Assembly: GCA_017514805.1 (NCBI GenBank)
Contig: JAFWIP010000004.1
Span: 47,690 to 111,689, forward strand
DNA: 64,000 bases
Reading direction: 5' to 3'
From: Candidatus Saccharimonadota bacterium
GTDB lineage: Bacteria; Patescibacteriota; Saccharimonadia; Saccharimonadales; Saccharimonadaceae
Of this stretch, positions 1-64,000 are shown piece after piece. Under the pieces are notes generated by a model. The model worked only from the letters and a program-made list of their open reading frames with translations, was not told where the DNA came from and ran no database searches. Both the position numbers and the translations under genes were made by a program. Every line of letters starts with the position of its first letter. The first letter of the stretch is position 1.

Positions 1-272
1 AGCGCGACGATTGCATAGCCTTGCCCTTTGAGTTCTCGAATCGTATCGTTGATTTCAGCGCGCGACCAATCCAATATCTCCTCGGCGCCGAGGGCAGTTT
101 TATGAATTTGCTTGCGCAGTTTTTCTTGCTCATAAGGCAGACCTTTGTCAAAGAAAGGCGTATAGCCGGTAAAAATCACTCGCTCTACCCCTAGACAATC
201 GCAAGTGCGCAAAATTGCACCAACATTATATGTTGATCGAATATTATATAGAATAACCGTAAGCTGTTTCAT
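1..272 (-). CDS. SpoU/TrmH-family RNA methyltransferase, C-terminal part outside window
   Basis: The reading frame starts at an ATG (270-272) and runs off the left edge after 90 codons without a stop, so only the N-terminus is seen. It begins MKQLTVILYNIRSTYNVGAI and continues LRTCDCLGVERVIFTGYTP, which matches motif 1 of SpoU (SPOUT) 2'-O-ribose methyltransferases: an N-x-G-x-I-x-R stretch followed by a beta strand and glycine. Such enzymes methylate rRNA or tRNA riboses using SAM. The SAM-binding knot lies outside the window, so the target cannot be given. The gene is divergent from pilB; its start codon touches the pilB -10 element. Confidence 0.8.
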   Translation of the reverse strand, partial: MKQLTVILYNIRSTYNVGAILRTCDCLGVERVIFTGYTPFFDKGLPYEQEKLRKQIHKTALGAEEILDWSRAEINDTIRELKGQGYAIVA

Positions 273-280
273 GATATACT
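272..280 (+). promoter_or_regulatory. Extended -10 promoter of pilB, predicted leaderless
   Basis: TGATATACT ends 6 bases before the pilB ATG at 287. A start site at the usual distance from a -10 falls on or next to the ATG. No Shine-Dalgarno site is possible. Confidence 0.6.
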
Positions 281-286
281 TATATT

Positions 287-1906
287 ATGGACGAAGGTGA
301 GGTTCAAGCCAAGCGTAGACAGAATGAAGAAGATGCGACCGCGCGCCGGGCGCACATTTTGGGCATGATTTATCTTGATACGCGCGAGTTTGAGCGCGAT
401 ATCCCTTTGACTGTCGGCGTGATATCTAAAGAACAGATGCACAAGGATTTCATTATCCCACTACAAGAGGGTGATGAAGTAAGACCATATCAGTTTATGG
501 TAACTAGCCAAACGCCTAGCAGTGCAATCGACAAGATTGAAACTGATTATAGTAGCCGCGGCCTTAGGACTGAATTTTATCTTATTTCTAATTCGGCTTA
601 TCAGGTTTTTATGCTGCGCCACGATCCGCCAATGCAGGTTCACTATGACGATATCGAGATCGCTTCCGAGGGCGACAGTGAAACAATTCAGCAAGTCTCC
701 AAGACGCTCGATAGCGTTTCGACCGACAAAGTCTTTGATTATCTCTTAAATCAGGCTGATAAACTCGGCTCGAGCGATATTCATATTGAGAATATGCGCG
801 ACGTAATTCGCATTCGTATGCGCGTCGATGGCATTCTTCACCCAGTTGCCGAGATTAGTCGCGATAAATACCGTATCTTTATGGGCGAACTTAGCTCGCG
901 AGCGAATGTTTCGACCGCTAGCATGAAGCCGCAGTCTGGTCACATGCAGATGGATATCCATCGCGATGGCGCTTCGCATGTGCTCAATATTCGTGTCGAG
1001 ATGGTGCCGACGATGTATGGCCATGACGCTGTTTTGCGCTTATTTAACTTCGATGAGAGCTTATTGAATCTCGATTTGCTCGGTATTACAAAAGAAGAAC
1101 GTGACGCAATTGAAGAGATTATCTCGCATCCACGCGGCCTAGTCTTGATGGTTGGTCCAACTGGTTCCGGTAAATCTACGACACTCTATTCGATTCTAAA
1201 CGCACTCAATACCACTGAACGCAAAATTATCACGCTTGAGGATCCGATTGAGTATGGCATCCCTGGCATTTCGCAGATTCCAATCGCCACTAATGAAGGC
1301 GGCTCGTTTGCCGAGGCTTTGCGCAGCGTTTTGCGCTTGGACCCAGACGTAGTGATGGTTGGCGAGATTCGCGATGGCGATACGGCGCGCACCGCAATTC
1401 AGGCCTCGATTACTGGCCACTTAGTGCTATCGTCGTTCCACGCAAACTCTACTTCCGCAGCATTCTCGCGTATGATTGATTTGATTGGCGTAAACCCAAT
1501 TTTCTCATCGTCGATTCGTCTCTTGATTGCGCAGCGCCTCGTTCGCAGACTCGACGACAACAAAGAGGCCTACCATCCGGACGAAAGCACAGTGCGCTAC
1601 ATCCGCCAGGTACTTGAAGGCGTAGATCTGAGTAAGTATGATTTCGACCTGAATAATATTACACTCTGGCGCGAAAAGCCGTCCGAAGAAAGTCCATTCG
1701 GTTTTAATGGCCGTACGGCAATCATGGAGCAATTAATCGTATCTGAACCAGTCCAGAAGTTTATTCGTGGCGATGTGCGTGATATTAATACGAACGAAAT
1801 CGAAAAGACCGCTCGCGCCGAGGGGATGCTTACGCTCGAGCAAAAAGGCGTCCTTGCGGCACTTCGCGGCGATACAACAATTGACGAAATTGGACGCGTA
1901 ATCTAG
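287..1906 (+). CDS. pilB: Type IV pilus assembly / type II secretion ATPase (PilB/GspE family)
   Basis: 539 aa. This cytoplasmic hexameric ATPase powers pilus extension through the inner-membrane platform. Seen: an N-terminal N2-type domain, Walker A GPTGSGKST near residue 289, and a Walker B/His-box region DPDVVMVGEIRDGDTARTA near 352 followed by SITGHLVLSSFHANS. The four-Cys zinc module common in GspE/PilB is absent: no cysteines lie between the ATPase core and the C-terminus. The platform protein PilC and retraction ATPase PilT are not in the window, but minor pilin-like genes lie at 39.8-44.2 kb. PilB rather than PilT is favoured by the N-terminal domain and length. The start is set by the leaderless promoter. 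Confidence 0.9.
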   Translation: MDEGEVQAKRRQNEEDATARRAHILGMIYLDTREFERDIPLTVGVISKEQMHKDFIIPLQEGDEVRPYQFMVTSQTPSSAIDKIETDYSSRGLRTEFYLISNSAYQVFMLRHDPPMQVHYDDIEIASEGDSETIQQVSKTLDSVSTDKVFDYLLNQADKLGSSDIHIENMRDVIRIRMRVDGILHPVAEISRDKYRIFMGELSSRANVSTASMKPQSGHMQMDIHRDGASHVLNIRVEMVPTMYGHDAVLRLFNFDESLLNLDLLGITKEERDAIEEIISHPRGLVLMVGPTGSGKSTTLYSILNALNTTERKIITLEDPIEYGIPGISQIPIATNEGGSFAEALRSVLRLDPDVVMVGEIRDGDTARTAIQASITGHLVLSSFHANSTSAAFSRMIDLIGVNPIFSSSIRLLIAQRLVRRLDDNKEAYHPDESTVRYIRQVLEGVDLSKYDFDLNNITLWREKPSEESPFGFNGRTAIMEQLIVSEPVQKFIRGDVRDINTNEIEKTARAEGMLTLEQKGVLAALRGDTTIDEIGRVI

Positions 1907-1945
1907 TCTTAACAGGGGGTGGAGATTGATTTTTTGGCGCAAGTG

Positions 1946-1990
1946 TGCTATAATATAAGTATGAGCTACCTTTGGTAGCCAAGTTTTTTG
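1946..1990 (+). promoter_or_regulatory. Extended -10, five-codon leaderless ORF and hairpin with T-run (attenuator- or terminator-like)
   Basis: TGCTATAAT (1946-1954) lies 6 bases before ATG at 1961, which opens a five-codon frame MSYLW ending in TAG (1961-1978). The same bases form a perfect hairpin GCTACC-TTT-GGTAGC (1965-1979) followed by a run of six T. It may simply terminate pilB, or may be a short attenuated leader upstream of the next gene, which has its own -10 (TGGTATTAT, about 2001-2009). Confidence 0.4.
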
Positions 1991-2000
1991 TCAACATTTT

Positions 2001-2040
2001 ATGGTATTATTCATATTCCCCACAGATAAGGAGGTGATAT
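2001..2040 (+). promoter_or_regulatory. Promoter and perfect Shine-Dalgarno site of the orphan gene at 2042
   Basis: An extended -10 TGGTATTAT is followed about 25 bases later by AAGGAGGTGAT, a full match to the 16S anti-SD, 5-6 bases before a GTG start at 2042. This contrasts with the leaderless genes around it. Confidence 0.55.
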
Positions 2041-2041
2041 C

Positions 2042-2473
2042 GTGGGAAAAGTTTATACGAAATGCGTACCTGGTGCAAAAGACGAAGAGCTATTCAGGAT
2101 TGTCAAACGCGCAGCAATACACGCGTTTGGCCCATTCGCCGATAAGGCAGCTCGCCACCGACTAATTATTGCATTTGGCGGCGGGCATTTCATTTGTCTA
2201 TCTAACAATAAGGACGACCTCTTAAACAAATTCGATGACATCGCAGACCGAAGTTCATATTACTACAGATTATGGTCACAAATTGATGTAGCTAGGATTA
2301 CTCCAGGAGATGGCGAAGGGATAATTAAGTATTATCAAACTAGAATCACTTTTGAAGCTCGTAGAGCAAACGACGATATTGAGCAATTCGATAGAGATGA
2401 AGCCTTAAGAAAATCCTTTGAGGAATGTTTGAAAGAATGTATCTCATCGTCGGACAATTATTGTATGGCATAA
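2042..2473 (+). CDS. Orphan hypothetical protein, 143 aa
   Basis: Not recognised. A GTG start is chosen because it follows a perfect AAGGAGGTGAT site. The protein is soluble with mixed charge, no signal peptide or membrane segment, several Cys residues (residues 8, about 57 and three near the C-terminus) and a tyrosine cluster SSYYYRLW in the middle. It stands alone between pilB and a bidirectional terminator shared with the convergent rpsB-tsf operon. Its strong SD and separate promoter resemble the other orphan genes at 12715 and 37965. No function is proposed. Confidence 0.65.
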   Translation: MGKVYTKCVPGAKDEELFRIVKRAAIHAFGPFADKAARHRLIIAFGGGHFICLSNNKDDLLNKFDDIADRSSYYYRLWSQIDVARITPGDGEGIIKYYQTRITFEARRANDDIEQFDRDEALRKSFEECLKECISSSDNYCMA

Positions 2474-2480
2474 TACCAAA

Positions 2481-2512
2481 AAAAGAAGCCCCTTTTACGA
2501 GGCTTCTTTTTA
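2481..2512. terminator. Bidirectional intrinsic terminator
   Basis: Arms AAAAGAAGCC (2481-2490) and GGCTTCTTTT (2501-2510) enclose a 10-base loop, with A-run and T-run on the two sides. It serves the orphan gene on + and tsf on -. Confidence 0.85.
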
Positions 2513-2521
2513 ATATTTTAA

Positions 2522-3112
2522 TTACTCAGTGACACCAAGCTCGATGCGCTTGAACTGGCGGACAGTGATGTTCTCGCCGGTCTTTGCGATTGCTTCCTTG
2601 ATGAACTGCTCGACAGTCTTAGAATCATCAAGGATGTATGGTTGATTCATGAGAACCTTGTCAGAGAAAGCTTTCTTGACCTGGCCTTCGAGAATCTGAT
2701 CCTTCATGTTCTCTGGGCCCTTGAAGTTAGCTTCAAGTTCTTTAATCTTTGCAGCCTTAACCTCTTCTGGGATATCGGCTTCAGAGACGTAAAGTGGGTT
2801 CATTGAAGCGATCTGCATTGCGATCTGATGTGCGAGAGTCTTGAACTCGTCGGTCTTTGCGACGAAGCTAGTCTCACAGTTAACTTCTACGATTGCGCCG
2901 AGGCGGCCATCGTGGATGTAAGCATCGATAACACCTTCGCGAGTCTCGCGGTCACCGCGCTTCTCTGCCTTGGTGAGACCTTTTTTGCGCATAGCTTCGA
3001 GTGCCTTATCGAAGTCACCGTCAGCTTCAACGAGAGCTTTCTTTGCATCAGTAAGACCCACACCGGAGAGCTCTTTGAGTTTTTTGATTGATTCAATGCT
3101 GATTTCAGCCAT
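2522..3112 (-). CDS. tsf: Translation elongation factor Ts
   Basis: 196 aa. Exchanges GDP for GTP on EF-Tu. The N-terminal UBA-like module (IKKLKELSGVGLTDAKKAL) and the core signature CETSFVAKTDEF are clear. It is of the short EF-Ts type (about 200 aa, as in Thermus and cyanobacteria), lacking the long second core repeat of the E. coli protein (about 283 aa). It follows rpsB by 21 bases with an AGGAG site, the classic rpsB-tsf operon, and ends at the shared terminator 2481-2512. Confidence 0.97.
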   Translation of the reverse strand: MAEISIESIKKLKELSGVGLTDAKKALVEADGDFDKALEAMRKKGLTKAEKRGDRETREGVIDAYIHDGRLGAIVEVNCETSFVAKTDEFKTLAHQIAMQIASMNPLYVSEADIPEEVKAAKIKELEANFKGPENMKDQILEGQVKKAFSDKVLMNQPYILDDSKTVEQFIKEAIAKTGENITVRQFKRIELGVTE

Positions 3113-3133
3113 TTTATAGCTCCTTTTTACTAA

Positions 3134-3832
3134 TTATTTTGCAATTTTTGCCTTGCCCTCTTTGATAGCAGCGGCAAAGTAATCGAGAATAAGTTTGACG
3201 GCCTTGATAGCATCGTCGTTAGCTGGGATAGGGAAATCTACCTCGCTTGGATCAGTGTTAGTATCGCAGATTGCGAAGACTGGAATGTTAAGAGTCTTTG
3301 CTTCTTTGATAGCATTCTTGTCCTGAATCGTATCGGTTACAATAACGGCAACTGGCTGCTCAGCCATATCTTTGATGCCGCCATAGCGTTCATTAAGAGT
3401 ATCGATCTCTTCCTGGAAACGCTGAACCTCGAGCTTGTTATAGCGCTTTTCGAGCTCACCCGAAGCCATGCGGCGCTCGAGATCTTTGAGCTTGCGAATC
3501 TGCTTAGTAACAGTCTCAACGTTGGTAAGCATACCGCCAACCCAACGAACCGTAACATATGGCATGTCGACGGATTCGGCAGCTTCTTTTACTGCACCCT
3601 TGAGCTGTTTCTTCGTACCGACGAAGAGAATCTTCTTGCCCTTAGCGGCGAGCTTAGTCATCTCTGGCAAAGCTTCGTCGAGAGCGTCGACGGTCTTTTC
3701 AAGGTTGATAATGTGTGCGCCTTCGCGCTTGCTGTGAATGTATGGAGCCATCTTTGGGTGCCAGCGGCTGGTCTTGTGACCAAAATGTGCGCCAGCAGCA
3801 AGAAGCTCCTTGATATCTGCTTTTACAGGCAT
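3134..3832 (-). CDS. rpsB: 30S ribosomal protein S2
   Basis: 232 aa, normal S2 length. N-terminal KELLAAGAHFGHKTSRWHPK and the later GGMLTNVETV and PAIVVTDT-like stretches are typical of uS2, which binds the 30S head and recruits S1. First gene of rpsB-tsf. The start has an AGGAGAAGG site, and a TATAAT (3890-3895 on the minus strand) about 50 bases upstream gives a conventional leader that includes a small GCTAC-TAT-GTAGC hairpin overlapping the region before the SD. Confidence 0.97.
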   Translation of the reverse strand: MPVKADIKELLAAGAHFGHKTSRWHPKMAPYIHSKREGAHIINLEKTVDALDEALPEMTKLAAKGKKILFVGTKKQLKGAVKEAAESVDMPYVTVRWVGGMLTNVETVTKQIRKLKDLERRMASGELEKRYNKLEVQRFQEEIDTLNERYGGIKDMAEQPVAVIVTDTIQDKNAIKEAKTLNIPVFAICDTNTDPSEVDFPIPANDDAIKAVKLILDYFAAAIKEGKAKIAK

Positions 3833-3889
3833 CTTCTACCTTCTCCTTTGCTACATAGTAGCTGTTTCATTAAAATTAATTACTCGGTA

Positions 3890-3895
3890 ATTATA
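3890..3895 (-). promoter_or_regulatory. -10 element of rpsB-tsf
   Basis: TGGTATAAT on the minus strand, about 58 bases before the rpsB ATG. The leader has an SD and a small hairpin (about 3849-3861), so this operon is led rather than leaderless. Confidence 0.5.
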
Positions 3896-3941
3896 CCACG
3901 GTTTCCATCGTAGCGCAAGAGATAACAGCTTTGCCTGAAAC

Positions 3942-5162
3942 TTAGTCTTCGTAGGCTTCGAGTTCGACTTTCGTGACTTTTGTTTCGCCGTCGCGAATAT
4001 ATGTTATTTCAATAACGTCGCCAACCTTGTATTCGCCAATTAATGTCGAGATAGAGCCCGCACGACCAACCTCGATGTTGCCAACCTTAGTAATAATATC
4101 GCCAGTTTCAATGCCAGCCTTATCAGCTGGACCATCTTTAATCACAGCATTACCGGAGCTCTTTGAGGAGTTATAAATGTAGGCACCTTGATTAACGGGG
4201 AGCTTGTATTCCTTTGCAACTTCAGCCGTAACCGCCACATAGGTCAAGCCAAGATACGCGCGCTCTGCCTTACCAGTCTCAATAATGCGATTTAGCATAC
4301 CCTTTGTCGCTGAAATAGGGATCGCGAAACCAAGACCATTAGCAGAGGTCGATACGGCTGTATTGATGCCAATGACTTCCCCGGCCGCATTTACGAGCGG
4401 ACCACCAGAGTTGCCCGGATTAATTGCAGCATCGGTCTGAATCATATCGGTTAATGTCTCGGAGTTGCTACCATTAGAATCGCTAGCAGTTACGGATCGA
4501 CCCGAGCCAGACACGATGCCTTGCGTTACCGAGTTCTGGTAGACACCGAGAGCGTTACCAATAGCAAGAACTGGCTGACCGATCGCGATAGTCTTAGAAT
4601 CGCCGAGCGTAATCGTCGGTAAATCTTTTGCATCTTTTATCTTGAGGTAAGCAACGTCATTCAATGGATCGGCGCCAACAACTTCTACGTCTTCGTAAGT
4701 GTCGCCCGCTTGAGTAATAACCTGTACGCTCGTAGCGCCATCAATGACATGCTTGTTCGTAATAATATATCCGTCGCTCGTAACAATCATGCCCGTACCG
4801 GCCGATTGAGTAGTGCCGGAACTAAAATATGAATAATAACCAGATTTGCGACTCTCGGTGATAATCGAAACGACCGCCGGAGTTACTTTGCTCGCGATAT
4901 TAGCGACTGAAGTTTCTTCAAATTCAACTGAATTTCCCTGATAATAACCGTCTGCGGAAGCCGTAGAAACTGGCGCGTTGCCCTTAAGTCCACCGAGAAG
5001 CGCAATAATGCCGATTGCGAGACCGGCGGCCCCGATCAATAACGAAAACACTGTTAGCGCGATTAGCCCGCCATTTGAGGACTTGCGTTCTTTAGCTGGT
5101 GTCGGGACGTCTTTTTTCATGACATTATTATTAGTTGTAAAATCTGGTTTTTCGCTTTCCAC
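3942..5162 (-). CDS. HtrA/DegP-like membrane-anchored serine protease with PDZ domain
   Basis: 406 aa. Surface quality-control protease. Seen: a cytoplasmic N-tail, one membrane segment at about 33-58, a low-complexity linker, then a trypsin-like domain with His in ITNKHVIDGA (about 137), Asp in DPLNDVAYLKI (about 167) and Ser in NPGNSGGPLVN (about 252). A C-terminal PDZ domain (about 295-400) carries GPADKAGIETGDIITKVG. The triad is intact. The start is GTG, set by an AGGAGG site 5 bases upstream. It follows the 264-aa membrane protein by 24 bases and is probably co-transcribed with it. Confidence 0.93.
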   Translation of the reverse strand: MESEKPDFTTNNNVMKKDVPTPAKERKSSNGGLIALTVFSLLIGAAGLAIGIIALLGGLKGNAPVSTASADGYYQGNSVEFEETSVANIASKVTPAVVSIITESRKSGYYSYFSSGTTQSAGTGMIVTSDGYIITNKHVIDGATSVQVITQAGDTYEDVEVVGADPLNDVAYLKIKDAKDLPTITLGDSKTIAIGQPVLAIGNALGVYQNSVTQGIVSGSGRSVTASDSNGSNSETLTDMIQTDAAINPGNSGGPLVNAAGEVIGINTAVSTSANGLGFAIPISATKGMLNRIIETGKAERAYLGLTYVAVTAEVAKEYKLPVNQGAYIYNSSKSSGNAVIKDGPADKAGIETGDIITKVGNIEVGRAGSISTLIGEYKVGDVIEITYIRDGETKVTKVELEAYED

Positions 5163-5186
5163 CTTTACCTCCTTTTATAAACGAAA

Positions 5187-5981
5187 TTAGATATCGAAGC
5201 TAGCTACTGAGAAGAAGAATATCATTACAAGAATAATTGAAACTGAAAATATCGCAGGAATCACGATATCGTCTGCGCGGATTTTGCCATCATGGCGGAG
5301 GGCAGATTTGTAGCCACGTGCAAAGAGGAAGAATAATACACTACAAGCAATCGGGAGCTGAGGAATATTGAAAGTGACGCTGTCGCCGAAGCTATACACG
5401 ATTGCCCAGTGATAGAAAATCCAGCTCATTTCGGCCATCAAGAGACCGCAAATAAAGGTCGTGAGCGTAAAATCATGATCGTCGCCTTGCATGAGCACGT
5501 GGCGACTAGCACCATAACCAATCACGAAACAAGAAGCAACCCCTACAAGCGGATCTAGACGAGAAGCGACAATCGCGCTCGCAAAAGAGCCGAAGAAGAT
5601 TGCGAACATCGCCTGAACTTCCGTCATAAAGGTTTCACTACGAGGCTTGATCACGATCAACCAGATGGCATAAATCGCCGTTAAGATAACGTGCCAGATA
5701 TTAAAATCTTTAGTCTCACCAAGCGCAACGAATACTAATAGCGCAAGGCTAATGCCGACTGTAAAATCAACAAGGTTTGCCTTGATATTAATCCACCAAT
5801 AACGCGGACGAACCGCCACGACGCGCCACTTTGAAAGCAAAACTAAAAGAACGCCAAAAATCCAGTTACCACTAATAACAGTAAGCGCCGTAGAAACCAC
5901 CGCTAACGCGAGGTTTAGCGCAATATGAGTAACAGTACTGAGAGCATTGCGCCCTTTACGAAGGGCAATATAATCTGCCAT
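5187..5981 (-). CDS. Multi-pass membrane protein, unknown function
   Basis: 264 aa with about seven to eight hydrophobic segments spread over the whole length. Short charged loops include the central GDDHDF stretch and KSALRHDGKIRADD before the last segment. No transporter or enzyme signature was recognised. It is first of a two-gene unit with the HtrA-like protease and is divergent from lepB. The start is chosen by a GGGAG site and a TGATAGAAT -10 ending 10 bases upstream. Confidence 0.7.
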   Translation of the reverse strand: MADYIALRKGRNALSTVTHIALNLALAVVSTALTVISGNWIFGVLLVLLSKWRVVAVRPRYWWINIKANLVDFTVGISLALLVFVALGETKDFNIWHVILTAIYAIWLIVIKPRSETFMTEVQAMFAIFFGSFASAIVASRLDPLVGVASCFVIGYGASRHVLMQGDDHDFTLTTFICGLLMAEMSWIFYHWAIVYSFGDSVTFNIPQLPIACSVLFFLFARGYKSALRHDGKIRADDIVIPAIFSVSIILVMIFFFSVASFDI

Positions 5982-6036
5982 AACTCCCTATATTCTATCA
6001 CGATATAGCCTCGCTCGCCACTTTTAGAGATTCTTA

Positions 6037-6045
6037 TGCTAAAAT
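6037..6045 (+). promoter_or_regulatory. Extended -10 promoter of lepB, predicted leaderless
   Basis: TGCTAAAAT ends 6 bases before ATG 6052. Confidence 0.6.
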
Positions 6046-6051
6046 ATAGTA

Positions 6052-6693
6052 ATGGAACAAAAACCAAGCTTTGCACAAAAATACCCAGCACTGAAAGACA
6101 TTATCAATTTCTTAATTTTTGCTGGCGCAGTAGCCTTGGGCACTTTTATCCTTAATTCATTCGTTTTTCGAAGCTACAACGTCATTGGTGGTTCGATGGA
6201 AAATACCCTTCAATCAGGTGACCGCGTAATTGTCAACCGCGTTCCTGTCTCCTTGGCTCATTTTGCCGAGAAGGAATACATTCCAGAACGTGGCCAGGTA
6301 ATCGTTTTCTCGAATGGCGGCAATACGTCAATTACTAATTGCGACGCACTGACAGATGTCAAGGATCAATATATTATTAAGCGCGTAATCGCTTTTCCTG
6401 GCGAACGCGTAACGGTTGAGGACGGAGTTCTAACTGTTTATAACGAGGAACATCCGGACGGTTTTCATCCTGACGATTCTACACATAAGTCAGACACTGA
6501 AGGGCCGAAAAAAGACACCTCTGGCAGCGTCAATATGATCGTGCCAGAAGGCGAAATCTTTGTTTCCGGAGATAATCGTGAAGGATCTAATTCTTATGAT
6601 TCGCGCAACGGATTAGGGACAATTCCGTTCTGCCGAATTATAGGACCGGCAGTAATGCGCATCTTCCCGTTCACTGGAATGAAATTCTTTTAA
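6052..6693 (+). CDS. lepB: Signal peptidase I
   Basis: 213 aa. Removes signal peptides from exported proteins at the outer face of the membrane. One N-terminal membrane segment (about 17-37), nucleophile Ser in YNVIGGSMENTL (about 48), general base Lys in YIIKRVIAFPGE (about 108), and the closing boxes VSGDNREGSNSYDSR and GLGTI. A Ser-Lys dyad makes it bacterial-type rather than the Ser-His SipW type, although the window encodes three TasA-like SipW-type substrates. Leaderless start. The stop abuts the stop of the convergent neighbour in TAATTA. Confidence 0.95.
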   Translation: MEQKPSFAQKYPALKDIINFLIFAGAVALGTFILNSFVFRSYNVIGGSMENTLQSGDRVIVNRVPVSLAHFAEKEYIPERGQVIVFSNGGNTSITNCDALTDVKDQYIIKRVIAFPGERVTVEDGVLTVYNEEHPDGFHPDDSTHKSDTEGPKKDTSGSVNMIVPEGEIFVSGDNREGSNSYDSRNGLGTIPFCRIIGPAVMRIFPFTGMKFF

Positions 6694-7344
6694 TTAGTTT
6701 TGCGAAACGATAACTGCAATTACTACTGATACGACAGCTATAATTGCGAGACCGATCAAGACATAAGTTGGAGTTTTTGATTTTTGACCAACTGACGCAT
6801 CGGCTGCAGGAGTAGCCTGAGCTGGCTGTACGTCTGCAGGAGGCATTGCGGCTGGAGCAGCCGTAACGGTTTGATCAGCTGGATTATCTGCGGCGGCATT
6901 AGCTAAGTCTGCGATTGTCGGAGTTTCTGCTGGAGCAGCTTCCGCGACGGGTGCAGTCTCTATGGTATCGACAGCTGGAGCTGGCTCTACGACCGGTTCT
7001 GCAGTAGGTTCACTAATCGTACCAAAATCAGCAGTCATATCTGCTACTGGCGCTGGTTCCGCAACAGGCTCAGCCGTTGACTCGACTGGTTCATTTGTTA
7101 AATCGCCATCAACGAAACCCGCTACTTCTGGTGCAGGAGCAGCTTCGGTGCTTGCTGCACCAGCTAAATTATTGTCAGCCGCTATTGGCTGTGCCTGTAA
7201 ATTCGTCGTGTCAGCTACTGGCATATCGGCTTCGCCACCCGCAGCAACAGCTTCGTTGATTGCGCTCATATCTAAGCCAGGCGCAAACGAAGTCGCACCG
7301 CTATCATTTGTTAGCGGATCTTGATTAATGTCGCTTGAATCCAT
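6694..7344 (-). CDS. Ala/Pro/Glu-rich protein with C-terminal membrane anchor
   Basis: 216 aa. Low complexity: Ala, Pro, Glu, Val and Thr make up most of residues 30-180, with loose repeats of the type PVAEPAPV / PTAEPVVEPAPA. A single C-terminal membrane segment (PTYVLIGLAIIAVVSVVIAV) ends in SQN. There is no N-terminal signal peptide, so it is a tail-anchored protein. Function unknown; a spacer or scaffold is possible but not shown. The convergent stop abuts lepB exactly. The start is supported by an AAGGGA site. Confidence 0.65.
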   Translation of the reverse strand: MDSSDINQDPLTNDSGATSFAPGLDMSAINEAVAAGGEADMPVADTTNLQAQPIAADNNLAGAASTEAAPAPEVAGFVDGDLTNEPVESTAEPVAEPAPVADMTADFGTISEPTAEPVVEPAPAVDTIETAPVAEAAPAETPTIADLANAAADNPADQTVTAAPAAMPPADVQPAQATPAADASVGQKSKTPTYVLIGLAIIAVVSVVIAVIVSQN

Positions 7345-7391
7345 AAAAATGTCCCTTGTTTAAGTGTTTATTAACGCTTACGCTTATCGTA

Positions 7392-8159
7392 TCAGTTTTT
7401 TATGGATTTTTCAAGGTTAGCCCACTGCTCGATAGTGAGGTCAGCGGGGCGTGCATTTTCAGGTATGCCGTTTTCGGCAAAATACTGCAAAATGCGTTCT
7501 TTTGGCAACTTTAAGCCGACAGCGAGATTGGCAACAAGTTTCTTACGGGGAGAAATAAAACCAAGTTTAATTAGCGACATCGTCGTTTCGCTTGCGCGCG
7601 GGTTAGCAAGTGGCTCGAGTATGACAACTTGGCTATCAACCTTTGGCGGCGGAGTAAAGAATTCGCGCTTCACGACCGGGCCAAGTGTCACGTTTGCGTA
7701 AATCTGAGCAGAAAGACCGAGGACCGAATAATCGCCGGCACCCGCAGCTAGACGTTCGGCGACCTCTTTCTGAATCAATAGAACAATCTTTTGCGGACGG
7801 TGTTCGACGTGGAGGAATTTTTGGATAATTGGGGAAGTAATGTAATATGGAATATTCCCTGCCACGACGTATTTTTCAGGCAAATCAAGTTCGCCTAAGT
7901 TTAGACTGAGGACATCTTTGTGAATTACTTCGAGATTTTTGCCAGGAAAGGATTTTGGCAGATTCTCGGCGAGTCGATCATCAAGCTCGACGGCAATTAC
8001 TTTCTCGAAAAACTGAAATAACGCTGAAGTAAGCGTACCTAGGCCTGGACCAATTTCTACGACAACATCCGTTTCATCGGCTGATGCATGGTCGGCAATA
8101 TCAAGCAAAATGTCACGATCTTTTAACCAGTTTTGACCAAGGGATTTGCGGTTCTTCAT
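7392..8159 (-). CDS. rsmA: 16S rRNA dimethyladenosine transferase (KsgA/RsmA)
   Basis: 255 aa. Dimethylates the two adenines of the 3'-terminal helix 45 of 16S rRNA using SAM. N-terminal KSLGQNWLKD, SAM-binding VVEIGPGLGTLT (about 33-44), catalytic-motif NIPYYITSPII (about 103) and the C-terminal helical domain PPPKVDSQVV are present. It lies 3 bases downstream of the RpfB-like gene, the same order as rpfB-ksgA in Actinobacteria. Ends in TGA. Confidence 0.95.
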   Translation of the reverse strand: MKNRKSLGQNWLKDRDILLDIADHASADETDVVVEIGPGLGTLTSALFQFFEKVIAVELDDRLAENLPKSFPGKNLEVIHKDVLSLNLGELDLPEKYVVAGNIPYYITSPIIQKFLHVEHRPQKIVLLIQKEVAERLAAGAGDYSVLGLSAQIYANVTLGPVVKREFFTPPPKVDSQVVILEPLANPRASETTMSLIKLGFISPRKKLVANLAVGLKLPKERILQYFAENGIPENARPADLTIEQWANLEKSIKN

Positions 8160-8162
8160 TCC

Positions 8163-9374
8163 CTACCACCATCCTTGCGCACGCCAGCGATTATAGGCAT
8201 TCGCCCAGCTTCCATAGCGAGAGACAGCATAGCCATTCGCAGATTGGAGCTGACAGACTGGCTGGTTCGCCCAATCGCTACCACAAGCGTTAGTAAGCGT
8301 AGTTAATTTTGTCTGATATAAGCCATAGTATTTGCCGTTTGATGCATTTGTGCGCCAACCGGACTCATGCGAAATGATAAAATTAACATAGCCATAGTCG
8401 CTTGGCGAGATACCGGCGGCAGCCATCCAATCCTCATGCGAGCCAGATGGAAGGTTAACTTTCATGCCAACTTTTACTTCTTGAGTAACCGGCTGTTTTG
8501 TCACGATTTCTGAAATCTGAACGCGAGATAACTCAACGCCATCACGCATATCGACTTCATAAGTAACAGTCTTTTCGCCAACGACGCCAGCTCTAGTTAC
8601 TTGGCGCTGACCGTAAGATAAATCATAATCCTGCGTCACAGTTTCGCCGTAAGGGACAGTTTCGTTAACTGTGATAGTTTGCTTACCCTGAGGTTGAATA
8701 GCGAAGCTAATTTGATCAGTAATCTTTGAATCGAGCGGGATTGAAACCCAGTTCTTATCTGCATTAGTATCAATACTCTGTTCGCTGAGGAATTTTGCCA
8801 CCGTAGTAGCCTGAGTACGAAGATCTAGCTTCTGGCCATAGTAGTTCAAATGAACGACCTTTGCGCGAACCACCTGATAGGCTAGAACATTTCCGCTCTC
8901 GAGAATATTATTGTAGGGAATTAGTTGAACGCGATCCGCCTCTAGCAGCTCTATGCCCGCATCGGTAACAATGCTTTCCGGATTGGTGCTAGCGGTTTTA
9001 ACATGAACGCGACGGCGACCATCAAGAACAAGCATATCGCGTGCGCGATAAATATTGATATTAAAATCTTCCGAAGCAACAGGCTCATCGAGCGCCGGCT
9101 CGACTTTGTCGCCGTCATTAAGGCTAATATCTGCACGAATCAAAGCCTCACGGACAGTCGCTGCGTCGCTGCGGACATTTATGCGCTTATCCTCGTCGAA
9201 GAAAGAAATAAAATGCGTGCCATCGGTCGATTCTGGCTTTTCGGATGGATTTTCGGAAGAAGTAGCAAATGCGCCTAGCGAGAATTGATGCAATATGACG
9301 GCAAAAAGCAAGCCAACAAGCAAAAATCCTAGTAATAACAGAGAGAGATTGCCTCTCATTCGACGCATTTTCAT
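8163..9374 (-). CDS. RpfB-like secreted cell-wall protein (DUF348, G5, lysozyme-like domain)
   Basis: 403 aa. N-terminal membrane/signal segment (about 9-36), then ubiquitin-like DUF348 repeats (starting about 52 INVRSDAATVREALIRADIS, then about 110 and 165), a G5 domain (about 220-300, ending VKVGMKVNLPSG) and a C-terminal lysozyme-like domain with a candidate catalytic Glu in SHESGWRTNA (about 334) and YYGLYQ. This is the order of mycobacterial RpfB, a peptidoglycan-cleaving resuscitation factor. Co-transcription with rsmA is the same as in Actinobacteria. It could cleave its own or the host's wall; which one is not shown. Confidence 0.85.
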   Translation of the reverse strand: MKMRRMRGNLSLLLLGFLLVGLLFAVILHQFSLGAFATSSENPSEKPESTDGTHFISFFDEDKRINVRSDAATVREALIRADISLNDGDKVEPALDEPVASEDFNINIYRARDMLVLDGRRRVHVKTASTNPESIVTDAGIELLEADRVQLIPYNNILESGNVLAYQVVRAKVVHLNYYGQKLDLRTQATTVAKFLSEQSIDTNADKNWVSIPLDSKITDQISFAIQPQGKQTITVNETVPYGETVTQDYDLSYGQRQVTRAGVVGEKTVTYEVDMRDGVELSRVQISEIVTKQPVTQEVKVGMKVNLPSGSHEDWMAAAGISPSDYGYVNFIISHESGWRTNASNGKYYGLYQTKLTTLTNACGSDWANQPVCQLQSANGYAVSRYGSWANAYNRWRAQGWW

Positions 9375-9382
9375 GCTCTTCT

Positions 9383-9391
9383 ATTATAGCA
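9383..9391 (-). promoter_or_regulatory. Extended -10 of the RpfB-like/rsmA unit
   Basis: TGCTATAAT on the minus strand, 8 bases before the ATG at 9374. A second in-frame ATG lies 6 bases further. Confidence 0.5.
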
Positions 9392-9425
9392 TTTTTACCC
9401 TTAAAAGCCAAGGGAGCGACGGCTA

Positions 9426-10235
9426 TCAGACCAATTCAAAAGTATATTTGTTCACCTTGATAAAGTGGTCCTTATCTAGACTATGGAGCTTCCCCGGCGC
9501 GAAAGATTTGATTGCGCGCTGACACTGGGCAAGCTGCGGCCTAGTGAGGTGAATATTGTTTTGGGAGAGGATATAACGAAGTATCTCTTGCTCGGATGCT
9601 AGAGATTTGTCATATCGAGCCTGATGCTGGATTTTTGAGAGAATCTGATCAATTTCGGCCTTAATTTTACATTGTTTTTCATAAAGGTCCAGAAGAGCTT
9701 TCTTGGACTCGTCCGGATAATAGCGCAGCTTTTCTCTAACGCGATTGCGCAAATATCCATCTTCAGTATTCGTCGGATCCTGACGGAAGGATAAGTGATT
9801 ATCGGTTGCATATCGATAGATTTTTGACTTCTTCCATGAGCGTAGCGGGCGTTCAATCGCGGCATTTTGCATCGGCGCCAAGCCACGCCACCCGGTACCA
9901 CGCAATAGATTAATAACAATCGATTCAATAATATCGTCCGAATGATGCGCAACGCAAATGATTGCCGAATGTTCCTCTGCTAATGAATAGAGAAAGTCAT
10001 AACGTGCCTTTCTAGCGTTTGCCTCACTACAGCCCGCGCCAAGCTTTGCTTGCTCACAAGCAAAGGGAAGTTGGTACTGCTTAGCGAGACGCTCGACGAA
10101 CTCTGCGTCTTGATGTGAATTCTGCCGAATGCCATGATCAAAATGCGCAACCAAAAGCTCGTCGTCGCAATTATGCGCGAGATAGTCTAGCATTACAACA
10201 GAATCAATGCCGCCGGAAACCGCCAAAATTTTCAT
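9426..10235 (-). CDS. tilS: tRNA(Ile)-lysidine synthase
   Basis: 269 aa, a short TilS without the long C-terminal domains of the E. coli enzyme. ATP-pyrophosphatase P-loop SGGIDSVVMLDYL (about 7-19), then VAHFDHGIRQNSHQDAEF and the RNPL-like DPTNTEDGYLRNRVR region. It converts C34 of the CAT-anticodon tRNA-Ile to lysidine; the matching tRNA is in this window at 61551-61626. The start is set by GGTATAAT ending 7 bases upstream (10243-10251). Ends TGA-TAG. Confidence 0.95.
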   Translation of the reverse strand: MKILAVSGGIDSVVMLDYLAHNCDDELLVAHFDHGIRQNSHQDAEFVERLAKQYQLPFACEQAKLGAGCSEANARKARYDFLYSLAEEHSAIICVAHHSDDIIESIVINLLRGTGWRGLAPMQNAAIERPLRSWKKSKIYRYATDNHLSFRQDPTNTEDGYLRNRVREKLRYYPDESKKALLDLYEKQCKIKAEIDQILSKIQHQARYDKSLASEQEILRYILSQNNIHLTRPQLAQCQRAIKSFAPGKLHSLDKDHFIKVNKYTFELV

Positions 10236-10242
10236 TAATTAA

Positions 10243-10251
10243 ATTATACCC
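10243..10251 (-). promoter_or_regulatory. -10 promoter of tilS, predicted leaderless
   Basis: GGGTATAAT, 7 bases before the tilS ATG. Confidence 0.55.
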
Positions 10252-10265
10252 CCTTATATCGCTTA

Positions 10266-10274
10266 TGCTACAAT
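10266..10274 (+). promoter_or_regulatory. Extended -10 of the PRC-barrel gene
   Basis: TGCTACAAT, 10 bases before ATG 10285; a leader of only 3-4 bases is expected. Divergent from the tilS promoter with 14 bases between them. Confidence 0.5.
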
Positions 10275-10284
10275 AGTAGTAATT

Positions 10285-10914
10285 ATGTTGTTGATTGGGT
10301 CTAAGATGATTGGCATGCCAGTACTAAGCCTGCATGTTGGTGGAGCGATAGCTAGCACAAACGAAGCTATTATCGATCCTGAAGATTTGCGCGTGATAGC
10401 TTATGGTCTCGAGGGTCCAATCATCAAGAACGATCCTGAAGTCGGAGACATCTTGAGCGTAGATGACGTTCGCGAAGTAAGCGCAACTGGCCTAATCGTA
10501 GATTCTGCTGATAGATTCGTGACGCGCGAAGACGTAATACACCTAGACGAAGTAATGAACTTAGGCTTCAAGCTTGTAGGCCTAAAGGTAGTGACGCAAG
10601 ACGGCAAAAAGATTGGCAAAATCAGTGACTATACCTTAGATTCAAGCACCTTTATGATTTATCAGCTAATTGTCCAACGTCCATTCATGTCGTCGCTAAT
10701 CGACCCTGAACTCACAATCAATCGTTCCCAGATTGTCGAAATCGATGATTTTAAGGTAACTATCAAGCACGATAAAGCTCAAGTTAAAGTCTCAAAAACA
10801 AAAAAGAAAGCCAACGTAGAGGAAGAATTCGTGCCAAACTTTACGAATCCATTCCGGAAACCGGCCTATACCGATGAAGACTCAATCGACAGTTCTTCCG
10901 ATATATCCGAGTAA
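10285..10914 (+). CDS. PRC-barrel domain protein
   Basis: 209 aa. Two PRC-barrel-like halves: residues about 1-75 (starting LLIGSKMIGMPVLSL) and about 78-155 (LVGLKVVTQDGKKIGKISDY, then LTINRSQIVEIDD). PRC barrels occur in RimM and photosystem subunit H and mediate binding, often to RNA or ribosomal proteins; they are not catalytic. The C-terminal 50 residues are charged and Ser/Asp-rich. The last 49 bases overlap the convergent recX gene. Partner unknown. Confidence 0.7.
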   Translation: MLLIGSKMIGMPVLSLHVGGAIASTNEAIIDPEDLRVIAYGLEGPIIKNDPEVGDILSVDDVREVSATGLIVDSADRFVTREDVIHLDEVMNLGFKLVGLKVVTQDGKKIGKISDYTLDSSTFMIYQLIVQRPFMSSLIDPELTINRSQIVEIDDFKVTIKHDKAQVKVSKTKKKANVEEEFVPNFTNPFRKPAYTDEDSIDSSSDISE

Positions 10915-11597
10915 TTAAAACCCTGACGCATGAGATACTGAATTAACTTTTGCTCGTCGGGGTATTTTTTTGCTTTGCGAGAGATTACTTTACGAAGCTC
11001 TTCACGATCATTTCGGCCCGAATCTGCTAATACCTCGTCGATTATTTGTGACGAGATACCTTTCTGCTGAAGTTCGAGGCGAAGTTTTTTGACGCTAGTT
11101 CCCTTACTGGCATTTCGATTCTCTGCCCATGTAGTAGCAAATCGATAATCATCCACATACCCCCGCTCAGTTAGGCGCTGAAGGACTGGCTCAATAAGTG
11201 ACTCGTCATAGCCCTGTTTAACCTTGGTTTGGTATTCGCCGGTCTTCTGATTCTTAATGCGCACTTTACGATCGAGCGTCTTGCGCTTGAGATAGTCCTT
11301 TATTTCTTTCTTCGAGCGCGGTCGCATCAGGGCATATTCTAATGCGCGCGCATAAAACTTGCCAAAATCCGATGCACGCTTTAACGAATCCAATTCCTCG
11401 TCGCTTAATTCGCGGCCAATTTTTATATGGAGGTCGACAACCTGCGAAATATCTAGGGAACAAAAATACTTATCGTTAATGAAGATATTGACGCGGTTTT
11501 TATCGCGAACCGCCTCTTTTATATCAGTAACGCGATAAGCTACCGGCTTTTTGAAGCCGGTAGTATCCTCATCGAAAATCGTATGCGTTTCGAGCAT
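10866..11597 (-). CDS. recX: Regulatory protein RecX
   Basis: 243 aa. RecX binds in the groove of RecA filaments and limits their activity. Tandem three-helix repeats are visible: ALEYALMRPRSKKEIKDYL (about 85), VLQRLTERGYVDDYRFATTWAENR (about 138) and LRLELQQKGISSQIIDEVL (about 170). It sits 2 bases downstream of recA in the usual recA-recX operon. An N-terminal extension of about 70 residues precedes the first repeat. Its 3' end overlaps the convergent PRC-barrel gene by 49 bases. Confidence 0.9.
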   Translation of the reverse strand: MLETHTIFDEDTTGFKKPVAYRVTDIKEAVRDKNRVNIFINDKYFCSLDISQVVDLHIKIGRELSDEELDSLKRASDFGKFYARALEYALMRPRSKKEIKDYLKRKTLDRKVRIKNQKTGEYQTKVKQGYDESLIEPVLQRLTERGYVDDYRFATTWAENRNASKGTSVKKLRLELQQKGISSQIIDEVLADSGRNDREELRKVISRKAKKYPDEQKLIQYLMRQGFNYSDISEELSIESSSV

Positions 11598-11599
11598 TA

Positions 11600-12640
11600 T
11601 TACTCGTCGTTTTTAGCAGCCTCGCGAACCTTTGCCTCAATCTCAGCCATGAGTTCTGGCTTTTCTTTAAAGAGATTCTTGACCGCTTCACGACCTTGGC
11701 CAAGCGTCTCGCCATTATACTTAATAAATGCGCCAGACTTCTCAAGGATATTGTGGCTAACGGCGAGATCGAGCACGTCGCCCGTCTTGCTAATACCTTC
11801 GTTATACATAATGTCGAATTCGGCAGTACGGAATGGGGCCGCAATCTTGTTCTTAACTACCTTGATCTTAGTACGGTTACCCGAAATATCGTCGCCAGAC
11901 TTAATCTGGCCAATGCGGCGAATATCAATGCGTACCGAAGCGTAGAACTTGAGCGCGTTACCGCCAGTAGTAGTTTCTGGGTTACCAAACATTACGCCGA
12001 TCTTCATGCGAATCTGATTAATAAAGATAACAGTCGCCTTAGTCTTGCTAATAATACCGGTAAGCTTACGCATTGCCTGCGACATAAGTCGGGCTTGGAG
12101 ACCCATCTGAGCATCGCCCATATCGCCATCAATTTCCGCCTGAGGAACAAGAGCCGCAACGGAGTCGACGACGATAAGATCAACAGCGCCAGAGCGAACA
12201 AGCGTCTCACAAATTTCGAGAGCTTGTTCACCATTGTCGGGCTGAGAAATTAACAAATCGCCAGTATTAACACCAATCTTGCGCGCATAAGCTGGATCAA
12301 GCGCATGCTCTGCATCAATGAAAGCTGCTTGACCGCCCTGCTTTTGAATTTCAGAAATCGCATGAAGAGCCAATGTCGTTTTACCAGAGGATTCAGGGCC
12401 ATAGATCTCGATGATGCGGCCTTTTGGATAACCGCCACCAAGCGCTAAATCAAGTGCAAGCGAGCCAGAAGAAAATAGCTCAACGTCAATCTTGGACTGA
12501 TCACCCAGCTTCATAATCGAGCCATCGCCAAATTGTTTTGTAATCTGCGATAGGGCAAGATCAAGAGCTTGTTTTTTGTTTGAATCGTTTTTTGTTTCGG
12601 TCTTACCGTCGCCCACCTCTTTCTGACTCTTTTTGGCCAT
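11600..12640 (-). CDS. recA: Recombinase RecA
   Basis: 346 aa, normal length. ATP-dependent strand exchange and SOS co-protease. Walker [10 protein letters not shown] at 81-89, Walker [12 protein letters not shown]1 loop [15 protein letters not shown] and L2 with [20 protein letters not shown] are all intact. AGGAGG site before ATG; -10 TGTTAAAAT at 12667-12675 (minus strand). No LexA-type palindrome was seen in front of it. Confidence 0.98.
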
Positions 12641-12666
12641 TAGAAATACCTCCTATTAATACCTAT

Positions 12667-12675
12667 ATTTTAACA
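12667..12675 (-). promoter_or_regulatory. -10 element of recA-recX
   Basis: TGTTAAAAT, about 27 bases before ATG with an AGGAGG site in between. A bulged hairpin GCTCCTA-TTTT-ATAGAGC (about 12691-12708) just upstream probably terminates the preceding minus-strand gene. Confidence 0.5.
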
Positions 12676-12714
12676 TCTGCAGTAGCAAAATGCTCCTATT
12701 TTATAGAGCCTCTT

Positions 12715-13065
12715 TTAAGATTCGCTATAGATAGGTAGCTTTTCGAAGAAATAGTGCAGAGCATGCTCGATGTTTTCTTTGTCTTTCGGAGAGAGTTCTC
12801 CGTCGACGTTAACCGTCGGATTACGACGGTTTATCTGTGCTACATAGTTAATTTCCCCAGTCTCTAAATCGAAGCCGATTCCAAAAATATCTTCTGGATT
12901 ACAACGATGAACTAATAAAACATCACGCAAATCCGCCAAATAGTCATCGCCTAATGAAATAATGCACTTTTGCGGGTCAATTGCGGCCCAGATATAATTC
13001 TCGCAAACCTCGCGAAGCTGAATAATCTCCCTCTTCTTTAACTGTAGTCTTTTATATAATTTCAT
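12715..13065 (-). CDS. Orphan hypothetical protein, 116 aa
   Basis: Not recognised. The start MKLYKRLQLKKREI is chosen because an AAGGAG site lies 6 bases upstream; a longer frame exists but its upstream ATG sits directly on the promoter. Predicted soluble alpha/beta protein: a charged N-terminal helix (KLYKRLQLKKREIIQLREV), strands (KCIISLGDDY; FGIGFDLETGEINYVAQI), then an acidic helix SPKDKENIEHALHYFFEKL. Expressed alone between recA and a divergent yebC. Its leader contains a 6-bp hairpin AATACC/GGTATT (about 13087-13107). Confidence 0.6.
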   Translation of the reverse strand: MKLYKRLQLKKREIIQLREVCENYIWAAIDPQKCIISLGDDYLADLRDVLLVHRCNPEDIFGIGFDLETGEINYVAQINRRNPTVNVDGELSPKDKENIEHALHYFFEKLPIYSES

Positions 13066-13195
13066 TTTTTCTCCTTTTTCGGTTAATTTAATACCTAATT
13101 TTTCGGTATTTCGTGTAGAGTAACACCGATTCTGGATCGCAAAAAGCATAAGTATAATATTTTTGGCACTTTTTTGATTTTATGTTGTAATATTA

Positions 13196-13204
13196 TGATA
13201 AAAT
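13196..13204 (+). promoter_or_regulatory. Extended -10 of yebC
   Basis: TGATAAAAT, 35 bases before ATG 13240, giving an A/T-rich leader with a weak AAGGA. Divergent to TATACT (minus, 13151-13156) of the orphan gene at 12715. Confidence 0.45.
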
Positions 13205-13239
13205 AGAATAAATTAGCGAAAAAACAAGGATTATTTTTA

Positions 13240-13941
13240 ATGAGCGGACACAGTAAATGGGCAACCACCAAGCGCCAGAAGGCCGTCGTAGACGCAAAGC
13301 GCGGTGCGTTGTTTACAAAAATCGGTAACCAAATTGCAATCGCAGCACGCAGCGGTACCGACCCAAATATGAACCCATCTCTCGCAATGGTACTCGAGAA
13401 AGCACGTCTCGCTAACATGCCAAAGGCAAATATTGAGCGTGCAATTGCTCGCGTTGAAGACAAGAACGCAGCAGCCCTAATTGAAGAAACTTATGAAGCA
13501 TATGGCCCTGGCGGCGTCGGCATTATTATCGAGGTTGCAACCGACAATAAAAACCGTACGATGCCAGAAGTGCGCCATACGCTCGAGAAAAACGGTGGCC
13601 GTATGGCAGATCCAGGTTCAGTTATGTTCCAATTCACGCGTAAGGGTGTAATCTTCACTAAGTCTAAAGGCGACGAAATTATGATGGCTGCCCTAGATGC
13701 TGGCGCCGAAGATGTCGCCGAAGAAGAGGATGGCACGACTATCTATACCGTCTCTTCCGACTTGATGAAGGTACGTAGCGCTCTTATTGATGCTGGCTTC
13801 GAAATCGATTCGGCAGAGTTGCAATATGTACCAAACAATACTGTTCCAGTAGAGGGCGAAACGGGCGAAAAAGTCGAGAAAATTCTCGATGCAATCGACG
13901 ACCTAGATGACGTCGTCGCCGTACATACTAATGCAGAATAA
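13240..13941 (+). CDS. YebC/TACO1-family translation-associated regulator
   Basis: 233 aa. N-terminal MSGHSKWATTKRQKAVVDAKRG, the middle EETYEAYGPGGVGIIIEVATDNKNRT and DPGSVMFQFTRKG are diagnostic of YebC/TACO1. The family was long annotated as a transcription regulator; members act at the ribosome and help translate proline-rich stretches. It is monocistronic with its own terminator. In other bacteria it often neighbours ruvC; here ruvC is far away. Confidence 0.93.
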   Translation: MSGHSKWATTKRQKAVVDAKRGALFTKIGNQIAIAARSGTDPNMNPSLAMVLEKARLANMPKANIERAIARVEDKNAAALIEETYEAYGPGGVGIIIEVATDNKNRTMPEVRHTLEKNGGRMADPGSVMFQFTRKGVIFTKSKGDEIMMAALDAGAEDVAEEEDGTTIYTVSSDLMKVRSALIDAGFEIDSAELQYVPNNTVPVEGETGEKVEKILDAIDDLDDVVAVHTNAE

Positions 13942-13944
13942 TTA

Positions 13945-13974
13945 AAAATGACCTCAAAATGAGGTCATTTTTTT
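13945..13974 (+). terminator. Intrinsic terminator after yebC
   Basis: Arms AAAATGACCTC and GAGGTCATTTT with a 5-base loop, followed by T-run. Confidence 0.85.
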
Positions 13975-13984
13975 ATGCGCCGAG

Positions 13985-13993
13985 TGATATACT
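13985..13993 (+). promoter_or_regulatory. Extended -10 of the HTH-MurA gene, predicted leaderless
   Basis: TGATATACT, 6 bases before ATG 14000. It begins 11 bases after the yebC terminator T-run. Confidence 0.6.
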
Positions 13994-13999
13994 AAATGT

Positions 14000-15541
14000 A
14001 TGAAGAAGCAAGCAGATTACATGGTTGAAATAGGGAATATAATTGCGATGGCGCGCACTCGCAAAGATATGACCCAGGCAGAACTAGCAAAGATAATCGG
14101 CACTAGCCAATCTGCCATCAACCGAATAGAGCATGGCAAGCAAAATGCATCTCTTGAGATAATTTCTAAGATAAGCCGCGCACTAAATTACCAGATTATT
14201 TCAATTAACGAAAGTGCCACTCAGGGCTTCCGCATCAATGGCGGCAAAGAGTTGCACGGCAGCGTTACGATTAACACTTCAAAAAATGCCGCCGTCGGTC
14301 TGCTTTGTGCTTCACTCTTAAACGAGCGCTCAACTACTCTTAAACATCTCGCGCATATCGAAGAAGTATATCGCATTATCGAAGTGCTAGAATCGATTGG
14401 AGTTAAAACAACTTGGATCAACGATAATCGCGACTTATTAATTGAGCCACCGAAGAAATTAAACATAGAAAACTTAGATATCGCCGCCGCTCGTCGCACG
14501 CGCACGATAATCATGATGCTTGGTCCATTACTTCACCACTTTAAGCATTTTAGACTCCCCTACGCCGGTGGATGTTCGCTCGGTTCTCGCACAGTAGAGC
14601 CACACCTACATGCTTTAAAGAGCTTCGGGCTCGATGTTGACGCCATTAGCGAACCGGGCTTCTATAATGCAGCTGTACGCAAGGTAACAAATGATAGTCG
14701 CAAGATTGTTTTAATAGAACGCGGAGATACAGTGACAGAGAACGCGTTGATGGCCGCCGCACTTTGTCCTGGCGAAACCACAATTGTCGGCGCTAGCCCG
14801 AACTATATGGTCCAAGACGTTTGTTTCTTCCTACAAAAACTTGGCGTACAGATCGAAGGAGTTGGCACGACAAACCTAGTCGTACGCGGCATAGAACGAA
14901 TTGCAACCGATATCGAATACGAACCGAGCGAAGACCCAATCGAAGCAATGAGCTTTATTGCTGCCGGGATTGTCACTAAGTCTGAAATCGAAATTAAGCG
15001 CGTGCCAATTGAATTCTTGGAAATTGAACTCGAAATACTTAGAACAATGGGCCAAAAAATGACTGTCTCTCCTGAATATCTCGCAGATAATGGGCGCACT
15101 CGCTTAGCGGACGTCCGCTTAAAGAAATCAAAACTCGTGGCGCCGATTGATAAAATTCACCCGATGCCATTCCCTGGACTCAATATCGATTCTCTACCAT
15201 TCTTCTCAGTTATTGCTGCCACCGCAAAGGGGCGCACACTAATTCACGACTGGGTGTTCGAGAATCGCGCAGTTTATTCGACCGAGCTTTCTAACCTTAA
15301 TGCAAAAGTCGAATTACTTGATGCGCATCGCGTGTTTATCACCGGCCCAACGAATTGGCGTCCAGCCGAATTAATGGCACCACCAGCCCTCCGTCCAGCA
15401 GTAGTCGTAATGCTTGCGATGTTAGCAGCTCCGGGGAAGTCAATTTTGCGCAATACATACTCAATTGCGCGCGGATACGAGAACTTTGCTCGACGTCTCG
15501 TGGAGCTTGGCGCCGACATAGAGCAATTATCAGATATATAA
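14000..15541 (+). CDS. murA: Fusion: XRE-type HTH domain + UDP-GlcNAc enolpyruvyl transferase (MurA-like)
   Basis: 513 aa. Residues about 9-70 are a Cro/C1 helix-turn-helix (MTQAELAKIIGTSQSAINRIEHGK). Residues about 77-510 are a full MurA/EPSP-synthase fold, about 430 aa, the normal MurA size. MurA adds enolpyruvate from PEP to UDP-GlcNAc, the first peptidoglycan step. Kept: Lys-Asn in INTSKNAAVG, loop Cys (fosfomycin target) in AGGCSLGSRTVEPHL at residue 192 with its downstream Arg, Asp in FPGLNIDSLPFF, Arg in ALRPAV. Changed: IDRGYE of other MurA is IARGYE here. The single frame has no frameshift, so the fusion is real in this sequence. Leaderless start includes the HTH. Confidence 0.88.
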   Translation: MKKQADYMVEIGNIIAMARTRKDMTQAELAKIIGTSQSAINRIEHGKQNASLEIISKISRALNYQIISINESATQGFRINGGKELHGSVTINTSKNAAVGLLCASLLNERSTTLKHLAHIEEVYRIIEVLESIGVKTTWINDNRDLLIEPPKKLNIENLDIAAARRTRTIIMMLGPLLHHFKHFRLPYAGGCSLGSRTVEPHLHALKSFGLDVDAISEPGFYNAAVRKVTNDSRKIVLIERGDTVTENALMAAALCPGETTIVGASPNYMVQDVCFFLQKLGVQIEGVGTTNLVVRGIERIATDIEYEPSEDPIEAMSFIAAGIVTKSEIEIKRVPIEFLEIELEILRTMGQKMTVSPEYLADNGRTRLADVRLKKSKLVAPIDKIHPMPFPGLNIDSLPFFSVIAATAKGRTLIHDWVFENRAVYSTELSNLNAKVELLDAHRVFITGPTNWRPAELMAPPALRPAVVVMLAMLAAPGKSILRNTYSIARGYENFARRLVELGADIEQLSDI

Positions 15542-15553
15542 ACAGATTAAGTA

Positions 15554-15562
15554 TGGTAAAAT
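15554..15562 (+). promoter_or_regulatory. Extended -10 of the gatCAB operon, predicted leaderless
   Basis: TGGTAAAAT, 6 bases before the gatC ATG (15569). Confidence 0.6.
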
Positions 15563-15568
15563 TTAAGT

Positions 15569-15856
15569 ATGTCAATTACTAGAGAAGATGTGCTACATTT
15601 AGCGGAACTGTCAAACATCTCACTTAATGATGCTCAGATTGAACCGCTTATCAAAGACCTCGACAATATTGTTAACTATTTCTCGCAGCTAGACGAATTA
15701 AATACCGAGAATGTCGAACCGACCTATCAATGTTTCGATATGCAGAATGTTTGGCGCGAAGACGTAATCGAGGATTTCGAAGCGAATCGCGAAGATTTGC
15801 TCTCACTAACGGTCGAAAGTGAAGATAATCAGATAAAGGTACCGAAAGTTCTATGA
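15569..15856 (+). CDS. gatC: Asp-tRNA(Asn)/Glu-tRNA(Gln) amidotransferase subunit C
   Basis: 95 aa. Small subunit that stabilises the GatAB complex. N-terminal ITREDVLHLAELSNISL and LDNIVNYFSQLDELNTENVEP are typical. The TGA stop overlaps the gatA ATG as ATGA, so TGA acts as a stop here. First gene of gatC-gatA-x-gatB. Confidence 0.95.
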   Translation: MSITREDVLHLAELSNISLNDAQIEPLIKDLDNIVNYFSQLDELNTENVEPTYQCFDMQNVWREDVIEDFEANREDLLSLTVESEDNQIKVPKVL

Positions 15857-17241
15857 AAATTGCAGACAAAGACACAAAAGCCGTTGATTTAGTACGCGCC
15901 GCCTTAGAAAAGGCAAAAGAATATGAAGACTATCATGCTTTCATCTCAATGAATGAAGCTCGCGCATTGGAACGCGCACGCGAAATCGATGCAAAAATCG
16001 AACGCGGCGAGAAGGTCGGACGCTTAGCCGGTGTTCCGTTTGCCTTAAAAGACAACTACCTCAGTCCAGAGGGGGAGACGACTGCGGCTGCAAAGATGCT
16101 CGAAGATTTCGCTTCCCCAATTACTGCAACAGCGGTTGCGAAGATTGAAGCCGAAGGTGCAATCATGATTGGTCGCACTAACCTTGATGCCTACGCGCAT
16201 GGCGGAAGCACCGAGAACTCTTATTTTGGTCCAACTTCCAACGCTTACGACAAGACACGTGTTGCAGGTGGCTCAAGTGGCGGTAGCGCCGTAGCAGTTG
16301 CACTCGACATTGTACCGTTCGCACTTGGCTCTGATACTGGCGGCTCAATTCGCCAGCCAGCAAGCTTTAATGGCGTTGTTGGCGTCAAGCCAACATTTGG
16401 CGCAGTCAGTCGTTATGGCGTGGTAGCAATGGCTTCTTCGACTGATACAATGGGTTGTTTTGCGAAGACTGCTGCCGATGCCAACCTCGTAATGAGCATT
16501 ATGGCAGGTAAGGACTCTAAAGATTCTACGACCCTCGATGATTATTGGACGAAAGAGTTATCTGAGGCTACGCCAAAGAAGAAAAAGATCGGCTTAATTA
16601 CCGATTTCATGGGTGAGGGCGTAGATCCAGAGGTAGTAAAGGCTGTCAAAGATTATGCCAATAAGCTAAAGAAGACTGGTTACGAAATCGAAGAAGTAAG
16701 TATGCCAATATTGAAATACGCATTAGCAATCTACTATATTGTGGTTCCAGCTGAGGTATCATCAAACCTCAGCCGCTATGATGGTATTCGTTATGGTCAT
16801 CGTTCTGCAGATATCAAGAGCCTCGATGACGTTTATAGCAAGACGCGCGACGAAGGCTTCATGCCAGAGAACAAACGCCGTATCTTAATTGGTAACTTCG
16901 TATTGAGCTCCGGATTCTTTGATGCATACTATCTAAAAGCACAAAAAGCACGCACACTACTAATCAATGCCTATAATGAGGCTTTCGAAAAGTACGATGC
17001 GCTTCTTTGCCCAACCGCACCGCGACCGGCATTTAAGATTGGCGAGAACACTAGCGATCCATTACAGATGTATCTAGAAGACGTAATGACCGTGCCGCCA
17101 AGTCTTGCTGGCATTCCTGGAATTAATATCCCAGTCGGCAAGAATAAAGATGGGTTGCCAATCGGTGCTCAGCTCGTAGGTGCACGCAAGAGCGATCAGA
17201 TGCTTTTGAATATAGTCGCTAGCGTAGAGGAGCAAAAATAA
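15853..17241 (+). CDS. gatA: Asp-tRNA(Asn)/Glu-tRNA(Gln) amidotransferase subunit A
   Basis: 462 aa. Amidase-signature subunit that releases ammonia from glutamine for transamidation of mischarged tRNA. The catalytic Ser-cisSer-Lys set is present: Lys in GVPFALKDNYL (about 65), Ser in AGGSSGGSAVAV and the nucleophile in GSDTGGSIRQPASF. Overlaps gatC by 4 bases and the next gene by 1 base. Presence of GatCAB implies that Gln and/or Asn tRNAs are charged indirectly. Confidence 0.97.
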   Translation: MKIADKDTKAVDLVRAALEKAKEYEDYHAFISMNEARALERAREIDAKIERGEKVGRLAGVPFALKDNYLSPEGETTAAAKMLEDFASPITATAVAKIEAEGAIMIGRTNLDAYAHGGSTENSYFGPTSNAYDKTRVAGGSSGGSAVAVALDIVPFALGSDTGGSIRQPASFNGVVGVKPTFGAVSRYGVVAMASSTDTMGCFAKTAADANLVMSIMAGKDSKDSTTLDDYWTKELSEATPKKKKIGLITDFMGEGVDPEVVKAVKDYANKLKKTGYEIEEVSMPILKYALAIYYIVVPAEVSSNLSRYDGIRYGHRSADIKSLDDVYSKTRDEGFMPENKRRILIGNFVLSSGFFDAYYLKAQKARTLLINAYNEAFEKYDALLCPTAPRPAFKIGENTSDPLQMYLEDVMTVPPSLAGIPGINIPVGKNKDGLPIGAQLVGARKSDQMLLNIVASVEEQK

Positions 17242-17663
17242 TGGACGGTTCGCTATTGATATTCTTGATTGCGATCGTAATTGTCGGAATTCTCGTCTTT
17301 ATTGCAGTTTCAATGACCGGTAAGCGTGGCCATACTTTCGACAAGGAAAACTATCAAGTTGACTTTCTTAGTATCGAGCAGTCGCTCGAGAAGGGGAACG
17401 AATCGAGTTATTCGATGGCAATAATCGAAGGCGACAAGCTACTCGATCGCGCAATGATGGAGATGGGCGTACAGGGACGCACGATGGGCGATCGCCTAAA
17501 GAAAATCGGCAAAACCCGTTTCAGCCAGCTAAACGCCGTCTGGCATGCACATAAACTTCGTAACCAGATTGCCCATGAGCATGACTTTAAGCCAGAGTAT
17601 CGTCAAGCATTACATGCTCTAGAGACTTACAAACAGGCATTAAAAGATTTAGGAGCGATTTAG
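17241..17663 (+). CDS. Membrane-anchored protein with HEPN-like RX4H motif, inside gatCAB operon
   Basis: 140 aa. One N-terminal membrane segment (about 4-25), then a soluble all-helical domain (about 40-140). The motif R107-NQIA-H112 in HKLRNQIAHEHDF fits the RX4-6H signature of HEPN domains, with the polar residue (Asn) after Arg that RNase-active HEPN proteins carry. HEPN proteins are often RNases, sometimes only nucleotide- or protein-binding helical bundles. It starts 1 base inside gatA (TAATG) and abuts gatB with no gap, so it is translated with the amidotransferase. The domain call rests on one motif and helical content, so it is tentative; function unknown. Confidence 0.55.
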   Translation: MDGSLLIFLIAIVIVGILVFIAVSMTGKRGHTFDKENYQVDFLSIEQSLEKGNESSYSMAIIEGDKLLDRAMMEMGVQGRTMGDRLKKIGKTRFSQLNAVWHAHKLRNQIAHEHDFKPEYRQALHALETYKQALKDLGAI

Positions 17664-19082
17664 ATGAGTGAGTACAAGATTACAATCGGCATTGAGTGTC
17701 ACGTCCAGTTAAACACGAAGACTAAGCTTTTTAGCGCCGTAGACAATGATGCAGTTGACAAAGAACCTAACGCTTGTGTTAGCCCAATCGATTACGCCTT
17801 ACCTGGCATGCTACCGGTTCTTAATAAGGCTGCAGTAGAGAAGGCCGTTCGCGCTGGCCTCGCGATGAATTGTAAGATTAACCTTGTCAGTCGCTTCGAT
17901 CGCAAACATTATTATTATCCAGATTTGCCAAAGGGATATCAGATTTCGCAGATGTATCAGCCGATTATCGGCGCTGGCGTTATTCATCTCCCAGATGGTA
18001 GCGATGTAAAGATTGAGCACGCACACCTCGAAGAAGACGCGGGGAAGCTAACTCATTTTGGGAACTATTCCCTCGTCGATTTAAACCGCGCCGGAACGCC
18101 ATTAATCGAAATCGTTTCGATGCCAGACATCCATTCTGCCGCACAGGCACGTGCTTACTGCGAAGAGCTACATCGCCTTATGATGTATGCAGACGTAACG
18201 AACGGCGACCTTTATCAAGGCAACATGCGCTTTGATGTAAATATTTCAATTTCAAATACTGATAAGCTTGGTACGCGCGCAGAGATTAAGAACCTCAACT
18301 CGTTCCGCAGTGTCGAGCGTGCAGTCGAATACGAATACAAGCGCCAGAAGGCATTATTAGAGAAGGGCGAACGCGTCGTTCAGGAAACTCGTGGCTGGAA
18401 TGATACGACCGGCAAAACCACTTCGCAGCGTAGCAAGGAAGAGGCGCAAGATTATCGCTACATGCCAGAGCCAGATGTTCCACCAATCGTATTAGAGCAA
18501 AGCTATGTCGATAAGGTTGCCGCTGAGATGCCAATGATGCCAGCAGATTATCGCTCAAAGTTTGGCGTACTCAATCTCGACGAAAGCGCCGTTGAGGCAA
18601 TTATTAACTACCCAATCCTCGCAACTCGCCTAGCCGACGTTTGCGACAAAAATGTCAATCTCGCACCACGCGTAGCAAACTGGTTCGCGAGCGTATTGCT
18701 AGCAGAAGAAAACTTAGACAAAGATTTCTCTCTTGCTACTGGCGCCGAATTAGCTGAATTGTCTGAAATGGTAGAGAAGAAAGAGCTTTCATCGACGGCA
18801 GCAAAGGACGTATTGATGGAGATGTACGACAAGAAAAATACTTCAAAGACTCCACACCAGCTCGCAAAAGAGATGAATCTTCTTCAGGAAAACGACGAAA
18901 ATGCCTTATCACAAATTATTGATGAAGTATTAATGATGCCAGAATGCGCAAAAGCAGCCGAGGATGTTCGTAATGGGGAAATGAAGGCAATTGGCTTCTT
19001 GGTCGGTCAGGTAATGAAGAAATCGAAAGGAAAAGCAAACCCAGCAAGTGTTAACGAATTAATCAAAAATAAGTTATCATAG
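17664..19082 (+). CDS. gatB: Asp-tRNA(Asn)/Glu-tRNA(Gln) amidotransferase subunit B
   Basis: 472 aa. Kinase-like subunit that activates the misacylated Glu/Asp and docks the tRNA. GIECHVQLNTKTKLFS at the N-terminus, HLEEDAGKLTH, DLNRAGTPLIEIVSMPD and EIKNLNSFRSVERAVEYE are diagnostic; the YqeY-like C-terminal tail domain (about 330-470) is complete. Starts immediately after the HEPN-like gene. Confidence 0.97.
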   Translation: MSEYKITIGIECHVQLNTKTKLFSAVDNDAVDKEPNACVSPIDYALPGMLPVLNKAAVEKAVRAGLAMNCKINLVSRFDRKHYYYPDLPKGYQISQMYQPIIGAGVIHLPDGSDVKIEHAHLEEDAGKLTHFGNYSLVDLNRAGTPLIEIVSMPDIHSAAQARAYCEELHRLMMYADVTNGDLYQGNMRFDVNISISNTDKLGTRAEIKNLNSFRSVERAVEYEYKRQKALLEKGERVVQETRGWNDTTGKTTSQRSKEEAQDYRYMPEPDVPPIVLEQSYVDKVAAEMPMMPADYRSKFGVLNLDESAVEAIINYPILATRLADVCDKNVNLAPRVANWFASVLLAEENLDKDFSLATGAELAELSEMVEKKELSSTAAKDVLMEMYDKKNTSKTPHQLAKEMNLLQENDENALSQIIDEVLMMPECAKAAEDVRNGEMKAIGFLVGQVMKKSKGKANPASVNELIKNKLS

Positions 19083-19103
19083 TAAGAACAAAGGAGTATA
19101 AAA

Positions 19104-19946
19104 ATGTCATACAAGAAACCTACAAAAGCAGTTATTACCGATGCAGGATTTGCGAGTCGCTTCCTTCCAATCACTAAAACAGTGCCAAAAGGCATGATTC
19201 CACTTGGCGCAAAGCCGATTATGCAGTACGTCGTCGAGGAATGTGTCGCTGGCGGCATCACTTCCATCATTATTGTTGCAACGCATGAAGGCAAGCCGAT
19301 CTACGAAGATTTCTTCAATAACCCTTGCGAAAAAATTTCAAAGCAGCTCGAATCACAGGGCAAGTCTGATCGTTTCGAGTCTGTACGCGAAGTGCTTCAT
19401 ATGGCAGATATTACCGTTATTGAGCAAGATCCAAGCCTACCTTACGGCAACGGTAGCCCAATCGCTAGCGCAAAGCCATACCTAGAAGAAGATGAGGCTT
19501 TTGTTGCGCTTTATAGCGATGACTTGATCTTCGGCGAAGGTGACGTTAAGACTTTGATCGAGGCTTATGAAAAGAATCCAGAGGCTAAGGCAATTATTAC
19601 CGCACAAGAAATGCCACAAGAAGTCTGGAAGAAGTATGGCATGATTGCTTTGAAAGACAAAGAAAAGATGACATTAAGCCATATCGTCGAGAAGCCTGCT
19701 AAGCCAGAGGACAGCCCAAGCAACTTGACCTCATATGGACGCTACTTACTCACGCCTGAAGTATTTGAGCATCTCGTACCTGGCAATACCGGCCTAGACA
19801 ATGAGCTCTGGACGGTTGACGCAATTACAAAGCTCGCAGAAGAGGGTGACGTCATCGTAACGAAGTCAAAGGGGAAGTGGCTCACCACTGGCGATCCAGA
19901 TAACTATCGCAAGGCCTTTGACGAATTCTATAAAATGGAGGGCTAA
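19104..19946 (+). CDS. GalU-like nucleotidyltransferase (UTP-glucose-1-phosphate uridylyltransferase family)
   Basis: 280 aa, normal GalU length. Would make UDP-glucose for surface glycans. The overall pattern is clear: FLPITKTVPKGMIPLGAKPIMQYVVEECVAGGI, YGNGSPIASAKPYL, FVALYSDDL, and a C-terminal LDNELWTVDAITKLAEEGDV. The nucleotide-binding loop is unusual: AGLGTR of standard GalU reads AGFASR. The Lys that binds the phosphate (KP motif) is kept. An AAGGAG site lies 10 bases upstream; 21 bases after gatB, likely the same transcript. Confidence 0.85.
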   Translation: MSYKKPTKAVITDAGFASRFLPITKTVPKGMIPLGAKPIMQYVVEECVAGGITSIIIVATHEGKPIYEDFFNNPCEKISKQLESQGKSDRFESVREVLHMADITVIEQDPSLPYGNGSPIASAKPYLEEDEAFVALYSDDLIFGEGDVKTLIEAYEKNPEAKAIITAQEMPQEVWKKYGMIALKDKEKMTLSHIVEKPAKPEDSPSNLTSYGRYLLTPEVFEHLVPGNTGLDNELWTVDAITKLAEEGDVIVTKSKGKWLTTGDPDNYRKAFDEFYKMEG

Positions 19947-19949
19947 TAA

Positions 19950-20225
19950 ATGGAAACACCTGCTTGGATTTTAGTATTCATTCTCTCTATCACGCTATTT
20001 CTCTTCTTATTGATTGGGATTATTCTACTAATCAAGCTTATCGGCGTAACTAAAGAAGCCAAGAAGATTATGCTTCAGGGCCAAAATATTGCCGAAAAGG
20101 CAGACGATATTGCTGACAATGTACGCGATATGACTACCGTTGGCGGCTTGGTAAAGTATTTTACCGAAAGCTATATCGAAAAAGCTGAGAAAAAGAAGTC
20201 TAAAAAATCCAAGAAAGGAGAATAA
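19950..20225 (+). CDS. Small membrane protein with helical tail
   Basis: 91 aa. Hydrophobic N-terminus (about 5-30), then an amphipathic helix (EAKKIMLQGQNIAEKADDIADNV) and a Lys-rich C-terminus. It looks like DUF948-type proteins but that is only a resemblance. Starts 3 bases after the GalU-like gene and ends 1 base before the next, so translationally coupled with the YtxH-like gene. Confidence 0.7.
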   Translation: METPAWILVFILSITLFLFLLIGIILLIKLIGVTKEAKKIMLQGQNIAEKADDIADNVRDMTTVGGLVKYFTESYIEKAEKKKSKKSKKGE

Positions 20226-20226
20226 A

Positions 20227-20481
20227 ATGGCTGAGAAAAAAGATTGCAAGAAGAGCCACAAAGGCTTATTCCTCGGTGCCGCACTCGGTGCAGTTGGCGG
20301 CGCAATTGCTGGCGTACTAATGGCACCAAAGTCCGGCAAGGAGACTCGTGCCGACATCGCCAAGGGTGCTAAGAAAGCTGGCGCCAAGGCTAAGACCGAA
20401 GGCAAAAAGCTCGTCAACAAAGGCAAAAAAGAAGCCACCAAAGAAGCTGCGGCCGTCAAGAAAAAAGTTGCAAAAAAATAA
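20227..20481 (+). CDS. YtxH-like small protein with Lys/Ala-rich tail
   Basis: 84 aa. The glycine-rich hydrophobic segment GLFLGAALGAVGGAIAGVLM followed by APKSGKETRADI matches YtxH-domain proteins of Gram-positives. The rest is a Lys/Ala-rich, histone-H1-like tail. Role unknown; YtxH proteins are stress-linked in Bacillus. Last gene before the strong terminator. Confidence 0.75.
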   Translation: MAEKKDCKKSHKGLFLGAALGAVGGAIAGVLMAPKSGKETRADIAKGAKKAGAKAKTEGKKLVNKGKKEATKEAAAVKKKVAKK

Positions 20482-20510
20482 TTAGCCTGCGCTAATTACT
20501 GAACAACCAA

Positions 20511-20541
20511 AAGAATAAGCCTCGCCCCGAGGCTTATTCTT
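20511..20541. terminator. Bidirectional intrinsic terminator with 14-bp stem
   Basis: Arms AAGAATAAGCCTCG (20511-20524) and CGAGGCTTATTCTT (20528-20541) with a CCC loop. It closes the gatC-ytxH-like region on + and the TasA-like gene on -. Confidence 0.85.
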
Positions 20542-20602
20542 ATATTATCACATATTCCCTATTTTGTCAAGACGAGGCGAGCTAGCCCCGCCTATTTCAC
20601 TG

Positions 20603-22531
20603 TTATTTCAGACGATATGGATCCGCCTGAGTGCCACTTCCCTCTACTTCGGTATCGTATTTAAGGGCTAGAACTGGGCGATAGCCACCTCTCGAACCGC
20701 CTGCACTACCGTAATCGATCCAGTTTACGTCGTAACCTCTGGCCATATTATTATTATTCCATCCCGCAATTAAAGGCGTCATCGTGAAATAGCCGCTGCC
20801 GTCTAGGTAAGTCTGACCAGACTGGCCAAGGCATCTTTCGTTATAATCGGTCGGAATTGAGTTGTCCACTGCAGTGCTCATGCAGAAGCCGGCCAGGACC
20901 ATTTCGTCCCCAGTCAGCAAAGCAGCTGGGTAAGTTAAAGCGCCGTTACCCTTCTCGCTACTAACCGTAAACGAATCGTTGTTGTTAGCACAATCTACCG
21001 ATGGATTTGCAATGCCATTATTATCAATGCCAAGGATTCGAGAGTAGCTATCATATAGCCAGAAAGTCTTACCGCCACCGGAGGTCATGTGCGTACCGCG
21101 ATCATTACAGTAGACCACGTCCGCTAAAACATCAGTGTTTGACGTTATATTATTAGCGAACCAATCATCCACGACGCTCTTCGCCAACGAATTATTAGTA
21201 TTAGTATTTATATCCGCAAACATATCATCGATTTTTGCGCCGTTGGTCAAGCGAATGCCGTAAGCATACTGCGAGGAGAACGAAGAATAGTAGTAAACCT
21301 CAGTACATTCTGTCGTATTAACGCTCTGCTGATCCATACAGACGTAGTTGTAATTCTGGAGATGCTCCGGTGCGAATGGGCTACCAGCAAAGCGAATCGT
21401 ATCAACGAGGACATACTTCTCTCCATCCCAGCTTACGTCTTTGCCGAATACGCGGCCAAACATCATAGTGTCAGCCTCCTCGTAGTATTCTTGGCTGCCG
21501 AACATGTAGCCAAAGTGTGCCATCTCGTAGCGAATGAGCGAACCTTCAGAGGCGGGCGTTATATATGCAGGTTGATAATATGCATTCGTAGCGCTAGGAG
21601 CATCGATATATTTGTTAGCTTCCGTACAGCCACTAGACTCCTTGACGCCATCATAAATCATCTTCACGCCACCACCTTCGGCAGTGCGAATTAGGCGCCA
21701 GCAGAAGCCGTTATACTCTAGGTAGTTGTTGCTCGGGTTGCCGCGGAAGTAATGGACAGGAAATTCGTCGTTGCGGTGAGCATAGACCGTATTGACGCCA
21801 TTCGAGCTGTCGAAATTGCTGCTTGCGCGCTCGTTGAAGTTGATATTTTCATCGGTGCCGTTACTCTGGCAAGCAATAATATCGTAAAGAAGCGTTGGGT
21901 TGTCGCAATCGGCCGTGTGCTGTTCCGGGATCCATTCATGAATACCGTCTTCGGAGATAGTTTGGACAGTGACGAATAAGTGGTATCTTGCCTCTTCGTA
22001 TTGATCAGCTGGTTTTTCGCATACTTGACCACTAGCAGTGTCGTGACAGACATTGTTGGTACCGAAGTCCGCATTGCAGCTGAGCTTCACTGCATTAAAG
22101 AGTGAGCTTGTGCTCTCCCCTGGGTTTAGTGGAGTTTTGTAGTAATACCAACCATCACGGAGATTCCAGTCGGTTTCATTTTGGAAGATTATTTCAGCAA
22201 GCGTAATGCCGTCTTTTGTCAACGGGAGATCTGTAACACCGTCTTTTGCACGCCAATATTCATCGTACTTTAGGCGGACGTAAATCTTAGTATCTGAATC
22301 ATTCTTCGCAATGACGGTCTTCGGAGTTTCATTGCATGGAGCCCAATCCTCTGGAGAGTCGAAGGTCTCAATAAATTCAGTCTGGTAGTATCCTAGCTTA
22401 AATAGGTTACCAAAGAATGCAAAATCATGGCTAACTGCCACTGTAACACCAACCAATAAAAGCACACCTACTGCCGACACGGCAAGCACAGTGCGCTTTT
22501 TGCGGGATAGATGATTAAATGCTTTTTTCAT
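20603..22531 (-). CDS. TasA/camelysin-like secreted protein, paralog 1
   Basis: 642 aa. N-terminus: basic KKR, hydrophobic segment (about 14-33), then F-x-NLFKLGYYQTEFIETFDSP, resembling the TasA/camelysin (SipW-type signal) group. The N-domain (about 40-210) has the VRLKYDEYW strand typical of those fibre proteins. A middle domain carries YNGFCWRLIRTAEGGGVK. The C-terminal domain ends FTMTPLIAG ... YRPVLALKY ... GSGTQADPYRLK, a C-type-lectin/formylglycine-enzyme-like closing pattern common in surface proteins of Firmicutes and CPR. Many Cys residues suggest disulfides. An AGGAGG site is 11 bases after the paralog 2 stop, so co-transcribed with it. Confidence 0.75.
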   Translation of the reverse strand: MKKAFNHLSRKKRTVLAVSAVGVLLLVGVTVAVSHDFAFFGNLFKLGYYQTEFIETFDSPEDWAPCNETPKTVIAKNDSDTKIYVRLKYDEYWRAKDGVTDLPLTKDGITLAEIIFQNETDWNLRDGWYYYKTPLNPGESTSSLFNAVKLSCNADFGTNNVCHDTASGQVCEKPADQYEEARYHLFVTVQTISEDGIHEWIPEQHTADCDNPTLLYDIIACQSNGTDENINFNERASSNFDSSNGVNTVYAHRNDEFPVHYFRGNPSNNYLEYNGFCWRLIRTAEGGGVKMIYDGVKESSGCTEANKYIDAPSATNAYYQPAYITPASEGSLIRYEMAHFGYMFGSQEYYEEADTMMFGRVFGKDVSWDGEKYVLVDTIRFAGSPFAPEHLQNYNYVCMDQQSVNTTECTEVYYYSSFSSQYAYGIRLTNGAKIDDMFADINTNTNNSLAKSVVDDWFANNITSNTDVLADVVYCNDRGTHMTSGGGKTFWLYDSYSRILGIDNNGIANPSVDCANNNDSFTVSSEKGNGALTYPAALLTGDEMVLAGFCMSTAVDNSIPTDYNERCLGQSGQTYLDGSGYFTMTPLIAGWNNNNMARGYDVNWIDYGSAGGSRGGYRPVLALKYDTEVEGSGTQADPYRLK

Positions 22532-22542
22532 ACAACCTCCTA

Positions 22543-24498
22543 TTACTTTATTCTATAAGGATCAGCCTGCGTACCAGACCCCTCAACTTCGACATTATAT
22601 TTCAGCGCAACGACTGGGCGGAAGTAGTCAGTTGCTCCACCCGCATAGCCAACATCGATCCATTCATAGACGTATCCTCTCGCCATAGTACTCGTATTTG
22701 CATGAACTAGTAGCGGAGTCATAGTCCAATAATAGCCGTCCAGGTAGTTTTCTCCAGATTCACCCGCACATCTTTCAATAGTCGTATCATATACGCTATT
22801 AACTGCTGTAGCCATACAGAATCCTGCCAGCATCAGCTCGTCGCCTGTCAGCATTGCTGCCGGATAAGTCAATGCACCATTACCAGTTTCGCTACTTACC
22901 GTAAATGCATCATTTTTGTTCGTACAGTCGACAGAAGGTTTTTGGAGACCGTTATTATCTAGACCGAGCATACGCGCATAGCCATCATAGAGCCAGAACA
23001 TCTTCCCGTTATTGGAAGTCATCTGAAATTCACGGTCATTGCAATAAACAACATCTGCGAGCGCATCCCGATTTGTAGTAATATTATTTGCAAACCAATT
23101 ATCTATCACCTTTTTCGCATCAGAATCTTTCGTGTTTGTTCGAATTTTTCTAAATGCATCCTCGATCTTATCTCCATTAGTCAAACGTATTCCATGAGGT
23201 AGCGACGTGTTGTCGCCATTTAACATAAACGACGAATAATAATATACATCTATGCATTGCGTAGTATTTATACTATTACGATCAATACAGACATAGCTGT
23301 AATTATTGACATGGTCTGAGCCGAATGGGTTCCCTGTAAATCGAATCGTATCAACGAGAGTGTATTTTTCGCCATCCCAGCTAACATCTTTACCGAATTG
23401 ACGACCAAACATCATATTATCCGGTATCTCAAAGTGATCCTCCTCGCCATCAAACATGTAGCCTAAATGCGATGGCTCATCGCGACTAAGTGGGCCAACC
23501 GTGCTTGGAGTATCGCCAGGAACAGTGTAGGCTGACTGATAATAGCCATGTTTTGAGCCGCTTGGCGTATCAACATATATATCGGTTGCAGTACAGCCAT
23601 CCGAAGCCTTTTCGCCCGAATAAATCATCTTCACGCCGCCACCTTCAGCCGTACGGACTAGGCGCCAACAAAAGCCATTGTATTCAAGATAGTTATTGGA
23701 TGGATTACCGCGGAAATAATGCACTGGGAATTCGTCGTTGCGGTGAGCATAGACCGTATTGACGCCATTCGAGCTGTCGAAATTGCTACTTGCGCGCTCG
23801 TTGAAGTTGATATTTTCATCGGTGCCGTTACTCTGGCAAGCAATAATATCGTAAAGAAGCGTTGGATTGTCGCAGTCGGCGATATGCTGTTCTGGAATCC
23901 ATTCATGAATACCGTCTTCGGAAATAGTTTGAACAGTAACGAATAAGTGATACTTTGCTTCTTCGTATTGATCGGCTGGCTTTTCGCAAACTGAGCCTTC
24001 TGCGGTGTCATGACAGACATTGTCGGTACCAAAGTCTGCATTGCAGCTGAGCTTCACTGCTTTAAAGAGTGAATTAGTGCTCTCCCCTGGATTTAGTGGA
24101 GTTTTATAGTAGTACCAACCATCGCGGAGGTTCCAGTCAGTTTCATTCTGGAAGATTATTTCTGCGAGCGTAACGCCATCTTTTACTAGTGGGAGGTCCG
24201 TGACGTTATCTTTTGCGCGCCAGTATTCATCGTATTTTAGGCGGACGTAAATCTTAGTATCTGAATCATTCTTTGCGATGACGGTCTTCGGAGTTTCATC
24301 GCATGGCGTCCAATCCTCTGGAGAGTCGAAGGTCTCAATAAATTCAGTCTGGTAGTATCCTAGCTTAAATAGGTTACCAAAGAATGCAAAATCATGGCTA
24401 ACTGCCACTGTAACACCAACCAATAAAAGCACACCTACTGCTGACGCGGCAAGCACAGTACGCTTTTTACGCGATAATTGCCTAGAATGCTTTTTCAT
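22543..24498 (-). CDS. TasA/camelysin-like secreted protein, paralog 2
   Basis: 651 aa. Same architecture as the 642-aa neighbour. The first half is almost identical at DNA level: 21763-21898 and 23730-23865 differ at one base in about 136, and the N-terminal coding ends match over more than 100 bases at the same offset of 1967. The second half diverges (WTMTPLLVHANTSTMARGYV against FTMTPLIAGWNNNNMARGYD). This mosaic suggests recent duplication or gene conversion with variable C-terminal domains. Its SD sits in the 3' arm of a hairpin (24504-24545) that doubles as the dnaJ terminator. Confidence 0.75.
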   Translation of the reverse strand: MKKHSRQLSRKKRTVLAASAVGVLLLVGVTVAVSHDFAFFGNLFKLGYYQTEFIETFDSPEDWTPCDETPKTVIAKNDSDTKIYVRLKYDEYWRAKDNVTDLPLVKDGVTLAEIIFQNETDWNLRDGWYYYKTPLNPGESTNSLFKAVKLSCNADFGTDNVCHDTAEGSVCEKPADQYEEAKYHLFVTVQTISEDGIHEWIPEQHIADCDNPTLLYDIIACQSNGTDENINFNERASSNFDSSNGVNTVYAHRNDEFPVHYFRGNPSNNYLEYNGFCWRLVRTAEGGGVKMIYSGEKASDGCTATDIYVDTPSGSKHGYYQSAYTVPGDTPSTVGPLSRDEPSHLGYMFDGEEDHFEIPDNMMFGRQFGKDVSWDGEKYTLVDTIRFTGNPFGSDHVNNYSYVCIDRNSINTTQCIDVYYYSSFMLNGDNTSLPHGIRLTNGDKIEDAFRKIRTNTKDSDAKKVIDNWFANNITTNRDALADVVYCNDREFQMTSNNGKMFWLYDGYARMLGLDNNGLQKPSVDCTNKNDAFTVSSETGNGALTYPAAMLTGDELMLAGFCMATAVNSVYDTTIERCAGESGENYLDGYYWTMTPLLVHANTSTMARGYVYEWIDVGYAGGATDYFRPVVALKYNVEVEGSGTQADPYRIK

Positions 24499-24503
24499 TA
24501 AAA

Positions 24504-24545
24504 ACCTCCGATAGTGCTTATATTTATTCTAGCGATATCGGAGGT
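24504..24545 (-). terminator. dnaJ terminator whose 3' arm is the SD of the next gene; promoter in the loop
   Basis: On the minus strand ACCTCCGATA (24545-24536) pairs with TATCGGAGGT (24513-24504), followed by TTTTT and, 5 bases after the arm, ATG of paralog 2. The loop holds a -10-like TAGAAT. Read-through RNA from dnaJ would form the full hairpin; RNA started inside the loop would lack the first arm and leave GGAGG free. Confidence 0.65.
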
Positions 24546-24557
24546 ATTTATCAAGGA

Positions 24558-25445
24558 TTAGCGAAAGATTCCGCGCTTTTTCGATTTACCGAATTCTTCA
24601 ATCAGCTCTTTTTGTTTCTTATTGAGATTGCGCGGAATTTCAACGTTAATTGTAACAATATGCGGACCACGCTGATCGGAGCCAAGATGCGGTGCGCCAT
24701 GTCCGGAAAGCTTAAAATTCGTACCTGGCTGAGTGCCGGCCGGAACTTTCATCGTAATCTTACCATCAACTGTCTCAACATCAATCTCAGTACCAAGCAC
24801 CGCATCAACCATCGAAATCGTGACATCCGAGAGAATAAGGTCACCCTCACGCGTGAGATGCTTATGTGCGCGAACACGAACCTCGACGTAGAGATCGCCA
24901 CGTTGTCCATCGGCAGATGGAGCTTCCCCGCCCTTGCCAGCTAAGCGAATTGACTGCCCATCAAAAATACCTGCTGGAATCTTTAGCTTAGTTTGGTTGC
25001 CATCAACAGAAATAGTCTTCGTTGCGCCAAAGATTGCTTCCTCGAAATCAATCGTAATACTCGTACGATAATCGCGACCACGACGAGCGCCGCGGAAACC
25101 GCCACCGAAACCAAAAATACTACCAAGGATATCTTCGAAGCCGCCGCCGCCAAAGTCAAAATTGAAGCTTTGGCCGTTTGCGCCACGGAAGCCAGCAAAT
25201 GGATCGCCACCGCCATCACTGCCAACACCAGCATGGCCAAACTGATCATAACGACTACGCTTAGTCTTATCGCTAAGGACAGAATAGGCTTCGTTTATTT
25301 CCTTGAACTTCTCTTCCGCTTCCTTATCGCCTGGATTTTTGTCCGGATGATACTTAACGGCAAGCTTACGAAAAGCTTTCTTTATTTCATCATCAGATGC
25401 GCCTTTTGCGACGCCTAAAACCTCGTAGTAATCACGTTTACTCAT
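24558..25445 (-). CDS. DnaJ-family co-chaperone without zinc-finger domain (CbpA-like, type II)
   Basis: 295 aa. J-domain with HPD in [10 protein letters not shown] (about 33), Gly/Phe-rich linker (about 75-120) and two C-terminal beta domains ([26 protein letters not shown]). The four CxxCxGxG zinc repeats of classic DnaJ are missing, so it is type II (CbpA-like). It stimulates DnaK, which is not in the window. TGCTATACT ends 7 bases before ATG, so leaderless. A CIRCE-like palindrome abuts the -10, suggesting heat-shock repression by HrcA. Confidence 0.92.
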
Positions 25446-25452
25446 GCACTAA

Positions 25453-25461
25453 AGTATAGCA
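25453..25461 (-). promoter_or_regulatory. Extended -10 of the dnaJ-like gene, predicted leaderless
   Basis: TGCTATACT, 7 bases before ATG 25445. Confidence 0.6.
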
Positions 25462-25492
25462 CTTAGCACTCTACCCCGCAAGAGTGCTAAGT
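25461..25492. promoter_or_regulatory. CIRCE-like heat-shock operator
   Basis: ACTTAGCACTCT - 8 bases - AGAGTGCTAAGT, a perfect 12-bp inverted repeat containing TTAGCACTC and GAGTGCTAA, the two CIRCE half-sites bound by HrcA. The gap between the 9-mers is 10, not the canonical 9. It lies directly upstream of the dnaJ -10 and overlaps the last codons of the neighbouring DMT gene. Confidence 0.75.
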
Positions 25493-26431
25493 CATAATAA
25501 CTATGCCAGTAATAATCAGTACGGCCGCAATAACGTACTGGACAATGAGCCGGCGAGTAAGTCGTTTGCCATGAATAAATTTCGGGAATATTTTGCCGAC
25601 AAAGATTGTATAAAACAGCGAAACAAAGAGGCCTGTTACCTTGCCAACAACAGTCATCATCGCAATAACCGGTACGATCAGAAGTCCATATTTATAGATG
25701 AATTCCGCGAACAAGAAGGACAGATTGTCGACAATCGATGCTAGAAAATTCTTGCGATGGTGTTTTCCTGCAAAGAAAGTCATACGGACGGCATGGCGCC
25801 AAGAGCCAAAACAAATCATGACGACCGTAATCATTAGCGCCGAGCCTAGCTCAAAAAAGAAGAAACTGCGCGCAAAGAGCGCAATATCGGTAGTAAAGCC
25901 CTTTACGAAATAGGCAAAGATAATATCCGACGAGATCGAAAAGAACATCGAACAAAATGCAAGAACTATCACCCGATAATCTATTTTATGACGCTGTTTC
26001 TTGCCGCCGCCGAATAGTATTACTAAAATCGCGAGCATAATAATTGCAAAACCGATGCCCTGGCCAGGCGTAATTACTTCGCCAAGAACAAGAATGCCAA
26101 GAGCGAGCGAGATGAGCGGGCTCAGCTGGCCGATAATATTAATGTCGGCCGTATCGCCAATCTGAAGAGTTCGATAGTAGAACACCGAACCAATAACATT
26201 AACTGCGCCCGCGGCGATTAAGCCGAGTGCATTCTGAATTGGCAAGAAGAAGACCATTCGGCCAAAGATAGCGAACAAAATTAAAATTCCAAGAATCATC
26301 CCTGGGAGGTGCGTAATAATTAATGCTCCCGGCTTACGTTTTGGCAAAGCAGTATCGACTAGATAATTCTGAATATAGCTACTGCTAACATAGAAAACCT
26401 GAGAAAGAATCGGAAAAATTGCCCACATCAT
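25487..26431 (-). CDS. EamA/DMT-superfamily transporter
   Basis: 314 aa with ten predicted membrane segments in two five-helix halves (EamA repeats), the second half starting near residue 150. Typical of drug/metabolite transporters, which exchange amino acids, nucleotide sugars or other small molecules; the substrate cannot be read from sequence. First helices LPGMILGILILFAIFG and NALGLIAAGAVNVIGSVFYYRTLQIGD match the family. The promoter GGTATAAT ends 8 bases before the first ATG. Its stop lies inside the CIRCE-like element. Confidence 0.85.
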   Translation of the reverse strand: MMWAIFPILSQVFYVSSSYIQNYLVDTALPKRKPGALIITHLPGMILGILILFAIFGRMVFFLPIQNALGLIAAGAVNVIGSVFYYRTLQIGDTADINIIGQLSPLISLALGILVLGEVITPGQGIGFAIIMLAILVILFGGGKKQRHKIDYRVIVLAFCSMFFSISSDIIFAYFVKGFTTDIALFARSFFFFELGSALMITVVMICFGSWRHAVRMTFFAGKHHRKNFLASIVDNLSFLFAEFIYKYGLLIVPVIAMMTVVGKVTGLFVSLFYTIFVGKIFPKFIHGKRLTRRLIVQYVIAAVLIITGIVIMT

Positions 26432-26439
26432 ATAGATTT

Positions 26440-26448
26440 ATTATACCT
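26440..26448 (-). promoter_or_regulatory. -10 of the DMT transporter gene
   Basis: AGGTATAAT ending 8 bases before ATG 26431; it overlaps the stop of the upstream CBS gene (26448). Confidence 0.5.
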
Positions 26449-27176
26449 TATATTTCGCGCCGAGAAACTAGCGTAGAAGAATTGTCGTCCTCGAAGTCGT
26501 CCTTAATCTCGCGATTAAATAAGACCGCTATTAACGTACTTAGTTCAGCGTAGCCAACAAGTTGCTCGTCAGAATTAATAATGAATACGTAGTCCGTGCG
26601 GGCGCGTAGGAATACTGCAAGCAATTGCTCGAGCGTATAATCCTCTCTGGCGAAAGCAACATTATGCTCCATTAATTTTGTGACCGGTTGATCTTTTGAA
26701 ATATGAAGAAGATCTAGCTTGTCTGTACGGATCAACCCACAAACTTTGTTTGCTTTATTTAAGACCGGGAAGACAGTGTCGCCAGTCTTATAAAGCTTAT
26801 CTAAATTAAGAGGCCCAAGAAAATCACTGTCTTTCAGGAAAGTAATATCATCGCGCGGCATCGTAATCAATATTGCTTTGCGTTTATCGAATGACATCGC
26901 GCCAGAAATAAGGTTACGTTGCTTGACGCTTAGCACTTCGCGCGGAGTGCGACGAAGGAGCTGAATGAGCTCTTTTTCATTAGCTGGCGTATATTCTTTT
27001 AGCTCTTTCTTAATTGCGTCTTCTAATCGTTTTTGAATTTTCTTTTCCTCGCGCTCGCGAGCTTTTTCCTCCCTCTCTTTTGATGTCGAGATTGGATTTG
27101 CGCGAAATCTATCTAGGCGCGGATCAAGCGCAGAAACAAGTTTGGCCATCATCTTATGCGGGAATGATTGCTTCAT
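26448..27176 (-). CDS. CBS-domain-pair protein, soluble
   Basis: 242 aa. Residues about 30-75 form a highly charged helix (KEREEKAREREEKKIQKRLE); about 95-215 hold a CBS pair of the CorC/CNNM type (ILITMPRDDITFLKDSD and VTKLMEHNVAFAREDYTLEQL). The DUF21 membrane domain that usually precedes this pair and the C-terminal CorC domain are absent. CBS pairs bind adenine nucleotides and regulate partners. The partner is unknown. Leaderless; divergent from the DsbA-like gene with promoters 6 bases apart. Confidence 0.75.
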   Translation of the reverse strand: MKQSFPHKMMAKLVSALDPRLDRFRANPISTSKEREEKAREREEKKIQKRLEDAIKKELKEYTPANEKELIQLLRRTPREVLSVKQRNLISGAMSFDKRKAILITMPRDDITFLKDSDFLGPLNLDKLYKTGDTVFPVLNKANKVCGLIRTDKLDLLHISKDQPVTKLMEHNVAFAREDYTLEQLLAVFLRARTDYVFIINSDEQLVGYAELSTLIAVLFNREIKDDFEDDNSSTLVSRREI

Positions 27177-27182
27177 ACATCT

Positions 27183-27191
27183 ATTATAGCA
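27183..27191 (-). promoter_or_regulatory. Extended -10 of the CBS gene, predicted leaderless
   Basis: TGCTATAAT, 6 bases before ATG 27176; back to back with the divergent -10 at 27198. Confidence 0.6.
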
Positions 27192-27197
27192 TCAGCG

Positions 27198-27206
27198 TGA
27201 TATACT
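27198..27206 (+). promoter_or_regulatory. Extended -10 of the DsbA-like gene, predicted leaderless
   Basis: TGATATACT, 6 bases before ATG 27213. Confidence 0.6.
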
Positions 27207-27212
27207 AATTAC

Positions 27213-27941
27213 ATGAATAAGTTTACTGTAGGTGCGATTGTAGCAATTTTGCTGGCATTCGGAGGTTTGGTTGTCTGGTCCTCGATTAATTCAGGCAATA
27301 AAACAGATTATGATAAATACGACACGGCTAAAATTATTCCAGCCGACGATAATAATGGCAATATAGGTGAGCATGTTCGCGGTAAGGAAGATTCTAGCGT
27401 CGTCTTGGTAGAATATGCGGATTTACAGTGCCCGGGCTGTGCCACTATGATGCCTAAAATCAGCAAGCTTTACGAACAATATGGTGATCGTGTCGCTTTT
27501 ATATTTCGTAATTATCCAATCAGTGGCCACCAAAATGCGCGTGCCGCCTCTGCAGCAGCAGAATCTGCTGGCCTACAAGGCTACTATTGGCAGATGCTAG
27601 AAACAATGTATGATAACCGTAATGATTGGATTAGCGTATTCGACACTGAAAAACGCACAAATATCTTCGTCGGTTATTTCAATGACGTTTCAGGTAACAA
27701 GGGTGATGTCGAAAAGTTCAAATCAATGCTTGGCGATGCAAACATTCAGAAAAAGATTGATTTCGATAAAAACATCGGAAGCAAGAGAGATAACATTTCC
27801 GCAACACCTTCATTCTTCGTAAACGGAAAAGCAATTGATATTGATGGTGACGGAGACATTAAGGATAAAATCGAAAACGCTATCAATGATGCTCTGAAAG
27901 AAAACGGTCTCAAAACCGGCCCAGCCGAAAGTAGTAAATAA
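27213..27941 (+). CDS. Membrane-anchored DsbA-like thiol-disulfide oxidoreductase
   Basis: 242 aa. One N-terminal membrane segment (about 5-25), then a thioredoxin fold with an inserted helical domain. Active site CPGC in YADLQCPGCATMM (about 75-78), FRNYPISGHQNA after it, and the cis-Pro loop SATPSFFVNGKAI near the end. It belongs to the DsbA/BdbD-like group (Thioredoxin_4). It likely forms disulfides outside the membrane; the Cys-rich exported proteins in this window are plausible clients (inference). A DsbB/VKOR partner was not seen. Monocistronic with terminator. Confidence 0.9.
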   Translation: MNKFTVGAIVAILLAFGGLVVWSSINSGNKTDYDKYDTAKIIPADDNNGNIGEHVRGKEDSSVVLVEYADLQCPGCATMMPKISKLYEQYGDRVAFIFRNYPISGHQNARAASAAAESAGLQGYYWQMLETMYDNRNDWISVFDTEKRTNIFVGYFNDVSGNKGDVEKFKSMLGDANIQKKIDFDKNIGSKRDNISATPSFFVNGKAIDIDGDGDIKDKIENAINDALKENGLKTGPAESSK

Positions 27942-27942
27942 T

Positions 27943-27976
27943 AAAAAATAACCGCTCTCAACTGCGGTTATTTTTT
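27943..27976. terminator. Bidirectional intrinsic terminator
   Basis: Arms AAAAAATAACCGC and GCGGTTATTTTTT with an 8-base loop. Ends the DsbA-like gene on + and the small minus-strand unit 27983-28207 on -. Confidence 0.85.
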
Positions 27977-27982
27977 GTGCGC

Positions 27983-28054
27983 TTACACCTCGATATATTC
28001 ATTCCAGTGAAGCGCGTCCACTTGGAGCGTCCCCTTGCGGTTACGCTTTTTCAT
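27983..28054 (-). CDS. Possible small protein, 23 aa
   Basis: An ATG frame of 23 codons beginning MKKRNRKGTLQV and ending WNEYIEV. A good GCAGGAGA site lies 5 bases upstream, and the frame lies in a stand-alone unit with its own promoter (28208-28216) and terminator (27943-27976). Too short for compositional support; it may be part of a non-coding RNA. The stretch 27942-28247 otherwise holds no larger gene. Confidence 0.35.
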   Translation of the reverse strand: MKKRNRKGTLQVDALHWNEYIEV

Positions 28055-28105
28055 GGTTTCTCCTGCTTAGTAATATTGCCCTGCTTCTTCTATTAGTTTT
28101 TGCGC

Positions 28106-28171
28106 CTATTTGGCACGCATCCCCATAAAACTAGCAGAGCCATCGCTCTTTACGACTATATCCCCAAACAT
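28106..28171 (-). CDS. Possible small protein, 21 aa
   Basis: ATG frame MFGDIVVKSDGSASFMGMR ending TAG, in the same transcription unit, upstream of the 23-aa frame. No SD; a TATAAC lies 5 bases upstream. Weak support. Confidence 0.2.
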   Translation of the reverse strand: MFGDIVVKSDGSASFMGMRAK

Positions 28172-28207
28172 GCTGAGTTATACACACGTTCCCAGAGCAA
28201 CGAATCT

Positions 28208-28227
28208 ATTGTAGCAAATACTACAAT
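28208..28227 (-). promoter_or_regulatory. Extended -10 covered by a perfect inverted repeat
   Basis: ATTGTAG-CAAATA-CTACAAT, a 7-bp palindrome, contains the minus-strand TGCTACAAT (28208-28216) that would start the small unit to its left. The placement suggests a repressor operator, but it could also be a weak terminator after ruvA. Confidence 0.4.
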
Positions 28228-28247
28228 GGCTTTCAAGCATTAAAATA

Positions 28248-28829
28248 TTAACGGTTTTTGAGGGCGGCGCGAATACGATCTTCGGTGCTGAGATTTACGT
28301 CAACGCCTTCGAGTGCTTTTGTAGCATCTGCAAGCGTAAGGCCTAGCGCCATTAGGGCATCGAGCGCCTCATCGCTTTCTAACGGCTTCACCGCGACTTG
28401 CGGTTCATTTTTGCGGCCATAATATGTCGGTAAACCAACCTTGTCGCGAAGGTCGACAATAACACGTTCAGCAGATTTCTTCCCTACTCCACTCGCTTTT
28501 GCGATATAGGCCGAGTCGGCATTCGCGATAGCGTTGCGAACCTCTTCAGCTGGCGCAAGACTCAAAATCGCCATGCCAGCCTTTGGGCCAATCCCCTGCA
28601 CGGAAATCAACAGTTCAAAGAGACGCTTTGCGGCAAGACTCGTGAAGCCAAAGAGCTCTTCGGCCTGCTCGCGCACATGATGATAAGTATATAGTTTAAC
28701 CTCGTCGTCGAGATTGAGATTCTCGTAATCAATCCCGCTGAGAGCTACTTCGTAGCCGACGCCATTTACGTCGACGATTACAGAGTTATCGAATTTTTCG
28801 GTCAAAATACCTTTAAGATGAGCTATCAT
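28248..28829 (-). CDS. ruvA: Holliday junction DNA helicase subunit RuvA
   Basis: 193 aa. Tetrameric junction-binding protein of RuvABC. OB-fold N-domain (MIAHLKGILTEKFDNSVIVDVNGVGYEV), helix-hairpin-helix pairs LLISVQGIGPKAGMAIL (about 72) and ANADSAYIAKASGVGKKSAERV (about 107), and the C-terminal RuvB-contacting domain DALMALGL. Leaderless start. ruvB (33274) and ruvC (56557) are elsewhere in the window rather than in one operon. Confidence 0.97.
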   Translation of the reverse strand: MIAHLKGILTEKFDNSVIVDVNGVGYEVALSGIDYENLNLDDEVKLYTYHHVREQAEELFGFTSLAAKRLFELLISVQGIGPKAGMAILSLAPAEEVRNAIANADSAYIAKASGVGKKSAERVIVDLRDKVGLPTYYGRKNEPQVAVKPLESDEALDALMALGLTLADATKALEGVDVNLSTEDRIRAALKNR

Positions 28830-28836
28830 ATCTATT

Positions 28837-28842
28837 ATTATA
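28837..28842 (-). promoter_or_regulatory. -10 of ruvA, predicted leaderless
   Basis: TATAAT, 7 bases before ATG 28829, preceded by TGT. Confidence 0.5.
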
Positions 28843-28853
28843 ACAGAGTAAAT

Positions 28854-30425
28854 TTACTGAATAACGTATGGGTCGGAATACGTACCCGTACCAGTATAAG
28901 TGACACCGTACTTAACCGAGAGAACTGGACGAACGGAAGCGCGATCGCCTGATTGTCCACCCATATACTTATCATACAAGTCAGTACACCAGCCATACAT
29001 CTCGTAATCGTTTGCCCCATTATACATATATGGAGTCATCGTGTATGCACATTGGCTATTGTTCGGATTGGCAGCCACATAAGTCTTCTTAAGGTCTGAA
29101 GACCAATTAGTCGTTGACCCGCCGAGCATAACTTCATCTGCCGTCATGAGTGCAATTGGGAAAGCGAGTCTGCCATTGCCCTTTGCGCTGCTTACGGTAT
29201 ATGCATCGTTTTTAGTACAATCGATGCTTGGCGCATAATTTACAGATAGACGATCATATGCGGAAAAATGGAAGCTATCATAATGAGTGATAGATGATGG
29301 ATCAGAAGCGGAAGACTTATCATTGCAATAGACAGTATCTTCAACCTTGTCTCTTTCCGTAATCATGCCGCCATAAAAGCTATAGACAGGGCTCTGAATA
29401 TTGGAGTAGCTGTAGTCAAAGAAGTTCCATTCTGGAGGATTTGACGAAATAATATCGTGATGGTAATCGGAGGTATTTACGACCGCATAGTCTCCAGATG
29501 TAGCCGTCGTCGAATCTACGCACTGACCATTCGTAGGTTGGCCGCTATATAGCAACTTTACGCCACCGGTATCAGTAGTACGAACCGCGCGCCAACAGTA
29601 TCCGTTGAATATTACGTAATTATCTACTTCGCCGCGATAATAATAGACTGGATAATAGTCATTTTGATGCGCAGACAAAGTATTGACGCCGTTACCGTTG
29701 CCAAGTGCTACGGTGGCAGTATTAGCAAAGTCAATATTATCGTCAGGGCCGTTCGTTAAACAAGCGATATGATCGTAGAAAATATCACTATCACAATCAG
29801 CCGTATATCTTTCTGGCTCCATTGGCTCATCGCTCATCTGGAAGGTAATATAGAGATGATAGGTCGCCTCAGAATAATCAGTAGGAATCGTTTCGCCAAT
29901 TAGGCCATCAGCACTGTAGCGAACATCCCCAACAGTGTTAACTTCGCAGTTGAAAGTGACAGACTTGAGGAGAGAGAGGGTAGATTCATCTTTGCTAAGA
30001 GCGGTTTCGTAATAATACCAGCCATCACTACCAAGCTCCCATTTGTCGTCGTTTTGAGTATTAATAACAGCGTAGCGTTTCTCTACACCCGAATCAGTCC
30101 AAGCGAGCGGAAGATCAGTCGTTTCGTGGTCAGATGCTGGCGTAGTAGTGTTTTTGGTGCGCCAGTATTCATTTATCTTCATACGAACATAGCGCGGAGT
30201 ATCCGAATGATTCGTTGCAATAGCTGTCTTTGGAGTTTCCTGGCATGGCTGCCAATCCTCAGGAGAATCAAATGTTTCAGAGAATTCTACATTGTCGCTT
30301 GGAAGACGAAATAGATTAGCGAAAAACATAGAATCTTGGTTGTAAGCGATAGTGCCAACAACGGTTAATATTAATGCCGAAACGCCAGCAATGGCGAGAA
30401 CTTTTTTATTTTTGAAACGCTGCAT
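28854..30425 (-). CDS. TasA/camelysin-like secreted protein, paralog 3
   Basis: 523 aa. Same plan as the paralogs at 20.6 and 22.5 kb but diverged and shorter: KNKK plus hydrophobic segment (about 9-27), FFANLFRLPSDNVEFSETFD, the strand YVRMKINEYWR, the middle FNGYCWRAVRTTDTGGVKLL, and the C-terminal YTMTPYMYNGAN ... VRPVLSVKYG ... GTGTYSDPYVIQ. The SipW-type signal region suggests export and fibre or surface assembly (inference). It has its own promoter TGTTAAAAT (30463-30471) with a 37-base leader and only a weak AGG, unlike paralogs 1-2. Confidence 0.72.
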   Translation of the reverse strand: MQRFKNKKVLAIAGVSALILTVVGTIAYNQDSMFFANLFRLPSDNVEFSETFDSPEDWQPCQETPKTAIATNHSDTPRYVRMKINEYWRTKNTTTPASDHETTDLPLAWTDSGVEKRYAVINTQNDDKWELGSDGWYYYETALSKDESTLSLLKSVTFNCEVNTVGDVRYSADGLIGETIPTDYSEATYHLYITFQMSDEPMEPERYTADCDSDIFYDHIACLTNGPDDNIDFANTATVALGNGNGVNTLSAHQNDYYPVYYYRGEVDNYVIFNGYCWRAVRTTDTGGVKLLYSGQPTNGQCVDSTTATSGDYAVVNTSDYHHDIISSNPPEWNFFDYSYSNIQSPVYSFYGGMITERDKVEDTVYCNDKSSASDPSSITHYDSFHFSAYDRLSVNYAPSIDCTKNDAYTVSSAKGNGRLAFPIALMTADEVMLGGSTTNWSSDLKKTYVAANPNNSQCAYTMTPYMYNGANDYEMYGWCTDLYDKYMGGQSGDRASVRPVLSVKYGVTYTGTGTYSDPYVIQ

Positions 30426-30462
30426 TTTTTGACCTGTTTATTTTTGATAGACGCTTGCAGTA

Positions 30463-30471
30463 ATTTTAACA
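30463..30471 (-). promoter_or_regulatory. Extended -10 of TasA-like paralog 3
   Basis: TGTTAAAAT, 37 bases before ATG 30425. Confidence 0.45.
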
Positions 30472-30546
30472 TAATCGGTTATATTTGTCTAGAATGATTA
30501 ATTGAAATAAAATCGCACTTCTACCCTTGTCGAATAGTAAAAAATG

Positions 30547-30555
30547 TGATAAAAT
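30547..30555 (+). promoter_or_regulatory. Extended -10 of rplS-rnhB
   Basis: TGATAAAAT, 31 bases before the rplS ATG (30587), so a conventional leader. Confidence 0.5.
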
Positions 30556-30586
30556 GAGGAAAGTTTTTAATATAAAAGGTAAGAAT

Positions 30587-31054
30587 ATGTCGTTTGAATT
30601 ACTCAAAATGGTGGGTGATGCCCAGAAAAAGAAGGCCGTCATTGACGTCCGTTCTGGTGATACTGTGCGTGTTTCACAGAAAATTAAGGAAGGTGACAAG
30701 TTCCGCATTCAGGTATTCGAAGGTACTGTAATTCGCGTTGATCGCAAAGCTTCTCATACCGAGCGCATCGTTGTCCGTAAAGTTACGTCCGGTGTTGGCG
30801 TCGAGAAGAGCTTCTTGATGCACAGTCCACTCGTAGAAAAGGTCGAGATTGTTCGCCGCGGTAAGGTTCGCCGCAACAACCTTCGTTACCTCCGCGAGCG
30901 TTCCGGTAAATCCGCTCGTCTCACTCAGAAGGATTTCGATCGCCACGCAGTGAACGAACTCCCAGCTGAAGAAGAAGCTCCAAAGGCCGAAGAGCCAGCA
31001 GAAGCCGCAGAGGCAAAAGCAGAAGCTCCAGCAGAAGAGAAAACGGAAGCTTAA
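30587..31054 (+). CDS. rplS: 50S ribosomal protein L19 with acidic Ala/Glu tail
   Basis: 155 aa from the ATG at 30587. Residues 1-115 are standard bL19 (SGDTVRVSQKIKEGDKFRIQ, RRGKVRRNNLRYLRERSGKSAR), which sits at the 30S-50S interface. Residues about 117-155 are an extra Ala/Glu/Pro-rich tail not found in ordinary L19 (about 115 aa). A longer in-frame start at 30527 overlaps the promoter and is rejected. Followed after 3 bases by the RNase HII fusion. Confidence 0.95.
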   Translation: MSFELLKMVGDAQKKKAVIDVRSGDTVRVSQKIKEGDKFRIQVFEGTVIRVDRKASHTERIVVRKVTSGVGVEKSFLMHSPLVEKVEIVRRGKVRRNNLRYLRERSGKSARLTQKDFDRHAVNELPAEEEAPKAEEPAEAAEAKAEAPAEEKTEA

Positions 31055-31057
31055 AGC

Positions 31058-31951
31058 TTGAAAAAGCTACTAGGAATAGATGAAGTAGGAAGAGGTCCCT
31101 GGGCGGGGCCTCTTGTTGTTGGTGCGTGTGTTTTACGTGAGCCAATCGAAGATTTAAACGACAGCAAAAAATTAACCGCAAAACGCCGTGAAAAACTAGC
31201 GGCCGAGATTCACGAGAAGGCTTATTGTGGACTGGGTTGGGTTTCAGCTACAGAGCTCGATCAACTTGGGCTTTCCGATTCCCTACGCAAAGCCTGCCGA
31301 GAAGCAGTAAAGGCCGTTCAGGCGCAAAAACCTGAATTCAATGAAATTATTATTGATGGTACTATAAATTTTCTAAGCGATACACCGCTTGGAAGGTATG
31401 TCGCTGTTCTACCAAAAGCTGATGCACTTGTGCCAGAAGTATCGGCTGCTTCAATTATCGCAAAGGTAGCGCGCGACAATTATATGATTGAACTGGCAAA
31501 AAAATATCCAAAATATGGATTCGAGAAACACGTCGGTTACGGCACTGCTCTGCATCGCGCAGCGCTCGAAAAATATGGGCCATGCGAAGAGCACCGCAAA
31601 AGTTTCCGTCCGATTGCTGAACTTGCACACAATATTAAAGCTGGGCAGCTCGGCGAAAAGTCGGCGGCGGATTATTTAGTCGCCAATGGACACAAAATCA
31701 TTGAGAGAAATTGGAAAACGAAATGGTGCGAAATTGATATTATTTCCGAGAAAGACGACATTTTATATTTTACGGAAGTAAAGTATCGTAAACGCGGCAA
31801 TGGCCTAGATGCAATTACATCAACAAAGCAAAAACAAATGCATTTCGCAGCAGAAATGTATCTACAAAAGTATCAAGACAAAAGCGCACGCCTAGCTGCA
31901 ATTGCAGTAGGCGGAGATTATGAGGTTACTAATTTTCTAGTCCTCGAGTAG
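31058..31951 (+). CDS. rnhB: Fusion: ribonuclease HII + YraN-family (UPF0102) nuclease-like domain
   Basis: 297 aa. Residues 1-195 are RNase HII: GIDEVGRGPWAGPLV with acidic residues D7 and E8, IIDGTINF, PEVSAASIIAKVARD and KYGFEKHVGYGT; it removes ribonucleotides from DNA:RNA hybrids. Residues about 200-297 are a YraN/UPF0102 domain: GQLGEKSAADYLVANGHKI, ERNWKTKWCEIDIISEKDD, YFTEVKYRKR, with the E-x-D ... E-x-K restriction-endonuclease-like core. The two are often adjacent genes in other bacteria; here one frame. TTG start 3 bases after rplS. The 3' end overlaps the convergent HNH gene by 23 bases. Confidence 0.88.
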   Translation: MKKLLGIDEVGRGPWAGPLVVGACVLREPIEDLNDSKKLTAKRREKLAAEIHEKAYCGLGWVSATELDQLGLSDSLRKACREAVKAVQAQKPEFNEIIIDGTINFLSDTPLGRYVAVLPKADALVPEVSAASIIAKVARDNYMIELAKKYPKYGFEKHVGYGTALHRAALEKYGPCEEHRKSFRPIAELAHNIKAGQLGEKSAADYLVANGHKIIERNWKTKWCEIDIISEKDDILYFTEVKYRKRGNGLDAITSTKQKQMHFAAEMYLQKYQDKSARLAAIAVGGDYEVTNFLVLE

Positions 31952-32672
31952 GCTCGTCTGGGCAGTCGGCAAGGACTTTTTGCATAGCAAGTTTTTCGGC
32001 TGGGGTAACCCAGAGCTTGTATTTGTACTTTACGGAGATTTGGCGGGCAACATATTGGCATTTAAAGGCCTCGTTGCTCGGTAGCCAGGTGTCGGCAGCC
32101 TGATCAGATTTCTCCTGATTGGCGGGCCCATCGACAGCTAGAAGATTAAGCGGGTCCTGGCTCACTTCATAACGTTGCTCTTTTGTAAGGAGTGCCGCGC
32201 CCGAAGCCCAGGCATTACTAAGCGCAACAACATGATCGATCTGAACTGCACTAGAAGTGTCTTGGCCACGTTCGAACTGAATCGTCTTGCCAGTATATGG
32301 ATCATTTAGCATGCCGGCTTGAACTTTACAGCTGCCCGCTTTATACTCAACGTCTTCTAAATCGCGAGCGAGGATTGCTTCGCGCGTATTGCAGCCATTC
32401 GCAGTCATTCCCCAGCTATCATAAAAAGCTTTACGATAATATTTCTGTTCCGTATATTTATCTTTTACGGCAAGATTCTCGAGAACATCCTTTGCGAGAA
32501 GCGAATCAGCTTTCGTTTGCTCAAGTTTATAGTCAGGCAAATTATCACTAAATCCTAGCTGACTGGCATATTCATATGCTTTAGGATTTAGCAAAATAAA
32601 AACGCCAAAAGCTAGCGCGGCAATAATCACCGCGCCAATGCGTCGCGTCTGATAACGTGTCAGACGAGACAT
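31929..32672 (-). CDS. Secreted/anchored HNH endonuclease (DUF1524-like)
   Basis: 247 aa. N-terminal membrane segment (about 11-28), then CNTREAILARDLEDV, DPYTGKTIQFERG, the HNH-type core VQIDHVVALSNAWASGA with His as likely general base, DPLNLLAVDGPANQEKSDQA and a C-terminal ISVKYKYKLWVTPAE. This matches secreted DUF1524/HNH proteins of Actinobacteria and CPR. An external nuclease could supply nucleotides to an organism that cannot make them (inference). Starts 3 bases after rubrerythrin, so co-transcribed. Four Cys may form disulfides. Confidence 0.82.
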   Translation of the reverse strand: MSRLTRYQTRRIGAVIIAALAFGVFILLNPKAYEYASQLGFSDNLPDYKLEQTKADSLLAKDVLENLAVKDKYTEQKYYRKAFYDSWGMTANGCNTREAILARDLEDVEYKAGSCKVQAGMLNDPYTGKTIQFERGQDTSSAVQIDHVVALSNAWASGAALLTKEQRYEVSQDPLNLLAVDGPANQEKSDQAADTWLPSNEAFKCQYVARQISVKYKYKLWVTPAEKLAMQKVLADCPDEPTRGLEN

Positions 32673-32675
32673 ATT

Positions 32676-33215
32676 TTAATAATTCTCTGCTTGAATTTCG
32701 AAGTATGATTGCGGATGCTTACAAACTGGACATTCTTCTGGAGCAGAGTCGCCAATATGAATATAGCCACAATTGCGGCACTTCCAAACTGTTACGCCAT
32801 CGCCCTTAAATACCATACCCTTTTCGATATTCTCAACAAGTTTGAGATAGCGCTCTTCATGATGTTTCTCAATTTTGCCAACTTTTTCAAAAAGCTCAGC
32901 AATTTCATTGAAGCCTTCTTCGCGAGCTTCTTCGGCGAATTTCTTGTACATATCAGTATACTCATAATTCTCGCCCGCAGCAGCATCCTTGAGGTTCGTC
33001 ATCGTATCGGCAACGCCGTCATGAAGAAGCTTGTACCAAATCTTGGCATGCTCTTTTTCGTTGTCGCTAGTCTCTTGAAAGATAGCAGCAATCTGTTCAT
33101 AGCCCTCTTTTTTTGCTTTGCTAGCATAGAACTGATATTTAACGCGCGCTTGTGACTCACCAGCAAATGCGGCATTGAGATTTTTCTCTGTTTTAGTTCC
33201 TTTGATTTCTGCCAT
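32676..33215 (-). CDS. Rubrerythrin
   Basis: 179 aa. Ferritin-like diiron domain (about 1-135) with the E/ExxH ligands ([56 protein letters not shown]) and a C-terminal rubredoxin domain ([13 protein letters not shown] ... CPVCKHP) with two CxxC pairs binding one iron. Reduces hydrogen peroxide. Strong AGGAGG site. First gene of a unit with the HNH nuclease. Confidence 0.95.
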
Positions 33216-33257
33216 AATCCTCCTATTTTCTATCTATTTTAACAGATTAGCCGCTGA

Positions 33258-33266
33258 TGGTATAAT
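33258..33266 (+). promoter_or_regulatory. Extended -10 of ruvB, predicted leaderless
   Basis: TGGTATAAT, 7 bases before ATG 33274. Confidence 0.6.
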
Positions 33267-33273
33267 AATAGAT

Positions 33274-34275
33274 ATGGCAATTGAACGCGTAATTGATACA
33301 AGCCTGCATGAAGACGACAGCGATGAGAGTATCGTCGAATTTAGCTTGCGTCCAAATTCTTTTGATGAATATATTGGCCAGGAACGCCTGAAAACTAATC
33401 TGAGACTGGCAATAAAAGCCGCAAAGAAACGTGGCGAGGTACTAGATCATATTCTGTTACATGGGCCTCCTGGACTCGGTAAAACTACAATGGCTGGCGT
33501 AATTGCACGCGAAATGAATGCAAACTTGCGCGCTACTTCTGCTCCATCGATTGAAAAGGCTGGCGACCTTGCAAGTATTTTGACGAGCTTGTCCGACGGA
33601 GACATTCTATTCATTGACGAGATTCACCGCCTACGCCGTGCAGTCGAGGAAATTCTCTACTCTGCGATGGAGGATTTTAAACTCGACATCGTGATCGGTA
33701 AAGGCGCAACCGCTCATAGCGTGAAGCTTGATTTGCCACGCTTTACTTTGATTGGTGCGACCACGCAGGCAGGTAGCCTCGCTGGCCCGCTACGCGACCG
33801 TTTTGGCCATAGCTTCCATCTAGAGTATTATGACGAAAATGATATTCAAAAGATTATTGAGCGCTCGGCGAAATTACTCGAGACGAAAATCGAGCCAGAC
33901 GCGGCCGCGCTTCTTGCACAACGTTCTCGCCTGACTCCACGTATTGCCAACCGCTTGCTGAAGCGCGTGCGCGATTATGCCGACGTAAATGGCGACGGAA
34001 TAATCGACATGAGTTCTACAACTAGCGCACTAGAAATGCTTGAAATCGACGAGTATGGTCTAGATCCAGCAGATCGCAATATGCTTTCATTGATGATTGA
34101 TCGTTACGGACATCGCCCAATTGGCCTTACGACTATTTCCGCGTTAACCGGTGATGAGGCAGCAACGATCGAAGATTACTACGAACCATATCTCATGCGT
34201 CTTGGCATGATTGAGCGCACGCCAAAAGGCCGCGTCGCAACCGAACTTGCGCGCAAACATCTTGGCAAAGCGTAA
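33274..34275 (+). CDS. ruvB: Holliday junction DNA helicase subunit RuvB
   Basis: 333 aa from the ATG at 33274, which is set by the -10 seven bases upstream; a longer frame from 33175 runs through the promoter and is rejected. AAA+ motor: Walker A HGPPGLGKTT, Walker B LFIDEIHRL, sensor/Arg-finger GPLRDRFG, and the C-terminal winged helix LTGDEAATIEDYYEPYLMRLG. The stop abuts the murJ stop in TAATTA. Confidence 0.97.
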   Translation: MAIERVIDTSLHEDDSDESIVEFSLRPNSFDEYIGQERLKTNLRLAIKAAKKRGEVLDHILLHGPPGLGKTTMAGVIAREMNANLRATSAPSIEKAGDLASILTSLSDGDILFIDEIHRLRRAVEEILYSAMEDFKLDIVIGKGATAHSVKLDLPRFTLIGATTQAGSLAGPLRDRFGHSFHLEYYDENDIQKIIERSAKLLETKIEPDAAALLAQRSRLTPRIANRLLKRVRDYADVNGDGIIDMSSTTSALEMLEIDEYGLDPADRNMLSLMIDRYGHRPIGLTTISALTGDEAATIEDYYEPYLMRLGMIERTPKGRVATELARKHLGKA

Positions 34276-35916
34276 TTATTTCTTTGGCTCGACTTTTGCG
34301 TTTTTGAAGAAAATCTTTACAAGGCGATCGATAATTGGTCGCACCTCTTTGATTTTGAAGACAACGCAAATAAAGAGATAGAAGGCGAGACTTACAATTG
34401 AAATAATACAGAACTTCGGGAAGGTCGAGAAGAAGGAGTTATCGCTCGCGCGAAGTGGTAGCAATTTCGTCAGGATATATGAGACTATACCCGCGAGCAC
34501 CGCAGCAATCGTCATCTTGAATGCAGTAATCCAGAATACGCGATCGAGAAGATGGCGTTCGCGATTTTGAATTAACAGAAGCATGCCGACCTCAAATACG
34601 GCAGAGATGCTCGTCGCATAAGCGAGGCCTTCTGGGCCAAAATTCCAAACACTAAATAATACCGCAAAAACAATCTGAACAACAAAGGCCGCAACGGAGA
34701 TAATAAGCGGAGTTTTTGCATTTTGGCGCGCATAAAAACCGCGCGCAACAATATGATACATCGACTGCGTAATAATCGCGATTATAAATGCGCCGAGCAC
34801 ACTCGCAATCTTCGGATCGCCACCGTTTTTAATAAAGTTCACGACATAGCCGCGTGTAAAGAACGCGATAAGCGCAATCGGCATCGATATTAAAATAATA
34901 GTACTAAGCGCTGAGCGATAGGTCTCACGGAAAGCCTCTTTATTCCCCCGTCCCGCTTCTTCGGTAAGCTTCGGAAAGAAGGCTGTAGAGATTGCGACAC
35001 CAATCAAGTTCACCGGCATCGAATGAAGACTCGAGGCCTGTTGATATGCGCGAATTGACTGCTCGCCCATGCGAGAAGCGAGGTTCGTATTAACGATGCT
35101 CATAACATAGTCGATACCCTGATCAGCAGAACGTGACGGCAAAAGACGAAGTACCGTACGGAAACCCTGATTACGCCAGCTGATTTTGAAATTATAATCA
35201 AAACCAAGGCCGACGAGGCCAATAATACTAACCGCGAGCTGCAAGAGTGCGCCAAAGACGACGCCAAGCGCGACACCCATAATACCACCCTCAAAGAGCT
35301 GGACGCCAAAGATATTTATACCGTTCGTAAAGACAAGAATACCGACGATAATGCCAACATTATAAAGAGCTGGTGCAAGCGAGTAAAAGATGAAGCGGCC
35401 AACCGCCTGCTGCATACTCGAAAGAACCGTAGAGATCGAGAATAAGAATGGGTTAATTGCAATCACGCGCATCATATTGATAGCGAGCGACATTGCCGAC
35501 TCGTTTAGGCCTGGCGCAACAACATAGCGAACAAGCGGATCAGCAAAGATCATAATGAGAATCGAAGCAACAAGGCTAACGAATGCGAGGAAGTTAAGCG
35601 TACTCGTGCTGAGCTCCCAAGCAGATTTTTTATTGCCGGCAACAAGACGCTGATTAAAAACTGGGACAAAAGTAACAGCAAGTGCACCTGAAGTGATAAT
35701 GAAGTACAAGAAATCTGGAACCGTAAATGCGGCCGTATATGCATCGAGACCGGCCGGGTAGGTATCGTAATACATAGTATTTAGCCAGCGGTCGCGGAAG
35801 ATACCGAGAAGCGCAGAAATCAAAGTCGAGCTCGCAATAACGATTGCGGCGGTCTTAACAGAAAGCCGTTGATTCGCCAGTGAGACAACCGAACGAAAGT
35901 GAATTTTGCGCTTCAT
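34276..35916 (-). CDS. murJ: Lipid II flippase MurJ/MviN
   Basis: 546 aa with about 14 membrane segments. Moves lipid II across the membrane for peptidoglycan synthesis. Family marks: LISALLGIFRDRWLNT near the N-terminus, AYTAAFTVPDFLYF, FVPVFNQRL, GVAISTAFFPKLTE and ARGFYARQNAKTPL. Monocistronic, with GGTATAAT ending 9 bases before ATG. Together with the MurA fusion it shows that this organism builds its own peptidoglycan. Confidence 0.93.
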   Translation of the reverse strand: MKRKIHFRSVVSLANQRLSVKTAAIVIASSTLISALLGIFRDRWLNTMYYDTYPAGLDAYTAAFTVPDFLYFIITSGALAVTFVPVFNQRLVAGNKKSAWELSTSTLNFLAFVSLVASILIMIFADPLVRYVVAPGLNESAMSLAINMMRVIAINPFLFSISTVLSSMQQAVGRFIFYSLAPALYNVGIIVGILVFTNGINIFGVQLFEGGIMGVALGVVFGALLQLAVSIIGLVGLGFDYNFKISWRNQGFRTVLRLLPSRSADQGIDYVMSIVNTNLASRMGEQSIRAYQQASSLHSMPVNLIGVAISTAFFPKLTEEAGRGNKEAFRETYRSALSTIILISMPIALIAFFTRGYVVNFIKNGGDPKIASVLGAFIIAIITQSMYHIVARGFYARQNAKTPLIISVAAFVVQIVFAVLFSVWNFGPEGLAYATSISAVFEVGMLLLIQNRERHLLDRVFWITAFKMTIAAVLAGIVSYILTKLLPLRASDNSFFSTFPKFCIISIVSLAFYLFICVVFKIKEVRPIIDRLVKIFFKNAKVEPKK

Positions 35917-35925
35917 ACTATGCTT

Positions 35926-35931
35926 ATTATA
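35926..35931 (-). promoter_or_regulatory. -10 of murJ
   Basis: TATAAT, 9 bases before ATG 35916; nearly leaderless. It lies just before the ftsH stop (35934). Confidence 0.5.
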
Positions 35932-35933
35932 CC

Positions 35934-37829
35934 CTAATCATGAAGTTTTGCTGCGGCTGGCATCGAGGTGCCTTTAAGGATAGCAGCGACTTCTTTTTCC
36001 TCTAATGATTCTTTTTCTAGAAGAGCCTGTGCGAGCGCATCAAGATGCTTCTTGTTAGCTTTAAGAACAGCTTCGGCGCGAGCATTTGCTTCTTTCGTGA
36101 GAGCTTCAATTTCGGAATCAATAATCTCAGAAGTTTTCTCAGAGTAGATTTTTGCGCGGTCGCCGAAGAAGTTTACTTCCTCGGTATTAAAGACCTGGTC
36201 GCGAAGCTTCGTGCCCATACCCTCCTCGGAGACCATCTCGCGAGCAAGCTCGGCAACATGTTGAAGGTCGGAGCTAGCACCAGTAGTAATGCCGTCGGCG
36301 CCAAGAATCAAACGTTCAGCAACACGACCGCCCATTGCGCGAGCAAGGACATCCTTTAGCTCATAGACATTCTTGTAGCTACGATCTTCTGGAGGAAGGA
36401 ACCAAGTGACGCCACCCGTGCGACCACGTGGAATAATCGTAACTTTATGAACAGGATCAGAATCCGGAAGAACATGGCCAACAATTGCATGACCTGCTTC
36501 ATGATAAGCGGTGATCTTGCGCTCCTGCTCATTCATGACCTTTGATTTACGCTCTGGACCAATCGCAACACGCTCAAATGCCTCAGTAACATCATCATTT
36601 GTAATTTCTTTGCGATTGTTGCGAGCAGCACCAATTGCAGCTTCGTTCGCAATGTTTGCGAGATCTGCACCACTGGAGCCAGCCGTCTTTGCGGCAAGTG
36701 CGTTAAGGTCAACATTGTCTGCGACCGGCTTATTTTTGAAGTGAACTTTAAGAATTTCGACACGATCTGTGCGCTCTGGAAGCGTAACATTGACGTGGCG
36801 ATCGAAACGACCTGGGCGAAGAAGCGCTTTATCGAGCATATCGACACGGTTAGTTGCCGCAATTACGATTACGCCAGTTTCATTATCGAAGCCATCCATC
36901 TCGACGAGGATCTGATTGAGCGTCTGCTCATCTTCGCGGCCAGCGCCACCACGCGCATCGCGTTTGTGCGCAACCGCATCAATTTCATCGATAAAGATAA
37001 TGCTTGGGGAATTTTTCTTTGCTTTAGCGAAGAGGTCGCGAACACGAGATGCGCCAACACCTACAAACATTTCAGCAAACTCAGAGCCAGAAATTGAGAA
37101 GAACGGAACATTTGCCTCTCCCGCAACAGCACGAGCCATGAGAGTTTTACCGGTACCCGGATCGCCAGCAAGAAGAACACCGCGCGGGATCTTGGCGCCA
37201 ACTTTTTCATACTTCTTCGGATTCTTAAGAAAATCGACAACCTCGGAAAGATCTTGCTTGGCAGCTTCATTGCCAGCTACGTCAGTAAAGAGAACTTTCT
37301 TTTTCTCGTTGCCATAGACACGTGCTTTTGCTTTGCCGAAGCCCATATTTTGGTTATTCATGCTCTGCGCCTGACGCATCATGAAAATCAAGAAGCCGAT
37401 AATGAGAATCGTCGGAACAATGATAAAAGCCGCATCAAGAATGATGCCAAATACATCAGTATCATCTTCGATTTCGACAGAAACCTTGCCTTCATTGATT
37501 ACTTCCTCAAAGCCCTGCTCCTGGAGAGTACCAGAACCATCTTTGCGCGAAATGATATTCTTTGGCAAATCAGTTTTGTCTTTTGCAGTCACTCTAAGTT
37601 CATTGCCTTTGACCTCAATCTTTTCGAGCTTTTCTGCCTTTGCATAGCTAAGCACTTCTGTGATAGTGCGCTGCTCGGCATTTTTGAAGCCATCGCCATT
37701 AAGACTTGTCGTAAATGAATAGATTAGAAATGCAACTAGTAACCAAAAGATTCCTAGTCTGACAACGTTAAGAAATTTGTTGGGTTTCTGCGGCTTTTTC
37801 TTGCCGGCAGTATTTTTGTATTCTGGCAC
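35934..37829 (-). CDS. ftsH: ATP-dependent zinc metalloprotease FtsH
   Basis: 631 aa. Two membrane segments (about 24-42 and 128-150) flank an external domain; then AAA+ (Walker [10 protein letters not shown] near 223, Walker [33 protein letters not shown]) and the M41 protease with zinc site [12 protein letters not shown] near 443. Degrades misfolded membrane proteins and regulators. GTG start with AGGAGT site; promoter GGTATAAT at 37858-37863 with a 28-base leader. Confidence 0.97.
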
Positions 37830-37857
37830 GTTTTACTCCTATAAAGTCAATATAATT

Positions 37858-37863
37858 ATTATA
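37858..37863 (-). promoter_or_regulatory. -10 of ftsH
   Basis: TATAAT preceded by GG on the minus strand; 28-base leader carrying AGGAG before the GTG start. No clear -35. Confidence 0.5.
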
Positions 37864-37887
37864 CCAGAGATGGCGTCTCCGTTCTAC

Positions 37888-37915
37888 TTGACTTATTCTG
37901 GATTTGTTGTAAAAT
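37888..37915 (+). promoter_or_regulatory. Full -35/-10 promoter of the orphan gene at 37965
   Basis: TTGACT (37888-37893), 16-base spacer, TAAAAT (37910-37915), about 43-base leader and GGGGGTGA SD before ATG 37965. Confidence 0.55.
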
Positions 37916-37964
37916 TGCAGTAATCGTTCTTTTACGTCCCGTAGCTTGCAAAGGGGGTGAGAAA

Positions 37965-38549
37965 ATGGCTACTCATAAGATTTTTATCGGAAATTATAGC
38001 GTTACAAAGCAAAAAGTCGGTAATGCACGCTCAGTAGAATACAGTTACGATTACGACAAATATATACTCGAAATCTTCTGGAGAGACGAATGTGTTTTTT
38101 CGAAAGAAAGCGTTATGCCAGGGGATGCTTTTTATGTACAATGCGACGGCGATAAGCCGATCGTAGATTCTCTGCATCTACCAGAGCACCCAAGCGACTT
38201 ATTGATGTTCATCTTGGGCTTCGAAAAAGGTAAACGCAGCCATAATAAACGCGCGTTCAAGGCAGCATTAGGCCGCGAGAGATTAGCTCAGGCTGGCGAC
38301 GATAGGGTTGAATATTATTTCAACGGCAGACATTACGATTTTCGCTATTACAAAGACTCGAAGGGTAAAATTTATCATTTATCCGCATTTATAGCCTGCG
38401 CTTTATCTAGAGACGAGTATCTGGAAATACTAAGCGAATGGCCATATGAGATTCGATATCCGCGTGTTTTTCTGAGAAAGATTTTTACGACAAATTTTGA
38501 GCTAAGTAATAAAGATGTAAATACAATTTTTAAAGCATGGGACGATTAA
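37965..38549 (+). CDS. Orphan hypothetical protein, 194 aa
   Basis: Not recognised. ATG after an AAGGGGGTGA site. Soluble, rich in aromatic and charged residues (RSVEYSYDYDKYILEIFWRD), with a Lys/Arg-rich middle (FEKGKRSHNKRAFKAALGRE) and a strand-like YFNGRHYDFRYYKD. No signal or membrane segment. Alone between ftsH (divergent) and its own terminator. Style of promoter and SD is like the orphan genes at 2042 and 62478. Confidence 0.65.
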   Translation: MATHKIFIGNYSVTKQKVGNARSVEYSYDYDKYILEIFWRDECVFSKESVMPGDAFYVQCDGDKPIVDSLHLPEHPSDLLMFILGFEKGKRSHNKRAFKAALGRERLAQAGDDRVEYYFNGRHYDFRYYKDSKGKIYHLSAFIACALSRDEYLEILSEWPYEIRYPRVFLRKIFTTNFELSNKDVNTIFKAWDD

Positions 38550-38584
38550 AAATCCGGGCCGTAATACTAGACCCGGATTTTTCT
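38548..38584 (+). terminator. Intrinsic terminator
   Basis: Arms AAAAATCCGGG (38548-38558) and CCCGGATTTTT (38572-38582). Confidence 0.85.
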
Positions 38585-38596
38585 TGCAAAATAAAA

Positions 38597-38672
38597 TGGT
38601 CGGGGCGACCCGATTCGAACGGGCGACCTCGCAGTCCCGAACCGCGCGCGCTACCAGCTGCGCCACGCCCCG
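38597..38672 (-). tRNA. tRNA-Pro(CGG)
   Basis: 76 nt with encoded CCA. Acceptor CGGGGCG/CGCCCCG, anticodon loop TTCGGGA, T-loop TTCGAAT, discriminator A. Reads codon CCG. Confidence 0.95.
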
Positions 38673-38688
38673 ACTAGCAGATATTATA

Positions 38689-39594
38689 TCACTCTTTCTC
38701 TAGCTTGACGATTACGTAAGTATCACCCTGCTCTTTATAATTCATTGTAGAATATTCAGCGACGCGCCAACCCGAATGTTCATAACTTGTCCTAGGTTTT
38801 CCCTCAGCATCAATAATTGTAACTTGCCAAATTTCCAAGCGATCAGCCATAGCCTCACCAATATTCTCATAATCATAAACTGGTCGATTGGCATAGAAAG
38901 CTAACACATAGTATAGCTCTTCTGTATCGGCAATTATCGCCGTATTAGAATTGCCGTCTAGTGCAGTAATCGTGCCATAAATATCTTTAGCGTCGGATGC
39001 CTTCAAATTATAGACGAATACGAGACCGACAATGTTAAAAGCAAGCACCGAAACAAAACCCATAAGAGCAAGCATATGGCGATGCTGTTTTTTATTCGTC
39101 TTCTTTGGTCGTCGCCTAAAGATGCTCCAGGCTATCGCGAAAATTAGAGCTATTCCTAAAAGAGTAAGATTGCAAGCATTAACGCGCGCGCCAAAGAAGA
39201 CCAATACCGGCGAGGTCGCCATTAAAAATGAAACCAAGATTGCGACGCGAAGACCACGGCGTTTTTCAAGAAATATATAACAAACTAAGATTATTAGCGC
39301 GCCACTAATAACAGAGAGCATACGCATAGCAAAGTCGGTATAACCAAAACAGTGTGCCCATAGTTTAAGTATTGCAATATAAATCGGAGACTTGCCGTCT
39401 TCTATAGAATTTGCAATGAGCATAGCCGGTTCGCTTTTTGCCAATAATGCATTGTGAGCCTCATTAAGACTAAGCGAATGGTCGACGCGCGGAATACATA
39501 AAAACATGAAAAGAAGCCCCAAAACCATGGGCGCAGCAATGCGAATAATGCGCTTGCGACTTTGGAGATATTTTTCGATATTTCTAGATAGCAT
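38689..39594 (-). CDS. Short PMT/ArnT-like membrane protein
   Basis: 301 aa from the second ATG (the first lies only 4 bases after the -10). The N-half resembles the start of PMT-type glycosyltransferases: a first membrane helix, SLSLNEAHNALLAKSEP where the catalytic Asp/Glu region lies, then GKSPIYIAILKLWAHCFGYTDFAMRMLSVISGALI. Only about five membrane segments follow instead of 9-12, and a small external domain ends the protein (ALDGNSNTAIIADTEELYY). Probably a reduced relative; activity doubtful. Promoter TGCTATAAT 39605-39613. Confidence 0.6.
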   Translation of the reverse strand: MLSRNIEKYLQSRKRIIRIAAPMVLGLLFMFLCIPRVDHSLSLNEAHNALLAKSEPAMLIANSIEDGKSPIYIAILKLWAHCFGYTDFAMRMLSVISGALIILVCYIFLEKRRGLRVAILVSFLMATSPVLVFFGARVNACNLTLLGIALIFAIAWSIFRRRPKKTNKKQHRHMLALMGFVSVLAFNIVGLVFVYNLKASDAKDIYGTITALDGNSNTAIIADTEELYYVLAFYANRPVYDYENIGEAMADRLEIWQVTIIDAEGKPRTSYEHSGWRVAEYSTMNYKEQGDTYVIVKLEKE

Positions 39595-39604
39595 AACCAT
39601 ATTA

Positions 39605-39613
39605 ATTATAGCA
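39605..39613 (-). promoter_or_regulatory. Extended -10 of the PMT-like gene
   Basis: TGCTATAAT, 10 bases before the chosen ATG (39594) and 4 before the upstream ATG. Confidence 0.5.
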
Positions 39614-39639
39614 CTCGAAAAGTCGTCATGCCGTAGGCG

Positions 39640-39648
39640 TGATATAAT
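39640..39648 (+). promoter_or_regulatory. Extended -10 of tRNA-Leu
   Basis: TGATATAAT, 11 bases before the mature 5' end at 39660. Confidence 0.55.
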
Positions 39649-39659
39649 ATGCGTATTAT

Positions 39660-39746
39660 GCCCGCGTGGCGGAATTGGTAGACGCGCTAGCTTCAGGTGC
39701 TAGTGTCTTTACGGATGTGCTGGTTCGAGTCCAGTCGCGGGCACCA
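39660..39746 (+). tRNA. tRNA-Leu(CAG)
   Basis: 87 nt with encoded CCA and a long variable arm. Acceptor GCCCGCG/CGCGGGC, anticodon loop TTCAGGT, T-loop TTCGAGT. Reads CTG. Followed at once by its terminator. Confidence 0.96.
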
Positions 39747-39767
39747 CGAGCAAAGGCTCGTTTTTTT
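39747..39767 (+). terminator. Terminator of tRNA-Leu
   Basis: CGAGC-AAAG-GCTCG followed by seven T, starting at the base after CCA. Its last bases touch the stop of the convergent pilus gene. Confidence 0.85.
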
Positions 39768-41322
39768 ATGGGTATTTTATCTCGCTTTGACCATTATTAC
39801 CTGAGGCTGTAGCGCATGAGCCATTCCCTGGAGTACCAACGCCGTTGATGTAGCTAAGATTCGTCGTACCGCCAGTGCCGGCGACCGAACCATTCGCCCA
39901 CCATGTCGAAGTATAAGTACAAGGAGAGGTGGTGACATAAAAATCTTTCGCAACACCAAAATTTTCTTTGCTATCAGTAGCAAGAGCATAGCTTGAGATA
40001 GGATAGCTTGTGTCAGCCAATTCGATACGAGCTTCTACGCGACGGAATAAGTCATTAGCGCGGCCGGTAGAATCGACCATTGGTTGAACATTTGCAAATT
40101 CTACTAGAGTACAGTTGTCTGGAGTATTACCCATGCCATCATCGACCTTTTTAGAAATAGGCGCTCGTGGGTCGATACATTTATACATCTTTACGGCGAT
40201 ATCCGTCTCTGGGCGACCATATGGCAAATTGACGACTAAGAAGTTAGTCCTCATATTACGATCTCCACCGTTGATTGGAGATGGAACAAAGAAATCAGCA
40301 GAACATGCATAGTTGCTCCAGCTGCCACCGAAGTTGCCCGGATCATCCTCGCAATAGACGTCTATAGGCGTATTGAAACTCTTATTAGCAGAGTAGGCTA
40401 ATGAGTTCTGAGGTAGCACATTAGAATAATTCTCGCCAGCAACAATCTTATGAGCGGTTTTTACGTCATTGTTTTTCGTAGGACGAAGCAACAATGTCCC
40501 GCGGTTAGTAGGCGATGTATCGACAACACCAGCGCTGGCGTAAAAATCCTTTACATCAAAGGTTCCCGACGTCTGCATGTAGGTAACCTGGAGAGCCGGC
40601 GGCACGACTGGATTTGCGCCAAATGAATATCCGTAATCGAAGCTATTACTAAGCACCTGGCGATTAGCAGAAAGCTTACCCATTTTTGTATCATGATCAA
40701 TGCCATGCTGGAAGGTTCCATTTACATTACGAACAGCATCATAATTATCCTGGTCAAACCACTGAATCTGAATGCGATTAATGCTATTTTGCTCAGTTTG
40801 ATTCTCGGCGCGGAGAGGGATGATTTTCGTTGTCGCATCTTCTTTTAATACAGCCAGAAAATCTTCCGTATAAGCAGAAATCTTAACGCAAGTATAAGCT
40901 TGGTCGATAGCGTCAGTATTATAAGTTTGAGTCGTCTGGATAATGGTTTCTAAGTCATCATCATCTGTGCCATGAAGGAATTTGCCGACAGTATTACATT
41001 TTTTCGCAGTCTTCTCTGCTCTTGCTTTGTTACCGAAGGCATTATCATAGTCTGCGCATGATTTGCTACTTCCAGTAGAGTCAGAATACTTACCAAAATT
41101 AATACAGTTTTGATAGCGAAGAAGAACGATTTTCGCATCTTCAATTCCCGCTTGCGCAGAGTTGTAAGCTGATTGAGAAAGACTGTAGTTCGTCGTTCGC
41201 AACGATTCGGCCAACATGATACGCGTGAAGCTTAGCGCAATAACACCAAGCAATGTTGTTGTAAAAATTACAATATAGATCGAGGCGGCGGCTTTTTTAG
41301 TCTTCGCTAAATGCTTCTTCAT
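39766..41322 (-). CDS. PilX/GspK-like pseudopilin, last gene of pilus locus
   Basis: 518 aa from ATG 41322, chosen because it follows the upstream TAA by one base and is preceded by GGAG within that gene's end. Basic leader (KKHLAKTKKAAAS), hydrophobic helix (about 13-33), then LAESLRTTNYSLSQSAYNSAQAGIEDAKI, a PilX/GspK pattern. The Glu5 of ordinary pilins is missing, as in GspK. A large extracellular part follows with several Cys pairs. Fourth pseudopilin after H-, I- and J-like genes; such proteins cap the pilus tip. Confidence 0.75.
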   Translation of the reverse strand: MKKHLAKTKKAAASIYIVIFTTTLLGVIALSFTRIMLAESLRTTNYSLSQSAYNSAQAGIEDAKIVLLRYQNCINFGKYSDSTGSSKSCADYDNAFGNKARAEKTAKKCNTVGKFLHGTDDDDLETIIQTTQTYNTDAIDQAYTCVKISAYTEDFLAVLKEDATTKIIPLRAENQTEQNSINRIQIQWFDQDNYDAVRNVNGTFQHGIDHDTKMGKLSANRQVLSNSFDYGYSFGANPVVPPALQVTYMQTSGTFDVKDFYASAGVVDTSPTNRGTLLLRPTKNNDVKTAHKIVAGENYSNVLPQNSLAYSANKSFNTPIDVYCEDDPGNFGGSWSNYACSADFFVPSPINGGDRNMRTNFLVVNLPYGRPETDIAVKMYKCIDPRAPISKKVDDGMGNTPDNCTLVEFANVQPMVDSTGRANDLFRRVEARIELADTSYPISSYALATDSKENFGVAKDFYVTTSPCTYTSTWWANGSVAGTGGTTNLSYINGVGTPGNGSCATASGNNGQSEIKYP

Positions 41323-41323
41323 T

Positions 41324-42289
41324 TTAGTTTTCTCCATGTTGATTAATACCTGTTTCACCAGATGCGCGGACAGCAAAGTTGAACTTATTTACTGCGCAAT
41401 AATCAAAATCGTTGCTCGTAAATTCTTCTGCATCATCCATCGACCCATCATTATTATCCGATCCTTGGCAGAAATCGCCATTAGACGTGATATTCACACC
41501 ACCACGATAGGTCGCAAGGATGAATGTGCCCGGATAAAAAATCTGCTTAGTCGTATAGTTTTGGGTTGCTGGTAGGACTGTGAAATCATAAAGCGCCAAA
41601 TCAGCTTCATTTTCGGCAATTAGTTCATTAATATCCTTAACACCGACACCGTATTCAGTTAAATCAAAATAGGTAGCGCCTTTTTTAATCGGATTACTAC
41701 TATCTCCAATCATCTCATTAGAGGAGTTACTTAGACAGGCATTGCGGTCCCTATCTACGAAACGGACTAATTTCGGAATAATAAATTGCGCAGGGCTATC
41801 AGCGGTCTTGATGACTAACACATTATTACTCGCAATACTACTTTGCGCAACGGTCTCATTCTCAACTTTCCCTTCGGTAACGAGACCGGTATTTCGCGCT
41901 GCGCGTAAATTCTCGGCCGTATTCCAAACATAGCTATAAGTTCCCGTACAAAATACTCCACCAGCCTGCACTGTTTTATTATCAACAGTGCGTTCGCGCT
42001 TGACTTCGACGAAATACTGCGATCGAGCGTCCAGTACATTCTGCAATTTAATCTCGTTCGAAGCATTACTGCTTGGATTAATATCGACATTAACACGCGA
42101 CGAACCAACCGTGCGACTAAGGTCCGAAATGATCTCGCGTCCAGTAGTATTAATGCCGCGGATTGCGAGGCCTTTTTGGTAGATGTTCGTAATCTGTAAA
42201 ATTAACGATGCAATACCAAGGAGCATCGTGCCAAGAAATGCCATGGCGAGCATTAATTCAATAATCGTAAATGCTTTCTTCGTCTTCAT
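41324..42289 (-). CDS. Pseudopilin, PilW/GspJ-like
   Basis: 321 aa. Prepilin signal KTKKAFTIIELMLAMAFLG: charged leader, cleavage before Phe, Glu at +5, then a hydrophobic helix. Residue -1 is Ala instead of the usual Gly. The rest is a globular extracellular domain with Cys pairs. The start overlaps the stop of the preceding gene by one base (TAATG), so coupled translation. Position third in the H-I-J-K-like series. Confidence 0.8.
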   Translation of the reverse strand: MKTKKAFTIIELMLAMAFLGTMLLGIASLILQITNIYQKGLAIRGINTTGREIISDLSRTVGSSRVNVDINPSSNASNEIKLQNVLDARSQYFVEVKRERTVDNKTVQAGGVFCTGTYSYVWNTAENLRAARNTGLVTEGKVENETVAQSSIASNNVLVIKTADSPAQFIIPKLVRFVDRDRNACLSNSSNEMIGDSSNPIKKGATYFDLTEYGVGVKDINELIAENEADLALYDFTVLPATQNYTTKQIFYPGTFILATYRGGVNITSNGDFCQGSDNNDGSMDDAEEFTSNDFDYCAVNKFNFAVRASGETGINQHGEN

Positions 42290-43167
42290 TATTCCATAAC
42301 CTCCGGATTATAAAGACGAACAACGGTCGTAATTGTCGAAGGCACATGAGTGCCGGCACTATGCCAGCAAGTACGAATATAAAAATCAAAATAGTCTGAG
42401 CGCTTCACGCTGTTAATTCTGTTGTTATTACCAGCAACGTTAATCCAAATCCCCTCAACCCTCGAAACTTCGTTATAAATATTTGATCCATCATATAAAG
42501 CTCCGTCATCTGAAGTGCCGCCATTAATTCCTTCAGAAGCATCGGTCGAAAGTGCGCGATAAATGATGCGCGGATAAAGCGACGGAGCGGAAAACTTTGA
42601 CGAAATGCCTAAATCATTTTTGTAGTAAACTAACATTTGATCAAGTAGGTTAGCGTACGGTACCCCCAAGTATTCTACGTTAGTCTGATTTGCTTGGACA
42701 ATTTGTTTGACGCGATCCTGACTGTTATTACTGAGGTTGTTAGGAATTAATAATCTTGGATTAATTATGAATGCCTGGTAGTTCGCAAGGTGGCCATTCT
42801 CACCATAGGCGTCGTCGCACTTCTCCATATTATTGATATCAAAGAATATTTTATCGGTCGGTTTGTCGACTAGCTCACTAGGCTTCATTGCCTTGCTCGT
42901 AATTTTGTTCCACGCATCACGGAACTGACTCTTATCCATGTTGCGTTCGGCAACATAGTTATTATGAATATAGCGAAGAGCCTCCGCTTGACCGTCAATC
43001 TCATTGCGAGCCATTTCCGTCTCGAGCGTGCGCTGCGCAGTATTAATGCCATCGTTCATCATATTGATAGTCAGCAATGAAACCATGGCAAAAATTGAGA
43101 TAGATAGCATTACCTCAATTAGCGTGTCACCGCGGCGGCGAGATGTCTGCTTTTCTATTTGTCGCAT
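42289..43167 (-). CDS. Pseudopilin, PilV/GspI-like
   Basis: 292 aa. Prepilin signal RRRGDTLIEVMLSISIFAMV with Gly at -1 and Glu at +5. Exported globular part with few Cys. Overlaps the preceding gene by 13 bases and the next by 1. A prepilin peptidase (PilD) must process it; none is in the window. Confidence 0.82.
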   Translation of the reverse strand: MRQIEKQTSRRRGDTLIEVMLSISIFAMVSLLTINMMNDGINTAQRTLETEMARNEIDGQAEALRYIHNNYVAERNMDKSQFRDAWNKITSKAMKPSELVDKPTDKIFFDINNMEKCDDAYGENGHLANYQAFIINPRLLIPNNLSNNSQDRVKQIVQANQTNVEYLGVPYANLLDQMLVYYKNDLGISSKFSAPSLYPRIIYRALSTDASEGINGGTSDDGALYDGSNIYNEVSRVEGIWINVAGNNNRINSVKRSDYFDFYIRTCWHSAGTHVPSTITTVVRLYNPEVME

Positions 43168-44150
43168 GATACAGGATCTCCCGTTTCTGGATTAGTTATA
43201 TCAGCATCCATATCTTCTAATATGATTCCCGTCTGAGAATGCGCATTCTTGACAATTCGAATAATGCGCGCGTGATCGGCATAGCTCTCTGCGCCACCAC
43301 TATCAATACAGAAGAAGACTTCTTTTTGTTTGAACGCAGAATCCGTTACGCCGCTTTGGCTCTTTAGATATCGATATACGCCAAGTCTGCTCGGGTCGGC
43401 ATCGGCAGCAATATGCGCATAATCGACCGGATTATCGAGATCATCTTTGATAACATCATCCATTACGAGCGTGCGAATACTGCCATCACGTGGTGAGCGA
43501 AAAATTAAGAGCGTTATTGCTAGATCTTGGCTAGTCTTATCATTCGCGTTTGGTTGTTTAAATATGGCGCCCCATTTTAATTTTTGTGTAGATGAACCGC
43601 CAGCGACAGCGGTAGTACAGTCCGTCTCGCTATTGCTAGAGCAGTGGCGCGCGAGATTATTGGCTTGGAGGGCTTGAAGAATCTGGATATCCGTAGCGCC
43701 GGCATCATTAATAATTTCGTAAGCCGCATTGTTGTCAATAGTGCCGCCACCACTATGATCTTGCCCAATAAGCATGTCATGATAATCCTTACCAATAAGC
43801 GTAGTTGTCTGAATAGAATCTTTATTGATAGTCACAACAGCGCCATACACTGCACAAGAAGAGCGGCCGCGGCCCGCTTCTGCCGTGCTCACGGCGTCTA
43901 TCGAAGATGTTAGGTATTTGCATGCGCTCTCGCTGCCATCGCGAACATCAATCTGCGTATCGGAAACAAATGAATAAGCCTTACGTAAAGCATCTGCGGC
44001 ATCTTGAACAGCATCTTTATAGCGCTGGTTCGCAATGCTCGAGCCAGTGCCAACAAGAATGCCGGCCAGCAAAAAACCACTCAATGCCAAAAATAGCATT
44101 ACCTCTATGATGGTGAAGCCTTTTTGCTCCTCCTTCAAAACAATGCCCAT
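43155..44150 (-). CDS. Pseudopilin, GspH/FimT-like
   Basis: 331 aa. Start MGIVLKEE at 44150, chosen because TATAAT (44157-44162) ends 6 bases before it; a longer frame would begin upstream of the promoter. Prepilin signal EEQKGFTIIEVMLFLALSGF with Gly at -1 and Glu at +5. Long for a GspH. Ends with a Cys-containing domain. First of four overlapping pseudopilin genes, with its own promoter 40 bases after the giant gene. Confidence 0.8.
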   Translation of the reverse strand: MGIVLKEEQKGFTIIEVMLFLALSGFLLAGILVGTGSSIANQRYKDAVQDAADALRKAYSFVSDTQIDVRDGSESACKYLTSSIDAVSTAEAGRGRSSCAVYGAVVTINKDSIQTTTLIGKDYHDMLIGQDHSGGGTIDNNAAYEIINDAGATDIQILQALQANNLARHCSSNSETDCTTAVAGGSSTQKLKWGAIFKQPNANDKTSQDLAITLLIFRSPRDGSIRTLVMDDVIKDDLDNPVDYAHIAADADPSRLGVYRYLKSQSGVTDSAFKQKEVFFCIDSGGAESYADHARIIRIVKNAHSQTGIILEDMDADITNPETGDPVSCDK

Positions 44151-44156
44151 GCTTAT

Positions 44157-44164
44157 ATTATACA
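44157..44164 (-). promoter_or_regulatory. -10 of the pseudopilin genes, predicted leaderless
   Basis: TGTATAAT, 6 bases before ATG 44150. Confidence 0.55.
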
Positions 44165-44189
44165 TTAGCATAAGCGAAAAATCACGCTT

Positions 44190-47100
44190 TTAATACCTTG
44201 ACGGGAGCTCACGCGAGTAGGTAGTAATGGCCTGACTATAGCGAGACATTTGATTGTATCCCCAGAGGTAGTTCGCCATACTGAGATTAAAGATTTCGGC
44301 GCGTTGAATTGAATAATTGCCATTTCCTGCGCCCGCAGTACGGTTGAGAACTAGCTTCTTAGTGATAACTGGCGCATCAAAGACGAGTGGCTGATTACAG
44401 ACGGACGCGCTAAGATTACCAACACCATTAATAGCAGTACTATTACCATTATATCTACAAGTATTCACTACCTCATCAGCAATAATCGTAGCATCAATAT
44501 AGGTTGGCTTGTTAGTGATATAGACATTTTTAGCGATAATAACTACGCCCACAATATTATCAAGATTAGTGTTCGTATTGCCACTCCTGCGGTTATAGTC
44601 AATATTGCCATCAATTACGACAGTCTGGCCCGAAGCGTTATAGACAATTGTACGGTCATATTCTACGCCAAGCGGGATTTCCGTAGGAATGCCCTCTTCG
44701 CCAATGTAGAGATTTTCGCCAGCGTTCGCACGGATAGCAATTGGGCCAGTCTCATTACTAATATGGCTACCTAGATTAGAAGTATTAAGGACGACCTTCT
44801 TATAAGGAGTGCCGCCAAAGGTAACCGTACCACTTGTCGCGCCATTACCTATATTCCCGTAGCGATCAACCATCTTTTGACGGAATTGCGCAACAGAATC
44901 GCCGCCAATATCATGCCCATTATTCTCTGTACAGTTAGTGTTAGCGAAGGTCTGCGTTCTAAAGACGCAGGTCGAAGAGTTGCTCGTGGTGGCAGTATTG
45001 ACTGTGTCGTTATTAATGCGAGGAGCGTTTTCGATCTGGCTACCATAAGGAACATTTGTTCTATAAGCGGTAGTGGCGCCAGATACAAGATGTTTATCTT
45101 TTTTAACAACCTTACCGAATACGCCATACTCTGACCAGCTAGCGAATCTGACAACAGGACCATTGTTCGCAAATACCTTTGTATAATTGCTCACTTCATA
45201 TCCAGCAGAACTGTAAGCGTTCGACGATTCAACGCTCATAGTCGGACGTTTTGCGACCTGCGAGCAGGAAGTCGTAGTGCGGAAGTTACTCTCACCATAT
45301 CTACTGCCCTCTTCTAGACCAATGTTATTAAGAAGTGCTACGACACCCTGAGAAGCACCATGGACAATATCGCGGCCTGGATCATCGTGAGAATCAGCTG
45401 GCCAGACGGTTATTTCCGTACATACCTTATCCCCGACAGTAATGATACCGTTGTCCGGAATAGTTATATTTACTAATGTTGAATCCTCGTTCGAATTATT
45501 TAAGTTGCCCGCAGTATTAAATCGCTTGTCCAAGGTATAACTTGCGCCATTGATATTATCGAGATAATACTTAGTTCCACCATGAGTATAGTAAGTTTTA
45601 ACGGATACATGGGTTGTTTTCGTAATAGTGGCGTAGGCAGTGTTGCCGTTGACGTAATCGTTCTTGCGCCCCATAATGCCGACACCTGGCCGCATTTTAT
45701 ATGTTTCGCCAAGATAGACGACCTGATTCGTGCCAGTACCATTCTCATTTTTTACGTATGGAGCAAGGACGTAATTGTATGGAATCTTGACAGAAGCTGT
45801 AGCATAACGCGTTTCTGGATTATGATTCGGGCTAATCGCAGTACGCGGATTGGTGCTATAGTCAACACCGGTAATTTTATAATTATTCCAGAATAGCGTC
45901 TGTCTGATAGTGCCGCCTACATCAAATACGGAAGTACTAATGTTCGTATGGCAACCAGTTTGCTTACCATTAATCTGATATAGTCCGCTAGCGATAGTAG
46001 CGCTATTGCCGGTGTGCGAACAGCCATAGCTCGTACCGGCACCGGAATCTGGTGACGTGAAGCTTGCCTCAGCTTGTTCAGAATAGTCCGTAGCGCCAGA
46101 ACGCTTGCTACCAAGGAAGCCGTTACCCGGCATGAGCGTATCGCCATGTTGACGAGTCGTCCAGCGCGCAGCACTGTCGGTATAGAACCTAGCTGGGTTA
46201 GTATATTTATTCGCATAGGCGCCGCTTGTCGGAACGGCAATATTTTTCTTAAAGAGGTAGCCGTCAACAGAGGATCCATAAAATGCGGAAGCGCCGTCTT
46301 TTTCAAGACGCCCATCTATGCCGTAGTGGGTGCCGCGATCTTTGATGCCGTTCTCTTGCAGCACATAGAATGCGCCGGCACACATTTCTTGCTTGAACTG
46401 AATATTATCGCCAGGCTTTGCCCAGACGTCCGCAGTAAATACGCTTGGCCAGTTAGCATTTGTATCGTTGATTGGCGACCAAGTATATGCCGTAGATTTG
46501 GTCGCATTTTTTACGCCAATGCGGCCAATATTTTGACCATGATTAACGCCAAACGTCCATGTACCATTCGGGTCTAAGTTACAGGTCTTTTCTGGACGAT
46601 GAACCTCAACGCAGACGTAGGCGCTCGAGTTAGCTTGAGTGCCAGTCATTTTATGAGTGTAGTATAAGTAATCACAGTATCTAATCGTTTCACCGTATTT
46701 AATCTTGACGCTACTATAGCCTTTCTTCCAGATTTCTGTGCGATAATTACTAGTATCTACTAGTCCATCAGTTAAGGCCGGCGAAAGCACGGTTGTTTCT
46801 TTATTTGTGCCATTTCCCCCATCAAAATGATCAACATTCTCGAAGTTCGAACGCCATTCGACATACGTTTTATAATTAGTGCTCTCTGAAGCGCCAGCGG
46901 AGCCGTGAGTACCGGTATCTTTGCGCTCGAGAATATTTGAAAAGTTAAGCGTGAAGGTATCTGCATTTTGATCAAGAGTTACATAAGCCGTATTTCCGCT
47001 CCATTTAACCGTTGGCGTAGACGTTGTGCCGTCTGTCTTTTTCTGCGTGATAGTATGACTTACTCCGCCAGTAAAGTACGCGTGCGGGCGGTAGAGACGG

Positions 47101-48629
47101 ATACATTGCGCATACGCCGGTAGACCACTCTTTAGAGTACAGGAGGTGTTGTTAGTATCATTTGCTACATAGGTATCGTTTAGATTTGTTTTCTTGTAAT
47201 AGAATGTTTGCGAAATGACCTTACTTGACCCTGGTTTCGGCATCTTTACAGAAAAAGACTGGTCAAGAATTTGTTTCTTATCACCCTTCTTGAAAGTTCC
47301 TAATGTAGTCATGCCAATACCGGCACCACTATCACTGTTAGCAGGTTTGACATAGGAACTATCACCCGGATCTACATCCAAGCCTGTACCCGATAGCCCA
47401 CGCGTCAGCCAATGCTGGAATTGAACCGAATTACTCTTATTGTCATGGACAAGAATGCCTTTATTGTCCGTAAAGCCAGGACTATTTGTAGTATTATTCG
47501 CAACATTATTGTCGCTGTAGCGTATCTGCGTCTCATTAGTATATATTGTTGCAGGCGCGTCAATAAGCTCCGTACTACAACCAGAGCCGCCCCATTCGAA
47601 TTGAAAATCTGTCGGGTCTACAGAAAATAGCATATTAACCGAGTTGTTATTCCTTCCGTCATCCGTACCGCTAAAATTATGATAAATAGCGCCGTCACTA
47701 GCCATCGCTAATTCGGTATTCGGAGATATGGCAATTTTATCGCTCGTCTTGCCTTTAATGATTTTGACATGCTCTGCAAATGGATGATAAGTCGGATCAT
47801 ATACATAAACGCTGCCGCTCGTGTTATCAGAGATATCTATATCCGAAAACGCCCATGGAACACGCTTCGATGACGTCACAAAATTGCCAGATTCATCCTT
47901 CAGCTGGATTCTTACGTTATACTTTATGCCTACGCGGTTTGCTTCGCGTTTATCATACGGGAAGGCCGAGAAGTTAAACATAGCCATATATTTTTTTGGT
48001 TGGCCTTTTTCAACTTTAACTTCTGAGTCTTCTTTTTTATAGCCAAACAGCATAGCAACCTGATTAGTATTTCCATCGTCTGGATCTGGTCCTCTACCAA
48101 CCCTAACGAGTACACTATCGATTGTCATTACAACTTTGTACTTGCGCCCAAAGACATCATGCGCCGCATTATCGAATTGCATCGTAATAGTGCCCGGAAT
48201 AGGGACATCGTTCTGGGCGAGACCGGCATCACTAGTGCTAACAGAATAGTAATCCCTACCATTCGGATTATCTCTATCCCAAGTAGTTTGCCAGCTCGTA
48301 GAGCGGCGATGACATGCGAAGTTGCTAGTCGAAAATGAAATACTATAACCTGGATATGGAGTGCCATCGTGAGTTTTGTTATAACATGCTTTCCAGAGGT
48401 CAAACTCTTGTTTTTCTACGATTATTATCTTGTTCAAATCAGCCTCACCCGTTTTTACGAGCGGGCCTGCGATTTTAAGGTTTTTGCCACTAGCGGCAGT
48501 AGGCTGACCAGTCGAATCACCCCAGCTTGGATCTGCAGCAAAAGTATTGCTACTAAAGAGGGCTGCGATGGTGAAAATTGCTATTATTTTGACCGCAATC
48601 CCCATGAGCTTTTTACTATTATTGTTCAT
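44190..48629 (-). CDS. Giant secreted protein, candidate pilus-tip adhesin
   Basis: 1479 aa from ATG 48629, chosen by a TTGGAGGATT site; the upstream frame is rejected. Signal peptide (KKLMGIAVKIIAIFTIAALF, cleavage near AFA-ADPSWG). The body is Asn/Thr/Ser-rich, beta-type, with scattered Cys; no named domain was recognised. Near the C-terminus VVIDGNIDYNRR ... VVIIAKNVYITNKPTYIDATIIAD looks like beta-helix strands, followed by KLVLNRTAGAGNGNYS and a final ITTYSRELPSRY. No sortase motif or C-terminal anchor. Placed directly before four pseudopilin genes, as PilY1 is with minor pilins, hence the proposed role (inference). Confidence 0.7.
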   Translation of the reverse strand: MNNNSKKLMGIAVKIIAIFTIAALFSSNTFAADPSWGDSTGQPTAASGKNLKIAGPLVKTGEADLNKIIIVEKQEFDLWKACYNKTHDGTPYPGYSISFSTSNFACHRRSTSWQTTWDRDNPNGRDYYSVSTSDAGLAQNDVPIPGTITMQFDNAAHDVFGRKYKVVMTIDSVLVRVGRGPDPDDGNTNQVAMLFGYKKEDSEVKVEKGQPKKYMAMFNFSAFPYDKREANRVGIKYNVRIQLKDESGNFVTSSKRVPWAFSDIDISDNTSGSVYVYDPTYHPFAEHVKIIKGKTSDKIAISPNTELAMASDGAIYHNFSGTDDGRNNNSVNMLFSVDPTDFQFEWGGSGCSTELIDAPATIYTNETQIRYSDNNVANNTTNSPGFTDNKGILVHDNKSNSVQFQHWLTRGLSGTGLDVDPGDSSYVKPANSDSGAGIGMTTLGTFKKGDKKQILDQSFSVKMPKPGSSKVISQTFYYKKTNLNDTYVANDTNNTSCTLKSGLPAYAQCIRLYRPHAYFTGGVSHTITQKKTDGTTSTPTVKWSGNTAYVTLDQNADTFTLNFSNILERKDTGTHGSAGASESTNYKTYVEWRSNFENVDHFDGGNGTNKETTVLSPALTDGLVDTSNYRTEIWKKGYSSVKIKYGETIRYCDYLYYTHKMTGTQANSSAYVCVEVHRPEKTCNLDPNGTWTFGVNHGQNIGRIGVKNATKSTAYTWSPINDTNANWPSVFTADVWAKPGDNIQFKQEMCAGAFYVLQENGIKDRGTHYGIDGRLEKDGASAFYGSSVDGYLFKKNIAVPTSGAYANKYTNPARFYTDSAARWTTRQHGDTLMPGNGFLGSKRSGATDYSEQAEASFTSPDSGAGTSYGCSHTGNSATIASGLYQINGKQTGCHTNISTSVFDVGGTIRQTLFWNNYKITGVDYSTNPRTAISPNHNPETRYATASVKIPYNYVLAPYVKNENGTGTNQVVYLGETYKMRPGVGIMGRKNDYVNGNTAYATITKTTHVSVKTYYTHGGTKYYLDNINGASYTLDKRFNTAGNLNNSNEDSTLVNITIPDNGIITVGDKVCTEITVWPADSHDDPGRDIVHGASQGVVALLNNIGLEEGSRYGESNFRTTTSCSQVAKRPTMSVESSNAYSSAGYEVSNYTKVFANNGPVVRFASWSEYGVFGKVVKKDKHLVSGATTAYRTNVPYGSQIENAPRINNDTVNTATTSNSSTCVFRTQTFANTNCTENNGHDIGGDSVAQFRQKMVDRYGNIGNGATSGTVTFGGTPYKKVVLNTSNLGSHISNETGPIAIRANAGENLYIGEEGIPTEIPLGVEYDRTIVYNASGQTVVIDGNIDYNRRSGNTNTNLDNIVGVVIIAKNVYITNKPTYIDATIIADEVVNTCRYNGNSTAINGVGNLSASVCNQPLVFDAPVITKKLVLNRTAGAGNGNYSIQRAEIFNLSMANYLWGYNQMSRYSQAITTYSRELPSRY

Positions 48630-49482
48630 TTTTGGAATCCTCCAAAATATATTCACCAATAGCATCGCTAACATTATCGAATTGCTTTATATTATCGTCG
48701 CAATTATATAAGTACTGGCTACCTGTTTTATTGAGAATAATCTGCCTCGTACCCCTGTAGGTATTGTAGACAAAATTGCTATAAACTCTTCCGTCTTCCT
48801 TTTCTATAGCCATAAACTCGATATACTCCGTCTGGTCTTCCGAATATATGTAATTAATCCCTTCGTAGTATCTAAACTCAACTTTTTCGCTAATTGCCTT
48901 GACGACAGATTCGAATGAATCTATAGGATACTCATTATCAACAAGTTCAGAAAAGATTTTTAGAGTATCGGTCATTCCGCTCGCAATCGTTTCTTTCTTT
49001 TGTTCGTTCTCAATATTATTAATAATTATCGGTACAATTATTATCGCCGCAACCGCTATCGCGATGACGACAATTGCCGTAATAATTATATGGAGTTTAC
49101 TGCGGACAAAACTAGCAGCTTTTTTGAGACGATAGCTACTATGCGCCTGCTTTGTTTCGCGAAGCGCTTCTGCCTCTTGTGTATTCTTGTTATCGACTGC
49201 TTTATTAGGAGCCTCAGCTTCCTTGAGCATTCGGTCGCGAAGTTTACGTTCATCCTTTAGACGCTTACGTTCTTCATTTTTAATACGTTTTTCTTCGCCT
49301 TTAACTCTTGTGAAGAATCGCGTCCTTGTACGTTTCGATATATCTTCAGACGAAAAATTAATGTCCTCGGAAGAGTCATTTTCTTTTTCGGTTGAAGCGG
49401 CATAGGTTCCGTAATCAATGCCATTATCGCTGATTGGTGGTTCTTCAACCTCGCCCACTGGTGTCGCGCCATTAACGCTCAT
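48619..49482 (-). CDS. Coiled-coil membrane protein, first gene of the pilus locus
   Basis: 287 aa. Acidic N-tail, highly charged coiled coil (about 65-115: KRIKNEERKRLKDERKLRDR), one membrane segment (about 137-160) and an external domain of about 125 residues (FRYYEGINYIYSEDQTEY). Not recognised. It overlaps the giant gene by 11 bases, so co-translated. It may anchor or help export the giant protein (inference). Leaderless, promoter inside the rny terminator region. Confidence 0.65.
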   Translation of the reverse strand: MSVNGATPVGEVEEPPISDNGIDYGTYAASTEKENDSSEDINFSSEDISKRTRTRFFTRVKGEEKRIKNEERKRLKDERKLRDRMLKEAEAPNKAVDNKNTQEAEALRETKQAHSSYRLKKAASFVRSKLHIIITAIVVIAIAVAAIIIVPIIINNIENEQKKETIASGMTDTLKIFSELVDNEYPIDSFESVVKAISEKVEFRYYEGINYIYSEDQTEYIEFMAIEKEDGRVYSNFVYNTYRGTRQIILNKTGSQYLYNCDDNIKQFDNVSDAIGEYILEDSKNEQ

Positions 49483-49488
49483 GCTTAT

Positions 49489-49497
49489 ATTTTAGCA
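49489..49497 (-). promoter_or_regulatory. Extended -10 of the pilus locus, predicted leaderless
   Basis: TGCTAAAAT, 6 bases before ATG 49482; starts one base after the T-run of the rny terminator. Confidence 0.6.
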
Positions 49498-49498
49498 T

Positions 49499-49525
49499 AA
49501 AAATACCGCCACATAGGCGGTATTT
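49499..49525 (-). terminator. Terminator of rny
   Basis: AAATACCGCC-TATGT-GGCGGTATTT plus T-run on the minus strand. Confidence 0.85.
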
Positions 49526-49538
49526 AAGAGGAGATTCG

Positions 49539-51059
49539 TTATTTTGCGTATTCAATTGCGCGAGTTTCGCGAATGACATTGACCTTAATGACGCCAGGAT
49601 ACTGCATCGTAGCCTCAATCTTGTCGGCAATATCGCGAGCAAGTTTAAGGGCGGAGAGATCATCGATCTGCTTTGGTTCAACAATGACACGAACTTCGCG
49701 ACCGGCAGAAATTGCATATGCCTTGTCGATACCCGGGAAGCTTGTAGCAACATTTTCGAGAGCCTTCATGCGTTCTGCGAAGTTCTCAGCAGAAATATTA
49801 CGTGCGCCTGGGCGAGCAGCGGAGATTGCATCCATAATCTTAACAATGACAGCCTCTGGGGTAGTTGGCTCGATATCGTTGTGATGTGCAGCAATAGCAT
49901 GAGTGATCTTTTCGTCCATGCCATACTTCTTTGCAAGTTCTGCGCCAATATCAGCATGCTTGCCTTCAATCTTGTGCGTAACAGCCTTGCCCATATCATG
50001 AAGAAGACAGGCGGTCTTAGTGACTTGAACATCGGCACCAATTTCTTCGGCAATCATGCCGCCCATGTGCGCCATTTCAATCGAATGAAGAAGAACGTTC
50101 TGGCCATAGCTAGTGCGGAATTTAAGTTCACCGAGAAGATGAAGGATCTCGCTTGGAATGCCAATGACGCCAACTTCGCGAGCAGCATCTTCACCGGCAC
50201 GGACGACTTCTTTTTCGATTTCGCGATTTGCGCGCGCAACAGCTTCCTCGATGCTAGATGGATTAATGCGACCATCCTTCATAAGACGTTCGAGCGCATA
50301 GCGAGCAACCTGACGACGGATTGGATCAAAGCTACTAAGAACAACCATTCCCGGAGTATCGTCAACGAGAACATCAACACCAGTAGCATGTTGGAGAGCC
50401 TGAATGTTACGACCTTCCTTACCGATAATACGGCCCTTCATATCGTCGTCCGGAAGCTTGAGGCTAGTAACCGTACGGTCAGCCGTAACTTCAGAAGACA
50501 TGCGCTCCATCGTAGTAAGCAAAATCGATTCTGCTGTTTCTTCGATGTGTTCATGAATAGCTTTTTGCTCTTTAATGACGAGCTCGGTTAAATCATGCTT
50601 GATGTCTTTCTCAGTCATCGCCATGAGCTTCTCTTTTGCATCGGCTTTGCTGAGACCGGCAATCTTCTCGAGCTTTTCCTGAGCCTTAGTACGGATACCG
50701 CGAACCTCTTCTTTGAGTTCTTCTAGTTCGTTCTCTTCTTTGCGAAGATTCTCGGACTTTTTGTCGAGTTGATCAAGCTTCTTATCAAGCAAATTTTCGC
50801 GCTCAACAAGACGATCCTCAGTTTTCTTCCACTCTTTGCGACGAGTAGATTCTTCTTTTTGAGTATTGTCGTGAATTTCAGTAGCTTCTTTTTTCGCATT
50901 CAAGACAATCTCGCTAGCCTCATGCTTGGCCTTGCGAATAATCTCGTCGGCTTTGTTTTTACCACCGTTTTCTTTGTGCTTGTTTGACGCATAAGAAACA
51001 CCAACACCGGCACCTGCGCCAACAACTAGCGCAGCAATTGCTGGAATAATCCATTCCAT
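49539..51059 (-). CDS. rny: Ribonuclease Y
   Basis: 506 aa. Membrane-anchored endoribonuclease that starts mRNA decay. N-terminal membrane segment, long coiled coil (about 25-190), KH domain (LPDDDMKGRIIGKEGRNIQAL near 205) and HD domain (HDMGKAVTHKIEGKHADIGAEL near 360) with catalytic His-Asp. ATG at 51059 is preferred over GTG 51065 because of GAGGTG spacing. With widespread leaderless mRNAs its decay role may be central (inference). Leader of about 55 bases with TGCTAAAAT at 51121-51129. Confidence 0.96.
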   Translation of the reverse strand: MEWIIPAIAALVVGAGAGVGVSYASNKHKENGGKNKADEIIRKAKHEASEIVLNAKKEATEIHDNTQKEESTRRKEWKKTEDRLVERENLLDKKLDQLDKKSENLRKEENELEELKEEVRGIRTKAQEKLEKIAGLSKADAKEKLMAMTEKDIKHDLTELVIKEQKAIHEHIEETAESILLTTMERMSSEVTADRTVTSLKLPDDDMKGRIIGKEGRNIQALQHATGVDVLVDDTPGMVVLSSFDPIRRQVARYALERLMKDGRINPSSIEEAVARANREIEKEVVRAGEDAAREVGVIGIPSEILHLLGELKFRTSYGQNVLLHSIEMAHMGGMIAEEIGADVQVTKTACLLHDMGKAVTHKIEGKHADIGAELAKKYGMDEKITHAIAAHHNDIEPTTPEAVIVKIMDAISAARPGARNISAENFAERMKALENVATSFPGIDKAYAISAGREVRVIVEPKQIDDLSALKLARDIADKIEATMQYPGVIKVNVIRETRAIEYAK

Positions 51060-51120
51060 AGACACCTCTTTCTTTCTGTAATCAAATTAAAAACAAATAA
51101 TCCATGCCCCCTATAAAAAT

Positions 51121-51129
51121 ATTTTAGCA
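51121..51129 (-). promoter_or_regulatory. Extended -10 of rny
   Basis: TGCTAAAAT, about 60 bases before the rny start. The leader contains a seven-codon frame MDYLFLI after GGGGG, possibly a leader peptide. Confidence 0.45.
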
Positions 51130-51135
51130 CGTAGA

Positions 51136-51468
51136 TTACTTTTTTGGTGGAGTAATATTTGCTGGACGACCATATTCCGGCAAAATCAAATCCACTTTTT
51201 CGCCGCGATGATTATAGAGAGGAACATTAAGATCTTGAGCTAAAGTATTTACGACCGTTGCGCCAATGCGAAGTCCCGTAAAGCTGCCTGGGCCCGAAAA
51301 GAATGTAATCTCGGAAATATCTTGCCAATCGGCGCCATTTTCGACAAGTTTATCGTGAATGTATTTATGTAAATCGCGCGCAAGTGTACGGCCGGATTCC
51401 CACTCGTAAGTATTGTCGTCTAGTTTCAATATCGTCTTTGGCGACGAAGTGTCTAAATAGAGTTTCAT
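51136..51468 (-). CDS. tsaB: TsaB-like protein, short form (t6A synthesis)
   Basis: 110 aa against about 200-230 in most bacteria. TsaB pairs with TsaD in making t6A at tRNA position 37. The N-terminal ASKHA lobe is kept (MKLYLDTSSPKTILKL, FFSGPGSFTGLRIGATVVNTLA), which contains the TsaD-binding surface; the second lobe is missing. It ends at a proper TAA with no matching sequence after it, so this is a true short form rather than a frameshift. Overlaps tsaE by ATGA. Confidence 0.82.
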   Translation of the reverse strand: MKLYLDTSSPKTILKLDDNTYEWESGRTLARDLHKYIHDKLVENGADWQDISEITFFSGPGSFTGLRIGATVVNTLAQDLNVPLYNHRGEKVDLILPEYGRPANITPPKK

Positions 51469-51869
51469 TCTTGCGTAATCTCCCGAGTATTCTCGTCAAT
51501 ATATTTGATTTCTATCGTGACATGATTTTGAGGAAGGATGTCTTTAATGCTCTGCCCCCATTCAATGACCGTAATTATGTTTGGATCGTAAATTGTTTCA
51601 GCTAAATCCTCTGCCATTAAACCAGGATCTTCTAGGCGGTAAAAATCATAATGAACGAGAGTGTATTTTTCGCCGCGATATTCGCGAGAAATCGTAAATG
51701 ATGGCGAGCTAAGCTCAGCTTGTACGCCAAGACCTTTTGCGAGGCCGCGCGTAAAAGTAGTCTTGCCGGCACCAACATCGCCAATTAGCTCAATAACGGC
51801 TGGCGCCACTAATGTAGCGGCAAACTTCTCACCGTATTCCAACATCTCCTGCTCAGAATGAATTAACAT
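51465..51869 (-). CDS. tsaE: tRNA t6A biosynthesis ATPase TsaE
   Basis: 134 aa from ATG 51869, the third codon of the longer frame, because TGGTAAAAT (51876-51884) ends exactly 6 bases before it. P-loop LIGDVGAGKTTFTRGLAKGLG (about 36), LVHYDFYRLEDP and IEWGQSI are family marks. The TGA stop overlaps the tsaB start. The promoter lies inside the end of comEC, so tsaE does not depend on comEC translation. Confidence 0.93.
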   Translation of the reverse strand: MLIHSEQEMLEYGEKFAATLVAPAVIELIGDVGAGKTTFTRGLAKGLGVQAELSSPSFTISREYRGEKYTLVHYDFYRLEDPGLMAEDLAETIYDPNIITVIEWGQSIKDILPQNHVTIEIKYIDENTREITQE

Positions 51870-53128
51870 GTACATATTTTACCATAATTACAGCGGTAGC
51901 TGTGCTTCGTGACCAGTTTGAGAACGACTAAAATGATTAGGATTGGAATATACAGCAGAAACGTAATCGGATTGTTTGGCTGAAAATCAGCCACTGCCCA
52001 AGGTACGCTCGCGATACCGTCAATAACAGCTAAATGGAATTGCACTAAAACGCCCGTTATAAAGGCAAATGGAGGAAATGCCGTAACGCCGGCTAGCACA
52101 GTAAACAACATGACAAAAGAAATTGTCGGCGAGATTAATATATTTGCGAGTAAGGCAAGTAGCGATACGCTCCCAAATGCGTAGATCGTAAGCGGGAGGC
52201 AAAAAAGCTGCGCCGAAATGCAGGCGATAATTAGATTCGCTAAAGCACTTGGTTTATTATCTCCGTAGAGAAACTTACTTATGAGTGGCGTCATGAGAAT
52301 TATCCCGGCATAAGACGCAAAGGATAATTGCCAGGCGAGATTATTAATGTTGTCGGGATTAATTAATAAAGTTAGCGCCGCAACAAAAATTAACATTCTG
52401 ATTGGATGAAATTTTCGGCCAAAATACCATCCCCATAGTGTCAAAAATGATACTAGCCCAGCGCGTGCAATGCTCGGGCTAAAGCCGGTAATGCAAATAT
52501 AGATAAACAATAGCATCGAAGCTCCGGCAAGCGTGACAAAACGCGAAATCTTGCCAAAATACTTTTTTGCAAAGCCGACAACTACAGCTAAATGGAAACC
52601 AGACGCGACCACCGCATGCGCTAAACCAGCAGTGCGAAGATTGGCTTTTTGCTCTTCGGTCAAAAGATTTTTCTGGCCAGTTAAATAGCTAAGCGCGAGA
52701 TTACTCTGCTCTTCATTATTAATAAGCCTAATCACATTCTGCGAAATCATATCACGGACTCGCAAAGCAAAATCTGGCACCGAAGGACTTGCGCGAGTGA
52801 GTATTGTTGGCCGGTACATAAACGCCGCGGAATTTGCGAAGCCTTGCTGAAGCTGCCCTCGAAGAGTTAATTGCTCAGAACGCAAATAGCTATCGTTTGT
52901 CTCGAGCATAACATAAACAAGCCCTAGGTTTGTTTCGAGTCCAATGCGCAGATCGCTGCCTTTGCGAATAGGATCGCTAGAAATCGTGCCCGTAATAATA
53001 TAGTTTTTATTTTCAAAATCAAGCTTCGGCTGCGGAAGAATTATTTTTCAAAATATCACTACCGCAATAATAATAGCAGCAATAATTAGTGTGAAAATCG
53101 ATATATGAGGGCGAGTATTCTTCTTCAT
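51863..53128 (-). pseudogene. comEC: comEC-like DNA-uptake channel gene interrupted by an in-frame TGA
   Basis: 422 codons from ATG 53128 (leaderless, TAGAAT ending 7 bases upstream). Codon 27 is TGA (53048-53050); the same frame continues without break through an OB-like stretch (NYIITGTISSDPIRKGSDL) into the Competence membrane domain (LTEEQKANLRTAGLAHAVVASG, GFSPSIARAGLVSFLTLWGW). Trp (TGG) at this position would fit: IAVVIF-x-KIILPQ. The C-terminal metallo-beta-lactamase domain of large ComEC proteins is absent, and the frame ends over tsaE. Either a nonsense mutation, a sequence error or read-through; an internal start at 52909 would remove the N-domain. Confidence 0.75.
51876..51884 (-). 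promoter_or_regulatory. Extended -10 of tsaE-tsaB, predicted leaderless, inside comEC
   Basis: TGGTAAAAT, 6 bases before ATG 51869. Confidence 0.55.
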
Positions 53129-53189
53129 GATTCTTATTCTAGAGTGAATACTTTACGAGCTAAAGCATAAGTGTTACGGGCCGTAATTA

Positions 53190-53198
53190 TGATAAAAT
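53190..53198 (+). promoter_or_regulatory. Extended -10 of the LtaS-like gene, predicted leaderless
   Basis: TGATAAAAT, 7 bases before ATG 53206; decides the ATG over the GTG at 53203. Confidence 0.6.
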
Positions 53199-53205
53199 AT
53201 ATGTG

Positions 53206-55113
53206 ATGAGAAAATACTTCAGCCTCTTAAATCCGAAGACCTGGAACAAGAAAGCGCGTTTTATTTGCGTTTCCCTTTTGTTTCTTGCGCTCGCGGCAAT
53301 TGTTCTGACATGGTTCTTGGAATATCGGTATTTTATTAATAATTTCTCGCGTTCGTGGAATTTTGTTTTTGGCAGCCCTGCCGTATTTTTCTTTAATGCT
53401 TTCCTACTTTGGCTAATACTCGTAGCGGTCTGGGGATTAACAGGACGGCCAATATTAAGTGTCGGGATCATCTTTACTGTTATCGCCATAATGACCTATA
53501 TCCACATTTCAAAATACAACTCTCGCGGTTACCCATTGCTACCGGAAGATTTCCAGTTGGCAAGTGAAGCTAGTACGCTAACAAAATTCGTTGACGTCTG
53601 GTCAATTGTCCGACTTGTAATCGCGATTATTATTGTCTGCGTATTGCTCGGATTATTCGCCCACTATCGTGGAGAAAAATATTTCCTTCGTTATCGCGAA
53701 GAAAAGCGAAAGAACAATTTCATCTTTCGTCACTTGCTCATTACGAGAGCAGTATTCCTGTTTGGTGCTATTTTTATTTTCATGTCGTCGACAGTTTTTG
53801 TGCGACATAATTTAGGTATACGCTACGAAAAGATTTTCCTCGGCACACAATTTACGGCCTGGAACCAAAATCGCAATTATGACGAAAACGGCTTCATTCT
53901 CGGATTTTTATATAATTTCCAAAAATTAGCACTTGGCGCACCGGAAGGATATAGCGAAGAGCGCATTGCAAACGTGAAAGAAAAATACAAAATCATTGCC
54001 GAGAACGAGAATAAAAAACGCAAAGATCCGAGCAAGGAAAACACTAGCGTCGTAGTGATATTAAACGAATCATTCTATGATCCGGATGTTTCTTTCCAAG
54101 GCAAAAACTTTAGCGACTATTACAAAATTAGTGGCGAAGTAATGCCAGAGTTGCATGCTCTACAAAAGCGCACGCCAAGCGGATTAATGTATTCTCTCGA
54201 TTATGGTGGAGGAACAGCAAATATTGAATTCGAGGCGCTTACGAGCCTAACGAATTTTTGGACGAACACAGTTCCATATACCGCATTAATCCCGAAGGCT
54301 GGCAAAGTGCCATCAATCGCAAGTATGCTTGGTAAACAAAACTTTGACACTTTAGCAATTCATCCATTCAACGGCGGCATGTACAAACGCGACATTGTTT
54401 TAAAAAATGAAGGCTTTAGCAATTTTACGACCGAGATCGAAATGGATTACAAGGAGCATGACGGGAATTCGGAATACATAAACGACCGTTCCGCTTATCA
54501 GCAAGCGTTGAAATCATTACGCGAAAATGAGAACAGCCAAGTAATCGGTTTAATCACAATGCAAAACCATTCTCCGTACAATTCCGATAATTATGATCAT
54601 CATGATTTCAGCGTAGAGACTGAGACTGAATTATCAGAAAGTCGCCAAGCTTCGATTCCGACATATTTGCAAACACTGCACGAATCCGACAAATATCTCG
54701 GCGAGTTCATTCGCGAACTTGATACGCTAGATAGAAATGTAGTCGTGTTATTCTTTGGCGATCATTCGGCTGGGCAATTTGATATCGTAAAGAATAGCGA
54801 AGACAAGGAAGTGCGTGATTTGTCACGAGTAACGCCATACTTTATTTATGCCAATTACGACGCCGGTCTTAAGGCTGACGCCAAACTGCCAACCACTACA
54901 CCGAACTGCATGGTCAATACTCTGCTAAACAAATTGCATTGGCAAAAAGATCCGGTCTATTATCTCGTTGATGATGTTTGTCGCGAACAGCCAATTTTGA
55001 CGACAAATTATCTCGACGGCACAGAATTCGAAATGACGGAAACGCTCCAAAATTATCAGCTACTCACCTACGATATTCTCGGCGGTCAACGTTACTGGAT
55101 TAAGAATAAGTAA
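53206..55113 (+). CDS. LtaS-like membrane phosphoglycerol/phosphoethanolamine transferase (sulfatase fold)
   Basis: 635 aa. Five N-terminal membrane segments (about 17-215), linker, then an external alkaline-phosphatase/sulfatase domain: VVVILNESFYDPD (metal site), catalytic Thr in YGGGTANIEFEALTSL (about 337), MQNHSPY and FFGDHSAGQF. LtaS makes polyglycerol-phosphate lipoteichoic acid; related enzymes transfer phosphoethanolamine. The GTANxEFE pattern favours the LtaS/OpgB group. Substrate unresolved. The stop abuts metG in TAATTA. Confidence 0.87.
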   Translation: MRKYFSLLNPKTWNKKARFICVSLLFLALAAIVLTWFLEYRYFINNFSRSWNFVFGSPAVFFFNAFLLWLILVAVWGLTGRPILSVGIIFTVIAIMTYIHISKYNSRGYPLLPEDFQLASEASTLTKFVDVWSIVRLVIAIIIVCVLLGLFAHYRGEKYFLRYREEKRKNNFIFRHLLITRAVFLFGAIFIFMSSTVFVRHNLGIRYEKIFLGTQFTAWNQNRNYDENGFILGFLYNFQKLALGAPEGYSEERIANVKEKYKIIAENENKKRKDPSKENTSVVVILNESFYDPDVSFQGKNFSDYYKISGEVMPELHALQKRTPSGLMYSLDYGGGTANIEFEALTSLTNFWTNTVPYTALIPKAGKVPSIASMLGKQNFDTLAIHPFNGGMYKRDIVLKNEGFSNFTTEIEMDYKEHDGNSEYINDRSAYQQALKSLRENENSQVIGLITMQNHSPYNSDNYDHHDFSVETETELSESRQASIPTYLQTLHESDKYLGEFIRELDTLDRNVVVLFFGDHSAGQFDIVKNSEDKEVRDLSRVTPYFIYANYDAGLKADAKLPTTTPNCMVNTLLNKLHWQKDPVYYLVDDVCREQPILTTNYLDGTEFEMTETLQNYQLLTYDILGGQRYWIKNK

Positions 55114-56523
55114 TTAAGCTTTTGGAAATAGAGGAGTTTCTGGCGGAACAATTTGCTCTGCGCTGAAAACTGCGGAGATTTTCTCGGCCGTTTCTGGTAA
55201 GAAAATTGCTAGACGAAGATTCGTATTTATTAAATCTTGGATTAGATTCGTGAGCACTTCTTTGGCTTTTTCTGGGTCGGTCTTTGCAAGCGACCAAGGT
55301 TTTTCCTCATCGATGCGCTTGTTGAGGTTTTGAATTTCTCCCCAAAGAATATCAAAAGCGAAATTAAACTCATACTTCGCCATGCGCTCATCAAATTCAG
55401 GAGCATCCTTCTGCTCTGCTTTGATGCCAGTTAATTCATTTTTCCTAGCAAGCGTTGCGAGACGCTGAACGAGATTACCTAAATCATTCGCGAGCTCATT
55501 ATAAGAAGCTTCATACTTTTCCCATGTGAAATCTGCGTCGTCAGTCGTTGAGCCATGGCGGAGGAAATAATAACGGAAAGGAATAAGACCGTGCTTCCCA
55601 AGAATCTCTTCTGGAGCAATAACGTTGCCAATCGACTTGGACATTTTCTCGCCATTAACAGTAATAAAACCGTGTGCGAGGAGATTCTTTGGTAATGGTA
55701 AATCGAGACCCATGAGCATTGCCGGCCAAATACCAGCATGGAAGCGCAAAATATCTTTGCCAACAATCTGCGTATCGGCAGGCCAAGAATCTGAAATATC
55801 TTCTTCTGGATAACCGAGTACCGTAATGTAATTCGAGAGCGCGTCAATCCAAACATACATGACTTGTGAATCGTCGCCAGGAACTGGAACGCCCCATTCG
55901 ACTTGCTCTTTTGGACGAGAAATCGAAACATCCGGCATATCTTTTAGAAGGTTGAGGAACTCTTTTTTGCGGAAAGATGGAGTAATCTTCATTTCGTCTT
56001 TTTTAATTGCTTCGCGAATACGATCCTTGAAGTCGGAAATACGAAGATAGTAGTTTTCTTCGCTAAGTTTAACGTAGGGCTTCTTGTGATCTGGACATTC
56101 GCCATTATTCTCAGCATATTCTTTGTCGGTCACGAAACCTTCGCAGCCTTCGCAATACCAGCCCTCATATTTGTCTTTGTAAATATGGTCGCCAAGCTTC
56201 TCCCAAATAGCCTGACAGCGACGCTCATGATCGGCATCAGTGGTACGAACAAAATCAGTAAATTCAACGTCTAGCGAATGAATAAAATCCTGGAATTTTT
56301 GCGAATTTTGATCAACGAATTCCTGGATAGGAACATTTAGTTCGGCAGCTTTTTTAAAAATCTTGCTACCGTGTTCATCAGTACCAGCCTGCAAGCGAAC
56401 AGTCTTGCCCTGGAACATCATATAGCGCCGCAGCACGTCCGCAAGTAAATAATCCATCGCATGACCAAGGTGCGGATTTCCATTGACATACGGGATAGCT
56501 GTGGTGATATATGTATTTTTCAT
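55114..56523 (-). CDS. metG: Methionyl-tRNA synthetase
   Basis: 469 aa, a short MetRS without the C-terminal dimer domain. HIGH motif in VNGNPHLGHAMDYL, zinc knuckle CEGCEGFV ... ENNGECPDH, KMSKS in NGEKMSKSIGN (about 292), and an anticodon-binding helical domain. Charges both CAT tRNAs of Met type, including the initiator at 60971. Leaderless; monocistronic. Confidence 0.97.
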   Translation of the reverse strand: MKNTYITTAIPYVNGNPHLGHAMDYLLADVLRRYMMFQGKTVRLQAGTDEHGSKIFKKAAELNVPIQEFVDQNSQKFQDFIHSLDVEFTDFVRTTDADHERRCQAIWEKLGDHIYKDKYEGWYCEGCEGFVTDKEYAENNGECPDHKKPYVKLSEENYYLRISDFKDRIREAIKKDEMKITPSFRKKEFLNLLKDMPDVSISRPKEQVEWGVPVPGDDSQVMYVWIDALSNYITVLGYPEEDISDSWPADTQIVGKDILRFHAGIWPAMLMGLDLPLPKNLLAHGFITVNGEKMSKSIGNVIAPEEILGKHGLIPFRYYFLRHGSTTDDADFTWEKYEASYNELANDLGNLVQRLATLARKNELTGIKAEQKDAPEFDERMAKYEFNFAFDILWGEIQNLNKRIDEEKPWSLAKTDPEKAKEVLTNLIQDLINTNLRLAIFLPETAEKISAVFSAEQIVPPETPLFPKA

Positions 56524-56530
56524 ACACGAA

Positions 56531-56539
56531 ATTATAGCA
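56531..56539 (-). promoter_or_regulatory. Extended -10 of metG, predicted leaderless
   Basis: TGCTATAAT, 7 bases before ATG 56523. Confidence 0.6.
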
Positions 56540-56556
56540 TCTTATCTGTTATTTCG

Positions 56557-57054
56557 CTAGTCGCGATATTGAATGCGTGTGCTAAGCGCGTGCGTAATTG
56601 CCGCCGCAACCGCATCGGCCGCATCGTCTGGTTTAATGATTTTATCCATGTCGAGATATTTGCGAACCGCTTCCTGCATGTCGTGCTTTTTGGCGCGACC
56701 ATAGCCGGTCAACGTATTTTTTATTTGCAGTGGCGTATATTCATAAATCGGAATCTCATGCTGGCGCGCAACGAGAATACAGACTCCACGCGCTTCGGCG
56801 ACAGTGATGCCGGTCGTGATATTCGTGTTAAAGAAGAGTTTTTCGATCGCAACTTCGTCTGGCTCAGTTTCTTGAATGATCTGCTCAAGTGACTGATAAA
56901 TATCTAATAAACGGTCCGCGAGCGGAGTGTGTGCGGGCGTCGTAATAACGCCAGCCGTAATCAATCTCGGCTGCTTATGTGTTGTAAATCTTACAACACC
57001 AAAACCGCAGATACCAGTACCTGGATCGATGCCTAAGACTTTTTTCGTTGCCAT
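56557..57054 (-). CDS. ruvC: Holliday junction resolvase RuvC
   Basis: 165 aa. N-terminal LGIDPGTGICGFGVV with the first catalytic Asp, EKLFFNTNITTGITVAEARGV with Glu, and the closing DDAADAVAAAITHA with the last Asp pair. Leaderless: TGCTAAACT (57061-57069) ends 6 bases before ATG. Its first 22 bases overlap the end of the upstream interrupted surface-protein gene. Confidence 0.96.
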   Translation of the reverse strand: MATKKVLGIDPGTGICGFGVVRFTTHKQPRLITAGVITTPAHTPLADRLLDIYQSLEQIIQETEPDEVAIEKLFFNTNITTGITVAEARGVCILVARQHEIPIYEYTPLQIKNTLTGYGRAKKHDMQEAVRKYLDMDKIIKPDDAADAVAAAITHALSTRIQYRD

Positions 57055-58496
57055 ACTAATAGTTTAGCACGCTCAAATAGTTTAGATATTTCATGTCGAA
57101 ACTGAAAGACGACATATGCCAATACGAGCGATCCGACTACAATGAGCGCGAATGCTGCGATAAATATCTGCGGATTATCATAATTCTCATGCGAAATGTC
57201 TTCGACTGGAAACTGCGAAGCGTCCTGGCGTTTCTTGCGACAACGATTTGTCTCCGCGTTCAACTCATACCCTTCTGGGCAAGTTTTGGCCGTACTTGCA
57301 GCCGCCCGTTTCTTACATCTCCCCGTCAACGGATTTCGATAATAACCATCTTTGCACGGTTCCTGACTCTTCGTTTCGGGACTCTTTTTGCAGCGATTAG
57401 TCAGAACATTTAAATACTGCCCTTCCGGACAAGTTTTAACTATCGAGCTAGCAAGCGATTTTTCGTTAATACAGTTTCCCGTTTCCGGATTAATAATCTT
57501 CCCTTCTGGGCAGGTGCGAAATTCTTGATATTCATTATCCGTGGCGGGCGTGCGCGCAAAAGTTATTAGTCATTGTTCGTCAATGAGCGCGTACGAGGCT
57601 CCGCGTTTTTGGCCATGATAGTAAACCAACGAGTCAATAAGCCCATTGCCGTCAAATAGCTCTACGGCAAGCGACGTGCTTGGATCTTTTGTCAATAAAA
57701 TATCCTGAATAACCGTGTAGCTATTCGCCTCAAGCTCACCCTGAAGGGTGTATGTTTTATTTTTATATCGAAGATAGCAGACCGATAGCTGCAAATTATA
57801 ATCATTCGAATTATATAATTCTATAAATTGCTCCGCAGAACTTTCTTCGTAGTATGAATATAGTTCCGTTATTATTAGGCCAGCACAGGACGGCGATTCA
57901 ATAGGCTCTGGCTCCGGAACAATAATTGCCTCGGGATCAATACTTGGATAATATTCATCCAGCGAATACTCCTCGGAACAGTCCGCATGACAGATAATGA
58001 CACTACGGTTATCGCTTTGTTTGGTCGCAAATTTCGGTAGCTGCCGTTCGCAGTCTATTTTTCCCCAGCAAATTTCATCGATAATATTTTCTTTCTGAAC
58101 AATACGCAAACGGCCAGAGGTCGAAGCTAAGCCGCTAGAACTAAAATTATATAAATAGCGCGTTGGAGCATCTTGATATTGCGGACTCTTACTAAAACCA
58201 AAGACAACCGTATTTGCACGGAGGATGGTAGGCTCCGCAAATTCAAGTTCGCCGGCAAGGCTGTCGCTGCTATTGTAGTACTGAATTCGAAAAGACGATA
58301 AGTCCAAGTCGTCAGCAATGCCTTTTTCGAGTTCAAAGAAATCATAATTTTGCGCGGAGGCATCATCTTTATATCCAGCATTGACGGCGCGAAAATAAAG
58401 CGGCGCGGAAGTTGATGACTCTTCTGCGAATACCGGCTTTGCCAAAACAAGCAGGGCGATAATTCCAAGGCTAGTGAAAATTTTGATAACTTTCAT
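57033..58496 (-). pseudogene. Lamin-tail/Cys-repeat surface protein interrupted by an in-frame TGA
   Basis: 488 codons from ATG 58496 to TAG 57033, broken at codon 309 by TGA (57570-57572). Before it: signal peptide (KVIKIFTSLGIIALLVLAKP) and a lamin-tail-domain part near 205-308 (GLIITELYSYYEESSAEQFIELYN, GRKRGAS-like end). After it, the same frame reads LITFARTPATDNEYQEF and four Cys repeats of the type TCPEG-N-P-ETG-x-C (KTCPEGQYLNVLTNRCKK), then a membrane segment (IFIAAFALIVVGSLVLAYVV) and a basic tail. Lamin-tail domains commonly close with Trp then TP..N, so TGG is the expected codon. Without read-through the protein loses its anchor. Confidence 0.75.
57061..57069 (-). promoter_or_regulatory. 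Extended -10 of ruvC, predicted leaderless
   Basis: TGCTAAACT, 6 bases before ATG 57054; lies within the end of the upstream gene. Confidence 0.5.
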
Positions 58497-58508
58497 GTCA
58501 CTCATAAT

Positions 58509-58514
58509 ATTGTA
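58509..58514 (-). promoter_or_regulatory. -10 of the lamin-tail gene
   Basis: TACAAT on the minus strand, 12 bases before ATG 58496 and 3 before an earlier ATG (58505). Confidence 0.4.
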
Positions 58515-58570
58515 TGTATATTTTTCTACAAGCATAAGTATAATGTTTCCTCTATAACTCTTCTCGCTTA

Positions 58571-58579
58571 TGGTATAAT
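58571..58579 (+). promoter_or_regulatory. Extended -10 of the 58586 operon, predicted leaderless
   Basis: TGGTATAAT, 6 bases before ATG 58586. Confidence 0.6.
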
Positions 58580-58585
58580 GAAAGC

Positions 58586-59278
58586 ATGAGCGATATCGTA
58601 TGCATCGCAACTATTATCCTGGCTGGAATAACCCAGGCATCATTACAATTGGGTCTTGGCGGCCTGATTTTGCTTTATCACAATAGTATGGGCAAGCATC
58701 GCCGCAAAAAAACGCGTTATCTCGCAAAGAATTATATTCTCGGCGCGAGCGCAATTACTTTCCTAATGGTTTGCACGCTTTGTTTCTTAATTGGCAATTT
58801 CTTTGGCGGATCACTTTCGGTCGAATGGCTCGTAATCTGCATCGGCATTTTTGCAGCTTGTGGCGCAATCATGTGGTTATTCTATTACCGCCGCGGCAAG
58901 AAAAGCACTGAGCTTTGGTTGCCAAAATCTTTCACGCGCTTCATCCAGAAAAAAGCACGCAGTACTGATGATAATATCGAAGCGTTCTCGTTAGGCCTAC
59001 TTAGCAATTTTGCTGAAATGCCATTCAGCTTAGCAATCTATTTCGTAGTCGCAAACTGCATCTTAAATATGAGCGGTCAGTTCCAAATTATCGCGGCGCT
59101 CGCCTACACTGCGATTACGATCGTGCCATTGATGGTTCTGAAACTGCGCGTAAAAACTGGCAAATCTACAGTTGAGGCGCAGAAGTGGCGCATTCAGAAC
59201 AAGGCCTTTTCGAAGGTGGTTTCCGGAAGCAGTTTTATGCTCTTGGCGATGTTTGTTTTAGCTTTCTGGGTGTTATAG
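58586..59278 (+). CDS. Multi-pass membrane protein, unknown
   Basis: 230 aa with about six membrane segments: two before and four after a basic cytoplasmic loop (KSFTRFIQKKARSTDDN). The first segment runs GITQASLQLGLGGLILLYHNS and a later one has LLSNFAEMPFSLAIYFVV. It resembles small LysE/GAP-like exporters in layout, but no signature was found. First gene of a tight operon with an ATP-cone-like protein and a flavoprotein, gaps of one base each. Confidence 0.7.
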   Translation: MSDIVCIATIILAGITQASLQLGLGGLILLYHNSMGKHRRKKTRYLAKNYILGASAITFLMVCTLCFLIGNFFGGSLSVEWLVICIGIFAACGAIMWLFYYRRGKKSTELWLPKSFTRFIQKKARSTDDNIEAFSLGLLSNFAEMPFSLAIYFVVANCILNMSGQFQIIAALAYTAITIVPLMVLKLRVKTGKSTVEAQKWRIQNKAFSKVVSGSSFMLLAMFVLAFWVL

Positions 59279-59279
59279 C

Positions 59280-59543
59280 ATGGCGCGAGCGAAGAAAAAA
59301 ATCACATACGAATATTCGTCGGATGGTATAAAGCAAAGCATTTTGCGCCAAGCAAGAAGCCTAAAAATCGCGCCAGGCTGGGCGAAACAAATTGCTGACA
59401 AAGTCGCCGATTCGGTCGATAAATGGATGGCCGACAAAGATATTGTGACCGAGAATGATCTACGCAAAAAGATCATAAAAGAGCTTGAATCATTGAGCCC
59501 CGATATCGCTTTTGCTTATAAAAATCATGATAAAATAATATAA
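59280..59543 (+). CDS. Small protein resembling an ATP-cone domain
   Basis: 87 aa. The spacing (ITYEYSSDGIKQSILRQAR, about 35 residues of helices, DIVTENDLRKKIIKELESL, DIAFAYKNHDKI) looks like the ATP-cone of NrdR and ribonucleotide reductases, ending in the AxxY motif. The family match is by eye and weak; no zinc ribbon is present, so it is not NrdR. ATG one base after the preceding stop. Confidence 0.5.
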   Translation: MARAKKKITYEYSSDGIKQSILRQARSLKIAPGWAKQIADKVADSVDKWMADKDIVTENDLRKKIIKELESLSPDIAFAYKNHDKII

Positions 59544-59544
59544 G

Positions 59545-60906
59545 ATGAAGAGAAAATTTGATTACGACTTAATCGTTATTGGTAGCGGCGACGCCGGTGG
59601 CGAAGCGGCGTTGATTGCCGCAAAATCAGGCCTAAAAGTAGGCCTAGTCGAAGCAAAAAAATGGGGTGGAGCCAGCCTCAATTACTCAAATGTTCCGTTT
59701 GGCGCAGCAATGCATGCGGCCTTAACCTATAAATGTGCGCTTGAGGGCGCTCGCTATGGCATCTCTAGTGCAAACCTTCGCTATAATTACCCTACGCTAT
59801 TGAACTGGAAAAATCGCGCCTCAAAACAGGCTGGCGGCAATAGTAAAACAATCTTCGAAGATGCGAAAATCACTTGTATTAATGGAACTGCACGTTTCCT
59901 TTCTCAGACAGAAATTGGCGTCGGAAACGAAACGATTGCAGCAAAAAAGTTCTTAATCGCAACTGGCGCATCAGTTGCTGACACCGGTATTACTATCCCT
60001 GAGAATGTAGACTACTACTTGCCGGACAGCGCGGTAGATATGCCACGCGTACCAAAAAGCATTTTCATCGTTGGCGCCGGTTCAACAGGCTGCGAGTTCG
60101 CTCAGTACTTCGCCGCACTTGGTAGCGAGGTTGTAATTGCCGATATTGCCGGACGTCTTCTCCCGCGCGAAGACGAAGAAGTCGGTCAGGTAATGGACGA
60201 GGTATTCAAGCGCGATCGCATCAAGACACTAACTCAATCACGTGTCGTCGCAATCGAGCGCGACGGTAGTAGCAAGCGCGTAATCTTTATGCGCGGCGGA
60301 CAAGAAAAATCTATTAAGGTTGATGTCGTAGTACTCTGCACGGGCAGTGCGCCAAATGTAGATCTCGGCTTAGATAATGCTGGCGTAAAATATACGCGCA
60401 ATGGCATAAAAGTCGATAATAATTTACAGACAACTGCTAAGAATATTTATGCTGCTGGTGATGTTATCGGCGGGCCAAGTTCAACAGAAAAGGCAATTAT
60501 TGATGCACGCGTAGCTGTCGCACATATCGTCGGCAAGTCAAAAGATAGTGTGAATTATTCTGGCCTTATTCGTATCACGAACACTTTCCCTGAAGTTGCT
60601 CAAGTTGGCATCAGCGAAGACGATTGTATTCGCCGCGATCGCAAGATCAAGAAAATTACTGTTCCGCTACAGGCTGTTCAGAAATCCAAGATTACCGATT
60701 GTTATAGTGGCTTTGTTAAATTAATCTTCAGTAAAAACGGTACATTGATTGGTGGCACCGTTATGGCGCCAAATGCCGGAATCGTTGCACAAGAGCTAGC
60801 ATTCGGAGTGCGCTACGAAATGTCAGCAAATGAAATTGCCTCCGTCCCGCACGCCGCGAATGAATGGAGCGAATTAATTCGCTCTGCTGCAGAACGTATC
60901 AAATAA
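59545..60906 (+). CDS. FAD/NAD pyridine nucleotide-disulfide reductase homolog lacking the redox cysteines
   Basis: 453 aa. FAD site IVIGSGDAGGEAALIAAKSG, NAD site IFIVGAGSTGCEFAQYFAALG, TGSAPNVDLGLDNAGV, AAGDVIGGPSSTEKA and a dimer domain. The family's GGTCxNxGCxPSK reads GGASLNYSNVPF (residues 41-52): both Cys are replaced (Ser44, Asn49). The closing HPTxxE reads HAANEWSE. It therefore cannot work as a dithiol reductase such as lipoamide dehydrogenase or mercuric reductase; a direct NAD(P)H oxidase or quinone reductase role is possible. Terminator follows. Confidence 0.85.
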   Translation: MKRKFDYDLIVIGSGDAGGEAALIAAKSGLKVGLVEAKKWGGASLNYSNVPFGAAMHAALTYKCALEGARYGISSANLRYNYPTLLNWKNRASKQAGGNSKTIFEDAKITCINGTARFLSQTEIGVGNETIAAKKFLIATGASVADTGITIPENVDYYLPDSAVDMPRVPKSIFIVGAGSTGCEFAQYFAALGSEVVIADIAGRLLPREDEEVGQVMDEVFKRDRIKTLTQSRVVAIERDGSSKRVIFMRGGQEKSIKVDVVVLCTGSAPNVDLGLDNAGVKYTRNGIKVDNNLQTTAKNIYAAGDVIGGPSSTEKAIIDARVAVAHIVGKSKDSVNYSGLIRITNTFPEVAQVGISEDDCIRRDRKIKKITVPLQAVQKSKITDCYSGFVKLIFSKNGTLIGGTVMAPNAGIVAQELAFGVRYEMSANEIASVPHAANEWSELIRSAAERIK

Positions 60907-60910
60907 AAAG

Positions 60911-60937
60911 GCGCCCGTCAAAACGGGCGTTTTTTGA
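60911..60937 (+). terminator. Intrinsic terminator
   Basis: CGCCCGT-CAAA-ACGGGCG followed by six T. Confidence 0.85.
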
Positions 60938-60970
60938 TGATAAAAAAATAGTCCTAATTGGACTAAAACT

Positions 60971-61047
60971 TGGTGGCGGGGGTTGGATTTGAACCAACGA
61001 CCTTCTGGTTATGGGCCAGACGAGCTACCAGGCTGCTCTACCCCGCG
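60971..61047 (-). tRNA. Initiator tRNA-fMet(CAT)
   Basis: 77 nt with encoded CCA. The D-arm GAGCAGCCTGGTAGCTC is that of bacterial initiators. Acceptor CGCGGGG/CCCCGCC leaves pair 1-72 unpaired (C.C), the initiator hallmark, though E. coli has C.A. Anticodon loop CCCATAA has C33 instead of U33. Anticodon stem TCTGG/CCAGA has two, not three, G:C pairs next to the loop. Confidence 0.9.
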
Positions 61048-61067
61048 ATGATTACATAATTATATAT

Positions 61068-61484
61068 CTATCCGAACAAAAAGTCAAGCCACTCGTCGAA
61101 ATTGCTTCGTTTTTGCTGAGGTTCATCGATATCAGAGTACTTTTTAATCGCTTTTTCGGAATTGTCAGGCAAGACGACCATGGTTTCGCCCTCTAACATC
61201 ATGCCCTGTTTTTCGCGAGCCATGATCTCTTGATACTCTTCGGTCTTGTAATAATTTTGCTCTAATTTTAGCGTGTCCACCTCGAGTTCGAGCTTTACTG
61301 ACTGAAGCTTTACTTCTTTCAGCTTTTGTTCTAGCTGCCAGTTACGCGTAGTTGCAGTGATTGCGTTATATGTAAAAACTAAGCCCAAGACGAGCGCCGC
61401 GGCGGCTGCAATATTATGCACCGTCAGATAGTCCTTCTTCGTATAATAACGGAGACGACGAAGCTGAGTCTTAATTTTATCCAT
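61068..61484 (-). CDS. FtsB/DivIC-like septum protein
   Basis: 138 aa. Short basic N-tail, one membrane segment (about 23-41), a coiled coil (about 48-85: QLEQKLKEVKLQSVKLELEV) and a C-terminal Glu/Gln-rich end with GEFxxxxP-like VVLPDN. Topology and the NWQLEQ/YYKTEEYQEIMARE pattern match FtsB/DivIC, which joins FtsL and FtsQ in the divisome. Leaderless; monocistronic between two tRNA genes. Confidence 0.8.
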   Translation of the reverse strand: MDKIKTQLRRLRYYTKKDYLTVHNIAAAAALVLGLVFTYNAITATTRNWQLEQKLKEVKLQSVKLELEVDTLKLEQNYYKTEEYQEIMAREKQGMMLEGETMVVLPDNSEKAIKKYSDIDEPQQKRSNFDEWLDFLFG

Positions 61485-61490
61485 AAGGAT

Positions 61491-61499
61491 ATTATAGCA
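61491..61499 (-). promoter_or_regulatory. Extended -10 of the FtsB-like gene, predicted leaderless
   Basis: TGCTATAAT, 6 bases before ATG 61484. Confidence 0.6.
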
Positions 61500-61531
61500 T
61501 CACAGATGCGTTAGGCGTACTATCGGAACTG

Positions 61532-61540
61532 TGGTAGAAT
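61532..61540 (+). promoter_or_regulatory. Extended -10 of tRNA-Ile(CAT)
   Basis: TGGTAGAAT, 10 bases before the mature 5' end. Confidence 0.5.
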
Positions 61541-61550
61541 TATAAGGTAT

Positions 61551-61626
61551 GGGGGCATAGCTCAGTGGTTAGAGCAGTCGGCTCATAACCGATTGGTCGC
61601 TGGTTCAAACCCAGCTGCCCCCACCA
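61551..61626 (+). tRNA. tRNA-Ile2(CAT), lysidine-modified type
   Basis: 76 nt with encoded CCA. Acceptor GGGGGCA/TGCCCCC, anticodon loop CTCATAA. Body (GCTCAGTGGTTAGAGCAG, TTGGTCGCTGGTTCAA) follows the bacterial tRNA-Ile2 and not elongator tRNA-Met; a perfect 1-72 pair excludes the initiator. TilS is encoded at 9426. Elongator Met remains the alternative. Confidence 0.75.
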
Positions 61627-61670
61627 AATTTTATAAAACTCGGCATTTTTGCCGATTTTTTAGTGGTAAA
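61617..61670 (+). repeat. Imperfect direct repeat, copy 1 (tRNA 3' end + terminator)
   Basis: From CCCCCACCA of the tRNA through the terminator. About 80% of bases match copy 2 at 62338-62390, which starts CCCCCGCCA and keeps ATTTTATA, TCGGCATTTT and the T-run. The pair brackets the NUDIX gene. Confidence 0.4.
61640..61661 (+). terminator. Terminator of tRNA-Ile(CAT)
   Basis: TCGGCA-TTTT-TGCCGA then six T. Confidence 0.8.
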
Positions 61671-61792
61671 ATTCTGTTAAGTACCTTCTGAGTTCTAGTA
61701 TGTATTCTTGTGCCAATTTTGCATAAAAAATGGGGGTAAAAACTGCCGTTCTACCCCTATAAATTCGTCTGTTAATACCCTATCTAATTTGG

Positions 61793-62257
61793 TCACCAAC
61801 CAAACTCTTGATAGAAAAGACCGTCATTCTTAAAACGATCCAACGCTACCTTTCGCGAATCAATCATATCCTCTGGCAATTCGTCCTCGTTAAACCATTT
61901 TAGTTCGGAAACTTTTTCTGGTTCACTAATCTTTATTTCGCCAGAATAATCGGTTATTTTAAAACACCCTAGGAATCTTGGTTCGCCATCCCCAAAAGAA
62001 TGTAATAACCCCATAAATTCAATATTTTTCGGATTAACATCAATTCCTATTTCTTCTTTCGCTTCGCGACATACTGTCTTAGTCATCGGCTCGTTTTTTT
62101 CGACATGCCCTGAGGCGGAAAAATCCCACATCCCATCGGCGAAACCAGTATTCTGTCTCTTTTGTAAGAGATACTCTGTATCGCCATTTGTATTTTTTCT
62201 AGTCAGCAAAATTAATACTGCCGCAATTGTCCTAAAACGTCCATCTGCATTATTCAT
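61793..62257 (-). CDS. NUDIX hydrolase
   Basis: 154 aa. Full Nudix box: GHVEKNEPMTKTVCREAKEE followed by IG, within an ADP-ribose/8-oxo-dGTP type fold (LLTRKNTNGDTEYLLQKRQN; WDFSASGHVE). Cleaves a nucleoside diphosphate linked to another moiety; substrate unknown. Leaderless: TGATAAAAT (62264-62272) ends 6 bases before ATG. It lies between two imperfect copies of the tRNA-Ile 3' end. Confidence 0.92.
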   Translation of the reverse strand: MNNADGRFRTIAAVLILLTRKNTNGDTEYLLQKRQNTGFADGMWDFSASGHVEKNEPMTKTVCREAKEEIGIDVNPKNIEFMGLLHSFGDGEPRFLGCFKITDYSGEIKISEPEKVSELKWFNEDELPEDMIDSRKVALDRFKNDGLFYQEFGW

Positions 62258-62263
62258 ATTTTT

Positions 62264-62272
62264 ATTTTATCA
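62264..62272 (-). promoter_or_regulatory. Extended -10 of the NUDIX gene, predicted leaderless
   Basis: TGATAAAAT, 6 bases before ATG 62257. Confidence 0.6.
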
Positions 62273-62337
62273 TGAGATATAAGTTAATATTTTTGTCAGA
62301 ACATCCTGTCTATAGATCGTTAATGCCTGCCCAATTC

Positions 62338-62390
62338 ACCCCCGCCAGATTTTATATAAGTCGGCATTTTGGCCGTTTTTTGGTGATAGA
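62338..62390 (+). repeat. Imperfect direct repeat, copy 2
   Basis: CCCCCGCCAG, ATTTTATATAAG, TCGGC-ATTTTG-GCCG and T-run; matches the 3' end plus terminator of tRNA-Ile(CAT) without a complete tRNA in front. Confidence 0.4.
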
Positions 62391-62410
62391 TTTTCTACTG
62401 AGCGTCTCAC

Positions 62411-62463
62411 GAAAAAAAGAACCCTCGACTCTGTTCAAATTGGTTGCGCAGAAGTCGGGGGTT
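62411..62463 (-). terminator. Terminator of the 62478 gene
   Basis: On the minus strand AACCCCCGACT pairs with AGTCGAGGGTT (one G.T) across a 22-base loop and is followed by CTTTTTTT. Confidence 0.7.
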
Positions 62464-62477
62464 TGTTGGGTGATGCG

Positions 62478-62801
62478 TCAATGATTTTTCTCATATTCTT
62501 CGGTTTCGAAATCGCCGAAGACTCTGATGCAGTAGGTTATGAATTCTCCATCATTAATAAAGTGGGCGCCGGCAACTGCATGTACGACCGTTCGACGGCC
62601 CTTGATTCTTTTGCTATACCATGTAACTGGATAGCCAGTCTCTTTTAGTGTTTTCTCCCAATAATCCATGAGGGCTGGGAGCTTGCGATGTGGTCTCTGA
62701 ATTTGATGATAGCCGTCTTTTTCCAGTAGTGCTATGCCTACCTTGAAGGCAGTTTCATCAAAGTCGAAATAATGCGAAGAACCAGGAACATTTTTTATCA
62801 T
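62478..62801 (-). CDS. Orphan hypothetical protein, 107 aa
   Basis: Not recognised. ATG 62801 chosen because AAGGAGGAG lies 7 bases upstream; the longer frame runs through the structured leader. Small soluble alpha/beta protein: MIKNVPGSSHYFDFDETAFK, a basic-aromatic middle (YWEKTLKETGYPVTWYSKRI) and VVHAVAGAHFINDGEF with two His. Preceded by a consensus promoter and a 170-base leader. No function proposed. Confidence 0.65.
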   Translation of the reverse strand: MIKNVPGSSHYFDFDETAFKVGIALLEKDGYHQIQRPHRKLPALMDYWEKTLKETGYPVTWYSKRIKGRRTVVHAVAGAHFINDGEFITYCIRVFGDFETEEYEKNH

Positions 62802-62971
62802 ATAGACTCCTCCTTCTGGCGGTTTTATCGCCAAAAAAATATTTTTTGAGCGACTTTCGCGACTCGTTTTAATTACCATATAGATAAGCAAAACGAGTCA
62901 CAAAAATCCCGCGAGAGAGAGTCTGGCGCATCTTATTAGGGTTCTATAAGCTAAACAAACTTATAATCATT
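62802..62971 (-). promoter_or_regulatory. Structured 5' leader of the 62478 gene
   Basis: About 165 bases of untranslated leader. Hairpin GACTCGTTTT/AAAACGAGTC (62861-62870 with 62890-62899), then GGCG/CGCC (62818-62832) just before the SD. A stretch AGACTC in the leader can instead pair with GAGTCT next to the SD. No known riboswitch class was recognised. Confidence 0.45.
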
Positions 62972-63000
62972 ATTATACCATTTATGGTTATGTTTGTCAA
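62972..63000 (-). promoter_or_regulatory. Consensus sigma-70 promoter of the 62478 gene
   Basis: TTGACA (63000-62995), 17-base spacer, TATAAT (62977-62972). The only perfect -35/-10 pair noticed in the window. Confidence 0.75.
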
Positions 63001-63004
63001 TATC

Positions 63005-63664
63005 TTATTTTCTAATCAACACATGGTAGTGAAATGAGCTAGTAGTCTGCTCTTTTTCGATAAATTCTTCAACTTGAAATACCTTCACGATTTCAAAGTC
63101 TTTGAACAAGTCTACAATTAAATTATAGTCGGCAAAGAAATGCGGTATGCCATTTTCCGGTCCGTCCTCAACTCTGATTTTCGTATTTTTGTCGACTACT
63201 GGCCAATCTTGCTGAAAACCCCAAGACTGCTTTGAGCCTAGAGTTAAATAACACTCCCCATCTTTTCTTAAAACGCGTTTTAGCTCTGAGACGATTTTTC
63301 TCATTCCTGCCGTATCGGTATGAGAAATTACATTGCGACAATAAATGCAATCGAAACTATCGTCACCGTACGGCAAGTTCAGCATATCGCCAACTCGTAA
63401 ATCGACTTTTACTCCTGCTTGCTCAGCATACTCTTCTGTTCTTTCGATCGATGTTTCGCTTAAATCAAACCCAGAAGTATTAAACCCTGCTTTGGCAAAT
63501 TGAATAGTGTGTCTTCCTAGCCCGCAACCGAGATCGAGAAAATTACTCTTATCCTGAGAAAGCCATCGGTTAATAAGATAATAAGATTCCGTCGCTGGCT
63601 CTTGCCAATATTTCTCATGGTCACCTTTTACCATATTCCAGTTCCATGCTTTAGAATCTATCAT
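63005..63664 (-). CDS. SAM-dependent class I methyltransferase
   Basis: 219 aa. Rossmann methyltransferase: motif I FLDLGCGLGRHTIQFAKAGF (about 42), acidic residue in SGFDLSETSI, DMLNLPYGDDSFDCIYCRN and VLRKDGECYLTLG. Type 11/25 family; substrate not apparent. AAGGAG site 6 bases before ATG. Its stop is directly followed by the -35 of the next gene. Confidence 0.9.
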   Translation of the reverse strand: MIDSKAWNWNMVKGDHEKYWQEPATESYYLINRWLSQDKSNFLDLGCGLGRHTIQFAKAGFNTSGFDLSETSIERTEEYAEQAGVKVDLRVGDMLNLPYGDDSFDCIYCRNVISHTDTAGMRKIVSELKRVLRKDGECYLTLGSKQSWGFQQDWPVVDKNTKIRVEDGPENGIPHFFADYNLIVDLFKDFEIVKVFQVEEFIEKEQTTSSFHYHVLIRK

Positions 63665-63705
63665 CTATTCTCCTTTCTATTTATTACGCAATCTATCGAT
63701 GTCTG

Positions 63706-64000
63706 TTAAATCCCCTCGCCTACGGAATGGTTCTTTTCGTATTCTTTTACCGCATCTGCAAGTGCTTCGTGGCCAAGAATCGAACAGTGGAATTTGTGTT
63801 TCGGCAAGTTACCAAGATAATCATCGATTGCCTTAGCATCAATCTTTAATGCTTCATCAATAGTTTTGCCTTTTATCATTTCGGAAAGTGCTGAGGTTGA
63901 AGCGATCGCTGATGCGCAGCCATAAGTTTTCCAACGCGCATCAGTTATTTTATTATCTTCGACTTTGATGTACATCTTCATCTGGTCACCACAGACTGGA
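63706..64000 (-). CDS. IscU/NifU-like Fe-S cluster scaffold, 5' end outside window
   Basis: The frame runs off the right edge; reading in from there gives PVCGDQMKMYIKVEDNKI, the NPxCGD cysteine of IscU. Further marks: DARWKTYGCASAIASTSALSEM with the second Cys, and PKHKFHCSILGHEAL with the third. Assembles Fe-S clusters from cysteine sulfur. An internal ATG at 63981 would lack the first Cys, so it is not the start. Confidence 0.9.
   Translation of the reverse strand, partial: PVCGDQMKMYIKVEDNKITDARWKTYGCASAIASTSALSEMIKGKTIDEALKIDAKAIDDYLGNLPKHKFHCSILGHEALADAVKEYEKNHSVGEGI

Follow-up and report, generated by a model that had tools for sequence, protein, structure and literature searches.

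Extended -10 elements adjacent to start codons and predicted leaderless initiation in a Saccharibacterium and other Patescibacteria

Extended -10 promoters of E. coli and B. subtilis carry TRTGn (the -16 region) before TATAAT, have little need of a -35 box and normally precede a leader. In Deinococcus-Thermus a -10 motif is located about 6-7 bp before the ORF, in D. radiodurans before about a third of the ORFs, and mutation of this box abolishes expression, as measured at the RNA level (PMC12340547). Zheng et al. (2011) called genes TA-led when a TA-like signal lies about 10 bp 5' of the start, and reported them in 207 of 953 bacterial genomes, with about 20% of the genes in Actinobacteria and about 40% in Deinococcus-Thermus (PMC3160421). 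That survey was based on RefSeq 2010; Patescibacteria are not among the groups named in its article text, TM7 has no occurrence there, and one unclassified genome is mentioned. The main text of PMC12340547 does not contain the word Patescibacteria either, and no literature report of a -10-adjacent leaderless architecture in this group was found. Here we describe such boxes in a 64,000-nt stretch of Saccharibacterium DNA (the window) and compare them with the rest of the genome and with other genomes. The genome is assigned to the Saccharibacteria on the basis of its RuvB.

Position of the boxes in the window and in the genome

Both strands of the window were scanned for TAnA[AC]T with its end 4-12 bases 5' of an ATG that begins an open frame of 60 codons or more. 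The scan returned 35 rows, 9 of which were internal or duplicate (11327, 14048, 15164, 26428, 39600, 46649 twice, 49230 and 58496) and were discarded. The 26 boxes kept (Table 1) have spacings of 6 (13), 7 (6), 8 (3), 9 (1) and 10 (3). The longer motif TGnTAnA[AC]T was found before an ATG 13 times at spacing 6 and 6 times at spacing 7, while 200 dinucleotide shuffles of the window gave means of 0.345 and 0.28, respectively, and a maximum of 3. The existence of -10-adjacent gene starts is confirmed. The original prediction had listed twenty genes with a box 6 or 7 bases before the start, 19 of which were recovered: all 13 assigned to spacing 6 (pilB, lepB, HTH-murA, gatC, the CBS-domain, DsbA-like and pseudopilin-like genes, tsaE, ruvC, the FtsB-like and NUDIX genes, and those starting at 49482 and 58586) and six of the seven assigned to spacing 7 (dnaJ, tilS, ruvA, ruvB, the LtaS-like gene and metG). 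The remaining one, 'comEC', was not found at spacing 7 in the window, and loosening the box to TAnnnT did not reveal it; among large membrane genes the nearest is murJ at spacing 9, perhaps the gene that was meant. The TGnTATAAT-like element attributed to these genes is present in most of them, but the full TGn is missing at tilS and at the 44150 gene.

Table 1. Promoter boxes, CIRCE operator and contrasting led genes in the window
Feature	Position	Strand	Relation to start	Gene or remark
Extended -10 TGATATACT	272..280	+	6 nt before ATG 287	pilB/GspE-type ATPase
Led gene (contrast)	3134..3832	-	AGGAG before ATG	rpsB
Extended -10 with TAGAAT	5992..6000	-	10 nt before ATG 5981	short-leader variant
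Extended -10 TGCTAAAAT	6037..6045	+	6 nt before ATG 6052	lepB, signal peptidase I
Extended -10 TGCTATAAT	9383..9391	-	8 nt before ATG 9374	aggregation-promoting-factor-like C-terminus
-10 TATAAT, no TG	10243..10248	-	7 nt before ATG 10235	tilS
Extended -10 TGCTACAAT	10266..10274	+	10 nt before ATG 10285	PRC-barrel protein
Led gene (contrast)	11600..12640	-	TAAAAT 5' of short leader, AGGAGG before ATG	recA
Extended -10 TGATATACT	13985..13993	+	6 nt before ATG 14000	HTH-MurA fusion
Extended -10 TGGTAAAAT	15554..15562	+	6 nt before ATG 15569	gatC
Extended -10 TGCTATACT	25453..25461	-	7 nt before ATG 25445	dnaJ
CIRCE inverted repeat (HrcA operator)	25463..25490	-	4 nt upstream of dnaJ -10	
-10 TATAAT	26440..26445	-	8 nt before ATG 26431	EamA-like transporter
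Extended -10 TGCTATAAT	27183..27191	-	6 nt before ATG 27176	CBS-domain gene
Extended -10 TGATATACT	27198..27206	+	6 nt before ATG 27213	DsbA/thioredoxin-like
Extended -10 TGTTATAAT	28837..28845	-	7 nt before ATG 28829	ruvA
Extended -10 TGGTATAAT	33258..33266	+	7 nt before ATG 33274	ruvB
-10 TATAAT	35926..35931	-	9 nt before ATG 35916	murJ
Led gene (contrast)	35934..37829	-	TGGTATAAT 5' of short leader with AGGAG, GTG start	ftsH
Extended -10 TGCTATAAT	39605..39613	-	10 nt before in-frame ATG 39594	PMT_2-like
-10 TATAAT	44157..44162	-	6 nt before ATG 44150	pseudopilin-like, N_methyl motif
Extended -10 TGCTAAAAT	49489..49497	-	6 nt before ATG 49482	
Extended -10 TGGTAAAAT	51876..51884	-	6 nt before ATG 51869	tsaE
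Extended -10 TGATAAAAT	53190..53198	+	7 nt before ATG 53206	LtaS-like sulfatase
Extended -10 TGCTATAAT	56531..56539	-	7 nt before ATG 56523	metG
Extended -10 TGCTAAACT	57061..57069	-	6 nt before ATG 57054	ruvC
Extended -10 TGGTATAAT	58571..58579	+	6 nt before ATG 58586	
Extended -10 TGATAAAAT	59528..59536	+	8 nt before ATG 59545	pyridine nucleotide-disulphide oxidoreductase
Extended -10 TGCTATAAT	61491..61499	-	6 nt before ATG 61484	DivIC/FtsB-like
Extended -10 TGATAAAAT	62264..62272	-	6 nt before ATG 62257	NUDIX hydrolase

The genome set consisted of 395 called genes in 459 kb, about half of the genome, with starts chosen by codon score alone; it was compared with 1,298 genes from 80 named RuvB loci and with 154 E. 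coli genes. TAnA[AC]T was found at 5, 6, 7, 8, 9 and 10 nt in 0, 52, 23, 7, 8 and 5 of the 395 genes, over a background of about 3 per position, and at 5, 6, 7, 8 and 9 nt in 2, 231, 59, 34 and 26 of the 1,298 named-locus genes. None of the 154 E. coli genes has it at any spacing from 5 to 9. A count of the pattern in the whole genome gave 103 occurrences forward versus 25 backwards. The genome-wide spacing peak, on which the prediction had been staked beforehand, is present over the whole genome by pattern and over half of it by stretches. Since the simple codon-score caller misplaces some starts, leaderless genes are undercounted: the excess of box-adjacent starts amounts to about 19% of the 395 genes, versus 26 hand-checked cases among the 61 called genes of the window.

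A pyrimidine immediately precedes the ATG in 48 of 51 spacing-6 genes of this genome versus 132 of 305 other genes; in the named loci the counts are 220 of 226 versus 517 of 946. At spacing 7 a pyrimidine is found there in 13 of 23 genes of this genome; in view of this lack of bias a 1-nt leader is as likely in that class. A Shine-Dalgarno sequence is present in 0 of 74 box-adjacent ATG genes versus 177 of 305 others, and in 2 of 284 versus 453 of 946 in the named loci. The sharp edge at 6 nt, the pyrimidine-A initiator and the lack of Shine-Dalgarno sequences are all consistent with a transcript that would begin on or beside the ATG, as had been proposed.

Two initiation modes appear side by side, box-adjacent genes without Shine-Dalgarno sequences and led genes such as rpsB, recA and ftsH. 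The idea that core genes favor the leaderless mode was not supported. Probing with E. coli proteins (42 of 62 probes matched, best match only) identified 33 genes for ribosomal proteins, RNA polymerase, EF-Tu/EF-G, SecY and NusG in the part of the genome that was fetched; none of the 33 is leaderless, 28 have a Shine-Dalgarno sequence and 5 have neither signal. The names infB and ileS from this probing may denote paralogues. The leaderless set is made up of other housekeeping genes. The box is also located before 22 of 148 operon-inner genes, and a third class, outside this two-mode scheme, is formed by the 70 of 203 first genes that lack both box and Shine-Dalgarno sequence. A scan of viral contigs with an orphan protein revealed no relative.

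Promoter structure and the HrcA-CIRCE regulon

In the 284 box-adjacent genes of the named loci the T and G at -15/-14 hold 0.86 and 1.28 bits, their frequencies being 0.80 and 0.84 in the 226 spacing-6 genes; both letters occur in 30 of the 51 spacing-6 genes of this genome. The -35 region of the 284 genes holds less than 0.1 bit, with no conserved box, in agreement with the prediction that -35 elements are mostly absent. TTGACA matched at 4 or more of 6 letters occurs at 16-18 nt in 15 of the 74 genes of this genome, compared with 8 at a control distance, and in 58 of the 284, compared with 35. This -35-like excess is weak. A single sigma-70 region-2 match was found in the genome, in a protein with regions 1.2-4 in which E. 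coli H455 and E458 are aligned and identical. In E. coli these residues read the TG of the extended -10, and their conservation suggests that a -35 box is probably dispensable at most box-adjacent promoters. A sigma factor unable to read -35 was ruled out, as region 4 is intact.

Two other candidate properties of leaderless genes were rejected. Less structured 5' ends are not a consistent difference, the first 36 nt giving -2.83 (leaderless) versus -3.66 kcal/mol (led) in this genome and -2.85 versus -2.80 kcal/mol in the named loci. Shorter divergent gaps are seen in the named loci (median 57 bp for 20 pairs with both genes leaderless versus 160 bp for 62 pairs with neither) but not in this genome (184 bp, 7 pairs, versus 174 bp, 23 pairs). 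The CBS-domain and DsbA/thioredoxin-like genes of the window share a divergent gap of 36 bp.

The HrcA-CIRCE operator motif is TTAGCACTC-N9-GAGTGCTAA. The genome encodes HrcA (C-terminal domain, 64.9 bits) and has 3 perfect operator sites; the CIRCE of the window dnaJ has an N10 spacer instead of N9. As in the known heat-shock regulon, the motif precedes dnaK, groES (imperfect), dnaJ, hrcA and clp genes. Unlike the regulon elsewhere, the operator is here located just 5' of the -10 of leaderless genes: the order CIRCE, -10, ATG is found at the clpC-like, dnaJ and hrcA genes, with CIRCE 4-10 nt upstream of the -10, while dnaK, groES and clpB have leaders; at the led dnaK, CIRCE lies 5 nt upstream of the -10. 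Some CIRCE promoters, including leaderless ones, have TTGACA within the operator. The regulon thus offers a natural comparison of both initiation modes under one predicted repressor.

Proposed mode of initiation and alternative explanations

We assign a probability of about 0.9 to the reading that, in most Patescibacteria sampled, a box 6-7 bases before the ATG leads to transcription from its A and to Shine-Dalgarno-free initiation on a bare 5'-AUG. RNA polymerase, with the single sigma-70 reading the TG, would likely start on that A, and the ribosome would initiate on the bare AUG; by analogy with other bacteria, the mRNA may be loaded by 70S ribosomes or through an IF2-initiator tRNA route. 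The mode would be set by the distance between -10 and ATG, about 6-10 nt giving leaderless or nearly leaderless mRNAs and about 25 nt or more giving led ones. Many operon-inner genes keep a leader with a Shine-Dalgarno sequence, as do the genes that presumably see the heaviest use (those for the ribosome, RNA polymerase and elongation factors, as well as dnaK and groES), and the genus retains the matching 16S tail.

The DNA 5' of the starts is A/T-rich, and a box could be a by-product of such intergenic DNA in a small genome. The probability of this is negligible, since shuffles, other spacings, other codons and the backwards pattern all fail to reproduce the peak, and these controls together with the E. 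coli genes rule out chance and composition. An A/T-rich upstream bias could also mean either leaderless promoters or S1 sites (Nakagawa 2017, PMC5397173), and the genome encodes S1 domains, so the box might act in the RNA as an S1-binding or Kozak-like translation signal instead of a promoter. We consider this very improbable because it leaves unexplained the TGn, the one-sided edge at 6 nt, the pyrimidine-A initiator and the short distance at which the box follows CIRCE operators, whether the gene is led or leaderless.

Transcription could start at the ATG and translation at a later in-frame codon with its own leader, which is conceivable gene by gene as starts were picked by codon score. However, the box marks ATG almost exclusively (51 of 52 spacing-6 boxes in this genome, the other being GTG), and RuvB relatives in most of the 80 loci align from residue 1. 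In these loci 74 RuvB matches begin at a start codon, 44 of them with TAn[AT][AC]T 6-9 nt before it; the sequence farther upstream differs among the loci, as judged by eye. Moreover, where caller and box disagree at spacing 0, an in-frame ATG lies at spacing 6-9 in 4 of 10 cases in this genome; a later start is, if anything, slightly less probable than the RNA signal. More serious, though still the less probable view, is that the start site wobbles and many mRNAs have leaders of 1-4 nt, only the spacing-6 class being truly leaderless. Spacings 7-10 are common, and of the 26 named-locus genes with spacing 9, 65% have A at position 7 after the box and 46% have T at position 6, a pattern that fits a start 3 nt before the ATG. 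In the largest class, that with spacing 6, such short leaders would refine transcription from the start codon and not replace it.

Patescibacteria and comparison with known systems

The box at spacing 6 was compared with a control spacing of 14 in 379 Patescibacteria genomes. Spacing 6 was higher in 341, including 37 of 37 within the class of the window, and not higher in 38; only 126 genomes are individually significant (binomial p <0.001). A separate count of box-adjacent starts in called genes, the one behind the 19% excess, left out three fetched genomes with less than 5 kb of contigs each (G049, G366, G223), and its rows for G332 (only 11 genes), G156 (32 genes) and the mostly masked G228 (72,000 of 111,553 bases N) and G143 (64,000 of 120,000 N) have little weight. 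The same architecture is likely to exist in most Patescibacteria sampled.

The sequence GGATTACCTCCTTTC, with the CCUCC tail of 16S rRNA, was found in 8 of 8 genomes of the genus that had a 16S match among 45 searched; the search of the window's own assembly gave no 16S match. Loss of the anti-Shine-Dalgarno in the genus was ruled out, since the tail is kept, as was absence of IF3 as the cause, since this genome and all 10 others checked have IF3, with low scores in family f81. This family has lost the 16S anti-Shine-Dalgarno and keeps the -10-adjacent signature. There is perhaps an even chance that leaderless extended -10 initiation was the founding mode of Patescibacteria for mid-level genes, with Shine-Dalgarno initiation for the heaviest, and that f81 lost the latter together with the 16S tail, leaving leaderless or other Shine-Dalgarno-free starts as the sole route. 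Family f81 makes the replacement of Shine-Dalgarno pairing directly testable.

Patescibacteria represent a large, barely cultured share of bacterial diversity, and the literature examined contained nothing on the location of their transcription start sites. With a fixed promoter-to-ATG rule, true start codons could be read from metagenome sequence together with promoters and likely transcription starts. The rule places the start of ruvB at 33274 and not at the longest-ORF 33175, and that of tsaE at 51869 and not at the longer-ORF 51875, which falls inside the spacer between box and ATG. It also suggests a working promoter design to builders of Saccharibacteria genetic tools.

We take Absconditabacteria, Campbellbacteria, Peregrinibacteria and Wolfebacteria to be Patescibacteria lineages. 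All four appear in Table 4 of PMC10783764 as lineages in which Shine-Dalgarno sequences are scarce and 16S rRNA lacks CCUCC, the same two losses that occur together in f81; the text of that article describes no -10-adjacent signature for them and does not contain the words Saccharibacteria or Patescibacteria. The Saccharibacterium genes fit the definition of Zheng et al. (PMC3160421), a TA-like signal near the start. With the extended -10 promoters of E. coli and B. subtilis they share the TG element and the little need of -35, but here the boxes abut the start codon instead of preceding a leader. With Deinococcus-Thermus they share a box 6-7 bp from the ORF, leaderless mRNA (predicted in the Saccharibacterium), led genes with ribosome-binding sites alongside and sigma RpoD (PMC12340547). 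In that system RNA was measured after mutation of the box, while the Saccharibacterium case is a sequence-level prediction; TGn is strong in the Saccharibacterium, whereas neither 'extended' nor 'TGn' occurs in the main text on Deinococcus-Thermus (PMC12340547). The architecture is already known from Deinococcus, and Patescibacteria are, as far as the literature found, a new group for it.

Spacing of −10 boxes and start codons

The window includes 26 genes with a −10 box (TAnA[AC]T) ending 6 to 10 nucleotides before an ATG, with 13, 6, 3, 1 and 3 genes at spacings of 6, 7, 8, 9 and 10, respectively; these were left from 35 rows of the box scan after nine internal or duplicate rows had been removed. 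Dinucleotide shuffles of the window gave an expectation of 0.35 and 0.28 matches at spacings 6 and 7, compared to the 13 and 6 observed. The original prediction had listed 20 genes with an extended −10 element at these two spacings, 19 of which are borne out by the scan, and the remaining one, a comEC at spacing 7, was not found in the window.

A genome-wide count, proposed together with that list, was carried out and the peak at spacings 6 and 7 was seen. The genome holding the window (880,861 bases, completeness 98.9%) includes 103 copies of TGNTANNNT-N6-ATG against 25 of the reversed pattern, and across another 395 kb of its sequence the distance from TGnTAnAAT to a following ATG has its peak at spacings 6 (27) and 7 (15), the background being about 3. 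The looser TGnTAnnnT showed no such peak before GTG, TTG, CTG or four other triplets. When starts were called from codon score alone, the upstream motif not being used, the 395 genes found in 459 kb had 0, 52, 23, 7 and 8 boxes at spacings 5, 6, 7, 8 and 9, a distribution with a one-sided edge that is zero at 5, has its maximum at 6 and then falls off. Such an edge would be expected if the transcription start were fixed relative to the −10 box and barred from the inside of the AUG.

A second set of genes was taken from named loci, defined as the best 80 RuvB matches in a scan of named genomes. The titles of 66 of these 80 loci read Saccharibacteria, Saccharimonadia or Nanosyncoccus, the others being "bacterium", Nomurabacteria (2) and Chloroflexi (1). 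The closest RuvB among these best 80 is 86% identical and comes from sheep jejunum.

Transcription-start, promoter and ribosome signals

T or C precedes the ATG in 48 of the 51 spacing-6 genes of the genome versus 132 of the 305 remaining genes, and in the named loci the numbers are 220/226 versus 517/946. Bacterial transcripts usually initiate on an A that follows a pyrimidine, so in the spacing-6 class the mRNA likely begins with the A of the ATG. The base before the ATG shows no pyrimidine bias in the spacing-7 genes of the genome (13/23), and for this class a 1-nucleotide leader is as possible as a start on the A. The letters of the spacing-9 class in the named loci (26 genes) are consistent with a start 3 nucleotides before the ATG. 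A Shine-Dalgarno sequence was found in none of the 74 spacing-6 and -7 genes of the genome compared to 177 of 305 elsewhere, and in 2/284 compared to 453/946 in the named loci.

The TG at positions −15/−14 is strong (0.86 and 1.28 bits) and extends to TRTGn, with a T and a purine in front. The −35 region of the leaderless promoters has an information content below 0.1 bit, with a weak excess of −35-like sites (58/284 versus 35 at a control distance). A single match to sigma-70 region 2 was found in the genome; this protein includes regions 1.2, 2, 3 and 4 and shares 58% with E. coli RpoD across 242 residues, conserving the region 4.2 helix as well as H455 and E458, the extended −10 contacts of RpoD. 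The part of the sigma factor that reads the −35 box is thus intact, though it is little used.

A search of the assembly for 16S rRNA gave none. Eight of 45 genomes of the genus had a 16S match, and since the tails of all eight are GGATTACCTCCTTTC, Shine-Dalgarno pairing is available. The genome also encodes IF3 and S1 domains. What the sequences show is the DNA pattern, and the 5′ end on the AUG, the route of ribosome loading and the tiers of expression are inferred.

Gene classes and the HrcA-CIRCE regulon

Genes were considered leaderless at spacings 6 to 9, first when the neighbor was on the opposite strand or the gap exceeded 60 nucleotides, and operon-inner when the gap was 30 nucleotides or less. 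Leaderless genes were 57 of the 203 that open a transcription unit and 22 of the 148 operon-inner ones; 86 of the latter have a Shine-Dalgarno sequence, and 70 of the first genes have neither signal. Sixty-two E. coli proteins used as probes gave 42 best matches in the fetched part of the genome. The 33 matches to ribosomal proteins, RNA polymerase, elongation factors, SecY and NusG include 28 with a Shine-Dalgarno sequence, five with neither signal and no leaderless gene; thus, where the genes for transcription and translation are concerned, the opposite of a core-gene preference for the leaderless mode is seen. Among the remaining nine, five are leaderless (truB, obgE, murA, tsaD and dnaJ), three have a Shine-Dalgarno sequence, and infB, scored as neither by the script, has a GTG start with a TAAAAT box 6 nucleotides ahead.

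An independent reference point comes from genes with CIRCE, the HrcA operator, among which both modes are found; CIRCE was surveyed in all fetched Patescibacteria loci, with L220, a DnaK locus from a distant genome, set aside; rows L031, L045, L085 and the L125 dnaJ were verified by eye. The genome holding the window has three perfect CIRCE sites, with a spacer of 10 nucleotides at dnaJ and 9 at the other two, and one HrcA match. In the leaderless genes the order is CIRCE, 4 to 10 nucleotides, the −10 box and the ATG at spacings 6 to 10. The L045 clpC-like gene has GAGG within the spacer and was scored as Shine-Dalgarno by the script. The −10 box lies 61, 73, 75 and 88 nucleotides before the ATG in the four loci with a promoter assignable to dnaK. 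Profile searches gave the names of the clp and dnaK genes of the genome holding the window, of dnaJ, hrcA, groES and clpB, and of five of the six further clpC-like genes; for L073 and the remaining dnaK loci the names were taken from their N-termini. We chose the label clpC-like over clpB on account of the N-terminal domain and, in L045, a UVR motif.

To judge from these sequences, both modes appear to be served by one repressor with one operator geometry. Since the L145 CIRCE lies between two divergent genes, one operator may serve both modes. The dnaK promoter of L258 includes TTGACA within the CIRCE spacer, 17 nucleotides before the −10 box, so some promoters probably still depend on the −35 box being read. 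The stop in the Clp-type gene of L259 reflects either a broken gene or an assembly error.

Elsewhere in the window, polymerases bound at both boxes of the short divergent gap would likely exclude one another, and the MurA fusion looks as if DNA binding had been joined to a cell-wall synthesis enzyme. A scan of viral contigs gave no relative of the first of the two adjacent long genes.

Features of the window and of the CIRCE survey (positions are those of the window unless a locus is named)
Feature	Location	Start	Remarks
EF-Ts	2522-3112		short, 196 amino acids
MurA	14000-15541		N-terminal XRE-type helix-turn-helix fusion (residues 15-65)
two adjacent long genes	20603-24498	led, each with GGAGG	642 and 651 amino acids
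DnaJ	24558-25445		short, 295 amino acids; relative in L125, 367
perfect CIRCE inverted repeat	25463-25490		four bases upstream of the leaderless dnaJ −10
divergent gap	27177-27212		only 36 bp, two back-to-back extended −10 boxes
single CIRCE	L145, 5192-5356		between divergent led clpB and leaderless alpha/beta-hydrolase gene
Clp-type gene of the genome holding the window, CIRCE-controlled	L259, 1545-2879		in-frame stop after 445 codons, frame continues past it
seven clpC-like genes		leaderless, spacings 6, 6, 6, 7, 8, 9, 10	CIRCE and −10
two dnaJ		leaderless, spacing 7	CIRCE and −10
two hrcA		leaderless, spacing 6	CIRCE and −10
alpha/beta-hydrolase gene	L145	leaderless, spacing 6	CIRCE and −10
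eight dnaK loci		led	Shine-Dalgarno in 7/8 by script
groES	genome holding the window	led	imperfect CIRCE, −10 35 nucleotides upstream, AGGAGG
true clpB	L145	led	−10 108 nucleotides upstream, AGGAGG

Distribution in Patescibacteria and known systems

An even draw of 379 Patescibacteria genomes from a larger group includes 7,101 copies of TGNTANAAT-N6-ATG versus 1,890 of the N14 version. According to per-genome tallies from hand-copied rows, spacing 6 was higher than spacing 14 in 341 genomes, equal in 7 and lower in 31; it was ahead in all 37 genomes of the class Saccharimonadia, and the excess was individually significant in 126 of the 379. Stretches from 18 genomes, the one holding the window among them, gave an excess of leaderless genes of 3-26%; three further genomes were dropped because they had too little sequence. 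The trait thus runs through the phylum, though unevenly, with little or none of it in some families. Family f20 is without the excess in five of six sampled genomes, where the trait has apparently been lost or the promoter has diverged.

In family f81, sampled as three genomes of two genera (G132, G357 and G365, with 16S loci L225, L227 and L226, respectively), the 16S tail is GGAATAATTCAATTTGAA and the anti-Shine-Dalgarno CCUCC is absent. Shine-Dalgarno sequences before starts are about as frequent as at a control position (4 versus 15 of 197 genes, 5 versus 4 of 121, and 11 versus 9 of 148), spacing 6 shows a strong leaderless peak (33, 17 and 15 genes), and IF3 is low-scoring (42-45 bits versus 71-116 in seven other lineages). 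A pyrimidine precedes the ATG in 24/33, 10/15 and 12/15 spacing-6 genes, and in 96/142, 72/103 and 65/116 of the rest; because this bias is weak, the case for a start on the A is weaker in this family. An earlier study reported that CCUCC has been lost in Absconditabacteria, Campbellbacteria, Peregrinibacteria and Wolfebacteria (PMC10783764).

In the accessible parts of the open-licence literature we found no report of leaderless genes in Patescibacteria or Saccharibacteria, and an unseen one may exist. As far as the excerpts of these sources go, a survey of leaderless genes covered the 953 bacterial genomes at hand in 2010 (PMC3160421), the share of bacterial species with leaderless transcription was put at 21.6% by GeneMarkS-2 predictions (cited in PMC9581028), and leaderless genes with a −10 box about 6-7 bp upstream were established in Deinococcus-Thermus by mutation and RNA data (PMC12340547). 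In a phylum where the literature search had not met it, an architecture of this known kind is here a common mode.
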